A DNA stretch of 64,000 bases, from positions 620,001 to 684,000 of the forward strand of contig JAWWUD010000060.1 of the NCBI GenBank assembly GCA_033964015.1, read 5' to 3'. The stretch's first letter is position 1. Every line of letters starts with the position of its first letter. A program made the translations under genes and the position numbers. The notes under the pieces were generated by a model, which saw nothing but the letters and a program-made list of their open reading frames with translations, did not search any database and was not told where the DNA came from. Positions 1 through 64,000 of this stretch are shown piece after piece. The DNA comes from Scolanthus callimorphus (taxonomy: Eukaryota; Cnidaria; Anthozoa; Actiniaria; Edwardsiidae).

Positions 1-1114
1 AAAAATGTATCCAAGACTTGAAGCAATGAAATTGTGAAAGCAGTGCTGTTTTCTTTTTAGCTATCATTTGTCGTCCCATCCTTTAACCACAAGTTCAAAG
101 AATTGGCTTGTCTTCGACTTTTTTAGTCAAACGTGTTTAAATTTTCAGGATTGTCAACATTGTCGTACGATTATACATGATATTTTTGTCCTCCGACATC
201 CTCTTCCCTCCCTTTATGAAACGATTTCTTTGACTTCTGGGAACTTTTTAAAAGTATACAGCTCGTACTAAGAGGAGAAAAACAACACAAATCAAGTTAA
301 CCGACCCAACTAAATTTCTGGATTTGAGACTTTCGGCGAATCGGCTAGCCAAAATGAAAAAGAACAACGAAGACCAAATTATTGAATAAATCACAATTTA
401 TTTCATTACTTTCCTATTCATTTTTCAAAATGATGATCTTTCACAAGCCGAGTAGGTACAAAATCGTTTGCTAGCAAGTTAACAAGAGTTGAAGCATTAG
501 CAAACATGAAATTCTTACCGGCGATCGGCGAACATCGACGGCACTGTCGACGAAACTTTGACTTGAGTTGCTTCAAAAATTCAATATCATCGTGTGACAG
601 TTCATGGACATTCGTTCATGGCATCAGCAACAATTGAAGCATCCATAGTATCATTCCAGTCTGGTATTTAATATTTTGCCCGATTTGAAGATCGAAACAA
701 GACACACGCTATTTTTGCTTTTTCGATGCCGAATTCGCCTTTCCAAAATCGGCAAAGTCGCCAAATCAACACGAAGGCCGTTCTCATGTATAGAAAATTC
801 CTTCGGCTTTGCAATTCTTAACCCGTACATCCCTTCATTGACATTCGCTTATGCTTCAATTACTATAAACACCATAGAAGAGGTCAATAAAGTCGTGAAA
901 TGTTTCTTAGAAAGCAGTTTTCTCTCGCCTCCCCTTCGCAAAACTTGCAGCGAACTGAGTGAAAAACTTTTTTAAAACACATACGATATAACACGCCCTA
1001 TGATTGGCCCGTTCAGACCGTCGCGCGGTAAGGAGAATTTATATATTCATACAAATTGTTGAAATAAATTAATTTTAAATCTTTCGCTTCAAAAGTGAAA
1101 GATATTTTATAAAA

Positions 1115-1260
1115 GCAATAGAGAACTTTTTCCCAGTGTCTACATACTCTGATGCAAACACTCGACATTCGGTCTCGTGGCTGCATAACTGTCTCGAATT
1201 CTCCCAACCTCCCCTCGTGTTTGCATCAGAGTATGTAACACGGAAAAAGTTCTCTATTGC
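1115..1260. repeat. Hairpin MITE-like element
   Basis: The left end GCAATAGAGAACTTTTTCCC returns as its reverse complement at 1241-1260, and the arms continue through a shared ACTCTGATGCAAACAC segment. Arms are about 45 bp around a short GC-richer loop. It codes for nothing and resembles a small non-autonomous DNA transposon. Confidence 0.6.
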
Positions 1261-1827
1261 TTAAATATGTCCCAGTGAATTCCATAATGTCTTTCTTTCT
1301 ACTTCCAAATCTGATTTATTATTTTCCTTTTCACGCTTGGCACAAATGCACCCGAAATCGACAGCACGTTTTGTGACGGCTTTTCCCGAAGGACGCGCGC
1401 TTAAATGGGGAGACTGGGTCCTAATCAAAAGGATCGATTGACAACTATTTTTTAGAACTTCCCAGAAGACCTCTCGAGCCTCACAGAGATTTGCAAAATG
1501 GCGGACTCGACAGAGGAAGAAGAGAGGAAGATTTTGATACCAAATATGACTAGCTTTTGCAGTAACCACCAAGTCTTTCGGCAATGTTGAAATGGTGAAT
1601 ATTGTGGAAATCGCATTTAGCCATTCGGCTTCAAATTCATGCCTATTTTTGGCTTCAAATAACTTTTTTGTTTCACCTGATGGAATGTAAACAGAACGAT
1701 GAATACAAAGTGCAATGAACTCTCTAAAAGTTGTTCTTTTTAGTTTTTTGAATTCAGCTTCCATGAGAGCACATTTTAATATTTCGCGGACATTGCGTTG
1801 CCACTCGTCGCTTCGAAACGTACGCAA
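1261..1827 (-). other. Unrecognised 188-codon reading frame
   Basis: An open frame of 188 codons whose stop abuts the hairpin at 1115-1260. The N-terminal half is rich in Glu, Lys and Arg and looks protein-like; the C-terminal third is low in recognisable pattern. I recognise no domain. On the other strand an ATGGCGGAC start in good context begins a short acidic peptide at about 1498, so this could equally be a promoter region or part of a repeat. No splice signals tie it to a gene. Confidence 0.15.
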
Positions 1828-2350
1828 TCGTTGCTTTGTTTTGGAAGTAAGCGTGACTCTCTACGAGCTCTGGACTCACAACAAAACATAGTTTGGACAA
1901 AACAAGGACGATTCTTATGGAGAAATAATAAGGTTTGACGTATAATATTCATTGCTTTGGTAATATTTCTTCAGATTATAGAGAAGTGCGCATTTTTCAG
2001 GTGATATTATTGCTCTGTACGTGCAATAAGCTTTTTTAGAATCAGTCGGCGATTCTCATTCTAATGCATTGCAGCTTATTAACCTTTTTAATGCCAGCAA
2101 TCTAGAAATCAATGGCAATGAATAGAAAGTCAGAAAGTGGAAAATTGGTGGAAGAATGTAGTAAAACCAGGTCAAGGAAATATCTTAAATATTGATTGCC
2201 CAGTAAATCAATGGCAAAATTACTTTTGTTTTGTTTCCAGTCACCTGCTGGGGAAGGTCATCTTCCTGTCCTGTTCTCGTTTTGTTTTCAGAAGGGCTGT
2301 TCCATTTTTGATGTGTTACCCCTATCGAGGAACCTGGAGCTTCCATAGGA

Positions 2351-2712
2351 GGGGACTCCCCATATTTTCAGACGGGGGTGCTCGTCCTATCCCTTAGGGT
2401 ATAAAATTGATAGGTCTTGCTATCTCTTTGGGGTGTATAAAATCAGCCCTATCCCTTAGGGAAGTCTCAGACCAATCCTTGCCCAGAAATATATTGGTAC
2501 TGACACCAGAACCGATATTTACAAAGCAAACTTGGATGAAAACCCTAAAAGACCTCAAATTGGCTTTTATTTGTTTTGACCTGCCAAATTTGCTATCTTT
2601 TAGGGGTAAATTTGCTGTTGGCCACACCCATTTTGCTACACCCATTTTGCTTTCCTATAGGGTAAAAATCAATTTTCCCGACAAGCACCCCCATCTAACA
2701 TATTGGGAGTTG
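2351..2712. mobile_element. Non-autonomous inverted-repeat element, TTTTAGGG family
   Basis: The left end, ACTCCCCATATTTTCAGACG followed by GGGGTGCTCGTC, is answered near 2681-2712 by the reverse complement of a diverged copy. The inside has several CCTTAGGGTA/CTTTTAGGGGTA motifs. Related copies lie at 17021-17478, 38455-38822 and around 42118-43222. Confidence 0.5.
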
Positions 2713-5086
2713 ATACGTAGGTCTATGCTATCTCTCCCAATGATAGTGGTTTTACTTTCTTGTTATGAATTTGCAAAATCAAGAAAATTTTCAGCATTGA
2801 AAACCTTTCATGTTCATGACTACCTGGACTTAATTGAGGGCAGCTAGTATGTCACTGACATACTCCTTCTATATGTGAATAAAGAGAAGCTTTTTCTGCA
2901 ATCAGAATTGTCGGGAGATTTCCTTGATTTTTTTTGGCTGTAATATTTTGTGTTATTTTTCACTGAAAAGCTATAATTTATTTTCATTCTTGTCTTCTTC
3001 TCGGAACTAGAAACCAGTTTTCCTTGGGAGGGGCTTTAAATCACAACTGTATGTGCCGCAAAAGTGACCAACATTCTCACTGTTCGACTAAAAATGTCAG
3101 TATAACTTTTGTATAATGGTATCCAGTTGGTGACTACAATTCCTCTTTTTAATACTTAAGTTTGGACCCTGTTACAGAGTGACACAACACTTCACTGTCA
3201 TAGACTTACATGGTGCCAAGTGGTTTGAAAGTAACACTTAACTGCTGATATGTAGATTCTGTATTGTAGCATCGGTGATTAATTTTAGAGTTAGCTTGTA
3301 ACCGTTGACATAGAAGCTTGTAAATTATTCCCACCTCTTATAAGCCAGTTGCCCATGGAGCTCTGCTGATTGATTAATATTTTTGCTATAAAAAATCAAC
3401 TTTTATTCAATTTCAACTCTCAGCCTAAAAATACCCTATGCAAATTACATGTGGTGATAGATGCTTGATTTGAATTTTTAAATTTAAATTTTTAAAAACA
3501 TCCAAATAGCCATCAAGCTCAATTTTTATAAGATTCATATCTCAGGAAGGAAACCAAATTTGGACAAACCAAAGTTAGACAACATTTAAGGGGAGTGTAA
3601 CAATGACATCACTGATATCATCATTACATTATTTACATTTAATGAACATTTAGGTAACCAAAGAAAAAATTGTCACCAAAGCAAATTTTGTCTAAGACAA
3701 AAGCTGATAAAAGATACAAAAAAAAACCAACCACATGAAATTGAACTGAATGCTGCTCTACTTTTAAGCAGGCCTCTCAATACATTTATCTGATTATTTG
3801 CACCCTTTGCTCTGTATGGGTTGTCAACTATAAAATGTTTTGACTTTGATTTCTTAAGCTTCATATCATTTTTTGTGTATATTATTACCCCCCATGTTGT
3901 TTAGGAATTAGCCTTCCTCTTGTTTCACTGAAAGCATGTCTAAATTATTCAGCTATCACACTTTAGGCTTGTTTTCACAGTACCACCTTGTGCAACTGAC
4001 AGGCAGGGGCATAGCTATCAACACGCAAAGTATGCAGCTGTACACAAAAATTTGTTAAAGTAGTTTAATAAATTTATAATAAAAATAAGTTGCATTTGAC
4101 ATGCATGTCGATGTTTCCTGTATTGCAAATTCTAGAGTAAATACTGACTGGTGGCAGCAGTGTGTTTGTGAAAAACATATTCTAGTAGTGTCTAGACTTT
4201 TGTGCAGGCAGTCCTAATACATGCCTACGGAGTTATCCCCTTATTTTCCAATTTGTTATCCAAGTGCTACAGTTTTGTGTGTTCCAGGTTACTCTTTTCC
4301 TCTGTTAGTGATTAAAGTTTTACCAGAAAAGCAGAGGGATCATGGTCTTTTCCAATTTGTTATCCAAGCTACAGTTCAGTGTGTTCCAGGTCACTCCCCA
4401 ACAATGATAATAGATTCTTTTTTTCATAAAAAGAAAGAGTCTTCACAGAAACCAGAGTACAGAATGTCTTGCTCATTGCGTGAGAGTTAAAACACCAGTG
4501 AACTACTGAAGATTCAATTTCCAATAATTGTTAGCATTCGCAGTCATCTGATAAACTTGCATTTCCATTCTCGCAGAAGTTATAAGTCAGTGCTTGCAAT
4601 TATTAGTGAACACACAACACACAAGTTCGCCATCCCTTCGTACTTCCTCTGCCATTATTCATTTTCTTTCTCTTTTCACGCATTCTTCGAGAGTATTCTT
4701 CATTTTGGAAGTACCAGAGATATATATTTTTTTTCCTTTGGCAAGACCGGAAGATTCCTATCAGGAACGTAAATCCTCTGAAAAACATTTCACCTTCTTC
4801 TCCGTTTCCGCCATTTTGGATTAGCTGGGTGTTTTGATGCGTGCGACCGCTGGCCAGCTATGACTGTCATGATTGCCTTATGCTGGCGATGCGGGGTGCA
4901 TTTATGCCAACTGTGTTTTTCGATGTGCTTTTAAACAATGTAATTAATTGAAATAACGAAACTGTAATAATTTGAATTGAAATATGAAATACGTTCTAGC
5001 GACACCTCGGTTAACGCACTAGATAGCTTACAATACAAACTGCATGAAGATTGAAACACAAAATAATCTGAAATATTTTGTTTCAG

Positions 5087-5141
5087 GAAAATCATACGAG
5101 GAGACACTCTTTGGGACAGACTTGTTTTCAAAAAAGTTCAG
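5087..5141 (+). CDS. ACSL: ACSL exon (IWDKLVF-type segment)
   Basis: Acceptor TTTCAG, donor GTATAG. It reads a GDTLWDRLVFKKVQ segment, typical of the helix before the glycine-rich GG-V-R strand of ACSLs. It enters in phase 2 and ends in phase 0. It is the most 5' exon I could recognise. Confidence 0.75.
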
Positions 5142-8100
5142 GTATAGTAATAAGAAATTATATGATCTCTATAAAAATGAAGGTACTAATTTACTTAGTT
5201 ACGCACCAATATAATTTCCCAGTAGTAGAGTTAAATTTAGTAAAACACAAAGGATTGCCTTGTCTTTTAAATTCCCCAAGAAAGTGATTATTTAACAATA
5301 TTCCTCGAGCCCGAATGGGCTCTGAGTCAATAGGGCTATTGACTCAGAGGCCATGAGGGCGAGAGGAATAATTGTTTTAGTCAAATCACACTAGTAGGTC
5401 AATATGTATTGCCAAAAAATGTTTTTGTTCTGGTCATTTGCCATTTTCTGGCTTTCAAATCCCACACTTTTCGCTACTAGTAGGCTATAACTTATAGCCT
5501 ACTAGTAGCTCAACCAATCAGAACGCAGCATTGATAATAGACCACTAGTGTGATTTGACTAATATCTGATATTCTGTTCTTCTCTATATCGTATCGTTAG
5601 ATGTTATTTGGAGGAGAAGTAAGGGTTGTGACGTGTGCGGCAGCCCCTCTTTCCGCCAAGGTCATGATGTTCTTCAAATGCGCAATGGGAAACTGCGTGG
5701 TAAGTTACGAGTCTCCATGGAACAGTAACATAGTCCGAGCGTAATCGCCCGTCCCATTTCGTTTACACTAATTTTTGAATTGTTACACCGTTAAAAGTAC
5801 CTTATTATTCAGCCATGCAACTATCTCGGTTCTGATTGGCTTAGAGTACGCAGCGAAATTTATATACCTCGAATGTAGGCTATTATCGATTTATAAACCT
5901 CGGCTCTACGGGCCCTCATTACCTGTTACTGTTACCTATCCGCCGCGTGCCTCATGGTACATAGGGCCTCAATAGATCCCCTCTTTCTCTGTCTATCAGC
6001 TGCCACCACTCGCACCTCATTCCATGAACTCCACCCGCCTTCTCTCCTTTCCTTTTCCACGTCCTTCTCGACGTTGTTTTGGGTACATTCCAGTTTCCTA
6101 TCTTCATGTTAGATAGATAGATAGATAGATAAACTTTATTTAGACACGTGCAATTCATCAGCTAATATTAAAAATATATAACTACATATAACTATATAAC
6201 AATAAACTACTACTACTAACTACTAATAACTATAGAATATTAATTAAATAATTATAAAAACTCCTATAATTAAAATAAAGAGCTGCTTTCCGTGAATGCC
6301 GTGTATACTGCGCGTTTGAAAGACCCGAGTGACTCTGAGCATCTTGCTTCACGCGGAAGGCTATTCCACAGTGTGGCGCCGGTATAAGTGAAGCTGTTTT
6401 TTAGATAGTTAGTTCTTGGTTTTGGAACATTAAGTTTATTCTCAGAGTCCCTCAGGTCGTAGCTTGTTGATTTCATAGAAAATTTTGAAGCCAAATAACT
6501 TGGAGCAAGCCCATGGAGACATTTAAAAACCATAGTGGCCTTTTGTAAATTTCGCTGGCAATCGAGAGACTTCCAACTTAAAGCCTCAAGCAATTGGCCA
6601 GCATCAGCGTCATAATCTGAAAATGTCACCACACGGCTTGCTCGGTTTTGCAATTTTTGAAGCTTGTCTTGTAGGGTTACCCCACAGCTTCCCCAAACAG
6701 TACAACAGTAGTCGAAATGAGGCTGTATCAAGGCTTGATAAATGTGTTTTAAGGTCGCCTGAGGCACCAGGTGCCTTATACGTTTTATGGCCCCGATGCC
6801 GGAAGCGATCTTTTTTGTGATATTTTCAATGTGACATTTCCAGTTAAGTTTATCATCAATTGTCACACCCAGCGATTTTGTAGTTTCAACCTGTTTGACG
6901 TGCGTACCGTCTATTGTGACTGTTGGTGAAGCCGTAAGAGTATTCAGTCTTTGGCTGGATCCTATTAACATGAACTCCGTTTTCGTCATATTTAGGGTTA
7001 GTTTATTTGCATTAAGCCACGCATGCACATTCAACAGGTCCTCGTTAAGACAAGACTCGATGCTGGTAGCATCGCTGCCTGCGTACGTGAGATGCGTATC
7101 ATCGGCATACATCCTCGGTTTACAATTTGACAAACAGTTTGGAAGGTCGTTGATGTAAAGTAAGAATAGGAGAGGACCGAGTATGGTTCCTTGAGGGACT
7201 CCACAGGCCATTATACGTCTCTCAGATAAGGACCCATTGACAGAGCATTGCTGTGTTCGGTTATCTAAATATGACTGAAACAGTTTCGATGAATTTCCAG
7301 ATACGCCATAGTGCTCTAACTTGGCTAGGAGAATATTGTGGTCAACGGTGTCGAAAGCCTTTTTTAGATCGAGAAAGATTACTGCATTGATTTTTCCAAC
7401 ATCTATATTATATGCCCAGGAGTCAGTTGCCTCAAGCAAAGCCGTGACTGTGGAATGAACTGTGCGAAATCCTGATTGATTTTCACAGAGTATATCGTGC
7501 TCCTCTAAATAGGCATATAATTGTTCGTAAATGATTCTTTCGAAAACCTTGACCACAACTGGGATAATCGAGATCGGACGATAATTATTTACGTCGTCTC
7601 GACTACCTTGCTTGAATAGTGGTGTAATTCTAGCGGATTTCCATTCATCTGGGAAAATGCCCTGAATGATAGATTGGTTAAATAGAGCACATATTGGCAT
7701 GCATATGAACTCGGCGCACTCTCGTATAAGCCTAGCAGATATTCCATCCAGGCCAGTTGCCTTGGACTTGTTTAGTTTAGTCATAAGTGAAAATACCTTA
7801 TTTGCATTAGTAGGACGAAGATGAAAGCGTTTATCTGTGCCAGTGAGATACGTTTGGAAGTCTCCGCTATTGGAGTCGATCTCACTGGCAAGCTTTGGGC
7901 CAATAGTGGCAAAATGATTATTAAACTCGTTTGATATTTGCCCTGAATTGGTTATAGTTGACCCATTCACCTTAAGTGATGTCACTGACGTTTTCCCAGC
8001 TTTATGTGATGTTAGCTCATTAATAGTCTGCCATGTTTTACGAGAGTCACCTGTATAGTCTTCAAAGGTTTTTTGATAATATTCTTTTTTAGCTAATCTA

Positions 8101-11100
8101 ATTTGAGAATTTACTTTGTTACGCTCTCTTTTGTATAATATCCAGTCATGAGAAGCATTAGATTTAATAGCTTTTATTTTTAGGATGTCACGCTTATGCA
8201 TTATCTCTTTCAATGCTGATGTAATCCAAGGAAGACTTCGCGCGCGAACGCGCTTTGTTCTCATAGGAGCGTGCTTGTTAGCTATGGCTAGAAACGTACG
8301 CTTCCATTCCTGCCACATTTCATTTGGATTCGATAATGCATAAACGTTTTCCCATGATTGATCTGAGATTTCGTTTCGAAAACTTTGCCTATTGAATTTC
8401 CGAAAATTCCTGTAAGTGATTGTATTATGCCCACTAGACTTCCCATTTAGTGCCAACTTTGTATATGCAAAAACCATGCTGTGATCACTAATAGCGGTAT
8501 GACGAACCCCCGAACACGCAATCTTATCCAAACAATTGGTATAAATATGGTCAATTAGAGTTGAAGTGGTAGGCGTTACCCTTGTTGGTTCTGTGATGAG
8601 TTGCTGGAGTCCATAGATATCAGCAATATTCATTAATTTTAGCGTGTCGTTGTCATATCGCTCAGAAATCACATTACAATTAATGTCGCCCATTACTAGG
8701 TAGTCTACATTTTCACTATCTAATTTCCCAACCAGGGATTCAAAAGGCGTAAAAATGCCAATAGGAGAGCCTGGTGGTCTGTACCACGTGACAATTACGA
8801 CTGGTTTTGATTTAGGCTTCCGAATTTCTATGCATAGATTTTCCAGGTCTTCCATGTCTAAATCCTTTCGAGTTGAAAAATTGATTGACTTTTTCACATA
8901 AAAGCACACCCCTCCCCCGCCGTTTAAAATTCTATCCCGGCGAATTATTTCGTATCCAAGGATGTGAACTTCATTATTGTTTATGTTCTCGTCTAATTTT
9001 GTCTCATTAATCGCTAATACATCAATGTTGTTATTAGCGAGAAATATCCTAAGCTCGTCTATGTGAGTTGTTAGTTTATTGATGTTGAGACAAGCTAATT
9101 TCAAACCGCGCTGAGTTGGAAGGATTTTGGTAGGGTCTACTCCCTTTTGATTTGGTAAAACAGACCTACTGCTTTTGTTTATAACACCATTTTCAGACAC
9201 GGCATTCACTTTCAGCACATCATTTCAGTTTAAGTGAGATTTAAAATTTTTTAAAAACTGATTATTACCTTTATAGTTTAGATGAAGTCCCCCTTTGTTT
9301 AACCCATTGACTGTGATGTTCTGATGTCGAATCAGAGTCCAGTCGTTCTGCCGGCACAACTTTGTTAGATGCTTATTAGCTGTGTCAACGGCTTCATTAA
9401 GGGGACCCCTTCTACATACAAATTCAGAGATAGTGACTTTGGCATCGCAGCTACTTTCGATCTGTCGAGCTAGGTCGATAACAGACTCGGCTACTTCCTT
9501 TGGTTCTCTAGACCTCAGATCGTTCGTTCCAACATGTAATATAACTTCACTTGGACCCAGCTCTAAGTTAGGCTTCAGATAATCCCTCATTGCTCTTGTG
9601 GTAGCGCCGGAAAAGGACTTCACAACAACTCGATGACCGGCTGATTTTCCTAGTTCTTTTCCTTGAATATTATTTACCATGGAGTCTCCGATTAACAAGG
9701 TAGTTCGCATTTTGTCCTGGTCGTCTTCGACTAACAGAGTAGTTTGCGTTTTTTCCTGTTCGTTTTCCTTGGCAGAGGGCTCTGCCTTTTTGTTTTTCTT
9801 TCTACCCTTCTTTTTAGACACATCAACTGCATTGGCGTGCTGTTTACCTTCCCTTGGCGCCGATTGGCGATCGTTTGAAACACAAGTGCTATTGTTTTCG
9901 GCGCTGTGTTCACTACTTGTCATGGATCGGTTGTTATCTGCCTTTGAATTTAGACAAGTAGATTCTCTAGCTATAATTTGTAATGCAAATTTCAAGGAAT
10001 CACGCTCCTCTGTAAGCTTTTTGTTTTCATCTTGTAATGATCTATTAAAACAGCGAAGTTGGTCGATTTCACTTTGTAATTTACCTATTTTCCCTTCCAA
10101 GTGCGAAGAATCTTGTGTTTGAGAAAAAGGTCTGGTTTTGATCCCCTCAACCTCTTTTTTAAGATCCAGAAAAAGTGCATAACACGGGCAACTGCTGGCG
10201 TTTGTGTTGGTTTCCTCCGGCTTTGCACCATTTGAATTTTGGCGGGAATCATTCAGAGTGTCTTGATTTGAACTAAGGTAAATTTGAAGTCGCTCCACAA
10301 GCTCAGCCTTGTTTCCTGATTTTGGCAGGCCTCTTTTTCCTAGTTCAAGCTTTAATTGAGAAACATTATGTTCCTCAATCGCCTTTCCATTCACCAATAC
10401 TGCGCTGACCTGCTCGAGAATCGGGTCGGTTGAGTGCTCCTTCAAAGGCGAATTAGTTGTCGAATTTGAAAGTTCTACAACTTTAGTACCGTTAACTTGG
10501 AGATTTATGTCATCCTTATCCGTGATTTGCAAAGTTTTGGACTTCAAAGTCTTTGAGTTCACACGATATACGTTAAGGTCAAGAGCATCAATAACACGTC
10601 CATTCGCCATTTCGGAACGTTTCGGGTGCACCAGTGACCCTATCAGCCCGGGTGCGTCTTTTCAGCTTTGACTCCCGTGCGTCATTACATCTACTATGAG
10701 GTGCGGCCATGGTAATCCTTGACCTGATAAATTTCTTCTGCTTCTGGTTTCTGTAATAAGTTTGTTTTTCTGAGAGACGACTATTAGCCCTCAGCTAAAC
10801 CCCTAACCTTGAGGACCAGGGGATCTCGTTTGAGGGTTGTCCAATACACTGACAAATTTATGCAAGGCATTGTCTAAAACAAAGGAGTGCAATGGAGTGT
10901 ATTATAGAACGAGGCAATACAATGGAGGAGAACAATAAACCATGCATAAATTTGTCAGAGTACTGGACTAGTATGTGAACTTGTCGCGCAACATTGTTGC
11001 GTTGCAAGTCTAATGTTTTTTGCTCGTTTTTCACCAAATTCCCAACTTGTCGCGCAACATTTTGTTTTGAGGATCACACATGCGAGACCAAGGCGGGTTT

Positions 11101-14100
11101 GGCCCCTTAGCACTTCATTTCTATTGACCAACCAACTTGAATCGTAGGCAAAATGTTGCGCGACAAGTTGTGTGTTTGATGAAAAACGATCAACAAAGTT
11201 CGTCATTTCGGGCCCCTATAAACTTCTCACTGCGTAGTGCTATATAATGTCCAATTTCATAATTTCTGTATCTTAACAGATATTGGAAGGTTATGGTCAG
11301 ACCGAGACGTCAGCTGCATGCACGTTCCAGTTTGCCGACGAAATGACGGCTGGTAAATTAAGAAATTCAAAACTATGATACTGTAAATGGTTACTCAAAA
11401 TATATACTTTTGTTTTAAAGGTCATGTGGGAGGTCCAGTAGTGGGTTGCCACATCAAAATCGTGGATGCTCCAGAGAAAAACTACTTTGCGAAAGACCTT
11501 AAAGGGGAGGTAGGTTGAGGAGGCTGCCCTATAAATTTTATGTACGCCACCACGTCTTATGGGCCCTCGCAACTATAGTTTTAAAACTAAACGCACCTAA
11601 AAAGTAAAGATTCGCATGGTACATTTTTGTTGTGGTATGAACACCATAGAAATGAAACAATAAGCTGTTTGTTTTTTGGTCTATTGCCAATTTTCGCGTT
11701 TTCGGCTTAAACTTTTAAAAGTGAAAAATCAAGTGCCGACATTGAGTCAATCGAACTAATCAAAACTTTTTTTCGTTGACACTGTTTCAGTTGAGATAGA
11801 AAGTGGCAGAATATATTCAATATACATTACCGTTCACTAAAGGCTTCACTTTGATTTTACAGATTTGTGTCAAGGGTCCAAATCTAACGCGCGGGTATCA
11901 CAAAAGACCTGATTTAACTGCCGAATTGATTGACAAGGATGGCTGGTTGCACACCGGAGACGTAGGAATGCTGTTAGAGGTGAAATATTATCTCTCTCGC
12001 GCGCGTTCGCTGCTTGACCCAAGCGAAACGTAAGCGCAAGAAAAGAACATGTCATTTCCTTTATGTTGTTTACACTAGAAAATAAGCGCAAGTAAAAGAA
12101 AATCCAGACATTGCGTTCTCCCGCGCTCATAACGGAGTAGCAAGGAAAGCCATTGGTGTTGATTTAGACTTTACGCACTTGCGTCACTATGATTCACACT
12201 TTTTGCCTTGCGCTTGCGTCCTGTGCTTGCATACAAGTGCCAACCAGACCTTGTTTTACTTCATGGTTGTTGCAGCAGTAAAGAGAAATGACACCGTTCT
12301 TGAAACAAAAACGTTATTTATAATTTTTGATAATTAATTGTAATATTGTATTAGGCAGAAAACTGAATTTCTTTCTGCTGCTTTAGAACGGTGCACTCAA
12401 GATCATTGATCGAACGAAAGACATTTTCAAGCTTTCTCAGGTTGGTAAATCCCGAACAATTAAAATTTGTACACAATCACAGATAATTGATACTAGTTTA
12501 AATGTTAACCAATACTTACTCCGGAATACAATTAAAGACTATATAAACCAGAGGTTATTCTATGTGTTCACTTTTAGGGCGAGTACGTCGCTCCAGGAAA
12601 ATTGGAAAACGTCATCCAGAGAAGCCCTTTTGTAGCACAGGCGTTTTTACATGGAGACAGCTTGAAGGTTAGTCTCGAGAGATGGACCTAGCGAGCCCAC
12701 TAAAAAGCTAGATAGCTCCGCCCACTTTCGCACTTGAAGAAGTAGAACATTTTCCGTCTCCCGCAAAAATAATTGCCTCTGAGCCTATCCCAGTTCAACA
12801 AAATTATTTTTTTCACAAATAAAAAGGCAGTTTATAGGTAAAGATTACGGAAAATTTAGTTATCCGCTGTCTACAAAATATTAAATATCGCGCTGTCAAT
12901 TTTATCATCCGCATACATTATTCTCGCTCTGTGTTTTGCGCTCATATTTTTGCGCGCAAACAGCTGGTTATATACTTGTTTCACGATAGAACCATTTTAG
13001 GCAGAGAAAGCCACAAATATACCTATTTTTGTTTTGAATATTGAATGTTGAGTTTAGCAATCACATCAATGTTCTGTCATTTGACTCTTTGACAGCTGAT
13101 TGATATTTCATTGTCCTCTACCCTTCATTTGTTCAAAGGAGCTATCGCTTTTATAGCGGTACCTCGTGTTTAACAATAATTTTGGATTTGGATTTGAAAA
13201 CAGACCTACGTGGTGGCCATTGTTGTTCCTGATGAAGAGGTCTTGCTGAAGTGGGCGAAGCAGAACGGGATCGAGGGAGACTTCAAAAAACTGTGTGAAA
13301 CAGAGGTCAGTGGTACTAAAGAGTAGGGTAGTCTCCCTAGATCCTTCATATATGGTACACTTTAGTGTCCTTCTGTATATCCTTGTTCTATATGGGAGAT
13401 ATTTATGCGGAGGACACTATAGTGTACCATATATGAAGGATCTATCGTAGTCTCATTTAATGGAGCGTACTTCAGTTGAGTGTCGAGACGTAAACGCAAA
13501 GTAAATACGGTTAGCCAATCAGAAACGAAACATATTCAACAATCACAACTCACGGTACGTAAGGCATGGTTCCAAAGCAAATCCAATAAGGCGGACGCAG
13601 AACAGAGGGGTGGTCTCTCTCTTAATGATTTTATATATGCTGGATGTTATTCAATATAAATTTCATTTGGCATTCTAAGCCACCTGAACAAGTATTTGGT
13701 CTCCATAGCAACAAATACTGTTACCTTAAAATCGATTTTTGTATTCGGGAGAGTAGTAAGACAAATAATATTTGGTGTCCTTTTTGGCGATATTAGGAAA
13801 GGCAAGTGGTACTCAAAGGATGGCTCGAATTGTTAAATACAATCATGGTTTTTTTTCTGTTATTTGATACTTCTGGTTATCTCTCTTGGACAGCCAATTC
13901 AATTGTATTTTACACTCGATAGTCAACATTATAAACAACTGACGAAAAATAAAGGCCAAGCTCATTTACCCTACCTCACGTGGCTTCTGAAAATGTAGTC
14001 CTCAACGAATAGGAGACTGATTCACCTTCGACATTCATCTGAAATCCACTCTAGCTACCTAATCATATATTAAAAGTTAATATTTTTGCATGAGCCACAT

Positions 14101-15857
14101 GAGCCACAGTGTATATGCTGAGATTGACAGAGAATGAGGTCAAAGTGTCCAAAGGCTTTTCTCCGCCATTGCAGATTACACATTTGACAAAAAAAATGGC
14201 GGGAGTATTGCTTACGGTTAGTTTCCCAGAATCATGATAACACTTGTTTGCATTCGCATTTAGCAGCTTAGACGCATAGCGTATCCATTGATATATAAAG
14301 TCGACACCCCGTATTTTTGTTACTCGATGTTTTCATTTTTTTTTTGTATTGTATAATAATTGTCCTTTGAAAAAAAAGGATGTACTTTAATCATTAACTC
14401 CTACAACTTAATTCTAACTATCTTTTTAAATACAGGAAGTTCGAAAGACAGTCTTAGAAGATGTGCTTAAAAAATCAAAAGAGGCCGAATTGAACGGATT
14501 CGAACAGGTAAAAATAATACTACTGCTTTGCTTGCTAGCTCATATTGCAAAGTCCGAAATAAAACTAAATTGCGTTTCTAAGGGTAAAGACGCGCGCATA
14601 TCTCGATGAGATTGTTTATGTCGCTTAAGACAGTTTGGACGCAAAGTAAATACCTTTAGCCAATCGGAACGAAACAAATTTGACAATCATGGGGCGAAGT
14701 AACTACGACCTTGTCGTTCTTGTTTTTCTTTGCATTCTCGTTGGTCGACAAAACAAAGATCCAACCAATAGGAAGGTGTAGAAAACGCAAGTCTGTTTTA
14801 CTGTGAACAGTCGCCTAGGCCATGAGCCAAAGGTATACCCACATATTTTATACGGCTCCGCAATGCATGCACGCAGGTGGAACTTACAAAGGAACGGTTG
14901 ATCGTTTGTTTTGGCCCCTTTAACCAACGGCTCCAACACGACGGTCCCAACTGCGCTAGAGAGAAAATAAACATTTTGATTGGCTCTCGTGGTGACTCGT
15001 ATCTACCACGCTCCGGGATTGGATGATACGTTGTACGCTATCGGTTTCCACTGCAATTTGGACGCACTCAGCAAAACGAACAACTTGAGAGATAGCAAGC
15101 ACGTGTCCAAGGACGACGTGCCATCTGTCGATAATCTGTCGAGATTTTTTCTTTTTTGAAAAGAAGCCTCTCAAGAAAATCGATATCCTTGGCGAGAAAG
15201 AGCAACTAATAATTAGTGAGTTTGGAAAGTTTGGGGCTTACATTCTTTTGAAATCATGAAGAAATGACTTGGCAAGCGTCGAACGAATTTTACGTCCGTA
15301 ACTAACGTAAATCTTCGGCAAAACTTATTTGCGCAGTTTAAAAATATTTTTCCTACAATCTCTCCAATGTTTCTAATTTTGCTCCTTTCCGTGATGGTTG
15401 GTAATACGAACTACATCGAAGGTCTATTAGCGGACGGACTTTACCTTAAGTTCCGTCGACAAGGACATCGAACAGAAATAGACCTCTTTGACATGTGGGA
15501 ACACTTGCGTCTTCCTGTTTTTGTGGTCCTACAAAAATTAAAGCACTGAAGAAACTGTAACGAGGGGCATCAAAGCGGAGAGCATACGTTTTTTTAACTT
15601 AAAGTAACAAAAACAAATTGTTGCTATTCACTCATTCCTAGGAATTCAAAAAGCCATATTTTTTTACACGATGCTTTTTGTATCAGGTCAAGGATATCCA
15701 TCTCCACCATGAGCTATTCAGCGTCGAGAACGGACTTCTGACCGCTACGTTCAAAACAAAAAGACCTGTAGTCCAACAAACCTTCCAGAAAGAGATAACA
15801 CAACTGTACGACAGGGTGGAAGGTCGAGTACATGAAACCTTCAAAGGGGAGTCATGA
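5087..15857 (+). CDS. ACSL: Long-chain acyl-CoA synthetase, 3' ten exons
   Basis: Activates long-chain fatty acids to acyl-CoA through an acyl-AMP intermediate, normally on ER, mitochondrial outer membrane or peroxisomal membranes. Coding exons: 5087-5141, 5601-5699, 11280-11352, 11421-11509, 11863-11979, 12387-12440, 12578-12667, 13204-13305, 14436-14507, 15687-15857 (stop TGA). All junctions are AG/GT and in phase, giving about 306 residues, roughly the C-terminal half of the usual 650-700. Visible motifs are GYGQTE (adenylate-forming core), DGWLHTGD, and the hinge/A8 region IDRTKDIFKLSQGEYVAP, followed by the C-terminal LLTATFKTKRP segment. The order and spacing match animal ACSL1/5/6. Upstream exons, including the TSGTTG-type nucleotide loop, are not in the window or were missed. 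The intron 5700-11279 carries an antisense LINE. An AATAAA at 16584 could end the 3' UTR. Confidence 0.9.
5295..5375. repeat. Tight hairpin in ACSL intron
   Basis: ACAATATTCCTCGAGCCC...TCTGAGTCAATAG is followed almost immediately by its reverse complement, so arms of about 38 bp meet with nearly no loop. It directly precedes another inverted-repeat element at 5378. Confidence 0.6.
5378..5561. repeat. MITE-like inverted-repeat element with inner palindrome
   Basis: Ends are TAGTCAAATCACACTAGTxG and its reverse complement ending at 5561. In the middle, 5475-5510, is a perfect palindrome CTACTAGTAGGCTATAA mirrored around CT. It lies 39 bp before the ACSL exon at 5601. Confidence 0.65.
5601..5699 (+). 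CDS. ACSL: ACSL exon (GGEVRVVTCAAAPLS)
   Basis: A phase 0-0 exon of 99 bp. It encodes the conserved GG-x-V-R ... AAPLS strand that precedes the GYGQTE motif in the next exon, 5.6 kb downstream beyond the LINE insertion. Confidence 0.85.
6270..9218 (-). CDS. LINE ORF2: AP endonuclease and reverse transcriptase
   Basis: A 982-residue polyprotein for target-primed reverse transcription. The N-terminal endonuclease shows LNINKL (about residue 45), INETKLD, MGDIN (about 175) and SDHSMVF (about 243), the expected metal-binding and catalytic positions of APE-type nucleases. The reverse transcriptase follows with FLDLKKAFDTVDH (about 614), GVPQGTILGP (about 676) and MYADD (about 702, the catalytic pair). 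The C-terminal part has the usual LINE thumb and the LWNSLP motif near the end. No stop or frameshift interrupts it, so insertion is probably recent. ORF1 ends six bases before this start. Confidence 0.95.
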   Translation of the reverse strand: MLKVNAVSENGVINKSSRSVLPNQKGVDPTKILPTQRGLKLACLNINKLTTHIDELRIFLANNNIDVLAINETKLDENINNNEVHILGYEIIRRDRILNGGGGVCFYVKKSINFSTRKDLDMEDLENLCIEIRKPKSKPVVIVTWYRPPGSPIGIFTPFESLVGKLDSENVDYLVMGDINCNVISERYDNDTLKLMNIADIYGLQQLITEPTRVTPTTSTLIDHIYTNCLDKIACSGVRHTAISDHSMVFAYTKLALNGKSSGHNTITYRNFRKFNRQSFRNEISDQSWENVYALSNPNEMWQEWKRTFLAIANKHAPMRTKRVRARSLPWITSALKEIMHKRDILKIKAIKSNASHDWILYKRERNKVNSQIRLAKKEYYQKTFEDYTGDSRKTWQTINELTSHKAGKTSVTSLKVNGSTITNSGQISNEFNNHFATIGPKLASEIDSNSGDFQTYLTGTDKRFHLRPTNANKVFSLMTKLNKSKATGLDGISARLIRECAEFICMPICALFNQSIIQGIFPDEWKSARITPLFKQGSRDDVNNYRPISIIPVVVKVFERIIYEQLYAYLEEHDILCENQSGFRTVHSTVTALLEATDSWAYNIDVGKINAVIFLDLKKAFDTVDHNILLAKLEHYGVSGNSSKLFQSYLDNRTQQCSVNGSLSERRIMACGVPQGTILGPLLFLLYINDLPNCLSNCKPRMYADDTHLTYAGSDATSIESCLNEDLLNVHAWLNANKLTLNMTKTEFMLIGSSQRLNTLTASPTVTIDGTHVKQVETTKSLGVTIDDKLNWKCHIENITKKIASGIGAIKRIRHLVPQATLKHIYQALIQPHFDYCCTVWGSCGVTLQDKLQKLQNRASRVVTFSDYDADAGQLLEALSWKSLDCQRNLQKATMVFKCLHGLAPSYLASKFSMKSTSYDLRDSENKLNVPKPRTNYLKNSFTYTGATLWNSLPREARCSESLGSFKRAVYTAFTESSSLF
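9225..10631 (-). CDS. LINE ORF1: SAP domain plus SGNH esterase-like domain
   Basis: A 468-residue ORF1 protein expected to bind element RNA. Around residues 88-120, VSQLKLELGKRGLP...KAELVERL fits a SAP nucleic-acid-binding motif. A coiled coil of about 40 residues follows near 185-220, then a Lys-rich stretch. From about 310 to the end is an SGNH hydrolase fold: GDSMVNN (nucleophile Ser block), GTNDL (about 367) and the C-terminal H in GLHLNYKGN (about 447). Such esterase ORF1s are known from CR1/L2 LINEs; the SAP addition is less usual. The start at 10631 is the first Met of the open frame. Confidence 0.85.
   Translation of the reverse strand: MHPKRSEMANGRVIDALDLNVYRVNSKTLKSKTLQITDKDDINLQVNGTKVVELSNSTTNSPLKEHSTDPILEQVSAVLVNGKAIEEHNVSQLKLELGKRGLPKSGNKAELVERLQIYLSSNQDTLNDSRQNSNGAKPEETNTNASSCPCYALFLDLKKEVEGIKTRPFSQTQDSSHLEGKIGKLQSEIDQLRCFNRSLQDENKKLTEERDSLKFALQIIARESTCLNSKADNNRSMTSSEHSAENNSTCVSNDRQSAPREGKQHANAVDVSKKKGRKKNKKAEPSAKENEQEKTQTTLLVEDDQDKMRTTLLIGDSMVNNIQGKELGKSAGHRVVVKSFSGATTRAMRDYLKPNLELGPSEVILHVGTNDLRSREPKEVAESVIDLARQIESSCDAKVTISEFVCRRGPLNEAVDTANKHLTKLCRQNDWTLIRHQNITVNGLNKGGLHLNYKGNNQFLKNFKSHLN
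10839..10968. repeat. MITE-like element
   Basis: Inverted ends GTCCAATACACTGACAAATT and the matching right end finishing TACTGGAC at 10968, both with TTTATGCA. Confidence 0.6.
10978..11176. repeat. MITE-like element with GTCGCGCAACATT ends
   Basis: AACTTGTCGCGCAACATT occurs at the left end, once more directly at 11043-11060, and inverted at 11155-11173. The extra internal copy suggests a duplicated arm. Confidence 0.55.
11280..11352 (+). CDS. ACSL: ACSL exon with GYGQTE motif
   Basis: Encodes ILEGYGQTETSAACTF, the adenylate-forming family motif that closes over the adenine pocket. Phase 0 in, phase 1 out; donor GTAAAT. Confidence 0.9.
11421..11509 (+). CDS. ACSL: ACSL exon (GHVGGPVVGCHIKIVD)
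   Basis: Continues directly from the GYGQTE exon with the GHVG-P segment that lines the active site. Phase 1 in, phase 0 out. Confidence 0.9.
11863..11979 (+). CDS. ACSL: ACSL exon with DGWLHTGD signature
   Basis: Encodes ICVKGPNLTRGY...DGWLHTGDVG. The TGD aspartate contacts the ribose of AMP in this family. Phase 0-0, acceptor TTTTACAG. Confidence 0.92.
12387..12440 (+). CDS. ACSL: ACSL exon (hinge, IIDRTKDIFKLSQ)
   Basis: A 54-bp phase 0-0 exon holding the hinge Asp and the DR-x-K-DIFK motif of the FACS signature. Confidence 0.9.
12578..12667 (+). CDS. ACSL: ACSL exon (GEYVAPGKLENV)
   Basis: A 90-bp phase 0-0 exon. GEYVAP-x-K-E is the A8 loop with the conserved C-terminal domain lysine region. 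Confidence 0.9.
13204..13305 (+). CDS. ACSL: ACSL exon (TYVVAIVVPDEEVL)
   Basis: A 102-bp phase 0-0 exon from the C-terminal domain (IVVPD strand, then a KWAKQNGIEG helix); donor GTCAGT. Confidence 0.88.
13339..13442. repeat. Short palindromic MITE, copy 1
   Basis: Near-perfect 32-bp inverted arms starting AGATCCTTCATATATGGTAC and sharing ACTxTAGTGTCC. About 104 bp in all. It lies 34 bp after the donor of the preceding ACSL exon. A second copy is at 41045-41151. Confidence 0.65.
14436..14507 (+). CDS. ACSL: ACSL exon (EVRKTVLEDVLKKSKE)
   Basis: A 72-bp phase 0-0 exon from the C-terminal lid; the KxAELNGFEQ end matches the family's xLxxFEQ before the VKxIxLHxE segment. Confidence 0.88.
15687..15857 (+). 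CDS. ACSL: ACSL terminal exon
   Basis: Encodes VKDIHLHHELFSVENGLLTA..., then ends in ...ETFKGES and a TGA at 15855-15857. The LL-T-x-KxKRP motif is the expected C-terminus. The final residues do not form a recognisable peroxisomal signal. Confidence 0.92.
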   Translation, partial: VKDIHLHHELFSVENGLLTATFKTKRPVVQQTFQKEITQLYDRVEGRVHETFKGES

Positions 15858-17020
15858 GTTCGACTTCAAGATTCAGGCTGATTCGACGAAACTACAATAA
15901 GCCTGCCAATGGATAGGGCAACTTGTTGCCTCACGTAGATAATATTGTCCAATTTTGTATTTCTCAAGCTGTTTACAGTACGCAGATATGAATGTGATTA
16001 TTATTCGTCTGAGGTCAAAAGCAACCATAATGGTGAAGTAGAATCGGGTAAAGTTTTTATGTCTAATAGTAATCTCAAGCTACCTAAACTTGAATTGCCA
16101 ACTTTAGATGTGGATATAATTAAGGGATGTTATTAGTTTTCATTATCAGTTTGATGCATCAGTCCATTCGAATAACAACTCCCCCCCCCCCCCTAGTCCA
16201 GACGTTATTTACTTGCGTACCCGGCTAAAATGCAGTGCCTTGAAATCAATTTGGTTTTGAGGTTATAGGAGCAAGTTAACAGCTAGCGATGGAATATTTA
16301 AAAAAAAACAGATATGGAAAAAGGCGTGCATTTGTCTTCACTAGTGAAAACTATGACTAACTTTGGTAAAGCGAATTCAGAAAGGGTAAAGCGAATTCAG
16401 AAAGGGAAAAGCTAAGTCGCTTAGAGATGAGGACAGTAGGAGGTATCTCTGTAGCAATAGTTTACCATATTTCGTTCTTTATTTGCGATAATACTTTTAA
16501 TAATATCCCAGCTACAGTGGACCCCTTGTGTTTCTTTTAACATCAAGGTCAAGTTTTATTCGAACAATGCATGTCAGTTTGAAAATAAAAATGCAGCGTA
16601 TTCAAGGAATACTATAGTTTGTAATTGTGTAACTGTGAAAAGGGAAAAAACAATAGCTACAGATTTCTCAGCGCTCCCGTAGAATCAAATTAACCTCGAA
16701 AATAAACACACACTGTAAACAGGCAACAACATATCGTTGTTGCGTCACAAGAGGTTTCAGAGATAGTAGTACTTGGGCTTTTCCCTTCTTTATAAACGAC
16801 TAGAAGCCCAGTCAAGCAAAATGCGGATTGAGCATCGAAATCTATGCATGGATGGACAAATAAAGGACCCAGATGGACTGAAACACTAGGCACCCCACAA
16901 ATGTTTCTCATAAATGTTTCTCCTGTATTGTTGATGTGTTGTCTATGTTGAACACCGAATTATTTCTTGCGGAAACAGGTTTTGTCACAGAGCGAATTCT
17001 CCAGGCTTTACCTTGACCCC

Positions 17021-17478
17021 CGGGGGGGGGACTCCCATATTTTTTGACCGGGATGATCGTCGTATCTTTTAGGGGTTAAAATCACGGGGCCTTGGTCTCT
17101 TTTAGGGGTGATCTTAATCTTCAATAAAATTAGGGAGATTGGTATCTTTTAGGGCCGAAATATGTGTCCAAATTGTTTTCTCTCATGATGGTGCTTCTAA
17201 AAACCGTGTAAGAAAGAGAGATTACTCGATGAGAAGACGATAAATTAGAAACAAACACGGAAATTTCATGATGGGTATCTTTTACCTGTTACCTGTCTCC
17301 TTCGCGCCTACTTTGCACATAAGGCCTCATCTTTTAGGGTATCTTTTAGGGTAAGAAATTATTTGAGCCACGCCATGGCCCGCCATGTTTGGTATCTTTT
17401 AGGGGTGAAACTGAACATTTCCGACGATCATCCCGGTCAAAAAATATGGGAGTCCCCCCCCCCCCCCCCCCCCCCGGG
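17021..17478. mobile_element. Inverted-repeat element with TTTTAGGG motifs and possible 10-bp target duplication
   Basis: Arms of about 50 bp: a G run, then ACTCCCATATTTTTTGACCG and GGATGATCGTCG, inverted at 17420-17478. TATCTTTTAGGG occurs repeatedly inside. CCTTGACCCC stands on both sides (17011-17020 and 17479-17488), a plausible target duplication. The homopolymer runs at both ends make exact borders unsafe. Confidence 0.7.
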
Positions 17479-17689
17479 CCTTGACCCCTTTCACAACAGA
17501 CACACCTAGTACGTGTAGCTGAGTTCACTGCAGCACTGGTGAGAACTATTTCTAGTTATAATTAATCGGTCATTAGTCATTCAGTCAATCACTCTTGACC
17601 TTTTTTGAATTTAGGCAATCATTTGCGCGCAATTGCCCCATTCTCGACCTTTTGTGAAGTTAAGCCAATTATTTCCTAGCGATTGCAAA

Positions 17690-18012
17690 ATTACCCAGAG
17701 ATGCTTTGCGGACTTTCTGGCAATAGCCCATTTCGCGGTTAAAATCCCTGTATACACCAAAGAGAGGCTCAGGCGGGCAATGTTCTCTGTGGGCACTTCC
17801 CTTTACCAAAATACTGTAGCAAGTCATTTCGATCTACCTGCCAGTAGTGGCGAAAATGTATTTCTCAGCTTTTCTTCCCGCCATTTGAACAACACGCGCG
17901 CTTGAAAAAACAGTGCCCGCTTGAGCCTCTCTTTGGTGTTAAATACAGGATTCCCACAGTGCCGCGTTTTAAACCGCGAAATGGGCTATTACCCAGAGCT
18001 CTTTTGCGGCTC
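17690..18012. repeat. Inverted repeat with about 90-bp arms
   Basis: The left arm (AATTACCCAGAG...GCGGTTAAAATCC...CCAAAGAGAGGCTC) is repeated inverted at about 17911-18012 with small gaps. No coding capacity. Confidence 0.6.
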
Positions 18013-18972
18013 GTGCTCTTACAAATCGATATTTTTTCTGGTATATCCCTTATATACTCTATTTACACGGGGGCTTCTAAAATGCCGCCTCGGGGATTGG
18101 CCGTCTGGGCCAAAACCCTGCGGGGGCAATAACAAGGTTTGTCAAAACGCCAAGAATATATATCAGAGGGACGTCCCTTATTTATGAGCCCCTGTATAAA
18201 CTTAGTTTTTATGATCGGTATTCAATATCAAAAGTTCTCGGTAGTCAATATTAAAAGATCTTAAAATTTCTCAAATTCAAGTAAGTTTACTCACGGCAAA
18301 CGGTGCATAATATTTTGTATAGAAAATAAAGGGAAGCGTAATTTTACCGAATTTCAGATCCGAGAAATTGGTTCCGCCACACGAGACCCTAACGGTTTGT
18401 CAAATTTCTGTTCTGAAGAGTGTTTGGTACATATAAACGAATGAAAGCGCGAGGCAAGTATAAATCACAACGACCTATGCTCAAACGCAAGCCTAAAATG
18501 AACTACCTTGAGTGCACTTGCTTGATTTACACTAATTACTAGACGTGATTTTCCTGCGCTTGCATGTTTGCAACTGTGCGTTCTAGGGTAAACTACATAT
18601 TAAGAGAAATGCGTGAGTTTGATATCCTTGCGCTTGCGTCTGTGAGTAAACCACGCCTGCAGACGGCCCTAGTCTTATTTTCCTAGCGGGAAAAGTGACG
18701 CAGCTTCATTTGTCCTTTATTTTTTCCAGAGAAAGACATGGAGAAATAGTTAGCTGACGGAATTCTAAGAATAAGGAGAAACGCGCAAAAAACGCACACA
18801 ACTGCCCTCTGAGTTCAATTCCTGCGGCCTTATTATTTCTCCTCTATACCGGTAATTATCAGGGAAATGGAATTATGGTTTCAATAAACAGCGATTTGAA
18901 AACGTCGACGGCCGCCCTTTCAAAGAACATGGGTGGATATGTGATGAGCAAATGGGAGACACTGCGGTATAC

Positions 18973-19227
18973 TTAAAGGGGCACTCGCACGCTCAATATT
19001 CGTCCACCGTGGACATAAAATAAGTAAAATTGTAGCCATAAGAACATGTGTACAATTGCCCGTAGTTATCAAAATAATCCGCCAGATTAATAGAAAAACC
19101 TTTCAAGCCTTAAATAAATGCAATTCTAGGTTCTTTTGACCTGTTATCAAGAGGATGGAATTGGATTGCGATTTGTGCTATTTTCCTATCAGAGAAGTGG
19201 CCAGCAAGCGTGCGAGAGCCCCTTTAA
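18973..19227. repeat. MITE-like element, TTAAAGGGGC ends
   Basis: TTAAAGGGGCACTCGCACGC at the left is matched by its reverse complement with one mismatch at the right. The 41263-41653 element begins with similar TTTAAAGGGGC ends but shares little else. Confidence 0.65.
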
Positions 19228-19269
19228 ACAATCTCTGCTTTTCTAACGTTAATCAGCGTAATATCAGTT

Positions 19270-19483
19270 TTTTAGTATAATTACTCTAGTGATTATAAAA
19301 ATTTCCGCCCGCTGATTGGTCGAGATGTTCGTTTTCTCTGGCTATAATCACTTACAGGTGATTATAACATTGAAAGGATTGGGAGTGCGCGCGCGAGTTC
19401 TGTTATGATCGTTAACAAGTCCAACAAAAACACGTTTTTTGTCTAAAAACCTTATGAATAGCACTTGAGCAATTATACTAAAA
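19270..19483. repeat. MITE-like element, TTTTAGTATAATT ends
   Basis: TTTTAGTATAATTACTCTAG at the left and its near-perfect reverse complement ending at 19483. A separate small hairpin TTAGTCGCC/GGCGACTAA follows at 19486-19509. Confidence 0.6.
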
Positions 19484-19672
19484 CAGTTAGTCGCCAGAGT
19501 CGGCGACTAATTGTTAAATAATTGGCAACCAATAATAGTCGACGCAAAGATGGACCGACACGTTTAATTGGCGTTTAATTAACTCAGATCAAAACCAAGC
19601 TAAATCGACAGTTTTCATTTTTAAATGCTATTTTACAAAAATGTAAAAAACGCTAATCATTGGCTAAAATTA

Positions 19673-20139
19673 GACACGTTAAGGTGACTCCACGAAAAGT
19701 CCAAGCGGGTTTTCTGTAAATATAAGTATGTCAAACTTGGAGGACAGTAGAAGGTATCATTTAGCAATAGTTACACATATTTCGATCTGTACTTGCGTAA
19801 ATATTTAAAATAATATCCCAGCTACAGTGGATCCTCTCTAGACAATTCTAAAACAAAATTTGGCTATGCTTTTTGCACGAAATTTCAAACTTGTGTTCAA
19901 TTTAATTGCGTCAGATAAGTCTTAGCCAATTCGGCGGAACCCAAACATTGAGATTTGTTTATTTATTTGCCATTTTTTTATTTGTTTATTTTGGCTTCGC
20001 CGAATTGGCTGAGATTTTCTAAATATATGAAGCAATTAAATTTAGCATCAATATTAAATTTCGTGAAAAATATGCTTAATCAATATTGAAATTTCGTGGA
20101 AATCCGCTTGGACTTTTCGTGGAGTCACCTTAACGTGTC
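19673..20139. mobile_element. MITE-like element, GACACGTTAAGGTGACTCC ends
   Basis: Terminal inverted repeats of about 37 bp, GACACGTTAAGGTGACTCCA then CGAAAAGTCCAAGCGG. A related end fragment (GAGTCACCTTA) is near 22492-22502. Confidence 0.7.
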
Positions 20140-21028
20140 CTTTTGGTTTGGCGGGGCTGAGTTCTCCTAGCAGGGTAATTGTTGTTTCAAATACGAAGTG
20201 GATAAAAAGCACCATAATAATAGTTCTTTATATTTGTTTTCTTAATGATTTCACCAAAAAAATATGTAACTAACGGACGTCGAAAAAATCATAGAGGCGT
20301 TGTTTCGTTTGTTTTTAAATTTAGTAGGTTTAACTCCTGTGAAAAAAACTGCCACGTCGTTCCTTAGTTACTGCGCGGTATATATTTTTCATAGTTCTGA
20401 AAACTTTCACTATTGATTTGATAGCGTGCGCAAACCTGCCAGTCTTAACGTTTCTATTGATTTCACCTTGTATGCCAATTATATGTCTCTGATTTGACTT
20501 AAACGCTGATTTTTCTTTGATAACCCACAATCGCGACTACTGACAATTGGGAAACATGGCTCACTGCTTCGAAGATGTTTAGAGAGTTTCTTTTTTTCTT
20601 TGTTTTTAAACAAAATTAAAATTTAATGGATTGATGCCCAAGGCAGTTGTACTGGACGAACCATTTGGTTTATGGATATCGCATTAAACAAGTTGAACTG
20701 CTGAACAACTTGCCGCACTGACAGTGACAGTCTTTCAAGGACAAGATTGCCAAAAGTTGTTTCGAAGCGCGCGCGTAAATCTAGGCAAAGTAATAGTGAG
20801 TTAAAATAAACCCAGTGAAGCATGAGGTGCGTGTGATTTGACTACGGCTGAGTAAATATATATCCGAATGTGTGAAGACTGGAGCAATCAGTTCGTATAT
20901 GTTAAGAGTAAATACGTATTGCTCGGATCCGTTTCGACGGAAATTGACTTGTTTATTGCCCCTACTTAAGGCGAGGCCAGTTATCAAAGGTGCAACACTT
21001 TTAGGTGTCACCCAAGGCAAGCGGCAAA

Positions 21029-21086
21029 ATGAAGGCGTTTTTCCTTGTAGCTGTCTTTGGAGTCTTTCTGTTTTCCGCTATTGAAG
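21029..21086 (+). CDS. Gla gene exon 1: signal peptide
   Basis: [19 protein letters not shown]: one basic residue, then a hydrophobic core, a standard secretion signal. The ATG context is GCAAAATGA. The donor GTAACA leaves phase 1. Confidence 0.8.
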
Positions 21087-24000
21087 GTAACAACATTCTG
21101 CTTTTCAGATATAAGACCTCCGCTCCAGACGGATTCCTGGAAGGGGCGATGTATAAATTTGGCAATTTTCGCTAGTAACGGAAAGGAAAGGGTTGGGTAA
21201 TTTGAAGTTTTCTTATAGTGTGTGTGACATATGCAAGTACGTCCTTTTAAAGTGCATATCAAGCCTGAGAGGAGACAACGTGAACTGAAAGTTGTGCTTG
21301 AACAAATATGTATGTCAAAAAAATTGCTTGCATATCTTTTTTGGTTAACGAGATATGCAATATCAATGTTTTATGTTTATCGTTTTTAGATTTGTAACCT
21401 GCAAAATGTAAGGCGTATTCGTAGTTTACGCTGATTTCCTGTAGCAACGTGTTGTTCTTATAAACAACTTTTTGTTATCGCCAAATCCGTAGTTATTTTA
21501 AGCGCATTTTTAAAACGTCTCTTTTGGTTTTTGATTTTTTTTCCTGTTACGCCAGTAAAAATCTAAGCCAAGTAGAATCTTGCCGATCATGTCTAAAACT
21601 ACACCCGATTGCCCAAAGCGACCCCGAGTGATAATAATACATACATAGAAAATTGAGTTTATTTTCAGTTAGTTATTTCTTATTTTCAATCTATAAAACA
21701 ATTTCTACATTTTATTTTATTTTTTTTATTTTATTCTGCTTTGCCCGAGGACCGAGAAATCCTCACAGAGCGAAATCAAAAAAAGTTTTAAGTGAATCTA
21801 GCTATTCCAAACAGAATTATACATAAAACATTGTTGGCCTCTTTTGCCCTTGTCTTGTTGTGACGTCATTTTTTGCTAATTTGCATAAGTAAAACTCTTC
21901 AATATCTCTGAAACCAAAAGAGCTATGAACGCGAAATAAACAGCATTCTTCCTTATTTTGAATGTGCAATAAAATAAGCCATTAAAATTTCAGCCTTGAG
22001 TAGCACTTTAAGGAATGGGCACTATTTGGCGTGCGTCCATCCACTTCTGAATGCACGCGGATAGTTGGGGGAGCACGAAGGTAGAGTAAGAGATGCTCGA
22101 GGCGCAGCCGAGATCATCTCTAGCTACCTGATTGCTCTCCCAACTATCCAAGTGCAAGGATTTAAAAAAAGGCACTTTGCTTCCAACGAATTTCCTGAAA
22201 CTTCGTTAGCACTTAGTCCAACTGAATTTAATATGATTAACGGAGTTTCGTTCAAAAATACCAGCAACTTTTTTTTTGCAACTTTTTTTTTTGCGCGGGG
22301 TTGATATCTCAAGGGTGCCCATTTAAGCTCAGATAATATTAAAAGTATTCATGCTAATGGAGATCTGATAAACCGTACATATTGCCAAAAGATACCTGCT
22401 TACATTATCCAAGATTTAAGTTCATAGCGAGTATATTTTAAAAGTTGTAGACGAAAATATATTTTCGCGAAATGCGCTCTGACTTTCGCATGAGTCACCT
22501 TAAACCTTCATTTCACATGTGATCTCAGTCCAGCACAGGGAGCCCGAACTACAGATCTTAATTGCGTTTTTTCCCTTTTTTAGGGAAGCTCTCCAAAAAA
22601 TAAGTCGTACTAGAAGTAATGTTAATATGTCTTACTTCTCCGGTTCAAGTCGACGCATTTTGTACCAGGTTTAGCACTATTTTAATAGACTTCGAATATG
22701 CAATTTAAAAACCTATCGATCAACTTTGCTCAATTTTTGTTGGATTGAAGTTCGCGACATTTACAAAGGCCAATCCGAACGCCTGCTCAGTTGAATCTTA
22801 AGACGCCCAAAAAATTCAACTGTGTTGGTTGTGCTTCTCTTGTTCATGGTCTTTTGGTTTTTCACTGCATCTTTCATGCAAATTTGTATCCTTCAACCGA
22901 TTATAAAAGTATTAAATATGTTGTTCATTGTCAAGGCATTCTCGTACCCAGAGTTCAATGGCTCGTTTGCTCGCAGGGGAGCTCTAGGGACATCCATTTG
23001 ACGGCCGTCGCTGATTTTGAGCGTTGGAGCATGCGCTGAAAGGTTTTCTCTCAGCAGCTCTGAATTAAATTTCGCGCATGCGTCAGTGGCTGTCACAAGA
23101 GCCTCCCTCGCGAGGTTACGAGCCGGGGAGCTCTGGGTACGAGAATGTTGTCAAGGAGAATAAAGATAAGGACAAATGACTATAGATAAAGTAGCTACTA
23201 AAAAGCGAAAAATAAAACTGAAATGAGCGTAATTAATAATTATGAACCTATTTTTCTTTTGATTACTTTATGAAGCCGTTAACAGCGACTCAATTGGGGA
23301 CAAAGTTGACATACAAGCGGACGAGGCAAAAGATTTCAACAAGCCTTTATCGCGGGCGCGCCGCGGTATTTATCATGAGTGCTACAATGAGGGATGCAGT
23401 TTTGAAGAAGTAGAGGAAGTCATGGGGCGCACTGAACAAGCGGTAAGATTTCCCTTTCTCAAGACTTGAAGTTCATTTATTCATTTACTTCATTTACATT
23501 TGCATTTACAAAAGAAATTTATTCATTTACATTTACACACAAAACTGCGAATGGTGCAAAGAAATGTTAGGAACGCTCCGTTTTATGGAATGCCTCCAAA
23601 TGTCGTTTCAAGAATGCGTCCATCAGAAAAAACAAACTCCACCAGGAAAGTCCTACGGTGATACGGTTCTACAGGTCAAAAGAAAAACAGTTATCGTTTG
23701 TACCGCGCTTCACGCACATGAAGAATGATCAATTCGACATTTGCGGCGCGCCTTGCGCGCAAAAAAGAATACAACTACATGGTTTGCTAACTATACACAG
23801 AATTGATTATCATCAAACTTTTTCCGAGGCTTGATGATGAAAGTTCCTTATCAAAATCAGCGCGCGCTTTGCGCGCGACGAAAGACGTGCAGTGCCCTTT
23901 TTGCTGTATTAGATGAAATAGGGATGGAAGGGGGCACGAAAACTTTTAACAGCTGTGAAGGGAATCACGTTAATAATAGTACTTTCAGAGGGGGTTCACT

Positions 24001-27000
24001 TCTTTTAGTGTCCGTGTATTTCCCATGACCCCCCCTCCCCTGGAAATAAATAATGACCGGTCCCCTTACATTTACACTTTTTAGTGATGTTTTTCAGCTT
24101 CCATTTCTCCTACGAGCCTCACTGTACGAGCCTAAATAATTTCTGCCACCTTGCCCTGATTACCCATGATGCACTGAGAGCTCGGACTTCTCTATTCGTG
24201 ACATGCTTTTCATTTCTAGTATGAGTACTACTACACCTACACCTGCAACAAGTTCAAAAAAAATTGTAAAGGTAAAAACAACATGATCAACATATCACCA
24301 ATATTTATAGAGAGTGTACAGAAACAGGCCATGAGCGTTATTTTTCCCGACATTCCATATGCGCTCGAGTTGGCAGGTCTCGACCCGTTATACTTACGGC
24401 GATATGATGCTTGTAAGAACTTTGTAATTAAGTCTAAGAACACTATTCATGTTTTACACAAGCCAACGGTGCTTGAGCGCACACGCAACTTGAGGTCAGG
24501 ACATCAGTATGTCCAGCGCACACTAGGCCGAACAAATCGGTTTAACAATTTTGTCTCTGTTAAGTATCAAATGTTGAATTTGTAATTTATTATATTTGAT
24601 TGAATGACCTCTCCTGTAATTCAGGCTCCGCCTGCAATGGGTTTTGAATTAAATGATTTATTGATTGATTGATTGATACCACAACGCGCGTTTCTCGTGT
24701 TCTGATTGGCTCTCAGGCGCGCCCAAAAGCACCAATGAAAACATTGTTTGGCTGCTCGCATAAAGCCATTTGATCGTGCGCGCCCTGTTTCTGTTTTTAT
24801 TTTGTTGTGATATAAAACAAATGTCATCTGAGCGCAAAGGATAATGGGCGAAACTAAAGTGCTCCTGTTTGATCTGAATTCAGACAGTTATCGAAACCAC
24901 ATGTAAAATCATTAAATTTCAGCGCATTTCTAAACATTTGTTTCTTATATTTTACAGAAATTCAAAAAAGTATTTGCCCATACTCGCTAGGTTGAACGTT
25001 CAAACCACTGCGTCCGTTCCCGTTCCCGGAGACGCCATAGCATTTCCAAATATCCTTTGCTAATTTTGTTTTTCACTCTCTTGCAGTAAAATGCATCTAT
25101 CGGAAAGACTGCAGTTTCGGAAACTGGGGGCACTGGAGTGGCTCTGGAAATGGAAGTCCCGGGTGCTTTTCTCAGAAACGCTACAAGCCGTACCGTTACT
25201 CTTTGCAAACCCTCTACCAGAGATGGAACTGCAATGGCTTACACACGACCTGCCCTTCTCCAAGTGCGGAGAGCAGGCTCTACTGTAAGTTTCCCAGCTA
25301 GCATAAGTCACTTCTATCTTGTTCTATGTTTTGAAGTGGCCTCTGCACACAAGACACAGTAAAATAAAAGAATGCAAATGCAGTCTGAACAAAAATAGCC
25401 TCAGGTCGCAAGGAACTTGAGGCTGAACCTGAGGTTGCCTGTTGAATACGTATTAACGGTACAGTGAAGCGACCCTTGTGGAAATTTCAAAGTTGCACAT
25501 GAATATACCATGTGGAAATTCCCCGGGGAAATTCCAAGATCGAACACAACAACCCCAATGTAATTCCAGAATCCAAAATAGAACAGCCAATTGTGGACGA
25601 TTTTATGTTGTTTTGTATAGGTATTTGCCAAAAGGCTTTGTGCAGAGAAGGCACGTGGTCGACATGGCAGGGAACACCCTCACAGGGGGAATGCGCTTCG
25701 CAGACTAGGCAGAAGCCTTTCCACATCACGTGGACAACTCAACATCAAATCGGCTCTTGTGACGGCATCTCGAAAAAATGTAACTCACCTTCGGTGGACT
25801 TACAACGCATGTGTGAGTACAGAATATAGGCTAATGTTGTTTACATCTTGTTGGGACCCTATGAATTGTTGACCCAACTGGCGCTCAAGCGTAGAATGTT
25901 TCCCACACATCAATATTATTTAGACCTAGAAAAAATCAAAGGTCCCGAGCAAAATCACAGGTCCCGCACTCAAGCGGAAAAGGTCTATCCAGATCATGTT
26001 ATGATATACACCTAATTAAAAAAAGGTTGATGTTTGGTGTTTGGTCTTTCAATTATAGCACGAAACAATGGAATTCCTTGCTTCAGTGACCACGAAACAA
26101 AGGCGTTCAATGACCAAAGACCAATGACCAAAGCAACCTCTTCTGAATTAGGTGTATTCCTTTGGGTGAACTTTTGTCAGTTCTGCACATACACTTGTGC
26201 AGTCGTCTGTATGAGAATTCTTCCTGTACATTTACTATCCCGCCGTGTGATGAGCTCTTTCTGTATAAATTCAAATATCCTGTCCCTTTCCTCAGTAGTT
26301 ACTCACCTCAATTTTTAGCGAGAGTCATATTCATGAAGTTATATAGTCGAAGCTCTCTGTGCGACCGCTCTCGTAAGCGACCAGCTCCCATAATGACCAA
26401 TTTCCCGAAACCCCGTTTGAAATGTCACATAAACTCTGTTATTTAAAGCTCTCGTAAGCGACCGCCTTATCGATGCGACCAGCTCCGTTAGCGACCACAA
26501 TTTCAAATCACCAACAGAGATTTTCTATTGTTTTTAAGCTCTCGTAAGCGACCACAGTACTTTTTGTCTTTAAAACATCAGTCATCACCTCATAAATATC
26601 TAAACTGATACAAGCTGCACCGGTGAAATGCTATTTTCTATGTACATATTTGCGGTTGTCTATTCTTAATTAAAGTCGGGAAATAAATCAAACTATTTTA
26701 AGCATTAGTATCACATGATATTTTCTATATTTATTGTACTAAGCTCTCGTAAGCGATCGTAAGCGTTCAAGTAGGAAGCCACTTGGTGGTCGCGTACGAG
26801 AGCCGTTCTCGTAACCGACCAGCTCCGTTAACGACCGCAATTTTCAGTTCCCGAGGTGGTCGCATACGAGAGCTTCGACTGTATTCCTCTTTAGGTAGTT
26901 GTCCCCGCGCTGTTTGTTCTCTGAATAGCTGGAGCGTTTGGCAAGGTTCCGTGTCGCAGGGGTCATGCGCTACTCAGAGCAGGACCAGGTCTTATTCCAA

Positions 27001-30000
27001 GACCATCAGCTACGAGATGCATGCAGACTGCTCCGGTGTGAAGAGCTCGTGCCCTGCTCAGCAGTCGGAATCTAGAAAGATGTGTGAGTATACATTGGTA
27101 ATCGAATCATCTTAAGGATACACGGTATTCGGAGTTTCCTTCACAAGAGCGGTAAAACCAATCACAAAGCAATAGACCGATCCCTATTTTGACGATAGCT
27201 CCGCCCACTCATAGCAAACAATAAGAAGTTTTCCCTACGGAATTCAAAATGTCCGAGCAACAAACTTGAATATCGAAGATTTTTCAATAATTATTCAGCT
27301 TTTCAAAATAAAATTATAAAATCCAAATTGCATGCAACAACTTCTAACACCTCCCTGCAATCGGTGTCTTTCCGCGCTCTATGCCAAAGATAAAATTTGG
27401 CTTGTCCGACGTAGCAACAGTAACTAGGGGTATAACAATGAATGCGGGATCGGTGAATTACACCGATTCTGAATAAAACGTAGGAGTAAACCCGGTGCAC
27501 ACTAGAGCAGATTTCGTATGACTGTGAAAAGTGCCGCGGTACGGCGCGGTACTGTCGCGGTGGCGGTACGTTACCTGGCCTTCTGTAAATGGAATGAAAT
27601 CGCCACTGAAATCGCGTAGTCGCGGTAATGTCACGGTCACGGCGCGGAACAACTTTGTCGCGGTACTTTTCACAGTCATACGAAATCTGCTCTAGCGACA
27701 TAAGGACGTTATGTTGCTACGAAAAAAGCACGAAAAAAAACTGAAATCATGAATATTTTCCATGGATCATCATTAGATTACTTCACCAAAGCTATCTCAC
27801 CTCACCTCGCCTCGCCTCGCCCACATCACATCACATCACAGCACGGCACAGCACAGAACAGTCTAGTTTTGCTGATCGATTCAGCTTAGCAGCTAATGAC
27901 CTATTTTACTGCTTACAGGTAGTTGCAAGTATGCCACATGCAAACTAGGGGAGTGGTCAGAGTGGGAACCTAAACAGCTGGACCAGGGATCGTGTGGACA
28001 AAGCCAGTCACGAAAAAAGAGTTATACAATAACATGGGCGTACCAGAGTCACCAAGGAAACTGTCCTTCGTTGCCGCAGAAATGTCCTGACCCAGTTGCA
28101 GAGCAGCGACAACAATGTAAGCCATTAAGAGTTCATTACTAAGATTAAAAATCTCCCATATCAAGTCTCATGAAAAATGAAAAAAAAAGCCTCTTGTGTT
28201 TTGCAAATTGTCCGGACGCAAATCTATGACTTTCATTCTTTTGGCCTAAGAGTACCAATCGATTTAGGTCTCTTCCCATCAGCGACTCGCAGATAAGCAA
28301 TACCGGTGTAGGACATTGCTATAGGCCGATCCTTGTTTACATACTAGCGCGCATGCGCGAAATGTCTGGGGCAGAAAGAAAAACAAAATGGCGGACGCTT
28401 TGAGCGCTCCGTCACAAACAGGCGCGATTTCAGGCAAATCTGACGGTTATTTGGATAGTTTGGTACCGGATGACAGGAAGAGGTACAAAGAAAAGCTCAA
28501 CGTTCACGTTGGTGATACTTTAGAAGCATTTCCTAGTCCGTACGAGCTTTGGGACGTCAAAGGAGTTTGGGACGATTCGCCTGCAAACTGGCCGAATGTT
28601 TCATACGGAGACATTTATTCCTACTTGGTTGATACCCCTGGCCCATTCACGAAAGAAAAGCTGAAGGCCCACAAAAGCTTAGAGGCATACGACTATTTTG
28701 TCTCAAGGAAAGTCGGGCCAGTGTCTGGTTTCACTGGGAAACCGAATCCGACTGGGTACGTGTTGTTGAAGGCAGATGTGCGACCCGGGCAAGCTGAGTC
28801 CGTTAAAAATTCACACCTCGCTTGGGTGATATGCACAGCGACGGGGGAGATTACAGTCGGCCACTGTGATTGCAAAGCTGGGTAAGTAAAACCAACACCA
28901 TCCAATGAATCGAGCAGTGGTCTTGTTTGTTTACAATGCGTATATTTAACTTGAGTATTTTTATACATAGCCTCGGAGAAACCTGCAGCCATGTTGCTGC
29001 ATTGTTATTCAAGGTCGAGGTGGCAGTTCGAGTTGGCCTGACAACTACAGCATGCACAAGTGAGGCTTGCAGGTATATATTGTAAATCAGACTCTCCTTA
29101 TGGTTCATATTTTGCCTGTGGAAATATTGGTAAATGAATAAATTGTAGGTCCCCTTCACATATAAAATTTTTCATGGGAAATGTCCACCTGTGTTTTGAC
29201 ACAATTTCTTCCTTTTTGTTTGTCCAACAGGTGGAACAGGGTCTTTGGGTCCAACTCCCTGACTGCACCTGCTGAAGAAATCGACTTCAGGCCGGGCAAG
29301 AAAACAGAAGTCATGCAAAGAGGATCTGAACCCAAAGCAGCTCGGTCACCACTTGCTGCACTGCAGGAGATGAAACATACATAGAAGCTTATTCAGGATT
29401 CTTAACAACTCTTCATGAAATCTGTCCGAGCGCCTGCATCTTCAAATCTTTACCCCGTCTGGACCCAGAAGAAACAGATACAGCTAATAGCCAAACAGAT
29501 TATAGTGAACATGGTACAGTTGCTCGAGAAGAACTGTTATTACAATATTTAATAAGCTTGTGTTGTTGTTGTTGTCAGCTTGTGTTGTTGTTTGATGGGT
29601 TTCAGGCCATGCAAGCAGAGTTTCTCTGTCCCTAGTTCACATCATGAATGGGGGTGAACAATGTGAACTGAGGGGGAAAAATACTTGTATGACCCTGAAA
29701 CCCATCAAAATAACAGTGCAGTCTGAAAAGTGGGTTGATTTTATTTTATTTTTTTATTGAAAAATTCTGTTGTTTTATTAATCACCATTGGCATGACAGG
29801 GAGGTCATGTTTCTATTGGGAGTAAAATTTTCAGTATGGTTTTTTTGGGGTCAAAACTTCCAGTAGGCTTGTTAGCCATCATGCAACACAAGGTCTCTTC
29901 CATATGCTGAAGCTATTTCCAGAAACATCTAAAAAAGAAAAGCCTGGTATCTTGGGGGGTATAAAACTTTGGAAGCAGGTATTTTTGGAGGGACAAAATG

Positions 30001-33000
30001 TATGGCACAGGTATTTTGGGGGTATAAAATGTAGAGCTCTTCCCCCCTCCCCCTACACGTTTCTGCCATTGTTGTTAGATCTGTTAAAACACTAGCCAGG
30101 GATGTTCCCTGCACTAGCCAAACAATGATAGCTTCCCTGTTTGATGAGATTTTATTCAGGCAATTTGTTTATTTGCATAAAATTCGTTTTCGCATGGTTG
30201 TGACATGCCTTATATACTTTAATTGTGCTCACCTAATACAGCACTTAACATTAATGTCTATCAAGTTTTGTGGGTGTTCTACATTGAACTATCTTTTATT
30301 CCCAGGCATGGATTTCTTATCACATAATGATGATAATGGTTGCTACCAGGTCTTGGTCACTGCAAGGGGCGACACAAATGGCACACACCCAGTAGTTCCT
30401 GAGAGCCCACCTAGTTTTCCCCTGATTGGTGCAAACTTACCAAAATATACCTCAGTTCCAACAAATACATCACAAGTTCTGGAGGTATATGCTAAAAAAC
30501 TAGATATAACATATGAGGAAGGAAGGCAACTGGAAGCTGAAACAAAGAAACAAGCCGAGTGTCCAAAATGGTTTGAAGTCAAATACCCAAGACTGACTTC
30601 TTCAAACTTTGGTAAGATTTACAAGAAAATGAATAGCAGACGTGCTAAGCCCCAGCTTGTTGTTAGGGATTTGCTGCAGCCAAAGCAGCCTACTGCATTT
30701 TTAGACAAATATCTGAAATGGGGGAGAGAGCACGAGGGAATTGCTGTCCAAGTCTACAGTGGACTTGAACAAAAGAAACATTGCCTCATTTATGAAAGTG
30801 GGATATTTATTAGTCCTGAGGACAGTTTCTTGGCAGCTTCACCTGACAGGCTAGTGTACGACTGCAAAGCTACCCATCCTTGGGGGTTGCTGGAGGTGAA
30901 ATGCCCCTACACTGCTCGTGACAAAACACCATTGGAAGCTGCAAGAACCAGTGAGAAGTTCATGAGCAAAGAATCCAATGGCATTCTTGAACAGGACAAA
31001 ACCCATGACTACTACTTTCAAGTTCAAGGGCAAATGGCTATGACAGGTGCCAAATGGTGTGACTTTGTGATTTACACAAAATCTGGCATTGCCATTGAGC
31101 GAATTACTTTCGATATTCAGTTTTGGGAAGAAGTATCAAAAAAGCTTGCTGCTTTTTTCTACAGTCATTTTTTACCTAAATATGTTGCCATCAAAGGAGA
31201 CATGTGACTCAGTTATTTTATCATGGTTTAATGAACAAATCATAGAGCAGATTTGACATGCCTGTCGAATGCTTAAAATTACATTTGGTTTTTGGTTATC
31301 TTAACTTCAAACTGCCAATTCAAGTTAGGTTTACTTTTGACAGTCATATACAATTAATGTTTAAGAGACTAAAATGTAAAAGTCTTCTTTTGAGTTAACT
31401 ATGAAGAATTATTTATTTGTTGTTCTACCATAAGTTGATATGTTAACAGACAAAAGAGAAATTAAGCTTGGTCTTACATTAAGACTGAAGGTAAATTTCT
31501 GAAATCCAATATTCACACAAATTGTTGACTTCATTACGTCAGTCAGGGAAATTCACATTTTCCTGCTTCAATGAAAAATTAATAGGCTAGGCTGACAGCA
31601 ACATGAACTAGGTAATTGTTTGCACTGTACATCAACTTCAACTAATGTTTCCCAGTTAATGTGTTCTTCCAGAAAGAATTCATATCCCCCATGGAGAAAA
31701 TCAGAAATTCTGGAAGGGTGGGGACAATAATAGGTTTATAATAACCCACTACCTAATAGATTTATTAAAAATTCTATTGGGGGATCATTAGACAAATTCT
31801 TTCAATAGAGGGGGTACAGTTTTTTTCTAGAATAACACAAATAAATAGCATAACATTATTTATAACATATTTTTTTTAACTAGAGGTTTGCCTACCAAAA
31901 AAACTTGCCCCTGATTTGAAAGACTGCTGCTCTACCAACTGAGCTATCCCACTCAGCCCATATTTTTTTTCAAATATGGGTCAAGCTATCCCACTCGGGC
32001 CAGATTGTTTGAAATCCAGGTCAAGTTTCTCTGGTAGGCAAAGTTTCTAGTTGTCCTGCAAAGTTTGTAATTTATAGTGTTGTTATTCTTGTACTAAACC
32101 TAGCGAACTAAGGGTGGCAACAAATTTACCAGTGCACCAATGATAACAAAAATGTCATTGCAGCTTTTGACTAGTTCTAAATCCCAAGTGGTGTTTAGGA
32201 TTCGAAACTTTTTCATTCTGCCAATAGCTCGTTCAACCTGAAAAAGAGAATAAATTATTCTATTTTTAGAACATAATTTTTTTACAAAGAGATTTGTTCG
32301 GAACCCTGTGTGAAAAAGGATTTCTTTGAAATACACTTGCATTTCCAAAAAGCAATTTATATGTTTTACCAAGCCATAATAAGTGGTATTAACATTTTAT
32401 GATCACATGATGAGATAGGGCTCTCCTGTACATGTGCATATTATCAATATTTAGAGCCATTTTAAGTTCAATGTTGTACTAACAGTAATTCACAGAATTT
32501 TGTTCATTAAAGGAGTTCACAGATAGTCATTACACATAATTGTGTTGTCAACAGGGATGTTTAAATTTTGCTGACCTCCAAATGTGTAATTAAAAATAAA
32601 TGAATTCATTATTATACATACATGGATTCTGACATTGGCAATCTTTCTTGAAGTGATGACTTCTGTGCGTTTGAGCTGGTTTTTCCCCTTTGTAAAGGAG
32701 GGGATTACCAGAGCTGCACCTCTGCAAAGTACTTCCTCTTTTATAAGAAACCCTCTGTCTGCCATAACCTGTGAAAAATGCATAAAAAATAGAACACATG
32801 TATGATGATCTGCCTTGACCTATGGGAATATTTATTGACCTATGGGAATATGTATTGGAATGAGGGTTTCCAGCTGTTGAATCGGCCTTTCACAAATGAA
32901 ACCATTGGTCTATGGGACATCATGAGTATTTAACATTGATATTAGTTGGTTGATTGTAATTCATTTATTTAATGAAAAACTGAACAGATTAGACAGCGTC

Positions 33001-36000
33001 ATGTGAATGGTCAGGCAAGCCTGTCACCACATAAGTACACCAATGGAATTTAGGAATTCCATTCAAAATGTTCATACCATTCTTTCCAGAGAATTGTTAT
33101 TGTCCCTTTTGAAAGTGTTTGTCTATACATTGCTAACCTGATCACCATGTTCAAGTTTTTCTAGAAATCCACTGTTGATTGTGAGCTCTTTATCAGATAC
33201 TCGCCCTCCCCAGCAACGCGACAGGAATGAAACTGCTCCAGTTGGTGTAATGCCCACAAGAACTTTGATGGTGTTGTGATGCTTGTAATTTGAATAGGTG
33301 ATGTTGCGTGCCAGCAGGTACTTGGACGCTGAATGAAGACCTCAGAGCAGTCGATGATTACCCGTGTGTTTCTGTAGGACTTTCCACGCTTAAATGCCTT
33401 GGGTACATTCCGGATGATGGCCCCCTTTTCTGGCCAAACTATGAGGAATCTCAAAGCTTTGGCTAGACTTTGAACTCCATGGCGGAATATACCAGTCACC
33501 TGGTTTTCACTGATGCCAAACCTATAAAAAAACATAAACACATCTTAACAGAAAATACAGTGCTGCAACTGTACTGGACATATGGAAGTAAATTGGGCAA
33601 TTCCAGAAAATATATTTTCTAACTACCATGGATGGCAGTATTCATTATTCATTGTTTTTTTACCCCCCATACAACCAGAATTCCCATGACTATCCCCCTG
33701 TGTATAAAGCATTCTGGTTGCTGACTAAAATCTCCTTCCCCTACAGAATTTCACCATGGTGCTCTGTGAAGTCCAAATCCAGAGAATTCCAAAAACAAAA
33801 CCCCCATACCCTTTGGAATTTCAAGACACTGCCTGTGGTAAGGGTACTTATTTTTAAGAATTGCTCGTTGCTAGTTTCCTGTTGAGTACATCTACTGAGT
33901 AAAATTACCTGTAAGCTAAGTCCTTGTTTTGTAAGCCAAGTCGCAGCTTCATTAAAATAAGTAACACCTTGTCTGGTATGTCCAATGTTTTACAAAGTGT
34001 TGGAAACTTCCGTCGTGATACCAAAGACACAATCCAGGTGAACAGCTGATGGCTCCGAATACCTAAACCAAGAGTGCACAGGATAATTACTCAAGTGATT
34101 ATGGTAACATATGATTGCACAGAGAAGTAAACCATAATACTTTATGTCCTGGAAAATGGCCATAAACTGTAGTGACAGCTGACTGACAGGTAGGGGTATA
34201 ATGAAATACTTCCTGGAGTCACACAATAAAGTTGTTTAATATAAACATTGTGCTCTTGCTTACCAGTAAAATATTTCAGCTGCTTTTGATCCAAGTTTGT
34301 CACAGACAGTTTTGTTTTACTGATAGATTTTTGCAGCTGATCCCTTTCTCCAGAAACCTTCACAAATAAATTGTTGAATGCAAGAGTCCGTTCTTTCTGT
34401 TGCTTTATTTCTTGTTTGAGGAGCCTATTCTCTTCTTCCAACTGCCGACATCTCTCAGAAGAGTCGCAGCAAGCGCGATCGTCGGTCTGGGTGTTTTTAT
34501 CCAGAGGATTGTCAGTGGAACACTCCTGTACCACCATTTCTTCGACGGTTTCAGCGTCATGTTCAACACCGGAAGTGTCGGTCGAAGAACTTTCTCCTAT
34601 AACATACGCTGTAACGTTAACTTGCTCTCTCTGTGCCTGTCTTTCGTATCGTTTCAGTGAACTTAACAGTTTCGTTTCTAAGTCAGCTGGTTGAGGATAG
34701 CCCATTTTCAGTTGTGGTTTATAATCGGGATGACGCGAACTGTAGTGCGGAGTACCTAAAAATTGCAAGTAAACATAGTCATGTAAAGTCGGGAAAGATC
34801 GCTTTTTCGCCCAGCAAATATCCAAATAACAGAAAGCCAGCATATCTTCTTGAAACAGAATCTCACCAGTGAGAAAATGAGCGCTGCAAACTCGATCGTC
34901 CGCGCTTGGCGTCCAATAGACTAGACGAAATATCAGAAAATTGCAATATTTAAGGCGCATGAGGCATTTTTTAGTAAAAGCTGGCAACAAGAGGTTTCTT
35001 ATGTAATTTTTCACGCTGAATCCGAATTTTCTTGTTGCCATCCCTGATTTTGCATTTTAATGGGTGAAAATAACGTCATCATGATTGACAGCTGTTCGCG
35101 AACTCCTTAAAATAGTTTTGTCGCTATATTTCAAATTCGAACGAATATTTAACTTGAACAGGATAGTTTAGAATGTTCTATACGAAAAATTGTCGTATTA
35201 TTCGGATATGGCGTTGCTGTGATATTCAAAATGGCGGATCCAAGATGGCCGCCATATCGTCAAATTTGATTTTTAGAAACTATCAGTCTGGTAGTCAAAA
35301 AAGACAGAAATAAATACCTGACAATGAATTCAAGGTATCACAGTATGAAATGCAGTGCTGCTGGTCGAATGAAGCCATATTAAATATATAAAAGGCAAAT
35401 CAATATGAAAAGGTGAATCAGATATACCGCCGCTTGATTTTACGATCTAAACGATATCACCATTTTTCGATGATCATCCTCAGTCCCGGCAACAAAGCTG
35501 TGCCTTTGAAGTCCTCATATCAAAAGCCCATTCAAAACGATCATGCAATCTGCTGCCCCCGTGGCATAATCGAAAAATAGCGGAAACCTCAGGACCAGCA
35601 GAAAACCTCAAAATGAAACCTCAGACAAGAATGGGGTTGGAATAGGAAAGGGCTTTCAAGCATAGAGAAAAGCTACTCCGAGGACAAACTAAAGTCTTAC
35701 ATTCGCTACTTTTGCTTATAAGTTCAAAGTTGCTACCCCCAAGGCTATAAAAAAAATTCGGAAAAGGCTGGAGCAACGCCTAAACTGCCATAGAATGATT
35801 TCCACCTTTATCCCTGCTTTTTCTAGTCATTATTATTCCTGTGTGTGTAAGAGGAATATTCTGCATGCATTTAAAACAATAGTCGTAGATGTAGTTGACT
35901 CAGTGATAGGCTTTGGCATCAATAGTCATAGTGAGAACTTTTACAGTAGGGACGACTAACTTGCTATAGTGGATTGCGCTTCCTAACCTAAATTCTCTAA

Positions 36001-39000
36001 CAACAATCATATATTTGCCTATATATTATTCTCTTCCACCATAATCGTCAGTTGCTACTTTTTATGTATTGCAGAATCGTTTAAGTTTTGTCTTTTATTT
36101 TTTTTAAGTTTAGCCTTTGAACGTGATGGCCTCAAACAATCAACAGATATCCAAAATGGCGGCACGGCGGCCATCTTGGATCCGCCATTTTGGATGACGT
36201 TCTACGCCCATCAATCGACCTATCCCATAATATAGATACATTTTTTTGAATATCACATTGCCACTTATACATTTGAATTTCACTGGCCGTTAAAATTTGA
36301 AAATAAAAATCGGCGAAAAATTCATTGTAGAGGTTTGTGTGACAGCTGTCAATCATGACGTCATTTCACCTCTTAAAATGCAAAATCTGCTTTGGCAACA
36401 AAAAAATTCGGATTCAGCGTAAAATTTCGCATAAGATGGCACTTGTTGCCAGCTTTTACTAAAAAATGCCTCATGAAGTACGATTTTCCGAAAGTTCGTC
36501 TAGTCTACAAGGTTTGGAGCGGTCCTCGTAGTCAGATCGTCTGATGGAGTTCAGCCACTCTTTTCGTCGATCTGGCTCTTCTTTCGTCGGAATTTGTAAA
36601 AACCAGTCTCTCCTGGATTCATACGGGCCGTGCATCCGATCACACAGCAAGATTTTACCATATTTTCGCTCCAAACGCTGTATAAACATCGGATTACATA
36701 TACTCGCTCTTAGAAGTTTTCTAATATTTTGCCGCTTTCTGCCCCAGACCCCAGCATGCATTGCGGGAAAACGTAAACAATGACGTCAGCAAGGATCGGC
36801 CTATAGTATGCATCAGTACCTCCTCCTCAGGTAACTTAAGGCCTGGGCGGAAGCCCGATCCAAAATGGCGGACGTAAAACTGAGAGGGGTGGTCCATCTC
36901 TAAATCAATGCCTCTGAGGGATGCAAGCAATCTACATTTGAATACTTTTGATCATTCTCAATCATTTCCACCAATGTTGGTCTCTATGGCAACAAATGCA
37001 TGACCACTGACCTTAAATTTAATTTCTAAGAAATTGGCCTCTGCATTCAATGGGGATAAGTGAATTCGTTCCCCAGAATGCATCATAGTGTTTGTTATAT
37101 AGTGCAGCTTATTGATCCAACGAGGATGGCTGGAAATGTTTTTTAGGATAGCTTTATTTGTGATGATGTAATATGATACCTCTCCTTTTCTTAAAATGTG
37201 GATAACTTGGACACCCATCCTCGTTGGAATGGTAATGTACGCCCGACACTGGTCATAATAAGACCCATTGGGAAACCATTGGTATGACCCCCATCGAATG
37301 CAGAGACCTGAAAGAAAATTGTGCCTTTGTCACGCTCTTACAAGTCACGCAACCTGTTGACATGGTAACCAAATACATCAAATGAAACGTCTCACTGGCT
37401 GTACCAACCTTAACGAAAAACATTCTACGGAAGACATCTTGTACAACCTAGAGAAATTTTTTAAGTATTTTTCGCATTTTTTTTAAAAAATGGCATGCGA
37501 GCGAAATTGTATTTTTAGTCTCCAACTATCGAGAGAAAATGCACTCACCAACCAAGCAAACACACACAGAAAACCATCAAAATATGTTACTAAAAAGAAC
37601 TTTTTCTGACGCTGACTTTCGCCAAAAACTGTCGATTTGCCGGCGTTTCCAAAACTTGTTTATTAGGAAATCCCCTCACCTTATTTGGAAGGTGTGTAAG
37701 TATGTTTTCATCACATCTTAGCCAAAAATGGGAAGTTCTCCAGAACGTGCAGATGCACGGGAAACATCGTTTTCTTGGTCGATATTTTGTTATCGTCCCG
37801 ACCGAGGGAATTTGAACACCACAGGCAGCATTTCTATTAAAACGACAGCACTTTGATATTGATATTGTGTTGTTTGGATAGGTATGTGCGCGTACCGGGA
37901 TAGCTGTGACATGAATGATTGGACCGAGTGGAGTGATCCGGTGACGGCAGAGGGATGTAAGTTACAGACAAGACGCCGTACCTACGTGAATCCTGTCAAG
38001 TATGTACAGAGAGCAGGATGTGAGGGGCTGAATTCACAATGCTTGGTGGAACCTACAGAGACAAGGACCTTCTGTAAGTAACTGGCTTTAGTACCATTTG
38101 TATACACCTATTTCAAGAAGCTTCGTCAATCGTAAAACCGTGAATCGTGCATCGTAATGAAGACGCTTTTTCTGTTTTGTTTTGTTTTCTGCGAATTTGG
38201 TAAACCCAACTACACTAAAAACTCTCAATGGCATTTTGTTAACTTCCTTTAGACATAATTGGACATTAACCAGAGGCGGATTTATTACCCTGCTATCACA
38301 GGTTTCTTTCTGTCAGTCATTTATTAGCTAAGCATAGTTGTTCGCGTGTCTGTATTTCGCGTGGTAGTTTTGATTTGCAACGCGAACAACTTTGCTAGCT
38401 AATAAAAGACTGACAGAAAGAAACCTCTGCTCGTAGGGTACGGATTTAGGGGGCTGAGGGGGCACATGTCGACCTGATAGGGGGTGCTCGTCGTATTTCT
38501 TATGGGTCGAAATCCGACTCTCAGGTATTTTTAGGGGTATCGGAGAAACATTGTAGCTTTCACTAATAAATGGTATTTTTTAGGGGTACGCAAATGAATG
38601 AAAGGGTCACAAACCAAGCAAAATGTTTTCTGGCTTTCTTTATTCAACTCTAGCTTTAAACAAGGGATATTCCAGATGAGAAACAATAAACAAATTAAAA
38701 GGTTCAAAAAGGGTTCAAAAAAGGCATTTTTTAGGGTGTGGATATTAATATATTTTATTTGATATTTTAGGGTATATTTTCAGATGTCCCGACGAGCACC
38801 CCTATCACTCTTACTTGGGAGAAAACCTAGGCCCCGTCTCCACAATAATTCTGTGGAAGGCTAGAAGATTGAGACGTAAAAATAAAAACATTTTGTTTTG
38901 TTCATTCAACAGGCAAGTGCAAGTCGGCTCAGTGTTCACTGGGAGAGTGGTCCGAATGGGGCGGGGAAACCATAACTAGTGGATCATGTGAAGAACAGAC

Positions 39001-42000
39001 GCGAACTAAAGCCTACAAGGCTACGATGGTACTCGTCGATAAACTCAAGAGCTGCGATGGAGTAGACACAACTTGCCCAGCCGATAAAACAGAATCCAGG
39101 AGAATGTGTAAGTACTTTTTGCAGTATTTTGTCAGGAACTCAATTTCATATATAACGTGCCAATGCGTAGTTGAAAATGTCTTTATGACCTACTGTGCGT
39201 CATCTGAAAAGGCTTTTTCACAGATAAAGTTCGCAAATTCTTAGTTTGCGCGTGGCGTCACTGGCGACCATATCGGAGAAACAGAAGAAAAGCAGTTTAA
39301 TTTGCTCCCCTTTGTTCTAGCTGATATCCAATTTTGCCGCCGCTCATTTTTTATTTTATTCCCAAACGTTTTTCCGACTGGCATAGGAATATTGGCCAAC
39401 AGGAATTGGCCTAAGCAATAAAATTATTAGTGCCTTTTTTCTACGATCTCAAGGAAAATGACACCGTACTTGTGAAGTGTTATAAACATGAAAGGAACAT
39501 CGTCATAACATCGGAACAAAGGAAAAGTTTAAAAATCACTGGCTCGCCACCTTAGGGTCATCCAAGATGACACAAAACTGAGTGGCACTTTTTTGACAAT
39601 TGAGAATCTGATTCTATAAATAGCGCAAATTCTACTGTGTGGCGGTAAAAATACTAGGAGAACACTCCTAGTGATAGACTCCTGGGGTTCAACGATTTGC
39701 CCTTTGGTATTGTGAGCCACTGCCTTGGACCTACGACTGATGAGTACAAATATATAGAAATATATATATTGCAATTTAATTCGAACTAACTGTAAGGACC
39801 ACTGTTTTTAAAGGCAATTGTAATACAGCGAAATGTGAAGTTGGAAAGTGGGGCGCATGGGAAGGAGACATCACCGCTGACACATGTTCAACGCAGACTC
39901 GTTCTAAGAGCACTAAGGAAACCCGTGAGAATCAGTACCAGGAAAACACATGCGACGGTCTTCCTGTGTCTTGTGCTGCAGATCCACAAGAGTCCCGCAG
40001 AATGTGTAAGTGCCTTAGGTCTACGACAAACGTCGGACTGCATAAGACTAAATGTCAACCTGGCCGATCATATACGAGAGCAAAACAAGTTGCTGCTGAA
40101 TGGATTCCTTGTCAGTCAATCTAGTAGAATGACGTTAGAATTGTACAGGGTAAATGAAATGTCCTGATGATGTATCTTACATAGCCCAATATCTACACAA
40201 CTATTATATCCTCTCTGTTTGAGGTCCCCAAATTGTGTTTGTTTTTCTATGTAAAGCGAATTTACAAGGACCAGTTTTGAAAATATTTTGGCGTGGCGTA
40301 CATATTTAAGGTAAAATGGCTTTGGGGCAAAATCTGGATGCTATTACAACAATTTGCCGGTGCAAATTTATCATGTGATTCCCTCCCACAGGTAACTGTT
40401 CGTTCCGTGAGGACTGCACTCTGAAGGAGTGGCAAGCGTGGACGGGAGATATCCCGGATGTAGGTTGTGCCCGTCAGATCCGCACGCGTGAGTACAATAA
40501 CTCAATCATCCACTTGGTGCGAGGCAGCTGTGAGGGCCTACCAAGCTGCACCGTCATCAAAGACGAGGCGCGCATTAAATGTGAGTAGACAAAGCAAACA
40601 TCTGCTGTACCTGCAATAGCTATAGCAGGGGCGCAGCCAGCATTTTAAAAGGTGGCCACCAGCTGTGCTAGATAGGAGATCGATGTGACGTCAACTGGGA
40701 CCTTCTTTGGGTCGATCCAGCCCTCGCGGTTCATCTCCGAGCACAGGAAACCCACTTTCCCTAGCTACGTCCATGGCTGGTACAGCCCGGGTTCCAGACT
40801 TTTTGCTTTTCTGCCCTTCCCTGCAATGATGTCAAGAACGATCTTTAGATCAGTTTTGTTGCTCCAAGGCTCTAGTGAGAAACGTTCGAGTGACGGTGAC
40901 GGGTTTTAGGTTCCCATAAGGGATTTTGCTTCAAAAAGAGATATGCGGACTTGTGGACTCTTTCTGCCTCTCCCCCCACTCTCGGTCCTCACTCTGCGCG
41001 CAGCCACAATAATCTCATCAAGGTTTCTATATGCTCGAAAAATGGTTCATATATGGTACACTATAGTGTCCCCGTATAAATATCTCCCATGTCTTATAGA
41101 ACTCGAGGATATACAGATCGAAGAACACTATAGTGTAGCATAATGAAGGATGTAGGCGAAAAATCCCCGGGACGCTAACCACGCAGGCTTACCACTTTGG
41201 GGCTTCAATGGTTGCTGTGGTCATGTAAGGGGCAGACCGTACTCAGCTGGGATTCTAGCCATTTAAAGGGGCTGTGTCACGGTCATTTGAATAAATTCGT
41301 GAATAGAGCTCCAAATTTGCATGTAATCATCCCCAAATCCCTTATGTCACTTGGCATTAGCTTAATAAGCGATGTAGGTAAGTAGTTTTAACGGCAAGCC
41401 TGCGGATTTACAAGCAAATTTTTATGTAACTTCAAAAGTTTGAAAACTGTTCATCCTGACAATATTTCAAAAACTCGTTGTTGCAATCCGTTTGCATCCT
41501 CTCTGTAATAGGTCCATGAAGCCTACAAGCATGATAGCTTTGTCGTCAAAGGGCTATTGAACAAACCATTGACTAACATTTTGGCTACCCAGCATTTATT
41601 TGTATGATTTTATGTCACCAAAGTGCGCTTAAAACGTGACACCGCTCCTTTAAGGGCGGTAATCTAACGAGAAATCTATTATGATTATATGGATCGCTTT
41701 TTTCTTTTATGTTTACATGGACAAAACTGGCTTACATTAACTTCAAATGTTTCCTTCATAATACAGGTAACTGTAACAAGATCAATTGTGATTGGAGCAA
41801 GTGGTTCCGCGAGAGCTTTGACGCGGAGACCAACTGTTATACAGAGACGAGAGTAAAGAACGCATCTTCAGGGTTTCAAAAGATTGAGCGAATGGAAAAC
41901 TGCGATGGGATCCCAACACTTTGTGATGAGAATAACGTAGAGAGACGAAAGGACTGTAAGTAGGAAAGAGCGACTATTCGTCTCATGTCGCGTAAAGTTG

Positions 42001-45000
42001 TAGTTTGACGTCTTTCAACCATTGGTCAAAGAAAACCGTTTGGTTTACTCAGCGTCATATGATACAGAATACTCTTGTTGGGATGAAATCCTGAGTAAAA
42101 TGGATATAACCATTTCGGTCCCGGGGAGGGGGAGGGGGGTACTTGAAGGTTAAAATGGGCCTAGGCCTAGGCATGACCGTCGGGAAGACCGAATTTCCAC
42201 CCTGAAAAATACATGTCAGAAAAAGAAAACCCACCCTAAAAATACTCCTCTGTCCTAAAATACCTTCTTCAATGTACCGTTTCATCCGGCGGATTAGAGC
42301 AAATTTTGGAGGAAATTGCGCATTTTAGGCTATAGCTCCAATTTTTTGCCAGGTGATAGTTTTCAATGTATTTTTAAATCGTAGATATGGAGGCACGCTA
42401 GAATTCTTTCGTAGCGAGAGCTAGAGAGGTTTTGGGGTGAACTATTGTTTAGCTCAATAGCAGCCATTTTGAATACTTTGTTATTCAAATGAGGTTTAGA
42501 CCTTCCTATTGCGAACTTTCAAGTTGTTCTCTAGACTGCACAGCCATAGCAGCTCAACATTTGCTAATTCTGAACTATGGATTGGTTTGACTGACTTCGG
42601 TTGAACGTTTCCTTAGAGTTTTTGGTGATTATTAAATGTCAGGACCACTTGATTGGGAATGCTTATGATATATATTGTAAAACAATATAAGCCTGACTGA
42701 GATTTGATGAAATGTTTCAAGAATGAACAACAAATTCTAAAAAAATATCGAGATAATTGGTACCTCATGTGTCGAATGTGTAAAAAGAAGCTTGTCTCTG
42801 AAATTTTCACATGATATTTTCTACCTAGTACTCTGCTATACTTCATAAACACGGACGATAGAAGATTTCACTAAGTGCCGCAGAGCTCATGAATAACAAA
42901 GAATTCAAAGATGGTTGCCAATGGCAAAACAATGGTTCACATTAAAACTGTTCTAGCTTTCGCTACGAATAAAATTTTGCGTGCCTCCATATCTTATCTT
43001 CAATAAACTACTAAAAACTATTGACATGCAAAATTTGGTGTCTTTGGCTAAAAGTGCACAATTTTTACGCTAATCCGCCGGACTATCAGTGCAAAGAACC
43101 CTTAAAAAATGCCGCGTTTTCTTCAACGTACGGATTTCGTTCAAAAAACCCCTAGAAAATACCGAATCGCCGAATTTCTCCCCTAAAAAATACGACGGTC
43201 ATACCTACCATCCCCGGGAGTTCGGTTTTGATAGGGTACCTCATGTGGTCAAAAATTCGTCTTTGCCACATTCGCCTTTGTCACGCGCCGCCATACACAA
43301 ATACAAATACGTTTACGCTCTGTTGTCAAGTTAATCCTCCTTGTGCTGTTATCTTTCTTGATAGGCCAGTCCGGAGGTGGAGGTCACCAGATATTTACAA
43401 CTCCTACACCGCTTCCTACTGTCACCACAGTTGCCCCAACCACTGCATGTAAGTCACTATTTTGATACCAATTCATAATAATATTCACCACATCTACCTC
43501 AAAAACTGTTTAAGCAAGTAAATGTTCCGTCCGGAGATGGAGGTCACCAGATATATACAAGTCGTACGCCGCATCCTACCGTCACCACAGTTGCCCCAAC
43601 CACTGCAGAAGTCACTATTTTGGTACCAATAATAAAATTCACCACAGCTCCCCCAAACACTGCTTGAGCAAGTTATGTTTTTGAGGCTTGCTTGTAAAGT
43701 ACCCATCAAATATATAGAGAGAATAAAACATGGGTGCGCGAAGATATGGAATTTATCTTCGAGTGGGATATAAAATTGAACACGAGAAGATGATTTCCAT
43801 GTCTTCTAGCGTCCATGTATTATTATGTTTATTATATAAACCGTAGCATTGTATTTTTTTAAAAACAACGGGATGATATTTGAAAAACGCACCACATGCA
43901 AATTTGAAAATTTCATGTGTGGAAAGCATTGAGGCACGAGATTAGAAATCCTTGTAAAATAACGCCGGACCCTGAGACCTCCATATGGCGCCTCCTTGAG
44001 AACCCTGTCCCTCTTACAAATCTTAATGAATTTATCACCAGATATCAATATACAGTAAAAAAAAACATATTATAAGAACCCAGCCATTTTAGAACGTACA
44101 TGCAGGAATTTGCCATTTAAAACGGTTTTATTGCACCTAAATCGATAAATCCTGCTTTAAGACAGATCGAGGATAATTGTAAATACTAAAGCAGGAACAA
44201 TAGGTTTTTACTAACGTAACGTGTTGCTCGTTTAGTTGTTCCAGCCACGTATGTACAGATTGGATGTTTTAAAGATGGCAAAGAAGGAGATGGGCGTGTC
44301 CGTACCTTTCCCCATCTTATCGAGAACTTGAGAAATGAAATCACGAACTGGAATGATTTGAGCAACGTCATCCAGAAGTGTGCAAACATAGTGCGGGAAC
44401 TCAGGTATTGAGCCATGTTCGTAGACCCAGAGCTCCCCGCCCCGTCTCCTCGCAAGGGAGGCTCTGGTAACATCCATTTGAGGGCCTTCGCTGATTGGCT
44501 GATTTTTTTAATGTTGGAGCATGCGCAGAAAGTTGTTTCTCTGAACGGCTCTTTATCAAAGCTCCATATCAAGAACAAAGTGCTGTCGTTTTTATGGAAG
44601 TTCCGCGAGGGCTGCCTGTGGTGTTTAAATTTCGTCCCAGCCCCCTCTTTAGGGAACAAAAACAAAATGGCGACCAAAAGAACGATGTTTTTCGAGTATC
44701 TGCATGTTTTGGTAAATTCTCATGCGTTTTGTCGCTAAGGTACGAGGAAAAATACTTACAGACCTTCCAAATAAGGTAAGGAGGAATTTCCTAATAAGGA
44801 AGTTTTGCAACGTAGGGAAATCGACAGTTTTTGGCGAAATTTCCTTGACCAATGGCTGTAAGCAGAACCTCCTCTGTGAGAAGACGAGCAGAGCTCTGGG
44901 TTCGAGAATGGTGTTGAGCTATGTTATCAATGCCCTCACTAGGGAAACTCGCCTATAATATGACATTACGAGATTGCGGAACAGACCACTCTTGTCTCCA

Positions 45001-48000
45001 GATCCTTCGACAATCAGGCCAGCGAAAGGGGACGAGAAAAAGGCTCTGTGGGAATCCAATTTGTTGAGCATGCGTAGTAGATTATAAGACCAGCGAATTC
45101 CCGTTTTGACGAATTCAAATGAAATTCTAAGAAAATTCAAAGAAACCCCGCCATAAGAACAGACAATCCAAGCATTTGCCGCTGTGTTTGTCGCAATTTC
45201 GACAAGTTCGTTAGACTGGAAGTCCAAGAATCTAGGTGTGCCAAATATGGATTCATCTAGAGCCTTTGGCTCGTTGCCTTCCGCTGGCCAGACGACCGCA
45301 GGTTCTGAGGACGAGACTAGGAACATACCCTTTTCTCAGGTATACAGCACATGCGCAACAAGGGAACCATCCATTGTTATCCACCGATTGTGTAATCGAG
45401 AATACTACGGATTTCACCGAACCGTGGTGCGCGTCGAACAAAACCTTTACGATTCTGTACGCTCAGGCTCATGTTTCTGTCTACATTCCTTTCTCCACGG
45501 GCCGATATGCTTTTTAAAACTACTCTGTAAGACCTGAAAACTGGCAAAGTCTATTCAAATTTTGGAAAAAACCCACCAGTTCTGCAGTGTTCTATTTAAA
45601 GTCGCTTTGTTTTCATATTTCAAAATCTGTAACAGGCAAGTTTTTGATTTTGACTCAGTCGTGATAGTCTAGGAGCAGATCTCGAAAAGAGGCCTAGAAA
45701 GTGGTTTTCGTAGCACCCCTCGCGCAGACCCGGGAAAGAAGCATAGGATGATAGGTATATGTACAAGGTTGAATTTAGACGGGTGCCGATATCGGGCACT
45801 TTTGTTACAAGATGCTCACATGTCCTTTGTAAAACTCTAAACTAATTTAAAGCTTGTAAAATTAAAAACCTTATCAAGAAACACATCAAACTTTCCATAC
45901 TTGTAGAAAAAAAATGCGTTGCAAATGGTTAGATATAAACTTGTGCCGTAATTTCCGTACGTACTGTAAAAAATGAAGGTTAAACAGATATCTGTGACGG
46001 CGGCCATTTTGAACCTTTTGTTATTCATGAGGTTCCTTTGTTATTAATGAATTTCCGATATAAGGAAAGTCAAGAGTGACATAGACAGTACAGGCTTCCA
46101 GGCCTCATGTATATAGTTTTTATGGTGTATCTCTTCACCGATTTTGTTTGAATCATTTAACTAGATAATTTCGAATAAAGAAAAATGTTTTCGGTATTTT
46201 CTAATACGCCTATAATTTTTTGTTTGTGTCAGCAGAGATCACAGAAAACATACGACGGCAGTAAAATGTTCACATTTAGTGTTCAATGCATTGGTGGGAT
46301 ATTTTTTGCCAACGCACACAGTTAGACACGATGTACTTGTAGCGCTACAGCCTATGCCTTCATTAGAGAAGGCTCAACTCATTTGAATAACAAACAACTA
46401 ATATGCCAACTTGTAATTTATGTTTCTGACGTTAGGGTGGCTATTAAGGGCAGATTTACAGCTAGGAACTTAAAGTGTGTGATTTCTTACAATGATGCAA
46501 AGTTTTGGATACTTTTGATCGTTGAATGAAGAATTTACAGGCGTATAAGTTCGCAATGTTTTACAAAGGACATATGAGCAGACAGGGAACAAAATGCGCA
46601 ATATCGGGGTGTTGTCCCACGAGCCATTCTGTGCGATTTGGATCAAAATTAACGGGAAAGACGAGAAACTCAAACAGCGATGTCTCTGGATCCAATAGGA
46701 TACAATGTCCGCAGAAATATAAGTAAATAAGGTAACAAGCAGACAAAACAGGAGCCGAGAGATGCCAACGTTTCGGAATTTTACTTTCAATGCCTTCATC
46801 AGGGCGACTACTAAAACCGTTACAAAGATGATAACGTGTATATCCAAAGCATGAGATGCGCGCGCTCAAGAAAACAAACAAACAAACGCGCGCAAGGAAA
46901 AGAATACGCTAGTTACAAAGAGAAAAACTGAAATTCTTCTCTAAGATTGAGTCCATCAGGAGTTATTGTTCTCAACTTGTTTATCCAGAAACCCTCTACA
47001 GTGGTGAGGTCTTCAGACTTGGCCACCTTCTTGATTGCCTTGATGGTAAGGTCTGACACGCTATGGCCGTTGCTGGGGTTGAAGTGGGCCGCCACTGGGC
47101 ACGTTTCCGCATATTTTTCCAGTTCTTGATGGTACACTTGTGATTTCGGAAACGTGCGTGTAGAGGCATGCTGGTTTCCCCGACGTACTGCGCTGGGCAC
47201 TTTTTGCAGGATATCAGATAAACGACATTTTTGCTTTTGCAGTTCAGGGTGCTTCTAATCGGATATTTTCTCCCGGTCTTGGAACTGCAAAAGCTGTCAC
47301 TTGTCTCTGCAAACGCACAAGTGCCGCATCGCTTGTCCTCACATGGTCTCATGCCTCGCTGTGAGTCGTCTTCAGATGGGACCCGAGCCCTCACGGTAAT
47401 ATCCCTCAGGTTTGGTGGGCGTTTGAAAGCTACTATAGGAGGCTCCTTGACGATCCGCCTCGTTCTCTCTGACACGCACATGATGGGGAATGTCTCTCTG
47501 ACAATCTTGTGAGCGTTTCTTAGGAGAGGGTGGTACGTTAGAACTATGGGTACTCTAGTGTTATTGGGTTTCCTTCTGGTTGTCCTGAGTACATCTGCGC
47601 GGGATCTATGTGTAACTCTGGCGATGCTCTGGTGAATGAGGTTTTCACTGTAGCCCCTGGACAGCAGGTGGGTCGTAAGGTCCGAGCACCGTTTCTTGAA
47701 GAACTCATCAGTGGAACAGATCCTACGTAGACGTAAAGCGAGAGAGTATGGAATACTAGTCTTACAGTGATGCGGGTGACAGGAAGACCACAGAAGATAT
47801 TGATGTGTGTCTGTCGGTTTACAGTACAGATCACTCTGCAAAGACCCGTCAACTTTGATGACCTTCACGTCAAGAAAATCTACACTACACTGCGAAAAAT
47901 ATGCGGCAATCAAGAAGGTGGCCAGTCTGAAGACCTCACCACTGTAGAGGGTCTCTGGATAAACAAGTTGAGAACAATAACTCCTGATGGACTCAATCTT

Positions 48001-51000
48001 AGAGAAGAATTTTAGGTTTTCTCTTTGTAACTAGCGTATTCTTTTCCTTGCGCGCGTTTGTTTGTTTGTTTTTCTTGAGCGCGCGCATCTCATGCTTTGT
48101 ATATACACGTTATCATCTTTGTAACGGTTTTAGTAGCCGCCCTGATGAAGGATTGAAAGTAAAATCCGAAACGTTGGCATCTCTCGGCTCCTGTTTTGTC
48201 TGCTTTTTACCTTATTTACTTATAGGATCAAATTTAACCTTATGCATGTACCTGTATTTCTATGCTACTTTCGTGTGTCTGCGCGTTGGATGCTACGACG
48301 CGAATTTTTTTCCGGTAGCTGCTCCCAGATTATGACGGTTATTTTCAAGAACACACACGCCCGTGGAGGAGAAAGGAATGCAGAAAAAAACATGAGTTCG
48401 AGTGGGCAAAATTGTAGACTTTTTTTCGAAGCACACCACGGTTTGGTGAAACCCGCAGTAGCACCTATCCTAAACCAGCCATGAAGGTGGTCGATGCCTC
48501 CTGGCGACTACTTTAGGCTCATTACGATATCTGATGTTGATCTAGGCTCGAATACTTTGGCATCCAGTTCTATGGGGAATGTTGGAGTGACAGGGAAGCG
48601 ACATGCAAATGGGGTTACGCACGAGATGGGCTGCATGTGAAGGATAACAGCTCGAGTGACTGTTACAAAGGCGTGGGAGGCTTACGGACCAATATGGTGT
48701 ATCGAATAGAGGATATGCCAGGTAAATATCACATTACCATAAGGTTAAAACTAGAAATTCCTGCGAGGAAGTAACGTGCTTGGAGCATTGAGCGGGGCTG
48801 CTAGTCTGTCTGCAAAAGGTTTTTTCAATATTTGTCATTCAACGTCAAGGGGGCATATGAGATTTTCAAGGTCCAACGTAAGTTTCGCACAAAGTCAGCC
48901 ATTTTTGTCAGTCCACTCGAAGAATAGACCTCCTCGGCTTGGGCGTAATGTTTTGCCCATTTCAGATCACGTGGCATCCGCATGAGGATTCTATCTTTGT
49001 TTCATAAAATGCTTCCATTTTCATATATCCTTCGGTGCGTAGCAGAAAAAGAGAGAGAGAGAATACTCATGGGAATTCCTCGTGATCTGAAATGGGAAAC
49101 ATTTTGCCCAAGCCGAGGAGGTCTATTGCATACATGTCCAGTGTTAAATAACATCAGTCTTTGTTTTATTCAGTCTGTTCTTGTATCCAGCTAATATCCT
49201 ACTTGAGAGTAAATTAAGAAAGCAATCAGTGCCTCCGTTTTGCCACAAAAGCCCGAATAAAAAACATATCTCGAACATTTCATTCTCGTACCCAGAGCCC
49301 CTCGCTCCTTCGACCATACATGAGTCGAGGTTGTGTCGGACAGAACGAACCCAAAGTTCACAGATATAAACGTGCGCTGGGTTAAAAAAAACAGGGCTGG
49401 TTTGATAAGGAAACTTTTTTCTGACAAAATTAGTGTGCTGGGAGGCCTAGCGACCTCCCAGGAATTAGGTCACTATATTTCATTATAGCGGAGCTCCCGC
49501 GGGCGCCCCATAGCTACATGAAGGAGGAAAGGAAACAACACAAAAGTGTATATGCATCGACCTGTTTTGTGATGGACTTCCGGTTTATTTACTTCCGTCC
49601 GTGGTTCCGTCGTCGCACAGGCAACCCATGACCAGTTTTACAGCGGAAGTAAAAAGGTTTATATCTGCGGAAGGGATGAAACTCAGACAACCAAACTTGG
49701 GTGAAGTTGTCTAAGTGGCAATGGGAGTGCGATGGCATAGTCACGTGGAATGACGTCATCGATGACGTCATCAAACGCGTGAAGGTTTATATCTTTGGAA
49801 GGGATGAACCTCGGACAACCAAACTTGGGTGAAGCTGTTTGAGTGGCAAGGGGTATGTAATGGCATAGTCACGTGATATGACGTCATCGATGGCGTCATC
49901 TAATGAGAAAAGGCTGATATCTTTGGAAGGGATGAACCTCAGACAATCAAACTTGGGTGAAGTTGTTTAAGTGGTAAGGGGGAACCTCAGACAACCAATC
50001 TTGGGTGAAGTAAGGGGGGTACGATGGCATGATCACGTGGTATGACGTCATCGATGACGTCATAAAATCAGAAAATGTATAAATCTTGGAAAGGGATGAA
50101 CCTCGCACAGAACCAAACTTGGTGAAATTATCTAAGTGGCAAGGATGATGGTAGTGTTTGGTCACGTGGTATGATGATGACAGGCTATGTACAATGGCTG
50201 CCTTTTGTCTCATTAACACAGAAAAATATGTAACCGGGAGCTCCGCTTTTAGCCAGTGGCTAAATATATATTAAGTTCTGATTCAAAGTCATGAGCAAAA
50301 GCAGCCCTATTGTATCGATGTGCTGAAAAACGTTGTGTTGTAATAGCTCTAGACAACAAATGTTGGTTCATTTAGGGTCATGTGGCCTTAAACAAACTCA
50401 ATAATTCCCCTTACGGGCAATAACTGCCATTGCCAGTCCGGGAAAGTATTATATTTGCCACGAGTCGAACTTCTCTTGCGGTACTAATAAATAAATTTGG
50501 TCCAGGCCTTATTAAAACGGCGGTAAATGGAACAACAATGCAATCTAGCTTTTGTGTTGTGTTTGTGTAGCGTGTTCTTCGGAGCTAACGTTTGAAACGT
50601 CAGTAAGCAGTGGAGCCGTGAACAGTGGCAACGATGTCTGGTGCGCGGGTAATACCGACCGCTTCCAGTGGATCACCATCGAACTCGACAAACCGATGAA
50701 AATATCAGGTCAGACAAGTAGTGTGTTACAACTAAAACCGTTGCATCGCGACCCACGTTTTCAAAACATCCAATTATTATTTTTTTTACTTTTGCTGTTC
50801 CACCAAGCAAACTATCTGAGCCAATGAAACTCTTGCGCCTAGTGCAGTCAAATGGCTTTCCTCTGAACTAAAACGTACAAGACATCATCGCGACGGAAAG
50901 CAGGGCGACTGTAGTAGACGAAAAAGGGCAACAATCTGATCGTGTCATGAGGTCTGACTAAATGATTTCACCATTTGGACTCAGCATGCTGTTACCATCG

Positions 51001-54000
51001 AGATATATCTTACGACAAAGATTGAGCGTTCTTTTTTCTCGAAGTTATTAAGAACTGAAAGATCGTTCCTGTTTTGTGTTTGATAAACGATTTAAAACAT
51101 TCACGCCAGAACGCAATGCGCCGTGTTATTAGGTCCTTGCGGCTTGATGAATTAATTTATATTCTGATTGTGAAAGTAAATATCTGATTATCTTCCAGTT
51201 ATACGAATACATGCCGGTAAATACCTAAGACCCTGAATTTTGGATACCAACATGGGGAGCTTTCCACAGTGCAGAAACAGGCGCTTATCACACTGCTTGA
51301 AAAGAAAGGAAAAGATAGGAGATGCATTTCGAATTGGAGACCTATTTCTCTACTAAACATTGACGTTAAAATCGCATCAAAATGCATTGCCCAGAGGTTG
51401 GAGAAGGTGTTGCCATGCATCATCTACAGTGATCAAAGCGCTTTTGTAAAAGGTAGAACGATATTTGATTCAGTTTGTACCGTGGATGACGTCATTGAGT
51501 TTATGAAGTATGGGGACCGAGAAGATATACTCGGTGCTTATGACTTTGAGAAAGCTTTCGATTCTCTTGATCGGAATTTTCTGTTGCGGACGTTAGAGTC
51601 TTTCGGGTTCGGCGAATCATTTATAAGATGGATTCAGATGTTCTACAAAAATACGAGGAGCTGCGTTTTGAATAATGATTTTGCCTCACCTTATTTCTCT
51701 GTGGAGAGGGGCGTTCGCCAAGGTGACCCCCTCGCCCTATCTGTTCATTATGGCCATCGAGTTGTTAGCTATTTGTATAAGAAATAATCCGGCCATCAAA
51801 GGCATTCGAGTAGGTGAACACGAGATAAAACTTGCACTTTTTGCTGACGACCTGACGATATTTGTTGAAAATAAGGATTCCTATTTTGAAGTTTTGAAAA
51901 TGCTCAAAATGTTCGGATCCTTCTCAGGTCTGAAGGTCAATAGCGATAAAACAGAAATTCTTTTATTGGGGAAAATGAAAATAACCCCGGATGATCTCAG
52001 GGTAAAACGCATATGTAAAACAGTTAAAATTCTTGGGGTTTTCTTTACAAATAATGCCTATTTGTTTCACAAGGAAAACTTTGAGGCAATAGAAAAATCC
52101 ATAAAAGAGTACCTCAAATCCTGGAATTGGCGTCCGCTAACTCTTATTGGAAGAATCCAGATACTAAAATCGTTAATTGTGCCAAAATTACTCTACCGAA
52201 TGTCACTAATGTACTGCAATAGGGAATTTATTAAAAGAATTAATGCCCTACTGTACAGTTTTCTTTGGAAAGGACGCAGAGACAAAGTCAAGAGATCGGT
52301 AATGATTACGTCTTTAAAGAACGGAGGACTTAAAATGGTTGATATCGAATCAATGATTATAGCACAAAGAATAATGTGTATCCGCAAATATTTGAGCGAG
52401 TACCAAGCAGGATGGAAGGCAGTACTTGATTTTTATCTCGCACCTGTTGGTGGTAAGTTTTTATTCCATTGTAATTTTTCTCTTTCAAAACTCGGTTTTT
52501 TCCTTCCGTCTTTTTACAGCCAATGCCTAAAAAAGTGGCAAAAAATGTTTGTAAAAACGCCCACGAGATATGAGGACATCTGTAATGAAATCATTTGGAA
52601 TAATCAAACATTGAGGTTGGGGGTATGCCTGTGTTTAGCAGACGGCTGATGGCAAAAGGCTTTAACAAAATTGGTGATTTGTTTTGTGACACGGGGAGAT
52701 TGAAATTTAGCAACCCAGCCCCCCCTGACCTATCACCTCTAGATGTCTTCTCCCTTTTTAGCATATACAATAGCATTCCAACCAAGTGGAAAACAACTTT
52801 CATTTCTAGAAAAAGTTGCCACCACGATCCCGCTTATGATAAATGTATTCACATATTGTCAAGACAATGTTAAGTATGATGTCCTGATTTTAAAATCAAA
52901 ATCTATTTATAATTTCCTCATTGATGAAAAGGCCGAATAACCAACAGCAATTATTAGGTATAATGAACTATTCAATAAGGGAGAGGATCTACCATGGGAA
53001 CAAATTTTTACCCTCCCTTTCTTAACAATGTTAGATACAAAACTCAGGGAATTCCAATTCAAAATACTACATAGAATTTTTTACACAAACGAGAAGCTTT
53101 TTAAGTTTAGAATTATTGATTCCCCAATGTGTTCTTTCTGCAACAATGACATTGAGACCCCTGAGCACTTTTTATACTATTGTCCTAAAATTCAGTCTTT
53201 GTGGAAGGAGGTACAAAGGTTTCTTAAAACACATTTAAAGTTTAATTTGATTTTGTCGCTGCAAACGATCACTCTTGGTTTATCTGATCAGGAGGACCAC
53301 GAGCATTATATTCTGGTTAACTTTATTATCCTGGAGGTTAAATTCTTCTTACACCTTTGCAAACAAAAAACAAGACACCCATCCTTCGATGGTTTTATTG
53401 CGTTACTTAAACGAACTTGTGAAATAGAAGAAACAGCCGCGAGAATTCGAAATAAAATAGGTTTTCACGATAAAAAATGGGGCCCGTTAAGACCATTGTT
53501 CAATTAAAAAAGGAAGGGGGATCCCCTGTCTGCTCTGCGCACCACGCAAAATGTCAAGTGCAATCTAAAAAACAAGCACTTTTTTTTCTCGTCTGTTTTT
53601 TTTTTTTTTATTATTATTATTATTTATGTACGTGTCAAGAAGTGATGTAAAGGGGGAGGGGGGGTTGTACTAGAGTGAAGGGTGTAAAAATTTATATAGA
53701 CTCTAATACCAATAAAAATGTTTAAATCTAAAAAAAATACCTAATGGCACGGCTTATTCCATTCGGCGCGTGAATATGTAACCCCTTGTCGCAACTGAAC
53801 AAGTTACGGTACAAAAATAAAAAAATCAACACACGCGAACTAGCCAAAAAACCTCAGGTGTGAATTGCTGTTCTTAATAAAGTTTGTAGAAGTAGTAAAT
53901 ACTACTATTTGTGTCATTATTTTCGTGGTTTGCGCGGCATTTCTGGTATTTCTGGAAGGAACTTTCTCATTAGCCACCAAGAGAGACAAGAAGAGAGACA

Positions 54001-55305
54001 AGGCAGGCAACTTCCTTTACGGAGGCCTCCGCTTCAAGCCATTTGGAAGCAAGAATTTTGAAAACATCTTTAAAACCACTAAGGCAGCGGCCGGAACAAA
54101 TGTGTCTCCATGCACAGACCAACTTTCAGAATCATCCGATCATCACGGGCCGGGAAAGTATATTTTTAGTGAAGCACATGCCAATCGTCCCATGATATGT
54201 ACAAAAAAGCCCAAATAAAGGAATCCCAAATATGCATGACCGTTGGAATAGACCTTATCGGGTTTTTTCGTATTTCCAAATTAGGCCACGGAAAGAAACT
54301 CAACCACTACAGCTGCATTGGTAAATTGTGAGGTTTTCTTCTGCAGGTGTGGGGACGCAGGGTGGTACCCAAGACAGTTGGGTGACATTGTATAACGTAG
54401 AATACAGCGAAGAGGGCGAGGCCTGGGTTCCATACCAAGAGAGCAGAGAGCCCAAGGTAAGCCCTTAGATCTGAATCGTTATTCTCCTAAGTAAAGTAAC
54501 ACACTTTTCTACATCTTAGATATGAGAACTTGATGTTTGACCAATTCATCATCATTCAGTTGATCATCCTCTCCATCCGACTGATCTTTTAATTTTGATA
54601 TGAATTAATGTGTCAGGGGAAAAGTATAAATGTTGAAGAAAGCGCGTTTGTTCCCATGCAAAAAAATTAGGAATTGTCCTTTGAGAAGATTGAATTGTCC
54701 CAAGGCCCAGCCAGTGTTTATTTGGTTCTTCGGAGAGGGGGTTGATTGAACTAAAAAGAAAACCTAATTATTACACCAAATGAGGTACTACAGATATTTT
54801 TCAGTATATGTATAATCGTGTTTAGCAGAAACCCACTCGCATACTATCAAGCATCTTGCAATCTGATTGGCTCCGCTATACTCGCTATCTATCACGTAAT
54901 ATAGATAGCGAGTAGAGTAAACGCTAGCGCAAAACTTCCTAAAACCATGAAAATAAATGCGTTTAGCAACAACTCGAAGGTAGTATGCTAGTGCGTTTCT
55001 GCAAAAACAATTAGACTACTCGTTCTCGTTTCCTATGAGTCAAATAGTCAACTCGGCGCTTAACGCGCCTCGTTAACTATCTATTGACTCATATAAAACT
55101 CGCACTGGTAGTCTAATAGGTAATTATCTCCGAGATTGACAATATGTTTTCTGCTTCAGACATTCGCTGGTAACTCAGACCAGTTCACACTGCAGACATA
55201 CTGGCTCAAAACCCTATCAACGCACGCTTCCTTAGGTTCAAGCCTCTCTCGTGGAAGTCCGTCAATATCTGCATGAAGATCAGAGTGTATGGCTGTAGCG
55301 TCTAG
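21029..55305 (+). CDS. Secreted Gla-TSR9-WSC-like-discoidin protein
   Basis: Eighteen exons (listed individually). The 17 upstream exons keep phase exactly, and the literal product is about 934 residues. Order: signal peptide, propeptide ending RARR, Gla domain, aromatic stack, nine TSR-like domains, a Thr/Pro linker, a WSC-like domain, then F5/8 type C. The Gla Glu residues would need a vitamin K-dependent carboxylase and calcium; discoidin domains bind phospholipid, glycans or collagen. No transmembrane segment is seen, so an extracellular membrane- or matrix-associated adhesion role is inferred, not shown. Anthozoan mineral matrix is a possible site. The last exon has a frameshift at an A run (55208-55211): the literal frame stops at 55274-55276, while the homologous C-terminus continues in another frame to 55305. 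Introns are full of transposons. The overall architecture is not one I can name. Confidence 0.85.
21087..23275. other. Gla gene intron 1
   Basis: Contains the 22937-23147 element and an end fragment of the 19673 family near 22440-22502. Otherwise AT-rich with no feature seen. Confidence 0.5.
22937..23147. mobile_element. MITE with 9-bp target duplication, CATTCTCGTACCCAGAG family, copy 1
   Basis: Inverted ends CATTCTCGTACCCAGAG; flanked on both sides by TTGTCAAGG (22928-22936 and 23148-23156). A 9-bp duplication is typical of Mutator-like transposons. It shares an inner segment (ACATCCATTTGA-GGCC-TCGCTGAT) with the copy at 44414-44910. A lone end of the family lies at about 49283-49300. Confidence 0.8.
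23276..23442 (+). CDS. Gla gene exon 2: propeptide and Gla domain
   Basis: A 167-bp exon, phase 1 in and 0 out. The propeptide ends [10 protein letters not shown], which resembles the carboxylase docking and furin-type cleavage region of vertebrate Gla proteins (N-K-x-L-x-R-x-R-R). The mature domain starts GIYHEC and continues [15 protein letters not shown]: the Cys pair and CSFEE core of Gla domains with their surrounding Glu residues. Seven Glu lie in this exon after the cleavage site. Compared with clotting factors the N-terminal omega loop (ANxFLEE) is shorter. Confidence 0.85.
24220..24271 (+). CDS. Gla gene exon 3: aromatic stack
   Basis: Encodes [17 protein letters not shown]. It occupies the place of the aromatic stack exon that follows Gla domains in vertebrate proteins. 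Phase 0 in, phase 1 out. Donor GTAAAA lies directly beside a LINE fragment. Confidence 0.8.
24284..24680 (+). mobile_element. LINE 3' fragment with TTGA microsatellite tail
   Basis: The frame 24283-24585 matches the C-terminal region of CR1-like reverse transcriptases ([16 protein letters not shown]...[11 protein letters not shown]...TNRFNNFVS). It ends with TTGATTGATTGATTGAT at 24659-24676, a simple-repeat tail of this group. The rest of the element is missing (5' truncation). Confidence 0.7.
25087..25284 (+). CDS. Gla gene exon 4: TSR-like domain 1
   Basis: Phase 1-1, 198 bp. Reads [18 protein letters not shown] with the W-x2-W motif, then the Cys-Asn-Gly/Thr-Thr-Cys-Pro end shared with the other repeats. 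The central basic strand is QKRYKPYRY. Confidence 0.8.
25621..25812 (+). CDS. Gla gene exon 5: TSR-like domain 2
   Basis: Phase 1-1, 192 bp. [11 protein letters not shown], then [15 protein letters not shown] and a final RM-Cys split across the intron. Confidence 0.85.
26343..26883. mobile_element. Inverted-repeat element with GCTCTCGTAAGCGACC subrepeats
   Basis: Ends share AGTCGAAGCTCTC in inverted orientation. GCTCTCGTAAGCGACC or close variants recur at about 26369, 26450, 26537 and 26741, with inverted variants near the right end. It finishes 12 bp before the acceptor-exon boundary of exon 6 (26895), so it supplies most of that polypyrimidine region. Confidence 0.65.
26895..27083 (+). CDS. 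Gla gene exon 6: TSR-like domain 3
   Basis: Phase 1-1, 189 bp. [34 protein letters not shown]-Cys. Confidence 0.85.
27503..27694. repeat. MITE-like element, TAGAGCAGATTTCG ends
   Basis: TAGAGCAGATTTCGTATGAC and a further 10 bp are inverted exactly at 27665-27694. The inside is rich in CGCGGTAC/GTCGCGG motifs. Confidence 0.7.
27919..28116 (+). CDS. Gla gene exon 7: TSR-like domain 4
   Basis: Phase 1-1, 198 bp. [30 protein letters not shown]; ends ...EQRQQ-Cys in place of the usual RRM-Cys. Confidence 0.85.
28388..31207 (+). pseudogene. Transposon SWIM zinc finger / YqaJ-type nuclease protein
   Basis: Exons 28388-28881, 28971-29072, about 29231-29513, 30306-31207. ATGGCGGAC start. Exons 1-2 give a SWIM finger (HCDCKAG...[12 protein letters not shown]-x-C-x-n-C-x-H). 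The last exon is a YqaJ/lambda-exonuclease fold: [22 protein letters not shown] and YYFQVQGQM carry the D...E-x-K catalytic set. In exon 3 the frame stops at 29382, yet a family-like continuation ([14 protein letters not shown]) runs in the next frame to the phase 1 donor at 29513. So one base appears to be lost near 29365, or a small intron lies there. Otherwise well kept. Its job in transposition is unknown. Confidence 0.75.
31879..32052. repeat. tRNA-derived hairpin element inside the transposon
   Basis: On the minus strand GGATAGCTCAGTTGGTAGAG (31934-31953) is a textbook tRNA A-box/D-arm sequence. The arms (AACTAG-x3-TTTGCCTACCA, then AAACTTG) are inverted at 32010-32052. The B-box part is weak, so this is a SINE-like or MITE-like derivative and not a working tRNA gene. 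Confidence 0.55.
32100..36661 (-). pseudogene. Broken THAP/DDE_Tnp_4 transposase gene
   Basis: Minus-strand exons, 5' to 3': start ATG at 36661 ([14 protein letters not shown]...), interrupted 36507-34917 by a nested element; THAP second half to 34867 ([14 protein letters not shown]); 34755-34264 (acidic linker, coiled coil); 34062-33909 (helix-turn-helix); 33521-33138 and 32768-32622 ([20 protein letters not shown]); 32237-32100 ([15 protein letters not shown], stop). The THAP Cys-x4-Cys and Cys-x2-His ligands are visible. Damage: a one-base loss near 36589 in THAP, the nested insertion, and a further frame change near 33322 in the DDE domain. So this copy cannot make its own transposase. 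Confidence 0.75.
34917..36507. mobile_element. Nested foldback element with CAA target duplication
   Basis: Begins TAGACTAGACGAA and ends with its reverse complement. The arms, about 350 bp each (34917-35275 and 36140-36507, imperfect), include ATGAGGCATTTTTTAGTAAA and AAAATGGCGGATCCAAGATG. CAA lies on both sides (34914-34916, 36508-36510). Removing the element and one CAA rejoins the THAP codons so that ...RSKP runs into WTPSADD in frame. No long reading frame in the 860-bp centre; the ORF beginning MATRKFGF on the minus strand is made from its left arm. Confidence 0.85.
36806..37881. other. Intron remainder before Gla gene exon 8
   Basis: Single-copy looking AT-rich DNA. An ATGGCGGAC motif is at about 36864, but no credible exon follows. 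Nothing else seen. Confidence 0.4.
37882..38073 (+). CDS. Gla gene exon 8: TSR-like domain 5
   Basis: Phase 1-1, 192 bp. [34 protein letters not shown]-Cys. First repeat after the 9.8-kb transposon-filled intron, still in phase. Confidence 0.85.
38455..38822. mobile_element. Inverted-repeat element, TTTTAGGG family
   Basis: GATAGGGGGTGCTCGTCGTA at the left and its diverged inverse (CGACGAGCACCCCTATCAC) at the right; several TTTTTAGGGGTA motifs between. Confidence 0.55.
38913..39107 (+). CDS. Gla gene exon 9: TSR-like domain 6
   Basis: Phase 1-1, 195 bp. [34 protein letters not shown]-Cys. Confidence 0.87.
39814..40005 (+). CDS. Gla gene exon 10: TSR-like domain 7
   Basis: Phase 1-1, 192 bp. 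[34 protein letters not shown]-Cys. Confidence 0.87.
40392..40580 (+). CDS. Gla gene exon 11: TSR-like domain 8
   Basis: Phase 1-1, 189 bp. [28 protein letters not shown] (one residue spacing shorter), EARIK-Cys. Confidence 0.85.
41045..41151. repeat. Short palindromic MITE, copy 2
   Basis: TTCATATATGGTACACTATA with inverted partner ending TAATGAAGGA; diverged copy of the 13339-13442 element. Confidence 0.6.
41263..41653. repeat. MITE-like element, TTAAAGGGGCTGTGTCACG ends
   Basis: Left end TTTAAAGGGGCTGTGTCACG; right end is the reverse complement with three mismatches. About 390 bp, non-coding. Confidence 0.65.
41767..41955 (+). CDS. Gla gene exon 12: TSR-like domain 9
   Basis: Phase 1-1, 189 bp. 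[33 protein letters not shown]-Cys. The most diverged repeat. Confidence 0.82.
42118..43222. mobile_element. Outer inverted-repeat element, TTTTAGGG family
   Basis: Starts with a CCCGGGGAGGG run and GCATGACCGTCG; mirrored at 43190-43222 (CGACGGTCAT...CCCCGGGAG). CCTAAAAAATAC motifs occur near both ends. It is split by the 42285-43082 element. Confidence 0.6.
42285..43082. mobile_element. Nested inverted-repeat element, TCCGGCGGATTAG ends
   Basis: TCCGGCGGATTAG at 42285 and its exact inverse ending at 43082. Imperfect arms of a few hundred bp include GGAGGCACGC and GCGTGCCTCC. It sits inside the 42118-43222 element. A related piece (GGCGGCCATTTTGAA...TTGTTATTCATGAGG) is at about 46000-46035. 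Confidence 0.7.
43365..43448 (+). CDS. Gla gene exon 13: Thr/Pro linker
   Basis: Phase 1-1, 84 bp. [20 protein letters not shown] then TVAPTTA: a flexible, probably O-glycosylated spacer between the TSR array and the WSC-like domain. Confidence 0.75.
43526..43677 (+). pseudogene. Dead tandem copy of linker exon 13
   Basis: A diverged direct duplicate of 43365-43521, exon plus intron start. The copy has lost the AG acceptor and, at the former donor, GCATGTAAGT has become GCAGAAGT. So it cannot be spliced as the original is. Confidence 0.7.
44236..44404 (+). CDS. Gla gene exon 14: WSC-like domain, first half
   Basis: Phase 1 in, 2 out, 169 bp. [14 protein letters not shown]...[18 protein letters not shown]. 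The GC-(F/Y)-KD start and the KCA helix resemble WSC-type Cys domains common in cnidarian and mollusc extracellular proteins. The donor GTATTGAGC forms the left target duplication of the adjacent element. Confidence 0.78.
44414..44910. mobile_element. MITE with 9-bp target duplication, CATTCTCGTACCCAGAG family, copy 2
   Basis: Ends CATGTTCGTAGACCCAGAG and the inverse of CATTCTCGAACCCAGAG. Flanks GTATTGAGC (44405-44413) and GTGTTGAGC (44911-44919) differ by one base. It begins 9 bp after the end of exon 14, so the target duplication contains the splice donor itself. Confidence 0.8.
44989..45335. repeat. Possible inverted-repeat element
   Basis: A left segment TCTTGTCTCCAGATCCTTCG...CAGGCCAGCG is matched inverted near 45285-45330 with several mismatches. 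Long open frames exist on both strands, but none is recognisable. Confidence 0.35.
46718..48224 (-). mobile_element. Penelope-like element, truncated, with inverted termini
   Basis: A minus-strand Penelope-type RT C-terminus and GIY-YIG domain sit between inverted terminal segments: 46718-47040 and 47900-48224 are inverse copies of about 320 bp. They include TATAAGTAAATAAGG, CAACGTTTCGGA and the GCGCGCG/(GTTT)n stretch. Inverted or direct pseudo-LTRs are typical of this class. The catalytic RT core is absent. Confidence 0.75.
46913..47913 (-). pseudogene. Penelope-like RT C-terminus plus GIY-YIG endonuclease
   Basis: The frame 47913-46996 carries the end of the RT region (VDFLDVKVI...[11 protein letters not shown]) and the start of the GIY-YIG module ([18 protein letters not shown]...RFRNHK). 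From about 47130 the homologous reading continues in another frame ([14 protein letters not shown]...ISVSDL-like) to 46913. So there is one frameshift. The 5' RT core is missing. Confidence 0.75.
48546..48721 (+). CDS. Gla gene exon 15: WSC-like domain, second half
   Basis: Phase 2 in, 1 out, 176 bp. [20 protein letters not shown]...[19 protein letters not shown]. It completes the Cys set begun in exon 14 (GC, KCA, GEC, ATC, DCY). The phases fit only each other. Confidence 0.8.
49487..50247. mobile_element. Element with AGCGGAGCTCCCG ends and tandem CRE-palindrome core
   Basis: AGCGGAGCTCCCG at 49487-49499 is inverted exactly at 50235-50247. Between about 49660 and 50180 lie four imperfect tandem units of about 110-130 bp (see separate entry). 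Located in the intron between exons 15 and 16. Confidence 0.7.
49660..50180. repeat. Tandem minisatellite with TGACGTCA palindromes
   Basis: Unit: GGAAGGGATGAACCTC-GACA-CCAAACTTGG...GATGGCAT-GTCACGTGG-ATGACGTCATCGATGACGTCA. The 20-bp palindrome TGACGTCATCGATGACGTCA is perfect in units at about 49751 and 50043, and altered by one base (GATGGCGTCA) at about 49880. Each unit also has CACGTG or a variant. Confidence 0.75.
50571..50708 (+). CDS. Gla gene exon 16: discoidin (F5/8C) domain, part 1
   Basis: Phase 1-1, 138 bp. [20 protein letters not shown] then [25 protein letters not shown]-x-IELDKP is a clear F5/8 type C strand pair (usual W-x2-VDLG); the starting Cys pairs with one at the very C-terminus in this family. 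Confidence 0.8.
51229..53734 (+). mobile_element. 5'-truncated Tx1/L1-type LINE with 10-bp target duplication
   Basis: AAATACCTAA stands at 51219-51228 and again at 53735-53744. The insert ends in a short A tail. It contains only the RT and C-terminal half of ORF2, sense to the host gene, in the intron between discoidin exons 16 and 17. Confidence 0.85.
51269..53507 (+). pseudogene. Tx1/L1-type reverse transcriptase remnant
   Basis: RT motifs [24 protein letters not shown] (about 51537) and LFADDLTIF (about 51837), then the L1 thumb region and a C-terminal RVT zinc finger (CSFCNND...PEHFLYYC, about 53131). The endonuclease half is absent. At least three frame changes (about 51720, 52620, 52800) and an in-frame stop at about 52939 break it. 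FADD replaces the YADD of the LINE at 6-10 kb. Confidence 0.85.
53858..54218 (+). other. Open frame with a predicted membrane segment
   Basis: An open stretch of about 118 codons with no ATG start, preceded by CCTCAG. It reads a hydrophobic run ([15 protein letters not shown]) then a basic cytoplasm-like segment ([10 protein letters not shown]), with an AATAAA at the stop. As an alternative last exon it would need entry in phase 2, but exon 16 leaves phase 1. No polypyrimidine tract precedes it. Probably a chance frame or a remnant. Confidence 0.2.
54347..54456 (+). CDS. Gla gene exon 17: discoidin domain, part 2
   Basis: Phase 1 in, 0 out, 110 bp. [20 protein letters not shown] then [10 protein letters not shown]. 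The W-V-T-x-Y-x-V-x-Y-S pattern is diagnostic for F5/8 type C domains. Confidence 0.88.
54835..55002. repeat. MITE-like element
   Basis: GCAGAAACCCACTCGCATAC with inverse ending GTGCGTTTCTGC; a smaller inner inverted repeat CTCGCTATCTAT/ATAGATAGCGAG at 54879-54915. Confidence 0.6.
55010..55117. repeat. MITE-like element with ATGAGTCAA arms
   Basis: ATTAGACTAC at the left, GTAGTCTAAT at the right, with ATGAGTCAA-TAG and its inverse inside. About 108 bp, 42 bp before the last Gla gene exon. Confidence 0.55.
55160..55305 (+). CDS. Gla gene exon 18: discoidin domain, C-terminus, with frameshift
   Basis: From the acceptor, frame 1 reads [17 protein letters not shown], the expected domain continuation. 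After the AAAA at 55208-55211 the expected sequence ([10 protein letters not shown]...WKS then [10 protein letters not shown]) lies in another frame and ends at TAG 55303-55305. In the literal frame a TGA ends it at 55276, losing the closing Cys. One missing A in the homopolymer would explain the change. Confidence 0.8.
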
Positions 55306-55343
55306 TGCAGGTATTATCGCGTTATCAAGAGTCCATTACTAAG

Positions 55344-57230
55344 GCGTAGGGCATACGTCGAATTTTACTCGTATTTAATTTAGGCCTAGGGCATACGTCG
55401 AATCTCACTCGCATCGAATCTATTTAATAATTGCTTCGAGGGAGATTCGACTTTAATTAATTTTGCAGCAAACATCAAATTCATTGTACAATACGCGCTT
55501 CATTTGATCCCGGGAATAAATTACAAGCACGCTTTCCCTGCACTTTTCGTCCAACAAGGTGCGCATAAAGGAATGCGTGAGGCAGTTTCTTCTCTAAAAG
55601 AATTCATTTCCCAGTGCATGCGGCGTGTTAAGTTGAGCGTGCATTTTGAATAATTTGACCTGTTGACAAAACCAAACCAAAACAATGTGATAGAAACATT
55701 ATACTTTTATTTACTCTACTGGTCTGAGCAGCCTGTTCATCAGCGCGACTTTCATTACATCGGCCGGGTGCTCTTTCTTTAGAACAACTTTCGCAATATC
55801 CAAACTTTCTCCCGTGCTTTCAGTTCCATCCATCCGTCTGTGTTCTCGTCATTTTCGAATACGCCGCATTTATTTGCAAACCTGTATTTCGCAAGTCAAA
55901 CATAACATACTTTATGTTTATCCGTGTCATTTTATCTTTTTGAAGGCAAGTTAACATAGAACGCATGCTCTGTAAGGGGGGGATTCCAGGTTTTGTACAT
56001 GGGGGGAGAGGCTAATTTCACGACGTTTGCACAATATATCTTTGAATCAATTATTTTCTCATTTGCATGATTTATGAATTGAATTCGATGCGAGTATAAT
56101 GCGACGTTTGCCGCTTGGTCGCACCACAGTCGTATTATCCGAGTTGGCCACTCGCATTCAAGTCGAAGTCGAACCAATTAATTAGAGTCGAACTAATTTG
56201 CAGCAAACGTCGCATTATACATGTACCTATTTCCGGATAAATAGCTTCGACTGAATTAAATACGAGTAAAGTTCGACGTATGCCCTAGGCCTAACTCAAT
56301 TTAGTCGAAGCTATTTATCCTGAAATAGGTACATGTATAATGCGACGTTTGCTGCAAATTAGTTCCACTCTAATTAATTGGTTCGACTTCGACTTGAATT
56401 CGAGTGGCCAGCTCGGTTAATACGACTGTGGTGCGACCAAGCGGCAAACGTCTCATTATACTTGCATCGAATTCAATTCACAAATCATGCAAATTAGAAA
56501 ATAATTGATTGAAATTTGATATATTGTGCAAACGTCATAAAAATAGCCTCCCCCATCTACAAACCCTGCACCCCCCCCCCCCCCCCCCCTCCCTACAAAG
56601 CATGCGTTCTATATGTTAACTTGCCTTCAAAAAGATAAAATGGCGCAGATAAAGATAAAGTGTTGCAAACTCTCTCTGAACCTGATCCTGTTTCGAGCTC
56701 ACTAAATATTTACGTTTGACTTGCGAAATACAGCCTGTTTGCAAATAAATGCGGCTTATTCGAAAATGACGAGAACACAGACTGATGGATGGAGCTGAAC
56801 GGGAGAAAGTTGGATATTGCGAAAAATGCTTTGAAGAAAGAGCATCCCGACCTAATGAAAGTAGCACTGATGAACAGGCTGCTCAGACCAGTATAATAAA
56901 TAAAAGTATAATTTTTCTATCGCATTGTTTTGGTTTGGTTGTGTGAACGAGTCAAATTGTTCAAAATGCACGCTCAACTGGACACACCGCATGCACGAGC
57001 AAATGCATTCTTTTAGCAAAGAAACTGCCATGCATTCCTTCATGCGCACCTTGTTGGACGAAAAATGCATGGTAAGCGTGCTTGTAATTTATTCCCGGGA
57101 TCAAATGAAGCGTGTATTGTACAATGAACTTGACGTTTGCTGCAAAATTAAATTAAGTCGAATCTCCCTATCAAATCAATTATTAAATATATTCGATGCG
57201 AGTGAGATTCGACGTATGCCCTAGGCCTAG
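55344..57230. mobile_element. Large foldback complex with CCTAGGGCATACGTCGAA ends
   Basis: CCTAGGGCATACGTCGAA-type sequence occurs at 55344 (GTAGGG variant), 55384, inverted at about 56270-56291, and inverted at 57210-57228. The two halves (55384-56290 and 56290-57228) are largely reverse complements over roughly 900 bp, meeting near 56290. This suggests two overlapping or nested copies of one foldback family. Shared inner pieces include GATCCCGGGAATAAATTACA and TGCGACGTTTGC. A run of about 20 C lies at 56569-56589. Confidence 0.75.
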
Positions 57231-58068
57231 GAATACGAATCTGGTGTTAGTGATATTCCCATAGAGTAAAATATTTTCATTATTTCGTGTTTCGTTGGTT
57301 GGCTTCCCGCTACACGAACGGGCTAAAATAGAACTAACTCTGTTCAATTTAATGTGAAAAGGCGTTTCTAAAAATGTTGAATTTCTCACGATGATAAGGG
57401 AAGGGGGTGATAGGCATCCCTCGAATTGTTGTGACTGTAGGCTTATGTACACAATTTTTCGTGTAATTTGCGGGCATTATTTTCTTGTTATTTCAGTTTC
57501 TTTCTTATTATTGTCATCAGGCTATTAGCGCGCTGTGTTAAGTGTTATCTTATTGGGATTTACTTCCAGGTAAACAACGCCGATGGAACAAAGTAACATA
57601 TACACCTAATAATTATACTCAGTATACATTGCTCTCAGTTTATTTATATCAAACGATGTAAGATTTACGCAATAAACTCAGCTGCTTCTCCATCCGTGCG
57701 TGTGCTGTTATAAATGCGTTTTTAGTGAAGCTGCTCTAAAGGTGGCATGTTTATAGTGGAGCTCCGAACCACGCTAGCGGAGCACCATACTCAAGGAAAG
57801 TACAGTCATATTTGCATGGAAGTCAACTCTTGTGGTTTTATTGCAGCTGGGGGGTCTCTATATTATTTAACCACGTTTCTCAAGAAAATATTCCAAATAT
57901 TTTCTGTATTTCTCCTGGTTTTCTTTCATTTGGAATTTTCTCATAATTCTCATTTCATTTCGTTTGAGCTCTCAAGGTTTCATCCCTGCATTTGTAAAAG
58001 GCGGCCTGTTTATATAAGCTGGGGAGCTCTACAGGGTATGAGTGAGTGAAAAGGTATATCGGTTATTG

Positions 58069-59522
58069 CCCTGGGTACCAGAGTCTCCAAGCTCCACTCG
58101 TTTACGTGTCAGTAAAGACACCACGTCAGAACCAGTTCACATGCGCTAAAGATTCACCCGCCTGTGAAAAGACAAAAGACAACATCTACATAACAACAGC
58201 GAACGATAAATTTTGACTTTAAACCATAATTTTCGCTTCGGGTGCAAGCCTAAAAGTGCGAGCTGTAAAATTTCAGAGGAAATTATGATCATATTCTACT
58301 ACACGAATAGAGTATGACTATTTTTACTTTTTAGAACGGGTTGTTTCGCCAAACCGTCTGTTGAGAGAGCCGAATTACTTAGAAGCGGGCCGTCTCGTTC
58401 TCATTACTAAAATTTACAGTTTTCATTGCACAGTGAACTGACCTCGCCTCGAAAGTAAAGTGTAAAAGTCACATACTTTATACGAAAGTGCATAGCTACG
58501 TTATCTCGTTTGATGCAGTGGTTTTAATCTTCTGTCGCTTTTAGTTTTATGTGCGATTTTTTAGTCGTGGTGCCAGTTCCGTGCCACCTCCCGCAGATTT
58601 CTCGTTTCTCTTGTTTACACAATTATGGTCACAGAAAGAGTATAGTTGCAATGGCCGTTTGATGTAAGCCATTATGAAGTGATAGTAGTATCATATATAG
58701 TAGTAAAAAACGTGTAATGATTCACACCAATTGCGGTGACGTCGATGAGAATTATCACTATTCCCGGCACTATTGAAATCCTGCTTTTAGGCGATTATTA
58801 GCAGTTAGTTTACCAAACGAAAATCTATTTGGTGAAGATAAAATATTTTAAAAGGATTGAATAAGAATAAACAATAATAAACAGGAGTTAACAGCGTTAA
58901 AATTCCGCCAGTCTTCCATGTCAGAGTGTGTTATTTTCCGTGTTTTGAATACAAGAGCGCTGTTTTCTGTTAGTTAACAGTATTTGACGCTCACTTGTGT
59001 GCTGCTAAAGATTGCATCCCTCATTTCTCTGTTACTCCCAAACATCAGTCCTGGTACAATAAAGAAACGTTTCATACTCTTTACTGTTTAGTAATTCACA
59101 TAACTTTGAAATTGATATTTTTGTCGACAGCGCTCAGACAAGCAAAGCCGCTAGTAGATGGTTTTAAAGAATTTAAAATAAAAAAACAACGGGAAGGCAG
59201 AAATCAGATTTTTAAATCCTAAGTAAATTGCAAAGTTGTAGGTGGCACGGAACTGGTAACAATAGGTAAATTTTCATTCTTCGTATTAAAAGTCATGCAA
59301 AATGGCGGCCCCGCAAAAAAGATAGAGTAATAAACTTGAAGTGGCACTGAACTGGGCACCCTACTGTACAGCACGAGATATTTTTGTTATGTACATTATT
59401 TCTTTTGTTTTCATTTCACAGGAAGTGAATCTTTCGCACATGGCAAATGCGTTTGCGCGGTGTTGTCAGTAAATGCGTCTAGTAAACGGATGAGTGAAGC
59501 TTGGAGAATCTGGTACCCAGGG
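58069..59522. mobile_element. Inverted-repeat element, CCCTGGGTACCAGA ends
   Basis: CCCTGGGTACCAGAGTCTCC...CACTCG-TTTAC at the left is inverted at 59480-59522. A second inverted pair (CAGTTCCGTGCCACCT and inverse) lies at about 58570 and 59240. No recognisable gene inside. Confidence 0.65.
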
Positions 59523-60529
59523 TGCTTGGCCATGTGTTGGAATCTGATTTACGATCACACGTGCAACCTATTAACACTTGTTATTATTTAAATTATGCAC
59601 TATTTGATAGTCAAACAAAGCATGAGAGCACCTGAACCATGACAGCAGCTTTATTTACTGGCAGCTATTTAACGTTAGCAGTAAAAAAAATGCTTTTTTT
59701 TGGAGCGCACTGTAACCGCCTTTTTGGAGAACGATCGCGCAGAAGCAAAAGAGCAACAGCAACAACAACGACAACACTAGGATTTTTAGATAAAACAGCA
59801 ATAGACAATAGTTGCTGGATTCCTTTTCTTCGATAAGAAACGCACAAAAAAGGTACAGGTGATGTCTCTTCTAGTCTGATAACTTTGCAGGTGTTAGGGT
59901 TTAATGAGATAATTTCCGTGTTATCTGCGTAGCGCAGTGTGAGAGACGTGCCCGGTGAGCACGCGGGAGGGAGAAGGGGGTGTACTCCAATATATTGACT
60001 AGGGTACTCCAATATTTTTTTACTATACGGGGATAATCCGCTGTAGAGGGTAGGGTTTTTGAGCTCTGGTCATAACAGGGCATACATTTTCCAGTATGGT
60101 CATAAACAGGATCGATTTGCCAAATTATCGAGTTTAATGTCACGGCAACGGCATACATTTTCCGATATTAAAAAAGATTAGCAGATTTTCTGTCATAAAC
60201 AGGGTCACGTTTTGCGAGCTCAAGCGCCACGCCAGTACCCGGCAAATTTGGGTAGAATACCCCCCAGGGGAATCGTGGCATTGCTTTCAAAATTTGTCGT
60301 CGTGGTGCACATATATAATTGTGCGTTTGGAATTATCATTACTTCACTGTCGAAGCTAAGAGAACAGGAGACTCTTGTTTCAAGCAGTTGTGTTCCAGGT
60401 AAGACGTTTTTGTCCCTCTTAGTTAAGAAGTAATTTCCAGGCTGTGCCTGAGCTACGCCTACTGAAACACTGTTAGATATTATTATAAGTACTGCAATTT
60501 TCATTTAGTTATCTTTTTCACAGAAAGAA
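59523..60529. other. Gene-free stretch
   Basis: Holds a run of GTACTCCAATATT and inverted GGTAGAATACCCC motifs (about 59970-60262) that look like another small inverted-repeat element. Nothing else is seen. Confidence 0.35.
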
Positions 60530-60577
60530 ATGAAGACTATTCTTCTGGTGCTGTTGGTGGTGTTGTTGGCAGGTTGG
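60530..60577 (+). CDS. Probable signal-peptide exon of a downstream secreted gene
   Basis: MKTILLVLLVVLLAG: a strong signal peptide of the same style as exon 1 of the Gla gene. A CTTTTTCACAG acceptor lies just upstream and GTAAAG just downstream (phase 2 exit at 60577, or phase 1 if an earlier GT is used). No following exon was recognised, so the gene is unidentified. Confidence 0.45.
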
Positions 60578-61156
60578 TAAAGAAAATTTGACTTGTATTT
60601 TTAAACGACCTAAGCAATAAGGGTTCTTAAGTCGTGAGATATTTGCCGAGGATATTTGATGTTCAAACGAGTATTACCCCAAGAGGGGCATTCCACAGTT
60701 CTTTCAACGGATATCTGCCGTTGCGGAGAAGACATTTCGGACTTTAACTGACCTTGAATCGATCCGAAAAGCCAATCAAAATACAGTATAACACCTTCTC
60801 TCTTGATTCATGCAAAGACTGGTTGGTTTATCTAGCACTGAAAATTTTTACCTTTGGAATTTCCGAAGGACGAGGGCATGAGAGAATCGGGCCGTTACTG
60901 AAAAGACTCGCAGAATTTGATTCCTCCATTTTGACCTGGAGTTCCTCTGAAGTTCTATTAAACTCTCCATTAAAACAAATTTTATCGACTATGGCCTAAT
61001 TCAAAGGCTTTTTTCCTTTTCTTTTCTTAAGTTTGAAAAACGTATTCGAGTATTGTACGAGAGCCTAGGCCGTACAGTTGTCAGAAGACAACAATTCCTA
61101 CAACGCTCTAAAAATGTTCAATTTTGTTTAAATGTTATTGTTGTCAATATACATTG

Positions 61157-61748
61157 CCAATACAGGGGCGTAGCCAGGATATGGGGAGGGGTCACCTCAA
61201 ATGTGGTAAGGTTTGACTTAGGGCTTATACGCGGGTCAAAAGCACTTGCAAATATATAGAGATTATTACATGTCATAATTTGTTTATTATATACTCTGAG
61301 TCAGATAAAATAGCAAAAAATAAAGAACAAAATGCATTTTATTCTTGCGGTGAATGATCTCGTATCATTCACTGATACGATTTTCATTCACTGGTGTTAT
61401 CACATGGTATCTGGTCACAGTACATAAGAAACAACGTAATCAATGAAAATGTACGTAAAATGGTTATGTCCTTATCTGTTTTTAATTTATGTTTCGGCCA
61501 TTTTCACTTGAATGCGAAAATTGCATAATTAGCATCGTGCCCCCTTATTTTGGTTGCCAAAATAGTGTCAATATGTGAAGGATTAAGTTACCTGCTAAGT
61601 TTTGTTGCCTCAGCTCTATCCCTTCACGATATATTTGGAAGATATAATTTTGATCCGCGTATAAGCCCCACATGTATTGTGGCCCTTTCCATCATTCCGA
61701 GTTTTTCTTATGTTTACTGCATTTTTTCTTCTACGCCCCTGCAATAGG
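61157..61748. mobile_element. Inverted-repeat element, AGGGGCGTAG ends
   Basis: CCAATACAGGGGCGTAGCCA at the left; the inverse with CTACGCCCCTGCAATAG at the right. An inner pair GGGCTTATACGCGG-TC is also inverted (61218 and 61654). A lone related end (CAGGGGCGCAGCCAGCA) is at 40627. Confidence 0.6.
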
Positions 61749-61818
61749 CTATCTGGCATTTCTTGACATTTGACGTCTGTTCACATCAAAGTCTGAAGAC
61801 ACTATTTCCAATCAAACT

Positions 61819-62575
61819 TGAGAATGGTTTGTGCGCTCATCTGTGTCCAGAGCTGGACTACCAAGGTTATAGATATCGGGCTATAAATTTTGCGTTTTTT
61901 GCCGATTCCAGTCATTCTTTTTGTAAATCAAGCACAAATGATACTAGATTCCCTGCGAAGTCTCCGATCTTTGCAACCTATTTTATCTAAGTCACAATTC
62001 TTAAATACAAAGACGACCCTATAGTTTTTAATGCCCTCTCAGAAAAAAATCTTGCTGACATTTTCGGCTGAAATCTTGGCGATGCTCATCAGAAGACTTG
62101 AGCTTACATCTGGCCACGTTTCAGAAAATTCGTAGGCGCAGAAATGTATTAGCGAGGTCGAGGTAGAAGACGCACCACAAATAAATCCTTACCGACTAAA
62201 GCATGAATGTGTAAATATTTCTTGCGCACCAATAAAATCATTTCAACCTATCAATTTTTGGAACAAGTTACCTAGATGCATGTCGAGAGCGATTTCTTTA
62301 AATCCAAACGACTTAACTTTAGAAGCACCGTTTCTTTCGGGCTTAAAACCGCAAAAAACACAGAAATTTATGGCACCCCGCACTTTGGCTACTGCATTTC
62401 TGCGCCTACGAATTTTCTGAAACTTTACCAGATGAAAGGTCAAGTCTTCTAATGAGCATCGCCAAGATTTCAGCCGAAGATATTTTTATGAGAGACCATT
62501 AAAAACTATTATAGCCCGATATGTATAACCTGGTAGTCCAGCTCTGGACATAGATGAGCGCAAAAACCATTTCGA
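61819..62575. repeat. Large imperfect inverted repeat
   Basis: The left arm 61819-62142 and right arm 62393-62575 share GCTCATCT-TGTCCAGAGC, TATCGGGCTATAA, GAAATCTTGGCGATGCTCAT and CGTAGGCGCAGAAATG. The left arm carries about 130 extra bases (61888-62018) absent from the right. No gene. Confidence 0.65.
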
Positions 62576-62599
62576 GCGAGTCGCCTTAATAGTTTTAAG

Positions 62600-64000
62600 A
62601 AAAATAGTTTTTGCCGTTACACTAAACCTTGCATTCATTACCAAACAACTGAAATGCAAGTGTTAGTCAGCAATTACCAGAGATCTTCTGAATTTATTGG
62701 TCTATTGTAACGTCTGGTAGATCGACTATAGGAGACTACCTCACAAAACACTAACTACAGAGGCCAATTCTGCATCAGCCTTTCTTTTATGTCCTAGTTC
62801 CAGACAACAGCCCATCGGGTCTAAATCAAATTTTAACGAAACGGAGAAAAGTGAATGACCAAACAATCGGAAGTCAATCAGTCTAAATGTTTTAACCCTA
62901 TTCAGACTGGGCTTTTTTGACCATCTGTGACTGGGGGGGGGGGGCTAATTCTGGGGGGGGGGGGCTAATTCGGCCCCCCTCTATATCTCTGGAACCACTG
63001 GGGCTATGATCATCAAACTTTCACACAATGACTATGAGCCTTAGACAAATCACCACACTGATTTTTTTCACGTTGGAGCAAAATGTGACGTCACAATGAC
63101 GTCATTCTCAATGTTTTATCAATTTTTAAGTAATTTTAATTAACTTCCAAAAACTTGGTAGATAATACTCTAAAAGTCAACTAATTAACATCAAGATATT
63201 GGAAATGTAATAATTTGTGACATTAACACATAAATTTGCGTCATAATGACGACTTTTGAAAATATTGTCCGTCATCATGGATCCGCCATCTTGGATTTCA
63301 TTTAATTTCCATTTGACTCTTCAGATAAATACTCAATGAGTACAAAATGTACAAAATACTCATCAAAGAAGTGTTTGACATTCAAAAAGTAAGTTGAATT
63401 AAAAGGATATTTGTGAATGCCAGAGCTAGTTTTAGACCATATGTTAAAACATAGTTAGTAGAGGGGACTGGTTAGGCAAGCCGGCGAACTTCAAAGAAAT
63501 ATGTCTTTGTGTGAGTTTATGGGTTGTCACGTGGTATTGAACGTGCACAACCAAAACACTGTAATAGAGAAACATGTGGAACTTTGCAGCACGCCAAGGA
63601 TTTTTTGGCGTTTTTCGCGTTAATGGAGTTCAAAAGGGAAATATTAGTAGCTAGTTAACAGTAACACATATTTTAAAACAAAGATTTAACTTCTATTTGC
63701 TGTAAACCAAACATAACTCCGTTTAAAACGAACTTGAAGTCGGCGCCCGGCCCGCGGAACGAAGACAACGATTCGGGCAACAGTACGAAGACTTTATGCG
63801 GAAATTATTCAAATAAATCCAGCAAGAAAAGGATAATTATTATTTGTTCTATGAATTATGCAGATTTGTAATTTCTAGAGACAGTTTGTAAGCAACAAGT
63901 TGTGAACTTCCTACGTTTCTTTCGACAGCCATTAAGCTGCATCCCTGCTCCGTTGTGTCTTATTTGACTTTGGCCTTATTTACATAATTTAACAGGGTTT
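62600..64000. other. Gene-free 3' end of the window
   Basis: Contains two G runs, each followed by GCTAATTC (62934-62971), and an ATGGATCCGCCATCTTGGAT motif at 63279 that resembles an arm of the nested foldback at 34917. No exon recognised. Confidence 0.4.

What the first reader, a model, noticed from the sequence alone, without database searches (positions are those of the whole stretch)
21029..55305. Cnidarian-type protein joining a Gla domain, nine TSR-like domains, a WSC-like domain and a discoidin domain
Seen: 18 exons with consistent phases spell signal peptide, RARR-ended propeptide, CSFEE Gla core, aromatic stack, nine W-x2-W repeats, linker, WSC-like module and F5/8 type C. Known: in vertebrates Gla and F5/8C domains both bind phosphatidylserine membranes, but on separate clotting proteins. 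Inference: a single non-vertebrate protein with both ends lipid- or calcium-binding suggests an extracellular bridging, adhesion or mineral-matrix protein. I know of no described family with this order.
Basis: partly seen in the sequence, partly recalled or inferred. Interest (0 to 1): 0.9.

Follow-up and report, generated by a model that had tools for sequence, protein, structure and literature searches.

The report
Anemone-coral protein with clotting-type Gla module
Sea anemones and stony corals share a secreted protein that carries a blood-clotting-type calcium-binding (Gla) module on a long chain of repeats ending in a discoidin domain, which suggests that this vitamin K-linked module is older than the split between corals and vertebrates.

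Summary
Eighteen exons at 21029-55305 spell one secreted protein: signal peptide, propeptide, Gla core, nine TSR-like repeats, linker, WSC-like domain, F5/8C. One correction: the last exon breaks frame near 55207-55213. Relatives in the same order occur in anemones (Nematostella, Actinia, Actinostola), stony corals (Oculina, Desmophyllum; Porites without the N-terminus) and on transcript-sized contigs, so exons 1-3 and 4-18 belong together. The Gla match is weak on the window alone (21.6 bits, cut-off 27) but firm for the family: window plus 10 orthologues all hit Pfam Gla, and their profile finds factor X at 8e-8. The exon 2/3 junction sits at the factor IX position and phase. The adjacent Glu pair, and probably the omega-loop, of membrane-binding Gla domains are missing, so 'both ends bind lipid' is not supported. 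Best reading: a calcium-dependent extracellular tether and candidate gamma-carboxylase substrate outside Bilateria. Carboxylation and the carboxylase gene remain untested; the genome-search tool did not complete. The papers searched gave no description of the family.

The parts
21029..21086 (+). exon 1: start codon and signal peptide ([19 protein letters not shown]), ends phase 1
   Evidence: no tblastn hit of its own
23276..23442 (+). exon 2: propeptide with conserved A-x-x-F and RARR (R49 ends at 23364), then Gla core G50-A75; phases 1 to 0
24220..24271 (+). exon 3: aromatic stack YEYYYTYTC and KFKKNCK; phases 0 to 1
   Evidence: no tblastn hit of its own
25087..25284 (+). exon 4: TSR-like repeat 1 (1-1 exon)
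25621..25812 (+). exon 5: TSR-like repeat 2
26895..27083 (+). exon 6: TSR-like repeat 3
27919..28116 (+). exon 7: TSR-like repeat 4
37882..38073 (+). exon 8: TSR-like repeat 5
38913..39107 (+). exon 9: TSR-like repeat 6
39814..40005 (+). exon 10: TSR-like repeat 7
40392..40580 (+). exon 11: TSR-like repeat 8
41767..41955 (+). exon 12: TSR-like repeat 9
43365..43448 (+). exon 13: Gly/Thr/Pro linker
   Evidence: no tblastn hit of its own
44236..44404 (+). exon 14: WSC-like domain, first part; phases 1 to 2
48546..48721 (+). exon 15: WSC-like domain, second part; phases 2 to 1
50571..50708 (+). exon 16: F5/8 type C domain, first part
54347..54456 (+). exon 17: F5/8 type C domain, middle; phases 1 to 0
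55160..55305 (+). exon 18: F5/8 type C domain, end. The reading frame breaks near 55207-55213; the conserved C-terminus (stop at 55303-55305) is in another frame

Best explanation
This is one gene for a secreted extracellular tether, kept as a single clear family in the hexacorals found here (sea anemones and stony corals). Its N-terminus is a divergent Gla module that shares descent with the Gla module of vertebrate vitamin K-dependent proteins. Inferred working: the propeptide recruits gamma-glutamyl carboxylase in the ER; up to eight Glu of the 35-residue core (six invariant) become Gla; a furin-type protease cuts after RARR in the window protein; calcium folds the core so that it grips an acidic surface. 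Without the adjacent Glu pair and, on the preferred alignment, without the omega-loop, that surface is more likely anionic glycan, matrix or mineral-bound polymer than inserted phosphatidylserine membrane. The nine TSR-like repeats are a spacer rod, possibly C-mannosylated at W-x2-W, and the WSC-like plus F5/8C end binds glycan, collagen or cell surface. Shown here: gene, order, conservation, homology of the module. Inferred: carboxylation, calcium binding, ligands, location.
For: Homology of the Gla module: of 28 PDB sequences listed for the window N-terminus (E 0.0008 to 6.3), 27 are named clotting factors and one, 9bvm, is labelled only 'Activation peptide'; of 45 listed for the family profile, 44 are named Gla proteins plus 9bvm, best factor X 8.1e-8; the window and 10 of 10 orthologous N-termini match Pfam Gla at E up to 1, best 4.6e-7. 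Gene structure: exon 2 ends after residue 75 in phase 0, which the ungapped alignment puts on factor IX residue 38. Published F9 numbers (PMC8911121 passages; arithmetic) give exon 2 = 164 and exon 3 = 25 nt, so F9 breaks after residue 38 in phase 0 if exon 1 is 88 nt (allowed range 86.6-88.0; 88 recalled). Window exons 2 and 3 are 167 and 52 nt with phases 1-0-1. Glu under constraint: 6 of 7 majority-Glu columns in the core are invariant against 8 of 56 elsewhere (Fisher p 0.00027), and 0 of 77 cells there are Asp against 33 of 743; the core has 11 rows and other columns up to 14, which favours the core a little. ExxxExC kept in 11 of 11 rows. Propeptide: one of only two hits of a 27-position profile is the propeptide of TMG2, gapless over 21 residues, E 1.3. 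One transcript: five ORFs of 927-948 aa running from signal peptide to F5/8C lie on contigs of only 2850-3253 bases (P0005, P0006, P0007, P0008, P0010), while the window gene spans 34 kb. Repeats correspond by position in 82 of 90 comparisons. Gene tree: anemones on one side with full support, the other nine rows on the other.
Against: No evidence that any Glu is carboxylated. The carboxylase gene could not be looked for: the genome search did not answer in 10 tries. The window's own Gla score is below Pfam's cut-off and, in the whole-protein scan, below a chance hit. Factor IX Glu positions 7, 8, 15, 20 and 33 have no Glu partner in the window protein (Gla positions of factor IX recalled). 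The RxRR site is found in the window and 4 of 10 orthologues only (P0001, P0002, P0004, P0009); P0006 has RVPR, P0003 SKR, and P0005, P0007, P0008 and P0010 have a rearranged stretch with shorter basic sites. The propeptide match alone is not significant, and the best factor X alignment instead puts ANxF on the mature factor X N-terminus; then a loop counterpart, though without the Glu pair, would exist. The structure model of the Gla and WSC regions is mostly under pLDDT 50 and says nothing. Junctions in other anthozoan genes were not looked at. The window copy has a broken last-exon frame.
Confidence: 0.62

Rival explanations
1. Gla homologue that is no longer (or never was) carboxylated: a small cysteine-rich acidic cap on a TSR-like adhesive protein.
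For: Omega-loop probably lost; five factor IX Glu sites without partner; RxRR missing in 6 of 10 orthologues with an N-terminus; weak Pfam score.
Against: Six Glu invariant with no Asp exchange, the ExxxExC motif kept in 11 of 11 rows, and a propeptide-like stretch with invariant A and F. An unmodified acidic cap would be expected to tolerate Asp.
Confidence: 0.25
2. Biomineral matrix protein: the Gla core binds calcium carbonate or its precursors in coral skeleton.
For: Present in stony corals (Oculina, Desmophyllum, Porites). Gla proteins of bone bind mineral (established knowledge). PMC12960093 (passage) says that coadhesins, thrombospondin and spondin-2 of corals were recorded in skeletal matrix proteomes; whether this family is among them is not said.
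Against: Conserved as well in anemones, which have no skeleton. A term search of the main text of one coral skeletal proteome paper (PMC9532382) gave no Gla, thrombospondin, coadhesin or SCO-spondin; its supplements were not seen.
Confidence: 0.12
3. Phosphatidylserine bridge like Gas6 or lactadherin, used to mark dying cells or particles for uptake.
For: F5/8C is the best-supported domain, and the fold search lists factor VIII C2 and lactadherin C2 among discoidin matches.
Against: No adjacent Glu pair of the omega-loop in any of 11 rows; the same fold search also lists collagen-binding DDR2, neuropilin b1 and CBM32 modules in the 50 rows shown.
Confidence: 0.1
4. Annotation chimera: exons 1-3 and 4-18 belong to different genes.
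For: Long introns and inserted transposon pieces.
Against: Same order on single transcript-sized contigs and in separately annotated genomes.
Confidence: 0.02

Closest known systems
Vertebrate Gla-domain vitamin K-dependent proteins (factor IX, factor X; transmembrane TMG/PRRG proteins)
   Same: ExxxExC core, CSFEE stretch, aromatic stack, basic-ended propeptide, signal / propeptide+Gla / stack exon order with phases 1-0-1 and the same Gla-internal intron as factor IX
   Different: No adjacent Glu pair and probably no omega-loop; no EGF, kringle, protease or transmembrane part; Gla followed by TSR-like repeats, WSC and F5/8C
Coadhesin-like anthozoan proteins (P0014, P0015; the name is my reading)
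   Same: TSR-like repeats clearly related (18 repeats hit by the family repeat profile below E 1e-4; one further row at E 1.5 dropped); F5/8C in P0014
   Different: They have VWA domains and no Gla label; their repeats keep the usual WSxWSxxCG form, this family has a longer insert
SCO-spondin (name given by NCBI to the Nematostella orthologue P0001)
   Same: TSR-type repeats in a long secreted protein
   Different: No other domain of SCO-spondin found in the window protein by Pfam; the name looks like a loose automatic match
Sym32 of sea anemones (PMC3141003, passages)
   Same: Proposed gamma-carboxylated secreted anemone protein
   Different: FasI domains with a periostin-like recognition motif; evidence there is indirect

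Membership tests
Gla-domain vitamin K-dependent proteins | Profile match to the Gla domain | tested here: met
   Window plus 10 orthologues, 11 of 11 at E up to 1, best 4.6e-7; profile to factor X 8.1e-8. Window alone 21.6 bits, cut-off 27
Gla-domain vitamin K-dependent proteins | ExxxExC motif and the Cys pair of the Gla core | tested here: met
   E54, C55, E58, C60 invariant in 11 of 11; motif meaning recalled
Gla-domain vitamin K-dependent proteins | Carboxylase-recognition propeptide | tested here: inconclusive
   Gapless 21-residue match to the TMG2 propeptide, but E 1.3; shuffle p 5e-5 to 0.007 per member, with the anchor chosen beforehand; rival alignment to the mature factor X N-terminus
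Gla-domain vitamin K-dependent proteins | Intron between Gla core and aromatic stack at factor IX residue 38, phase 0 | tested here: met
   F9 exon 1 length partly recalled; window gene only
Gla-domain vitamin K-dependent proteins | Gamma-carboxylated Glu and calcium binding | not testable with these tools
   needs protein chemistry
Gla-domain vitamin K-dependent proteins | Carboxylase gene in the same genome | not tested
   The genome search unreachable in 10 tries; PMC3141003 calls the carboxylase conserved throughout metazoans (passage), PMC4555119 reports VKOR paralogues in Nematostella (passage)
Phosphatidylserine-binding clotting-type Gla domains (subgroup) | N-terminal omega-loop with hydrophobic keel and two adjacent Gla | tested here: not met
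   No adjacent Glu pair at that place in any of 11 rows. On the preferred alignment RARR directly precedes GIYHEC, and TMG2 needs about 12 more residues in the same span (profile 5-60 on chain 4-71). On the rival alignment a loop counterpart without the pair exists. Not filed in this subgroup
Thrombospondin type 1 repeat | Match to Pfam TSP_1 | tested here: not met
   No hit at E up to 1
Thrombospondin type 1 repeat | Profile relation to a solved TSR | tested here: inconclusive
   Two F-spondin TSRs at 0.006-0.007 and a third spondin entry at 0.4 are the only three hits (profile of 20 repeats, six of them from P0014 and P0015); hence 'TSR-like'
WSC domain | Profile match | tested here: met
   8 of 8 orthologues given, best 1.3e-6; the one shown in full, P0002, has 24.2 bits against a cut-off of 27.8; window 0.0045
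F5/8 type C (discoidin) | Profile match above cut-off | tested here: met
   56.3 bits, cut-off 28.2; window copy frame-broken at its end
SCO-spondin | Its other domains (EMI, VWD, TIL, LDL-receptor class A; recalled) | tested here: not met
   none in the Pfam scan of the window protein at E up to 1

The most novel reading that the evidence does not exclude
The complete vitamin K-dependent module (carboxylase-recognition propeptide, Gla core, aromatic stack, with its intron) already existed in the common ancestor of cnidarians and bilaterians, and this hexacoral family is a native substrate of the anthozoan carboxylase, with a loop-less Gla core that works in adhesion and not in membrane insertion; on the Porites side of the corals the RxRR site was replaced and a new tryptophan-bearing N-terminus arose.
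Probability: 0.55. Interest if true: 0.85.

Novelty: new variant of a known kind. Interest (0 to 1): 0.72.

Why it matters
Invertebrates are reported to carry the carboxylation enzymes although they lack the vertebrate clotting cascade (PMC5578492 passage); what those enzymes act on in most of them is, to my knowledge, open (recalled). A conserved anthozoan protein with a homologous Gla module and the factor IX intron gives a concrete substrate candidate in laboratory species such as Nematostella, and would date the module before clotting, blood and bone. It also would separate an ancient calcium-binding core from the omega-loop, which may be a later addition for membranes.

Tried and rejected
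Chimera of two genes: rejected. Chance Gla motif: rejected. Recent tandem duplication of the repeats: rejected; the nine window repeats average 33% identity and pair by position with ten orthologues in 82 of 90 comparisons; the misses are repeats 6 and 7 in six coral rows. A near-copy of linker exon 13 at 43521-43607 was not included: the relatives with a linker have one. An alternative alignment puts the conserved ANxF stretch on the mature N-terminus ANSFL of factor X (first alignment) instead of on the propeptide; I prefer the propeptide because the TMG2 match is gapless through the basic cleavage site, but this is not settled.

Led nowhere: full-length structure model of P0002, mean pLDDT 57.1, Gla, linker and WSC regions mostly under 50; its PDB search lists discoidin-type and CBM32 folds in the 50 rows shown of 576 matches, no TSR among them. 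Profile search for more distant family members found one extra protein, P0016, labelled with ordinary TSP_1 (PF00090) and other domains (E 1.3e-7, not examined further). The region search with residues 18-160 of P0005 found 7 of 7 family members, but not the anemone ones, so its reach is short and it does not show that other Gla proteins are absent from cnidarians. Carboxylase gene search: no answer from the tool. Promoter scan and tRNA scan gave nothing and are of bacterial type.

Papers: read as passages only: PMC3141003, PMC4555119, PMC9532382 (39, no hits), PMC9643190 (42, plus one section, 46; the cell marks of its Table 1 are not held), PMC5578492, PMC3927609 (47, nothing of use), PMC8911121, PMC12097292, PMC12960093. 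Of the five papers holding both 'gla domain' and 'cnidaria' I opened two; the other three were seen only in the listing.

Full report
What is there. The window lies in a sea anemone-like genome: the closest protein found is from Nematostella vectensis (62% over 829 columns), and the gene tree joins the two with full support. Eighteen exons from 21029 to 55305 were rebuilt by hand and checked in a script. All 17 introns are GT...AG and all phases fit; nine consecutive exons (4-12) are 1-1 exons of 189-198 bases, one TSR-like repeat each. The translation gives a signal peptide (read by eye), a propeptide ending RARR, a 35-residue Gla core with eight Glu and no Asp, an aromatic stack YEYYYTYTC, nine repeats with W-x2-W, a Gly/Thr/Pro linker, a WSC-like domain and an F5/8C domain. 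tblastn with four relatives hits exons 2, 4-12 and 14-18 in order; exons 1, 3 and 13 gave no hit of their own.

One flaw. In exon 18 the reading frame breaks near 55207-55213. P0002, P0007 and P0013 align in one frame up to 55210 and in another from 55207 or 55213 to 55299-55302. Whether this is a sequence error or a damaged copy cannot be told here.

One gene, and a family. The protein search (5.8 billion sequences) returned 15 proteins. P0001-P0012 run collinear with the window protein at 46-62% identity, P0013 is a Nematostella fragment, and P0014 and P0015 are coadhesin-like. Named sources: Nematostella, Actinia, Actinostola (anemones), Oculina, Desmophyllum, Porites (stony corals). Five ORFs of 927-948 aa lie on contigs of 2850-3253 bases, most simply transcripts, since the coding part leaves almost no room for introns. 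Not all rows are complete: P0001 lacks most of F5/8C (P0013, also Nematostella, has it), P0003 starts after the signal peptide, P0004 ends differently, and P0011-P0013 lack the N-terminus. In the 13-row tree the four anemone rows fall on one side with full support; among the other nine, Porites groups with P0007, P0008 and P0010, and Oculina and Desmophyllum with P0005, P0006 and P0012 (the last two groupings are drawn open or fall short of a star): this fits vertical descent of a single clear family. Repeats pair by position in 82 of 90 comparisons. A profile search with the family added only P0016, E 1.3e-7.

The Gla module. The window N-terminus alone scores 21.6 bits against Pfam Gla, below the cut-off of 27, and in the whole-protein scan Gla (0.0045) stands below a chance FANCM hit. 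The precomputed Pfam domains name Gla in 1 of the 10 orthologues that have an N-terminus (P0001), so ordinary annotation mostly misses it. Yet of 28 PDB sequences listed for the window N-terminus 27 are named clotting factors and the other is labelled 'Activation peptide'; of 45 listed for the 11-row profile 44 are named Gla proteins plus that same entry, best 8.1e-8; and all 11 rows match Pfam Gla. Six Glu (E54, E58, E63, E64, E67, E77) are invariant; by the ungapped alignment they sit on factor IX residues 17, 21, 26, 27, 30 and 40, all Gla in factor IX (recalled). Majority-Glu columns are invariant in 6 of 7 cases in the core against 8 of 56 elsewhere, with no Asp in 77 cells against 33 in 743, as expected if the side chain must be carboxylated; the core columns have fewer rows, which helps them a little.

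Shared intron. Exon 2 ends after residue 75 in phase 0, which is factor IX residue 38. Two reviews (passages) describe F9 exon 1 as signal peptide, exon 2 as propeptide plus Gla, exon 3 as the end of Gla plus a hydrophobic stretch (PMC8911121, PMC12097292). Table 3 of PMC8911121 implies 164 and 25 nt for exons 2 and 3 and 86.6-88.0 for exon 1; with 88 (recalled) F9 breaks after residue 38, phase 0, then phase 1. The anemone gene has the same functional split, the same junction and the same 1-0-1 phases. I take this as common descent; the junction was not checked in other anthozoans.

Propeptide and the missing loop. The upstream stretch has an invariant A and F and, in the pieces I cut, a basic end. 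Searched alone against PDB it gives two hits: a Fur-type regulator (E 0.91, an 8-residue match) and the TMG2 propeptide, gapless over 21 residues (E 1.3). On its own that is not significant; as a hit to the very part of a Gla protein that binds carboxylase it is suggestive. If it is the propeptide, the mature core starts at GIYHEC and lacks the omega-loop of vertebrate Gla domains. The rival alignment (first hit) puts ANxF on the mature factor X N-terminus; then the loop has a counterpart, but the adjacent Glu pair is still missing in all 11 rows. Either way the main basis for phosphatidylserine insertion is not there. RxRR itself stands in the window and in P0001, P0002, P0004 and P0009; P0006 has RVPR and P0003 SKR. 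In P0007, P0008 and P0010, and separately P0005, sequences such as R-GWFKPELRHEC stand there, with RxxR or KR a few residues earlier: possibly a different cut and an aromatic N-terminus.

The other domains. Each repeat has six cysteines, the last count including the next boundary, and there is no Pfam TSP_1 match; a 20-repeat profile hits only F-spondin TSRs in PDB, at 0.006-0.007, with a third spondin entry at 0.4, and the 100-repeat family profile finds 18 repeats in coadhesin-like P0014 and P0015. I call them TSR-like. WSC is found in 8 of 8 orthologues given. F5/8C is certain, but its ligand is not predictable: the fold search lists membrane-, collagen- and glycan-binding relatives alike.

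How it most likely works. A secreted tether: a calcium-folded, probably carboxylated acidic head; a rod of nine TSR-like repeats; a glycan- or surface-binding tail. Four of the 13 tree rows are anemones, so skeleton is not required. A lead only: a coral larval proteome reports a protein called SCO-spondin enriched in planulae and in aboral tissue (PMC12960093 passages); the Nematostella orthologue bears that name, but identity was not checked.

What is known. PMC3141003 proposes gamma-carboxylation of the FasI protein Sym32 in anemones and calls carboxylase and VKOR conserved throughout metazoans (passages). PMC9643190 included the coral Stylophora; its searches with lamprey and hagfish factor VII and X domains yielded two Oikopleura proteins, and its best Gla hit for prothrombin was a tunicate protein (passages). 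None of the nine searches on this question (the tenth was about factor IX exons) showed a paper describing this architecture, as far as listings and passages tell; subscription journals are mostly not held.

Verdict. A real, conserved hexacoral family, undescribed in the searched library, with a Gla module homologous to that of vertebrates: a new variant of a known kind.

Noticed in passing
window 55160-55305: Apparent one-base frame break inside the conserved end of the F5/8C domain, seen against three relatives.
   Followed up: yes
window 43521-43607: Near-copy of linker exon 13 in the next intron; the relatives with a linker have one.
   Followed up: partly
window 30035-31207: ORF with a YqaJ-like recombinase domain (6.3e-18) in the 10-kb intron between exons 7 and 8, a likely mobile-element remnant; an ORF at 28325-28885 beside it had no Pfam match.
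   Followed up: partly
window 51221-52649: Reverse transcriptase pieces in two frames (RVT_1) in the intron between exons 16 and 17: a decayed retroelement.
   Followed up: partly
window 46996-48030, minus strand: ORF with a weak GIY-YIG match (5.4e-4) in the intron between exons 14 and 15.
   Followed up: partly
window 6270-10661, minus strand: Two adjacent ORFs: endonuclease plus reverse transcriptase (984 aa), and SAP plus GDSL-like lipase (478 aa): looks like a nearly intact LINE-like retrotransposon.
   Followed up: partly
P0005, P0007, P0008, P0010 N-termini: Rearranged cleavage stretch and aromatic N-termini (FFT, GWF, DWL, SWF) in four of ten orthologues with an N-terminus, three of them on the Porites side of the tree.
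   Followed up: partly
P0014, P0015: Coadhesin-like proteins share the TSR-like repeat; they too lack a precomputed Pfam TSP_1 label, so this repeat type seems under-annotated in anthozoans.
   Followed up: partly
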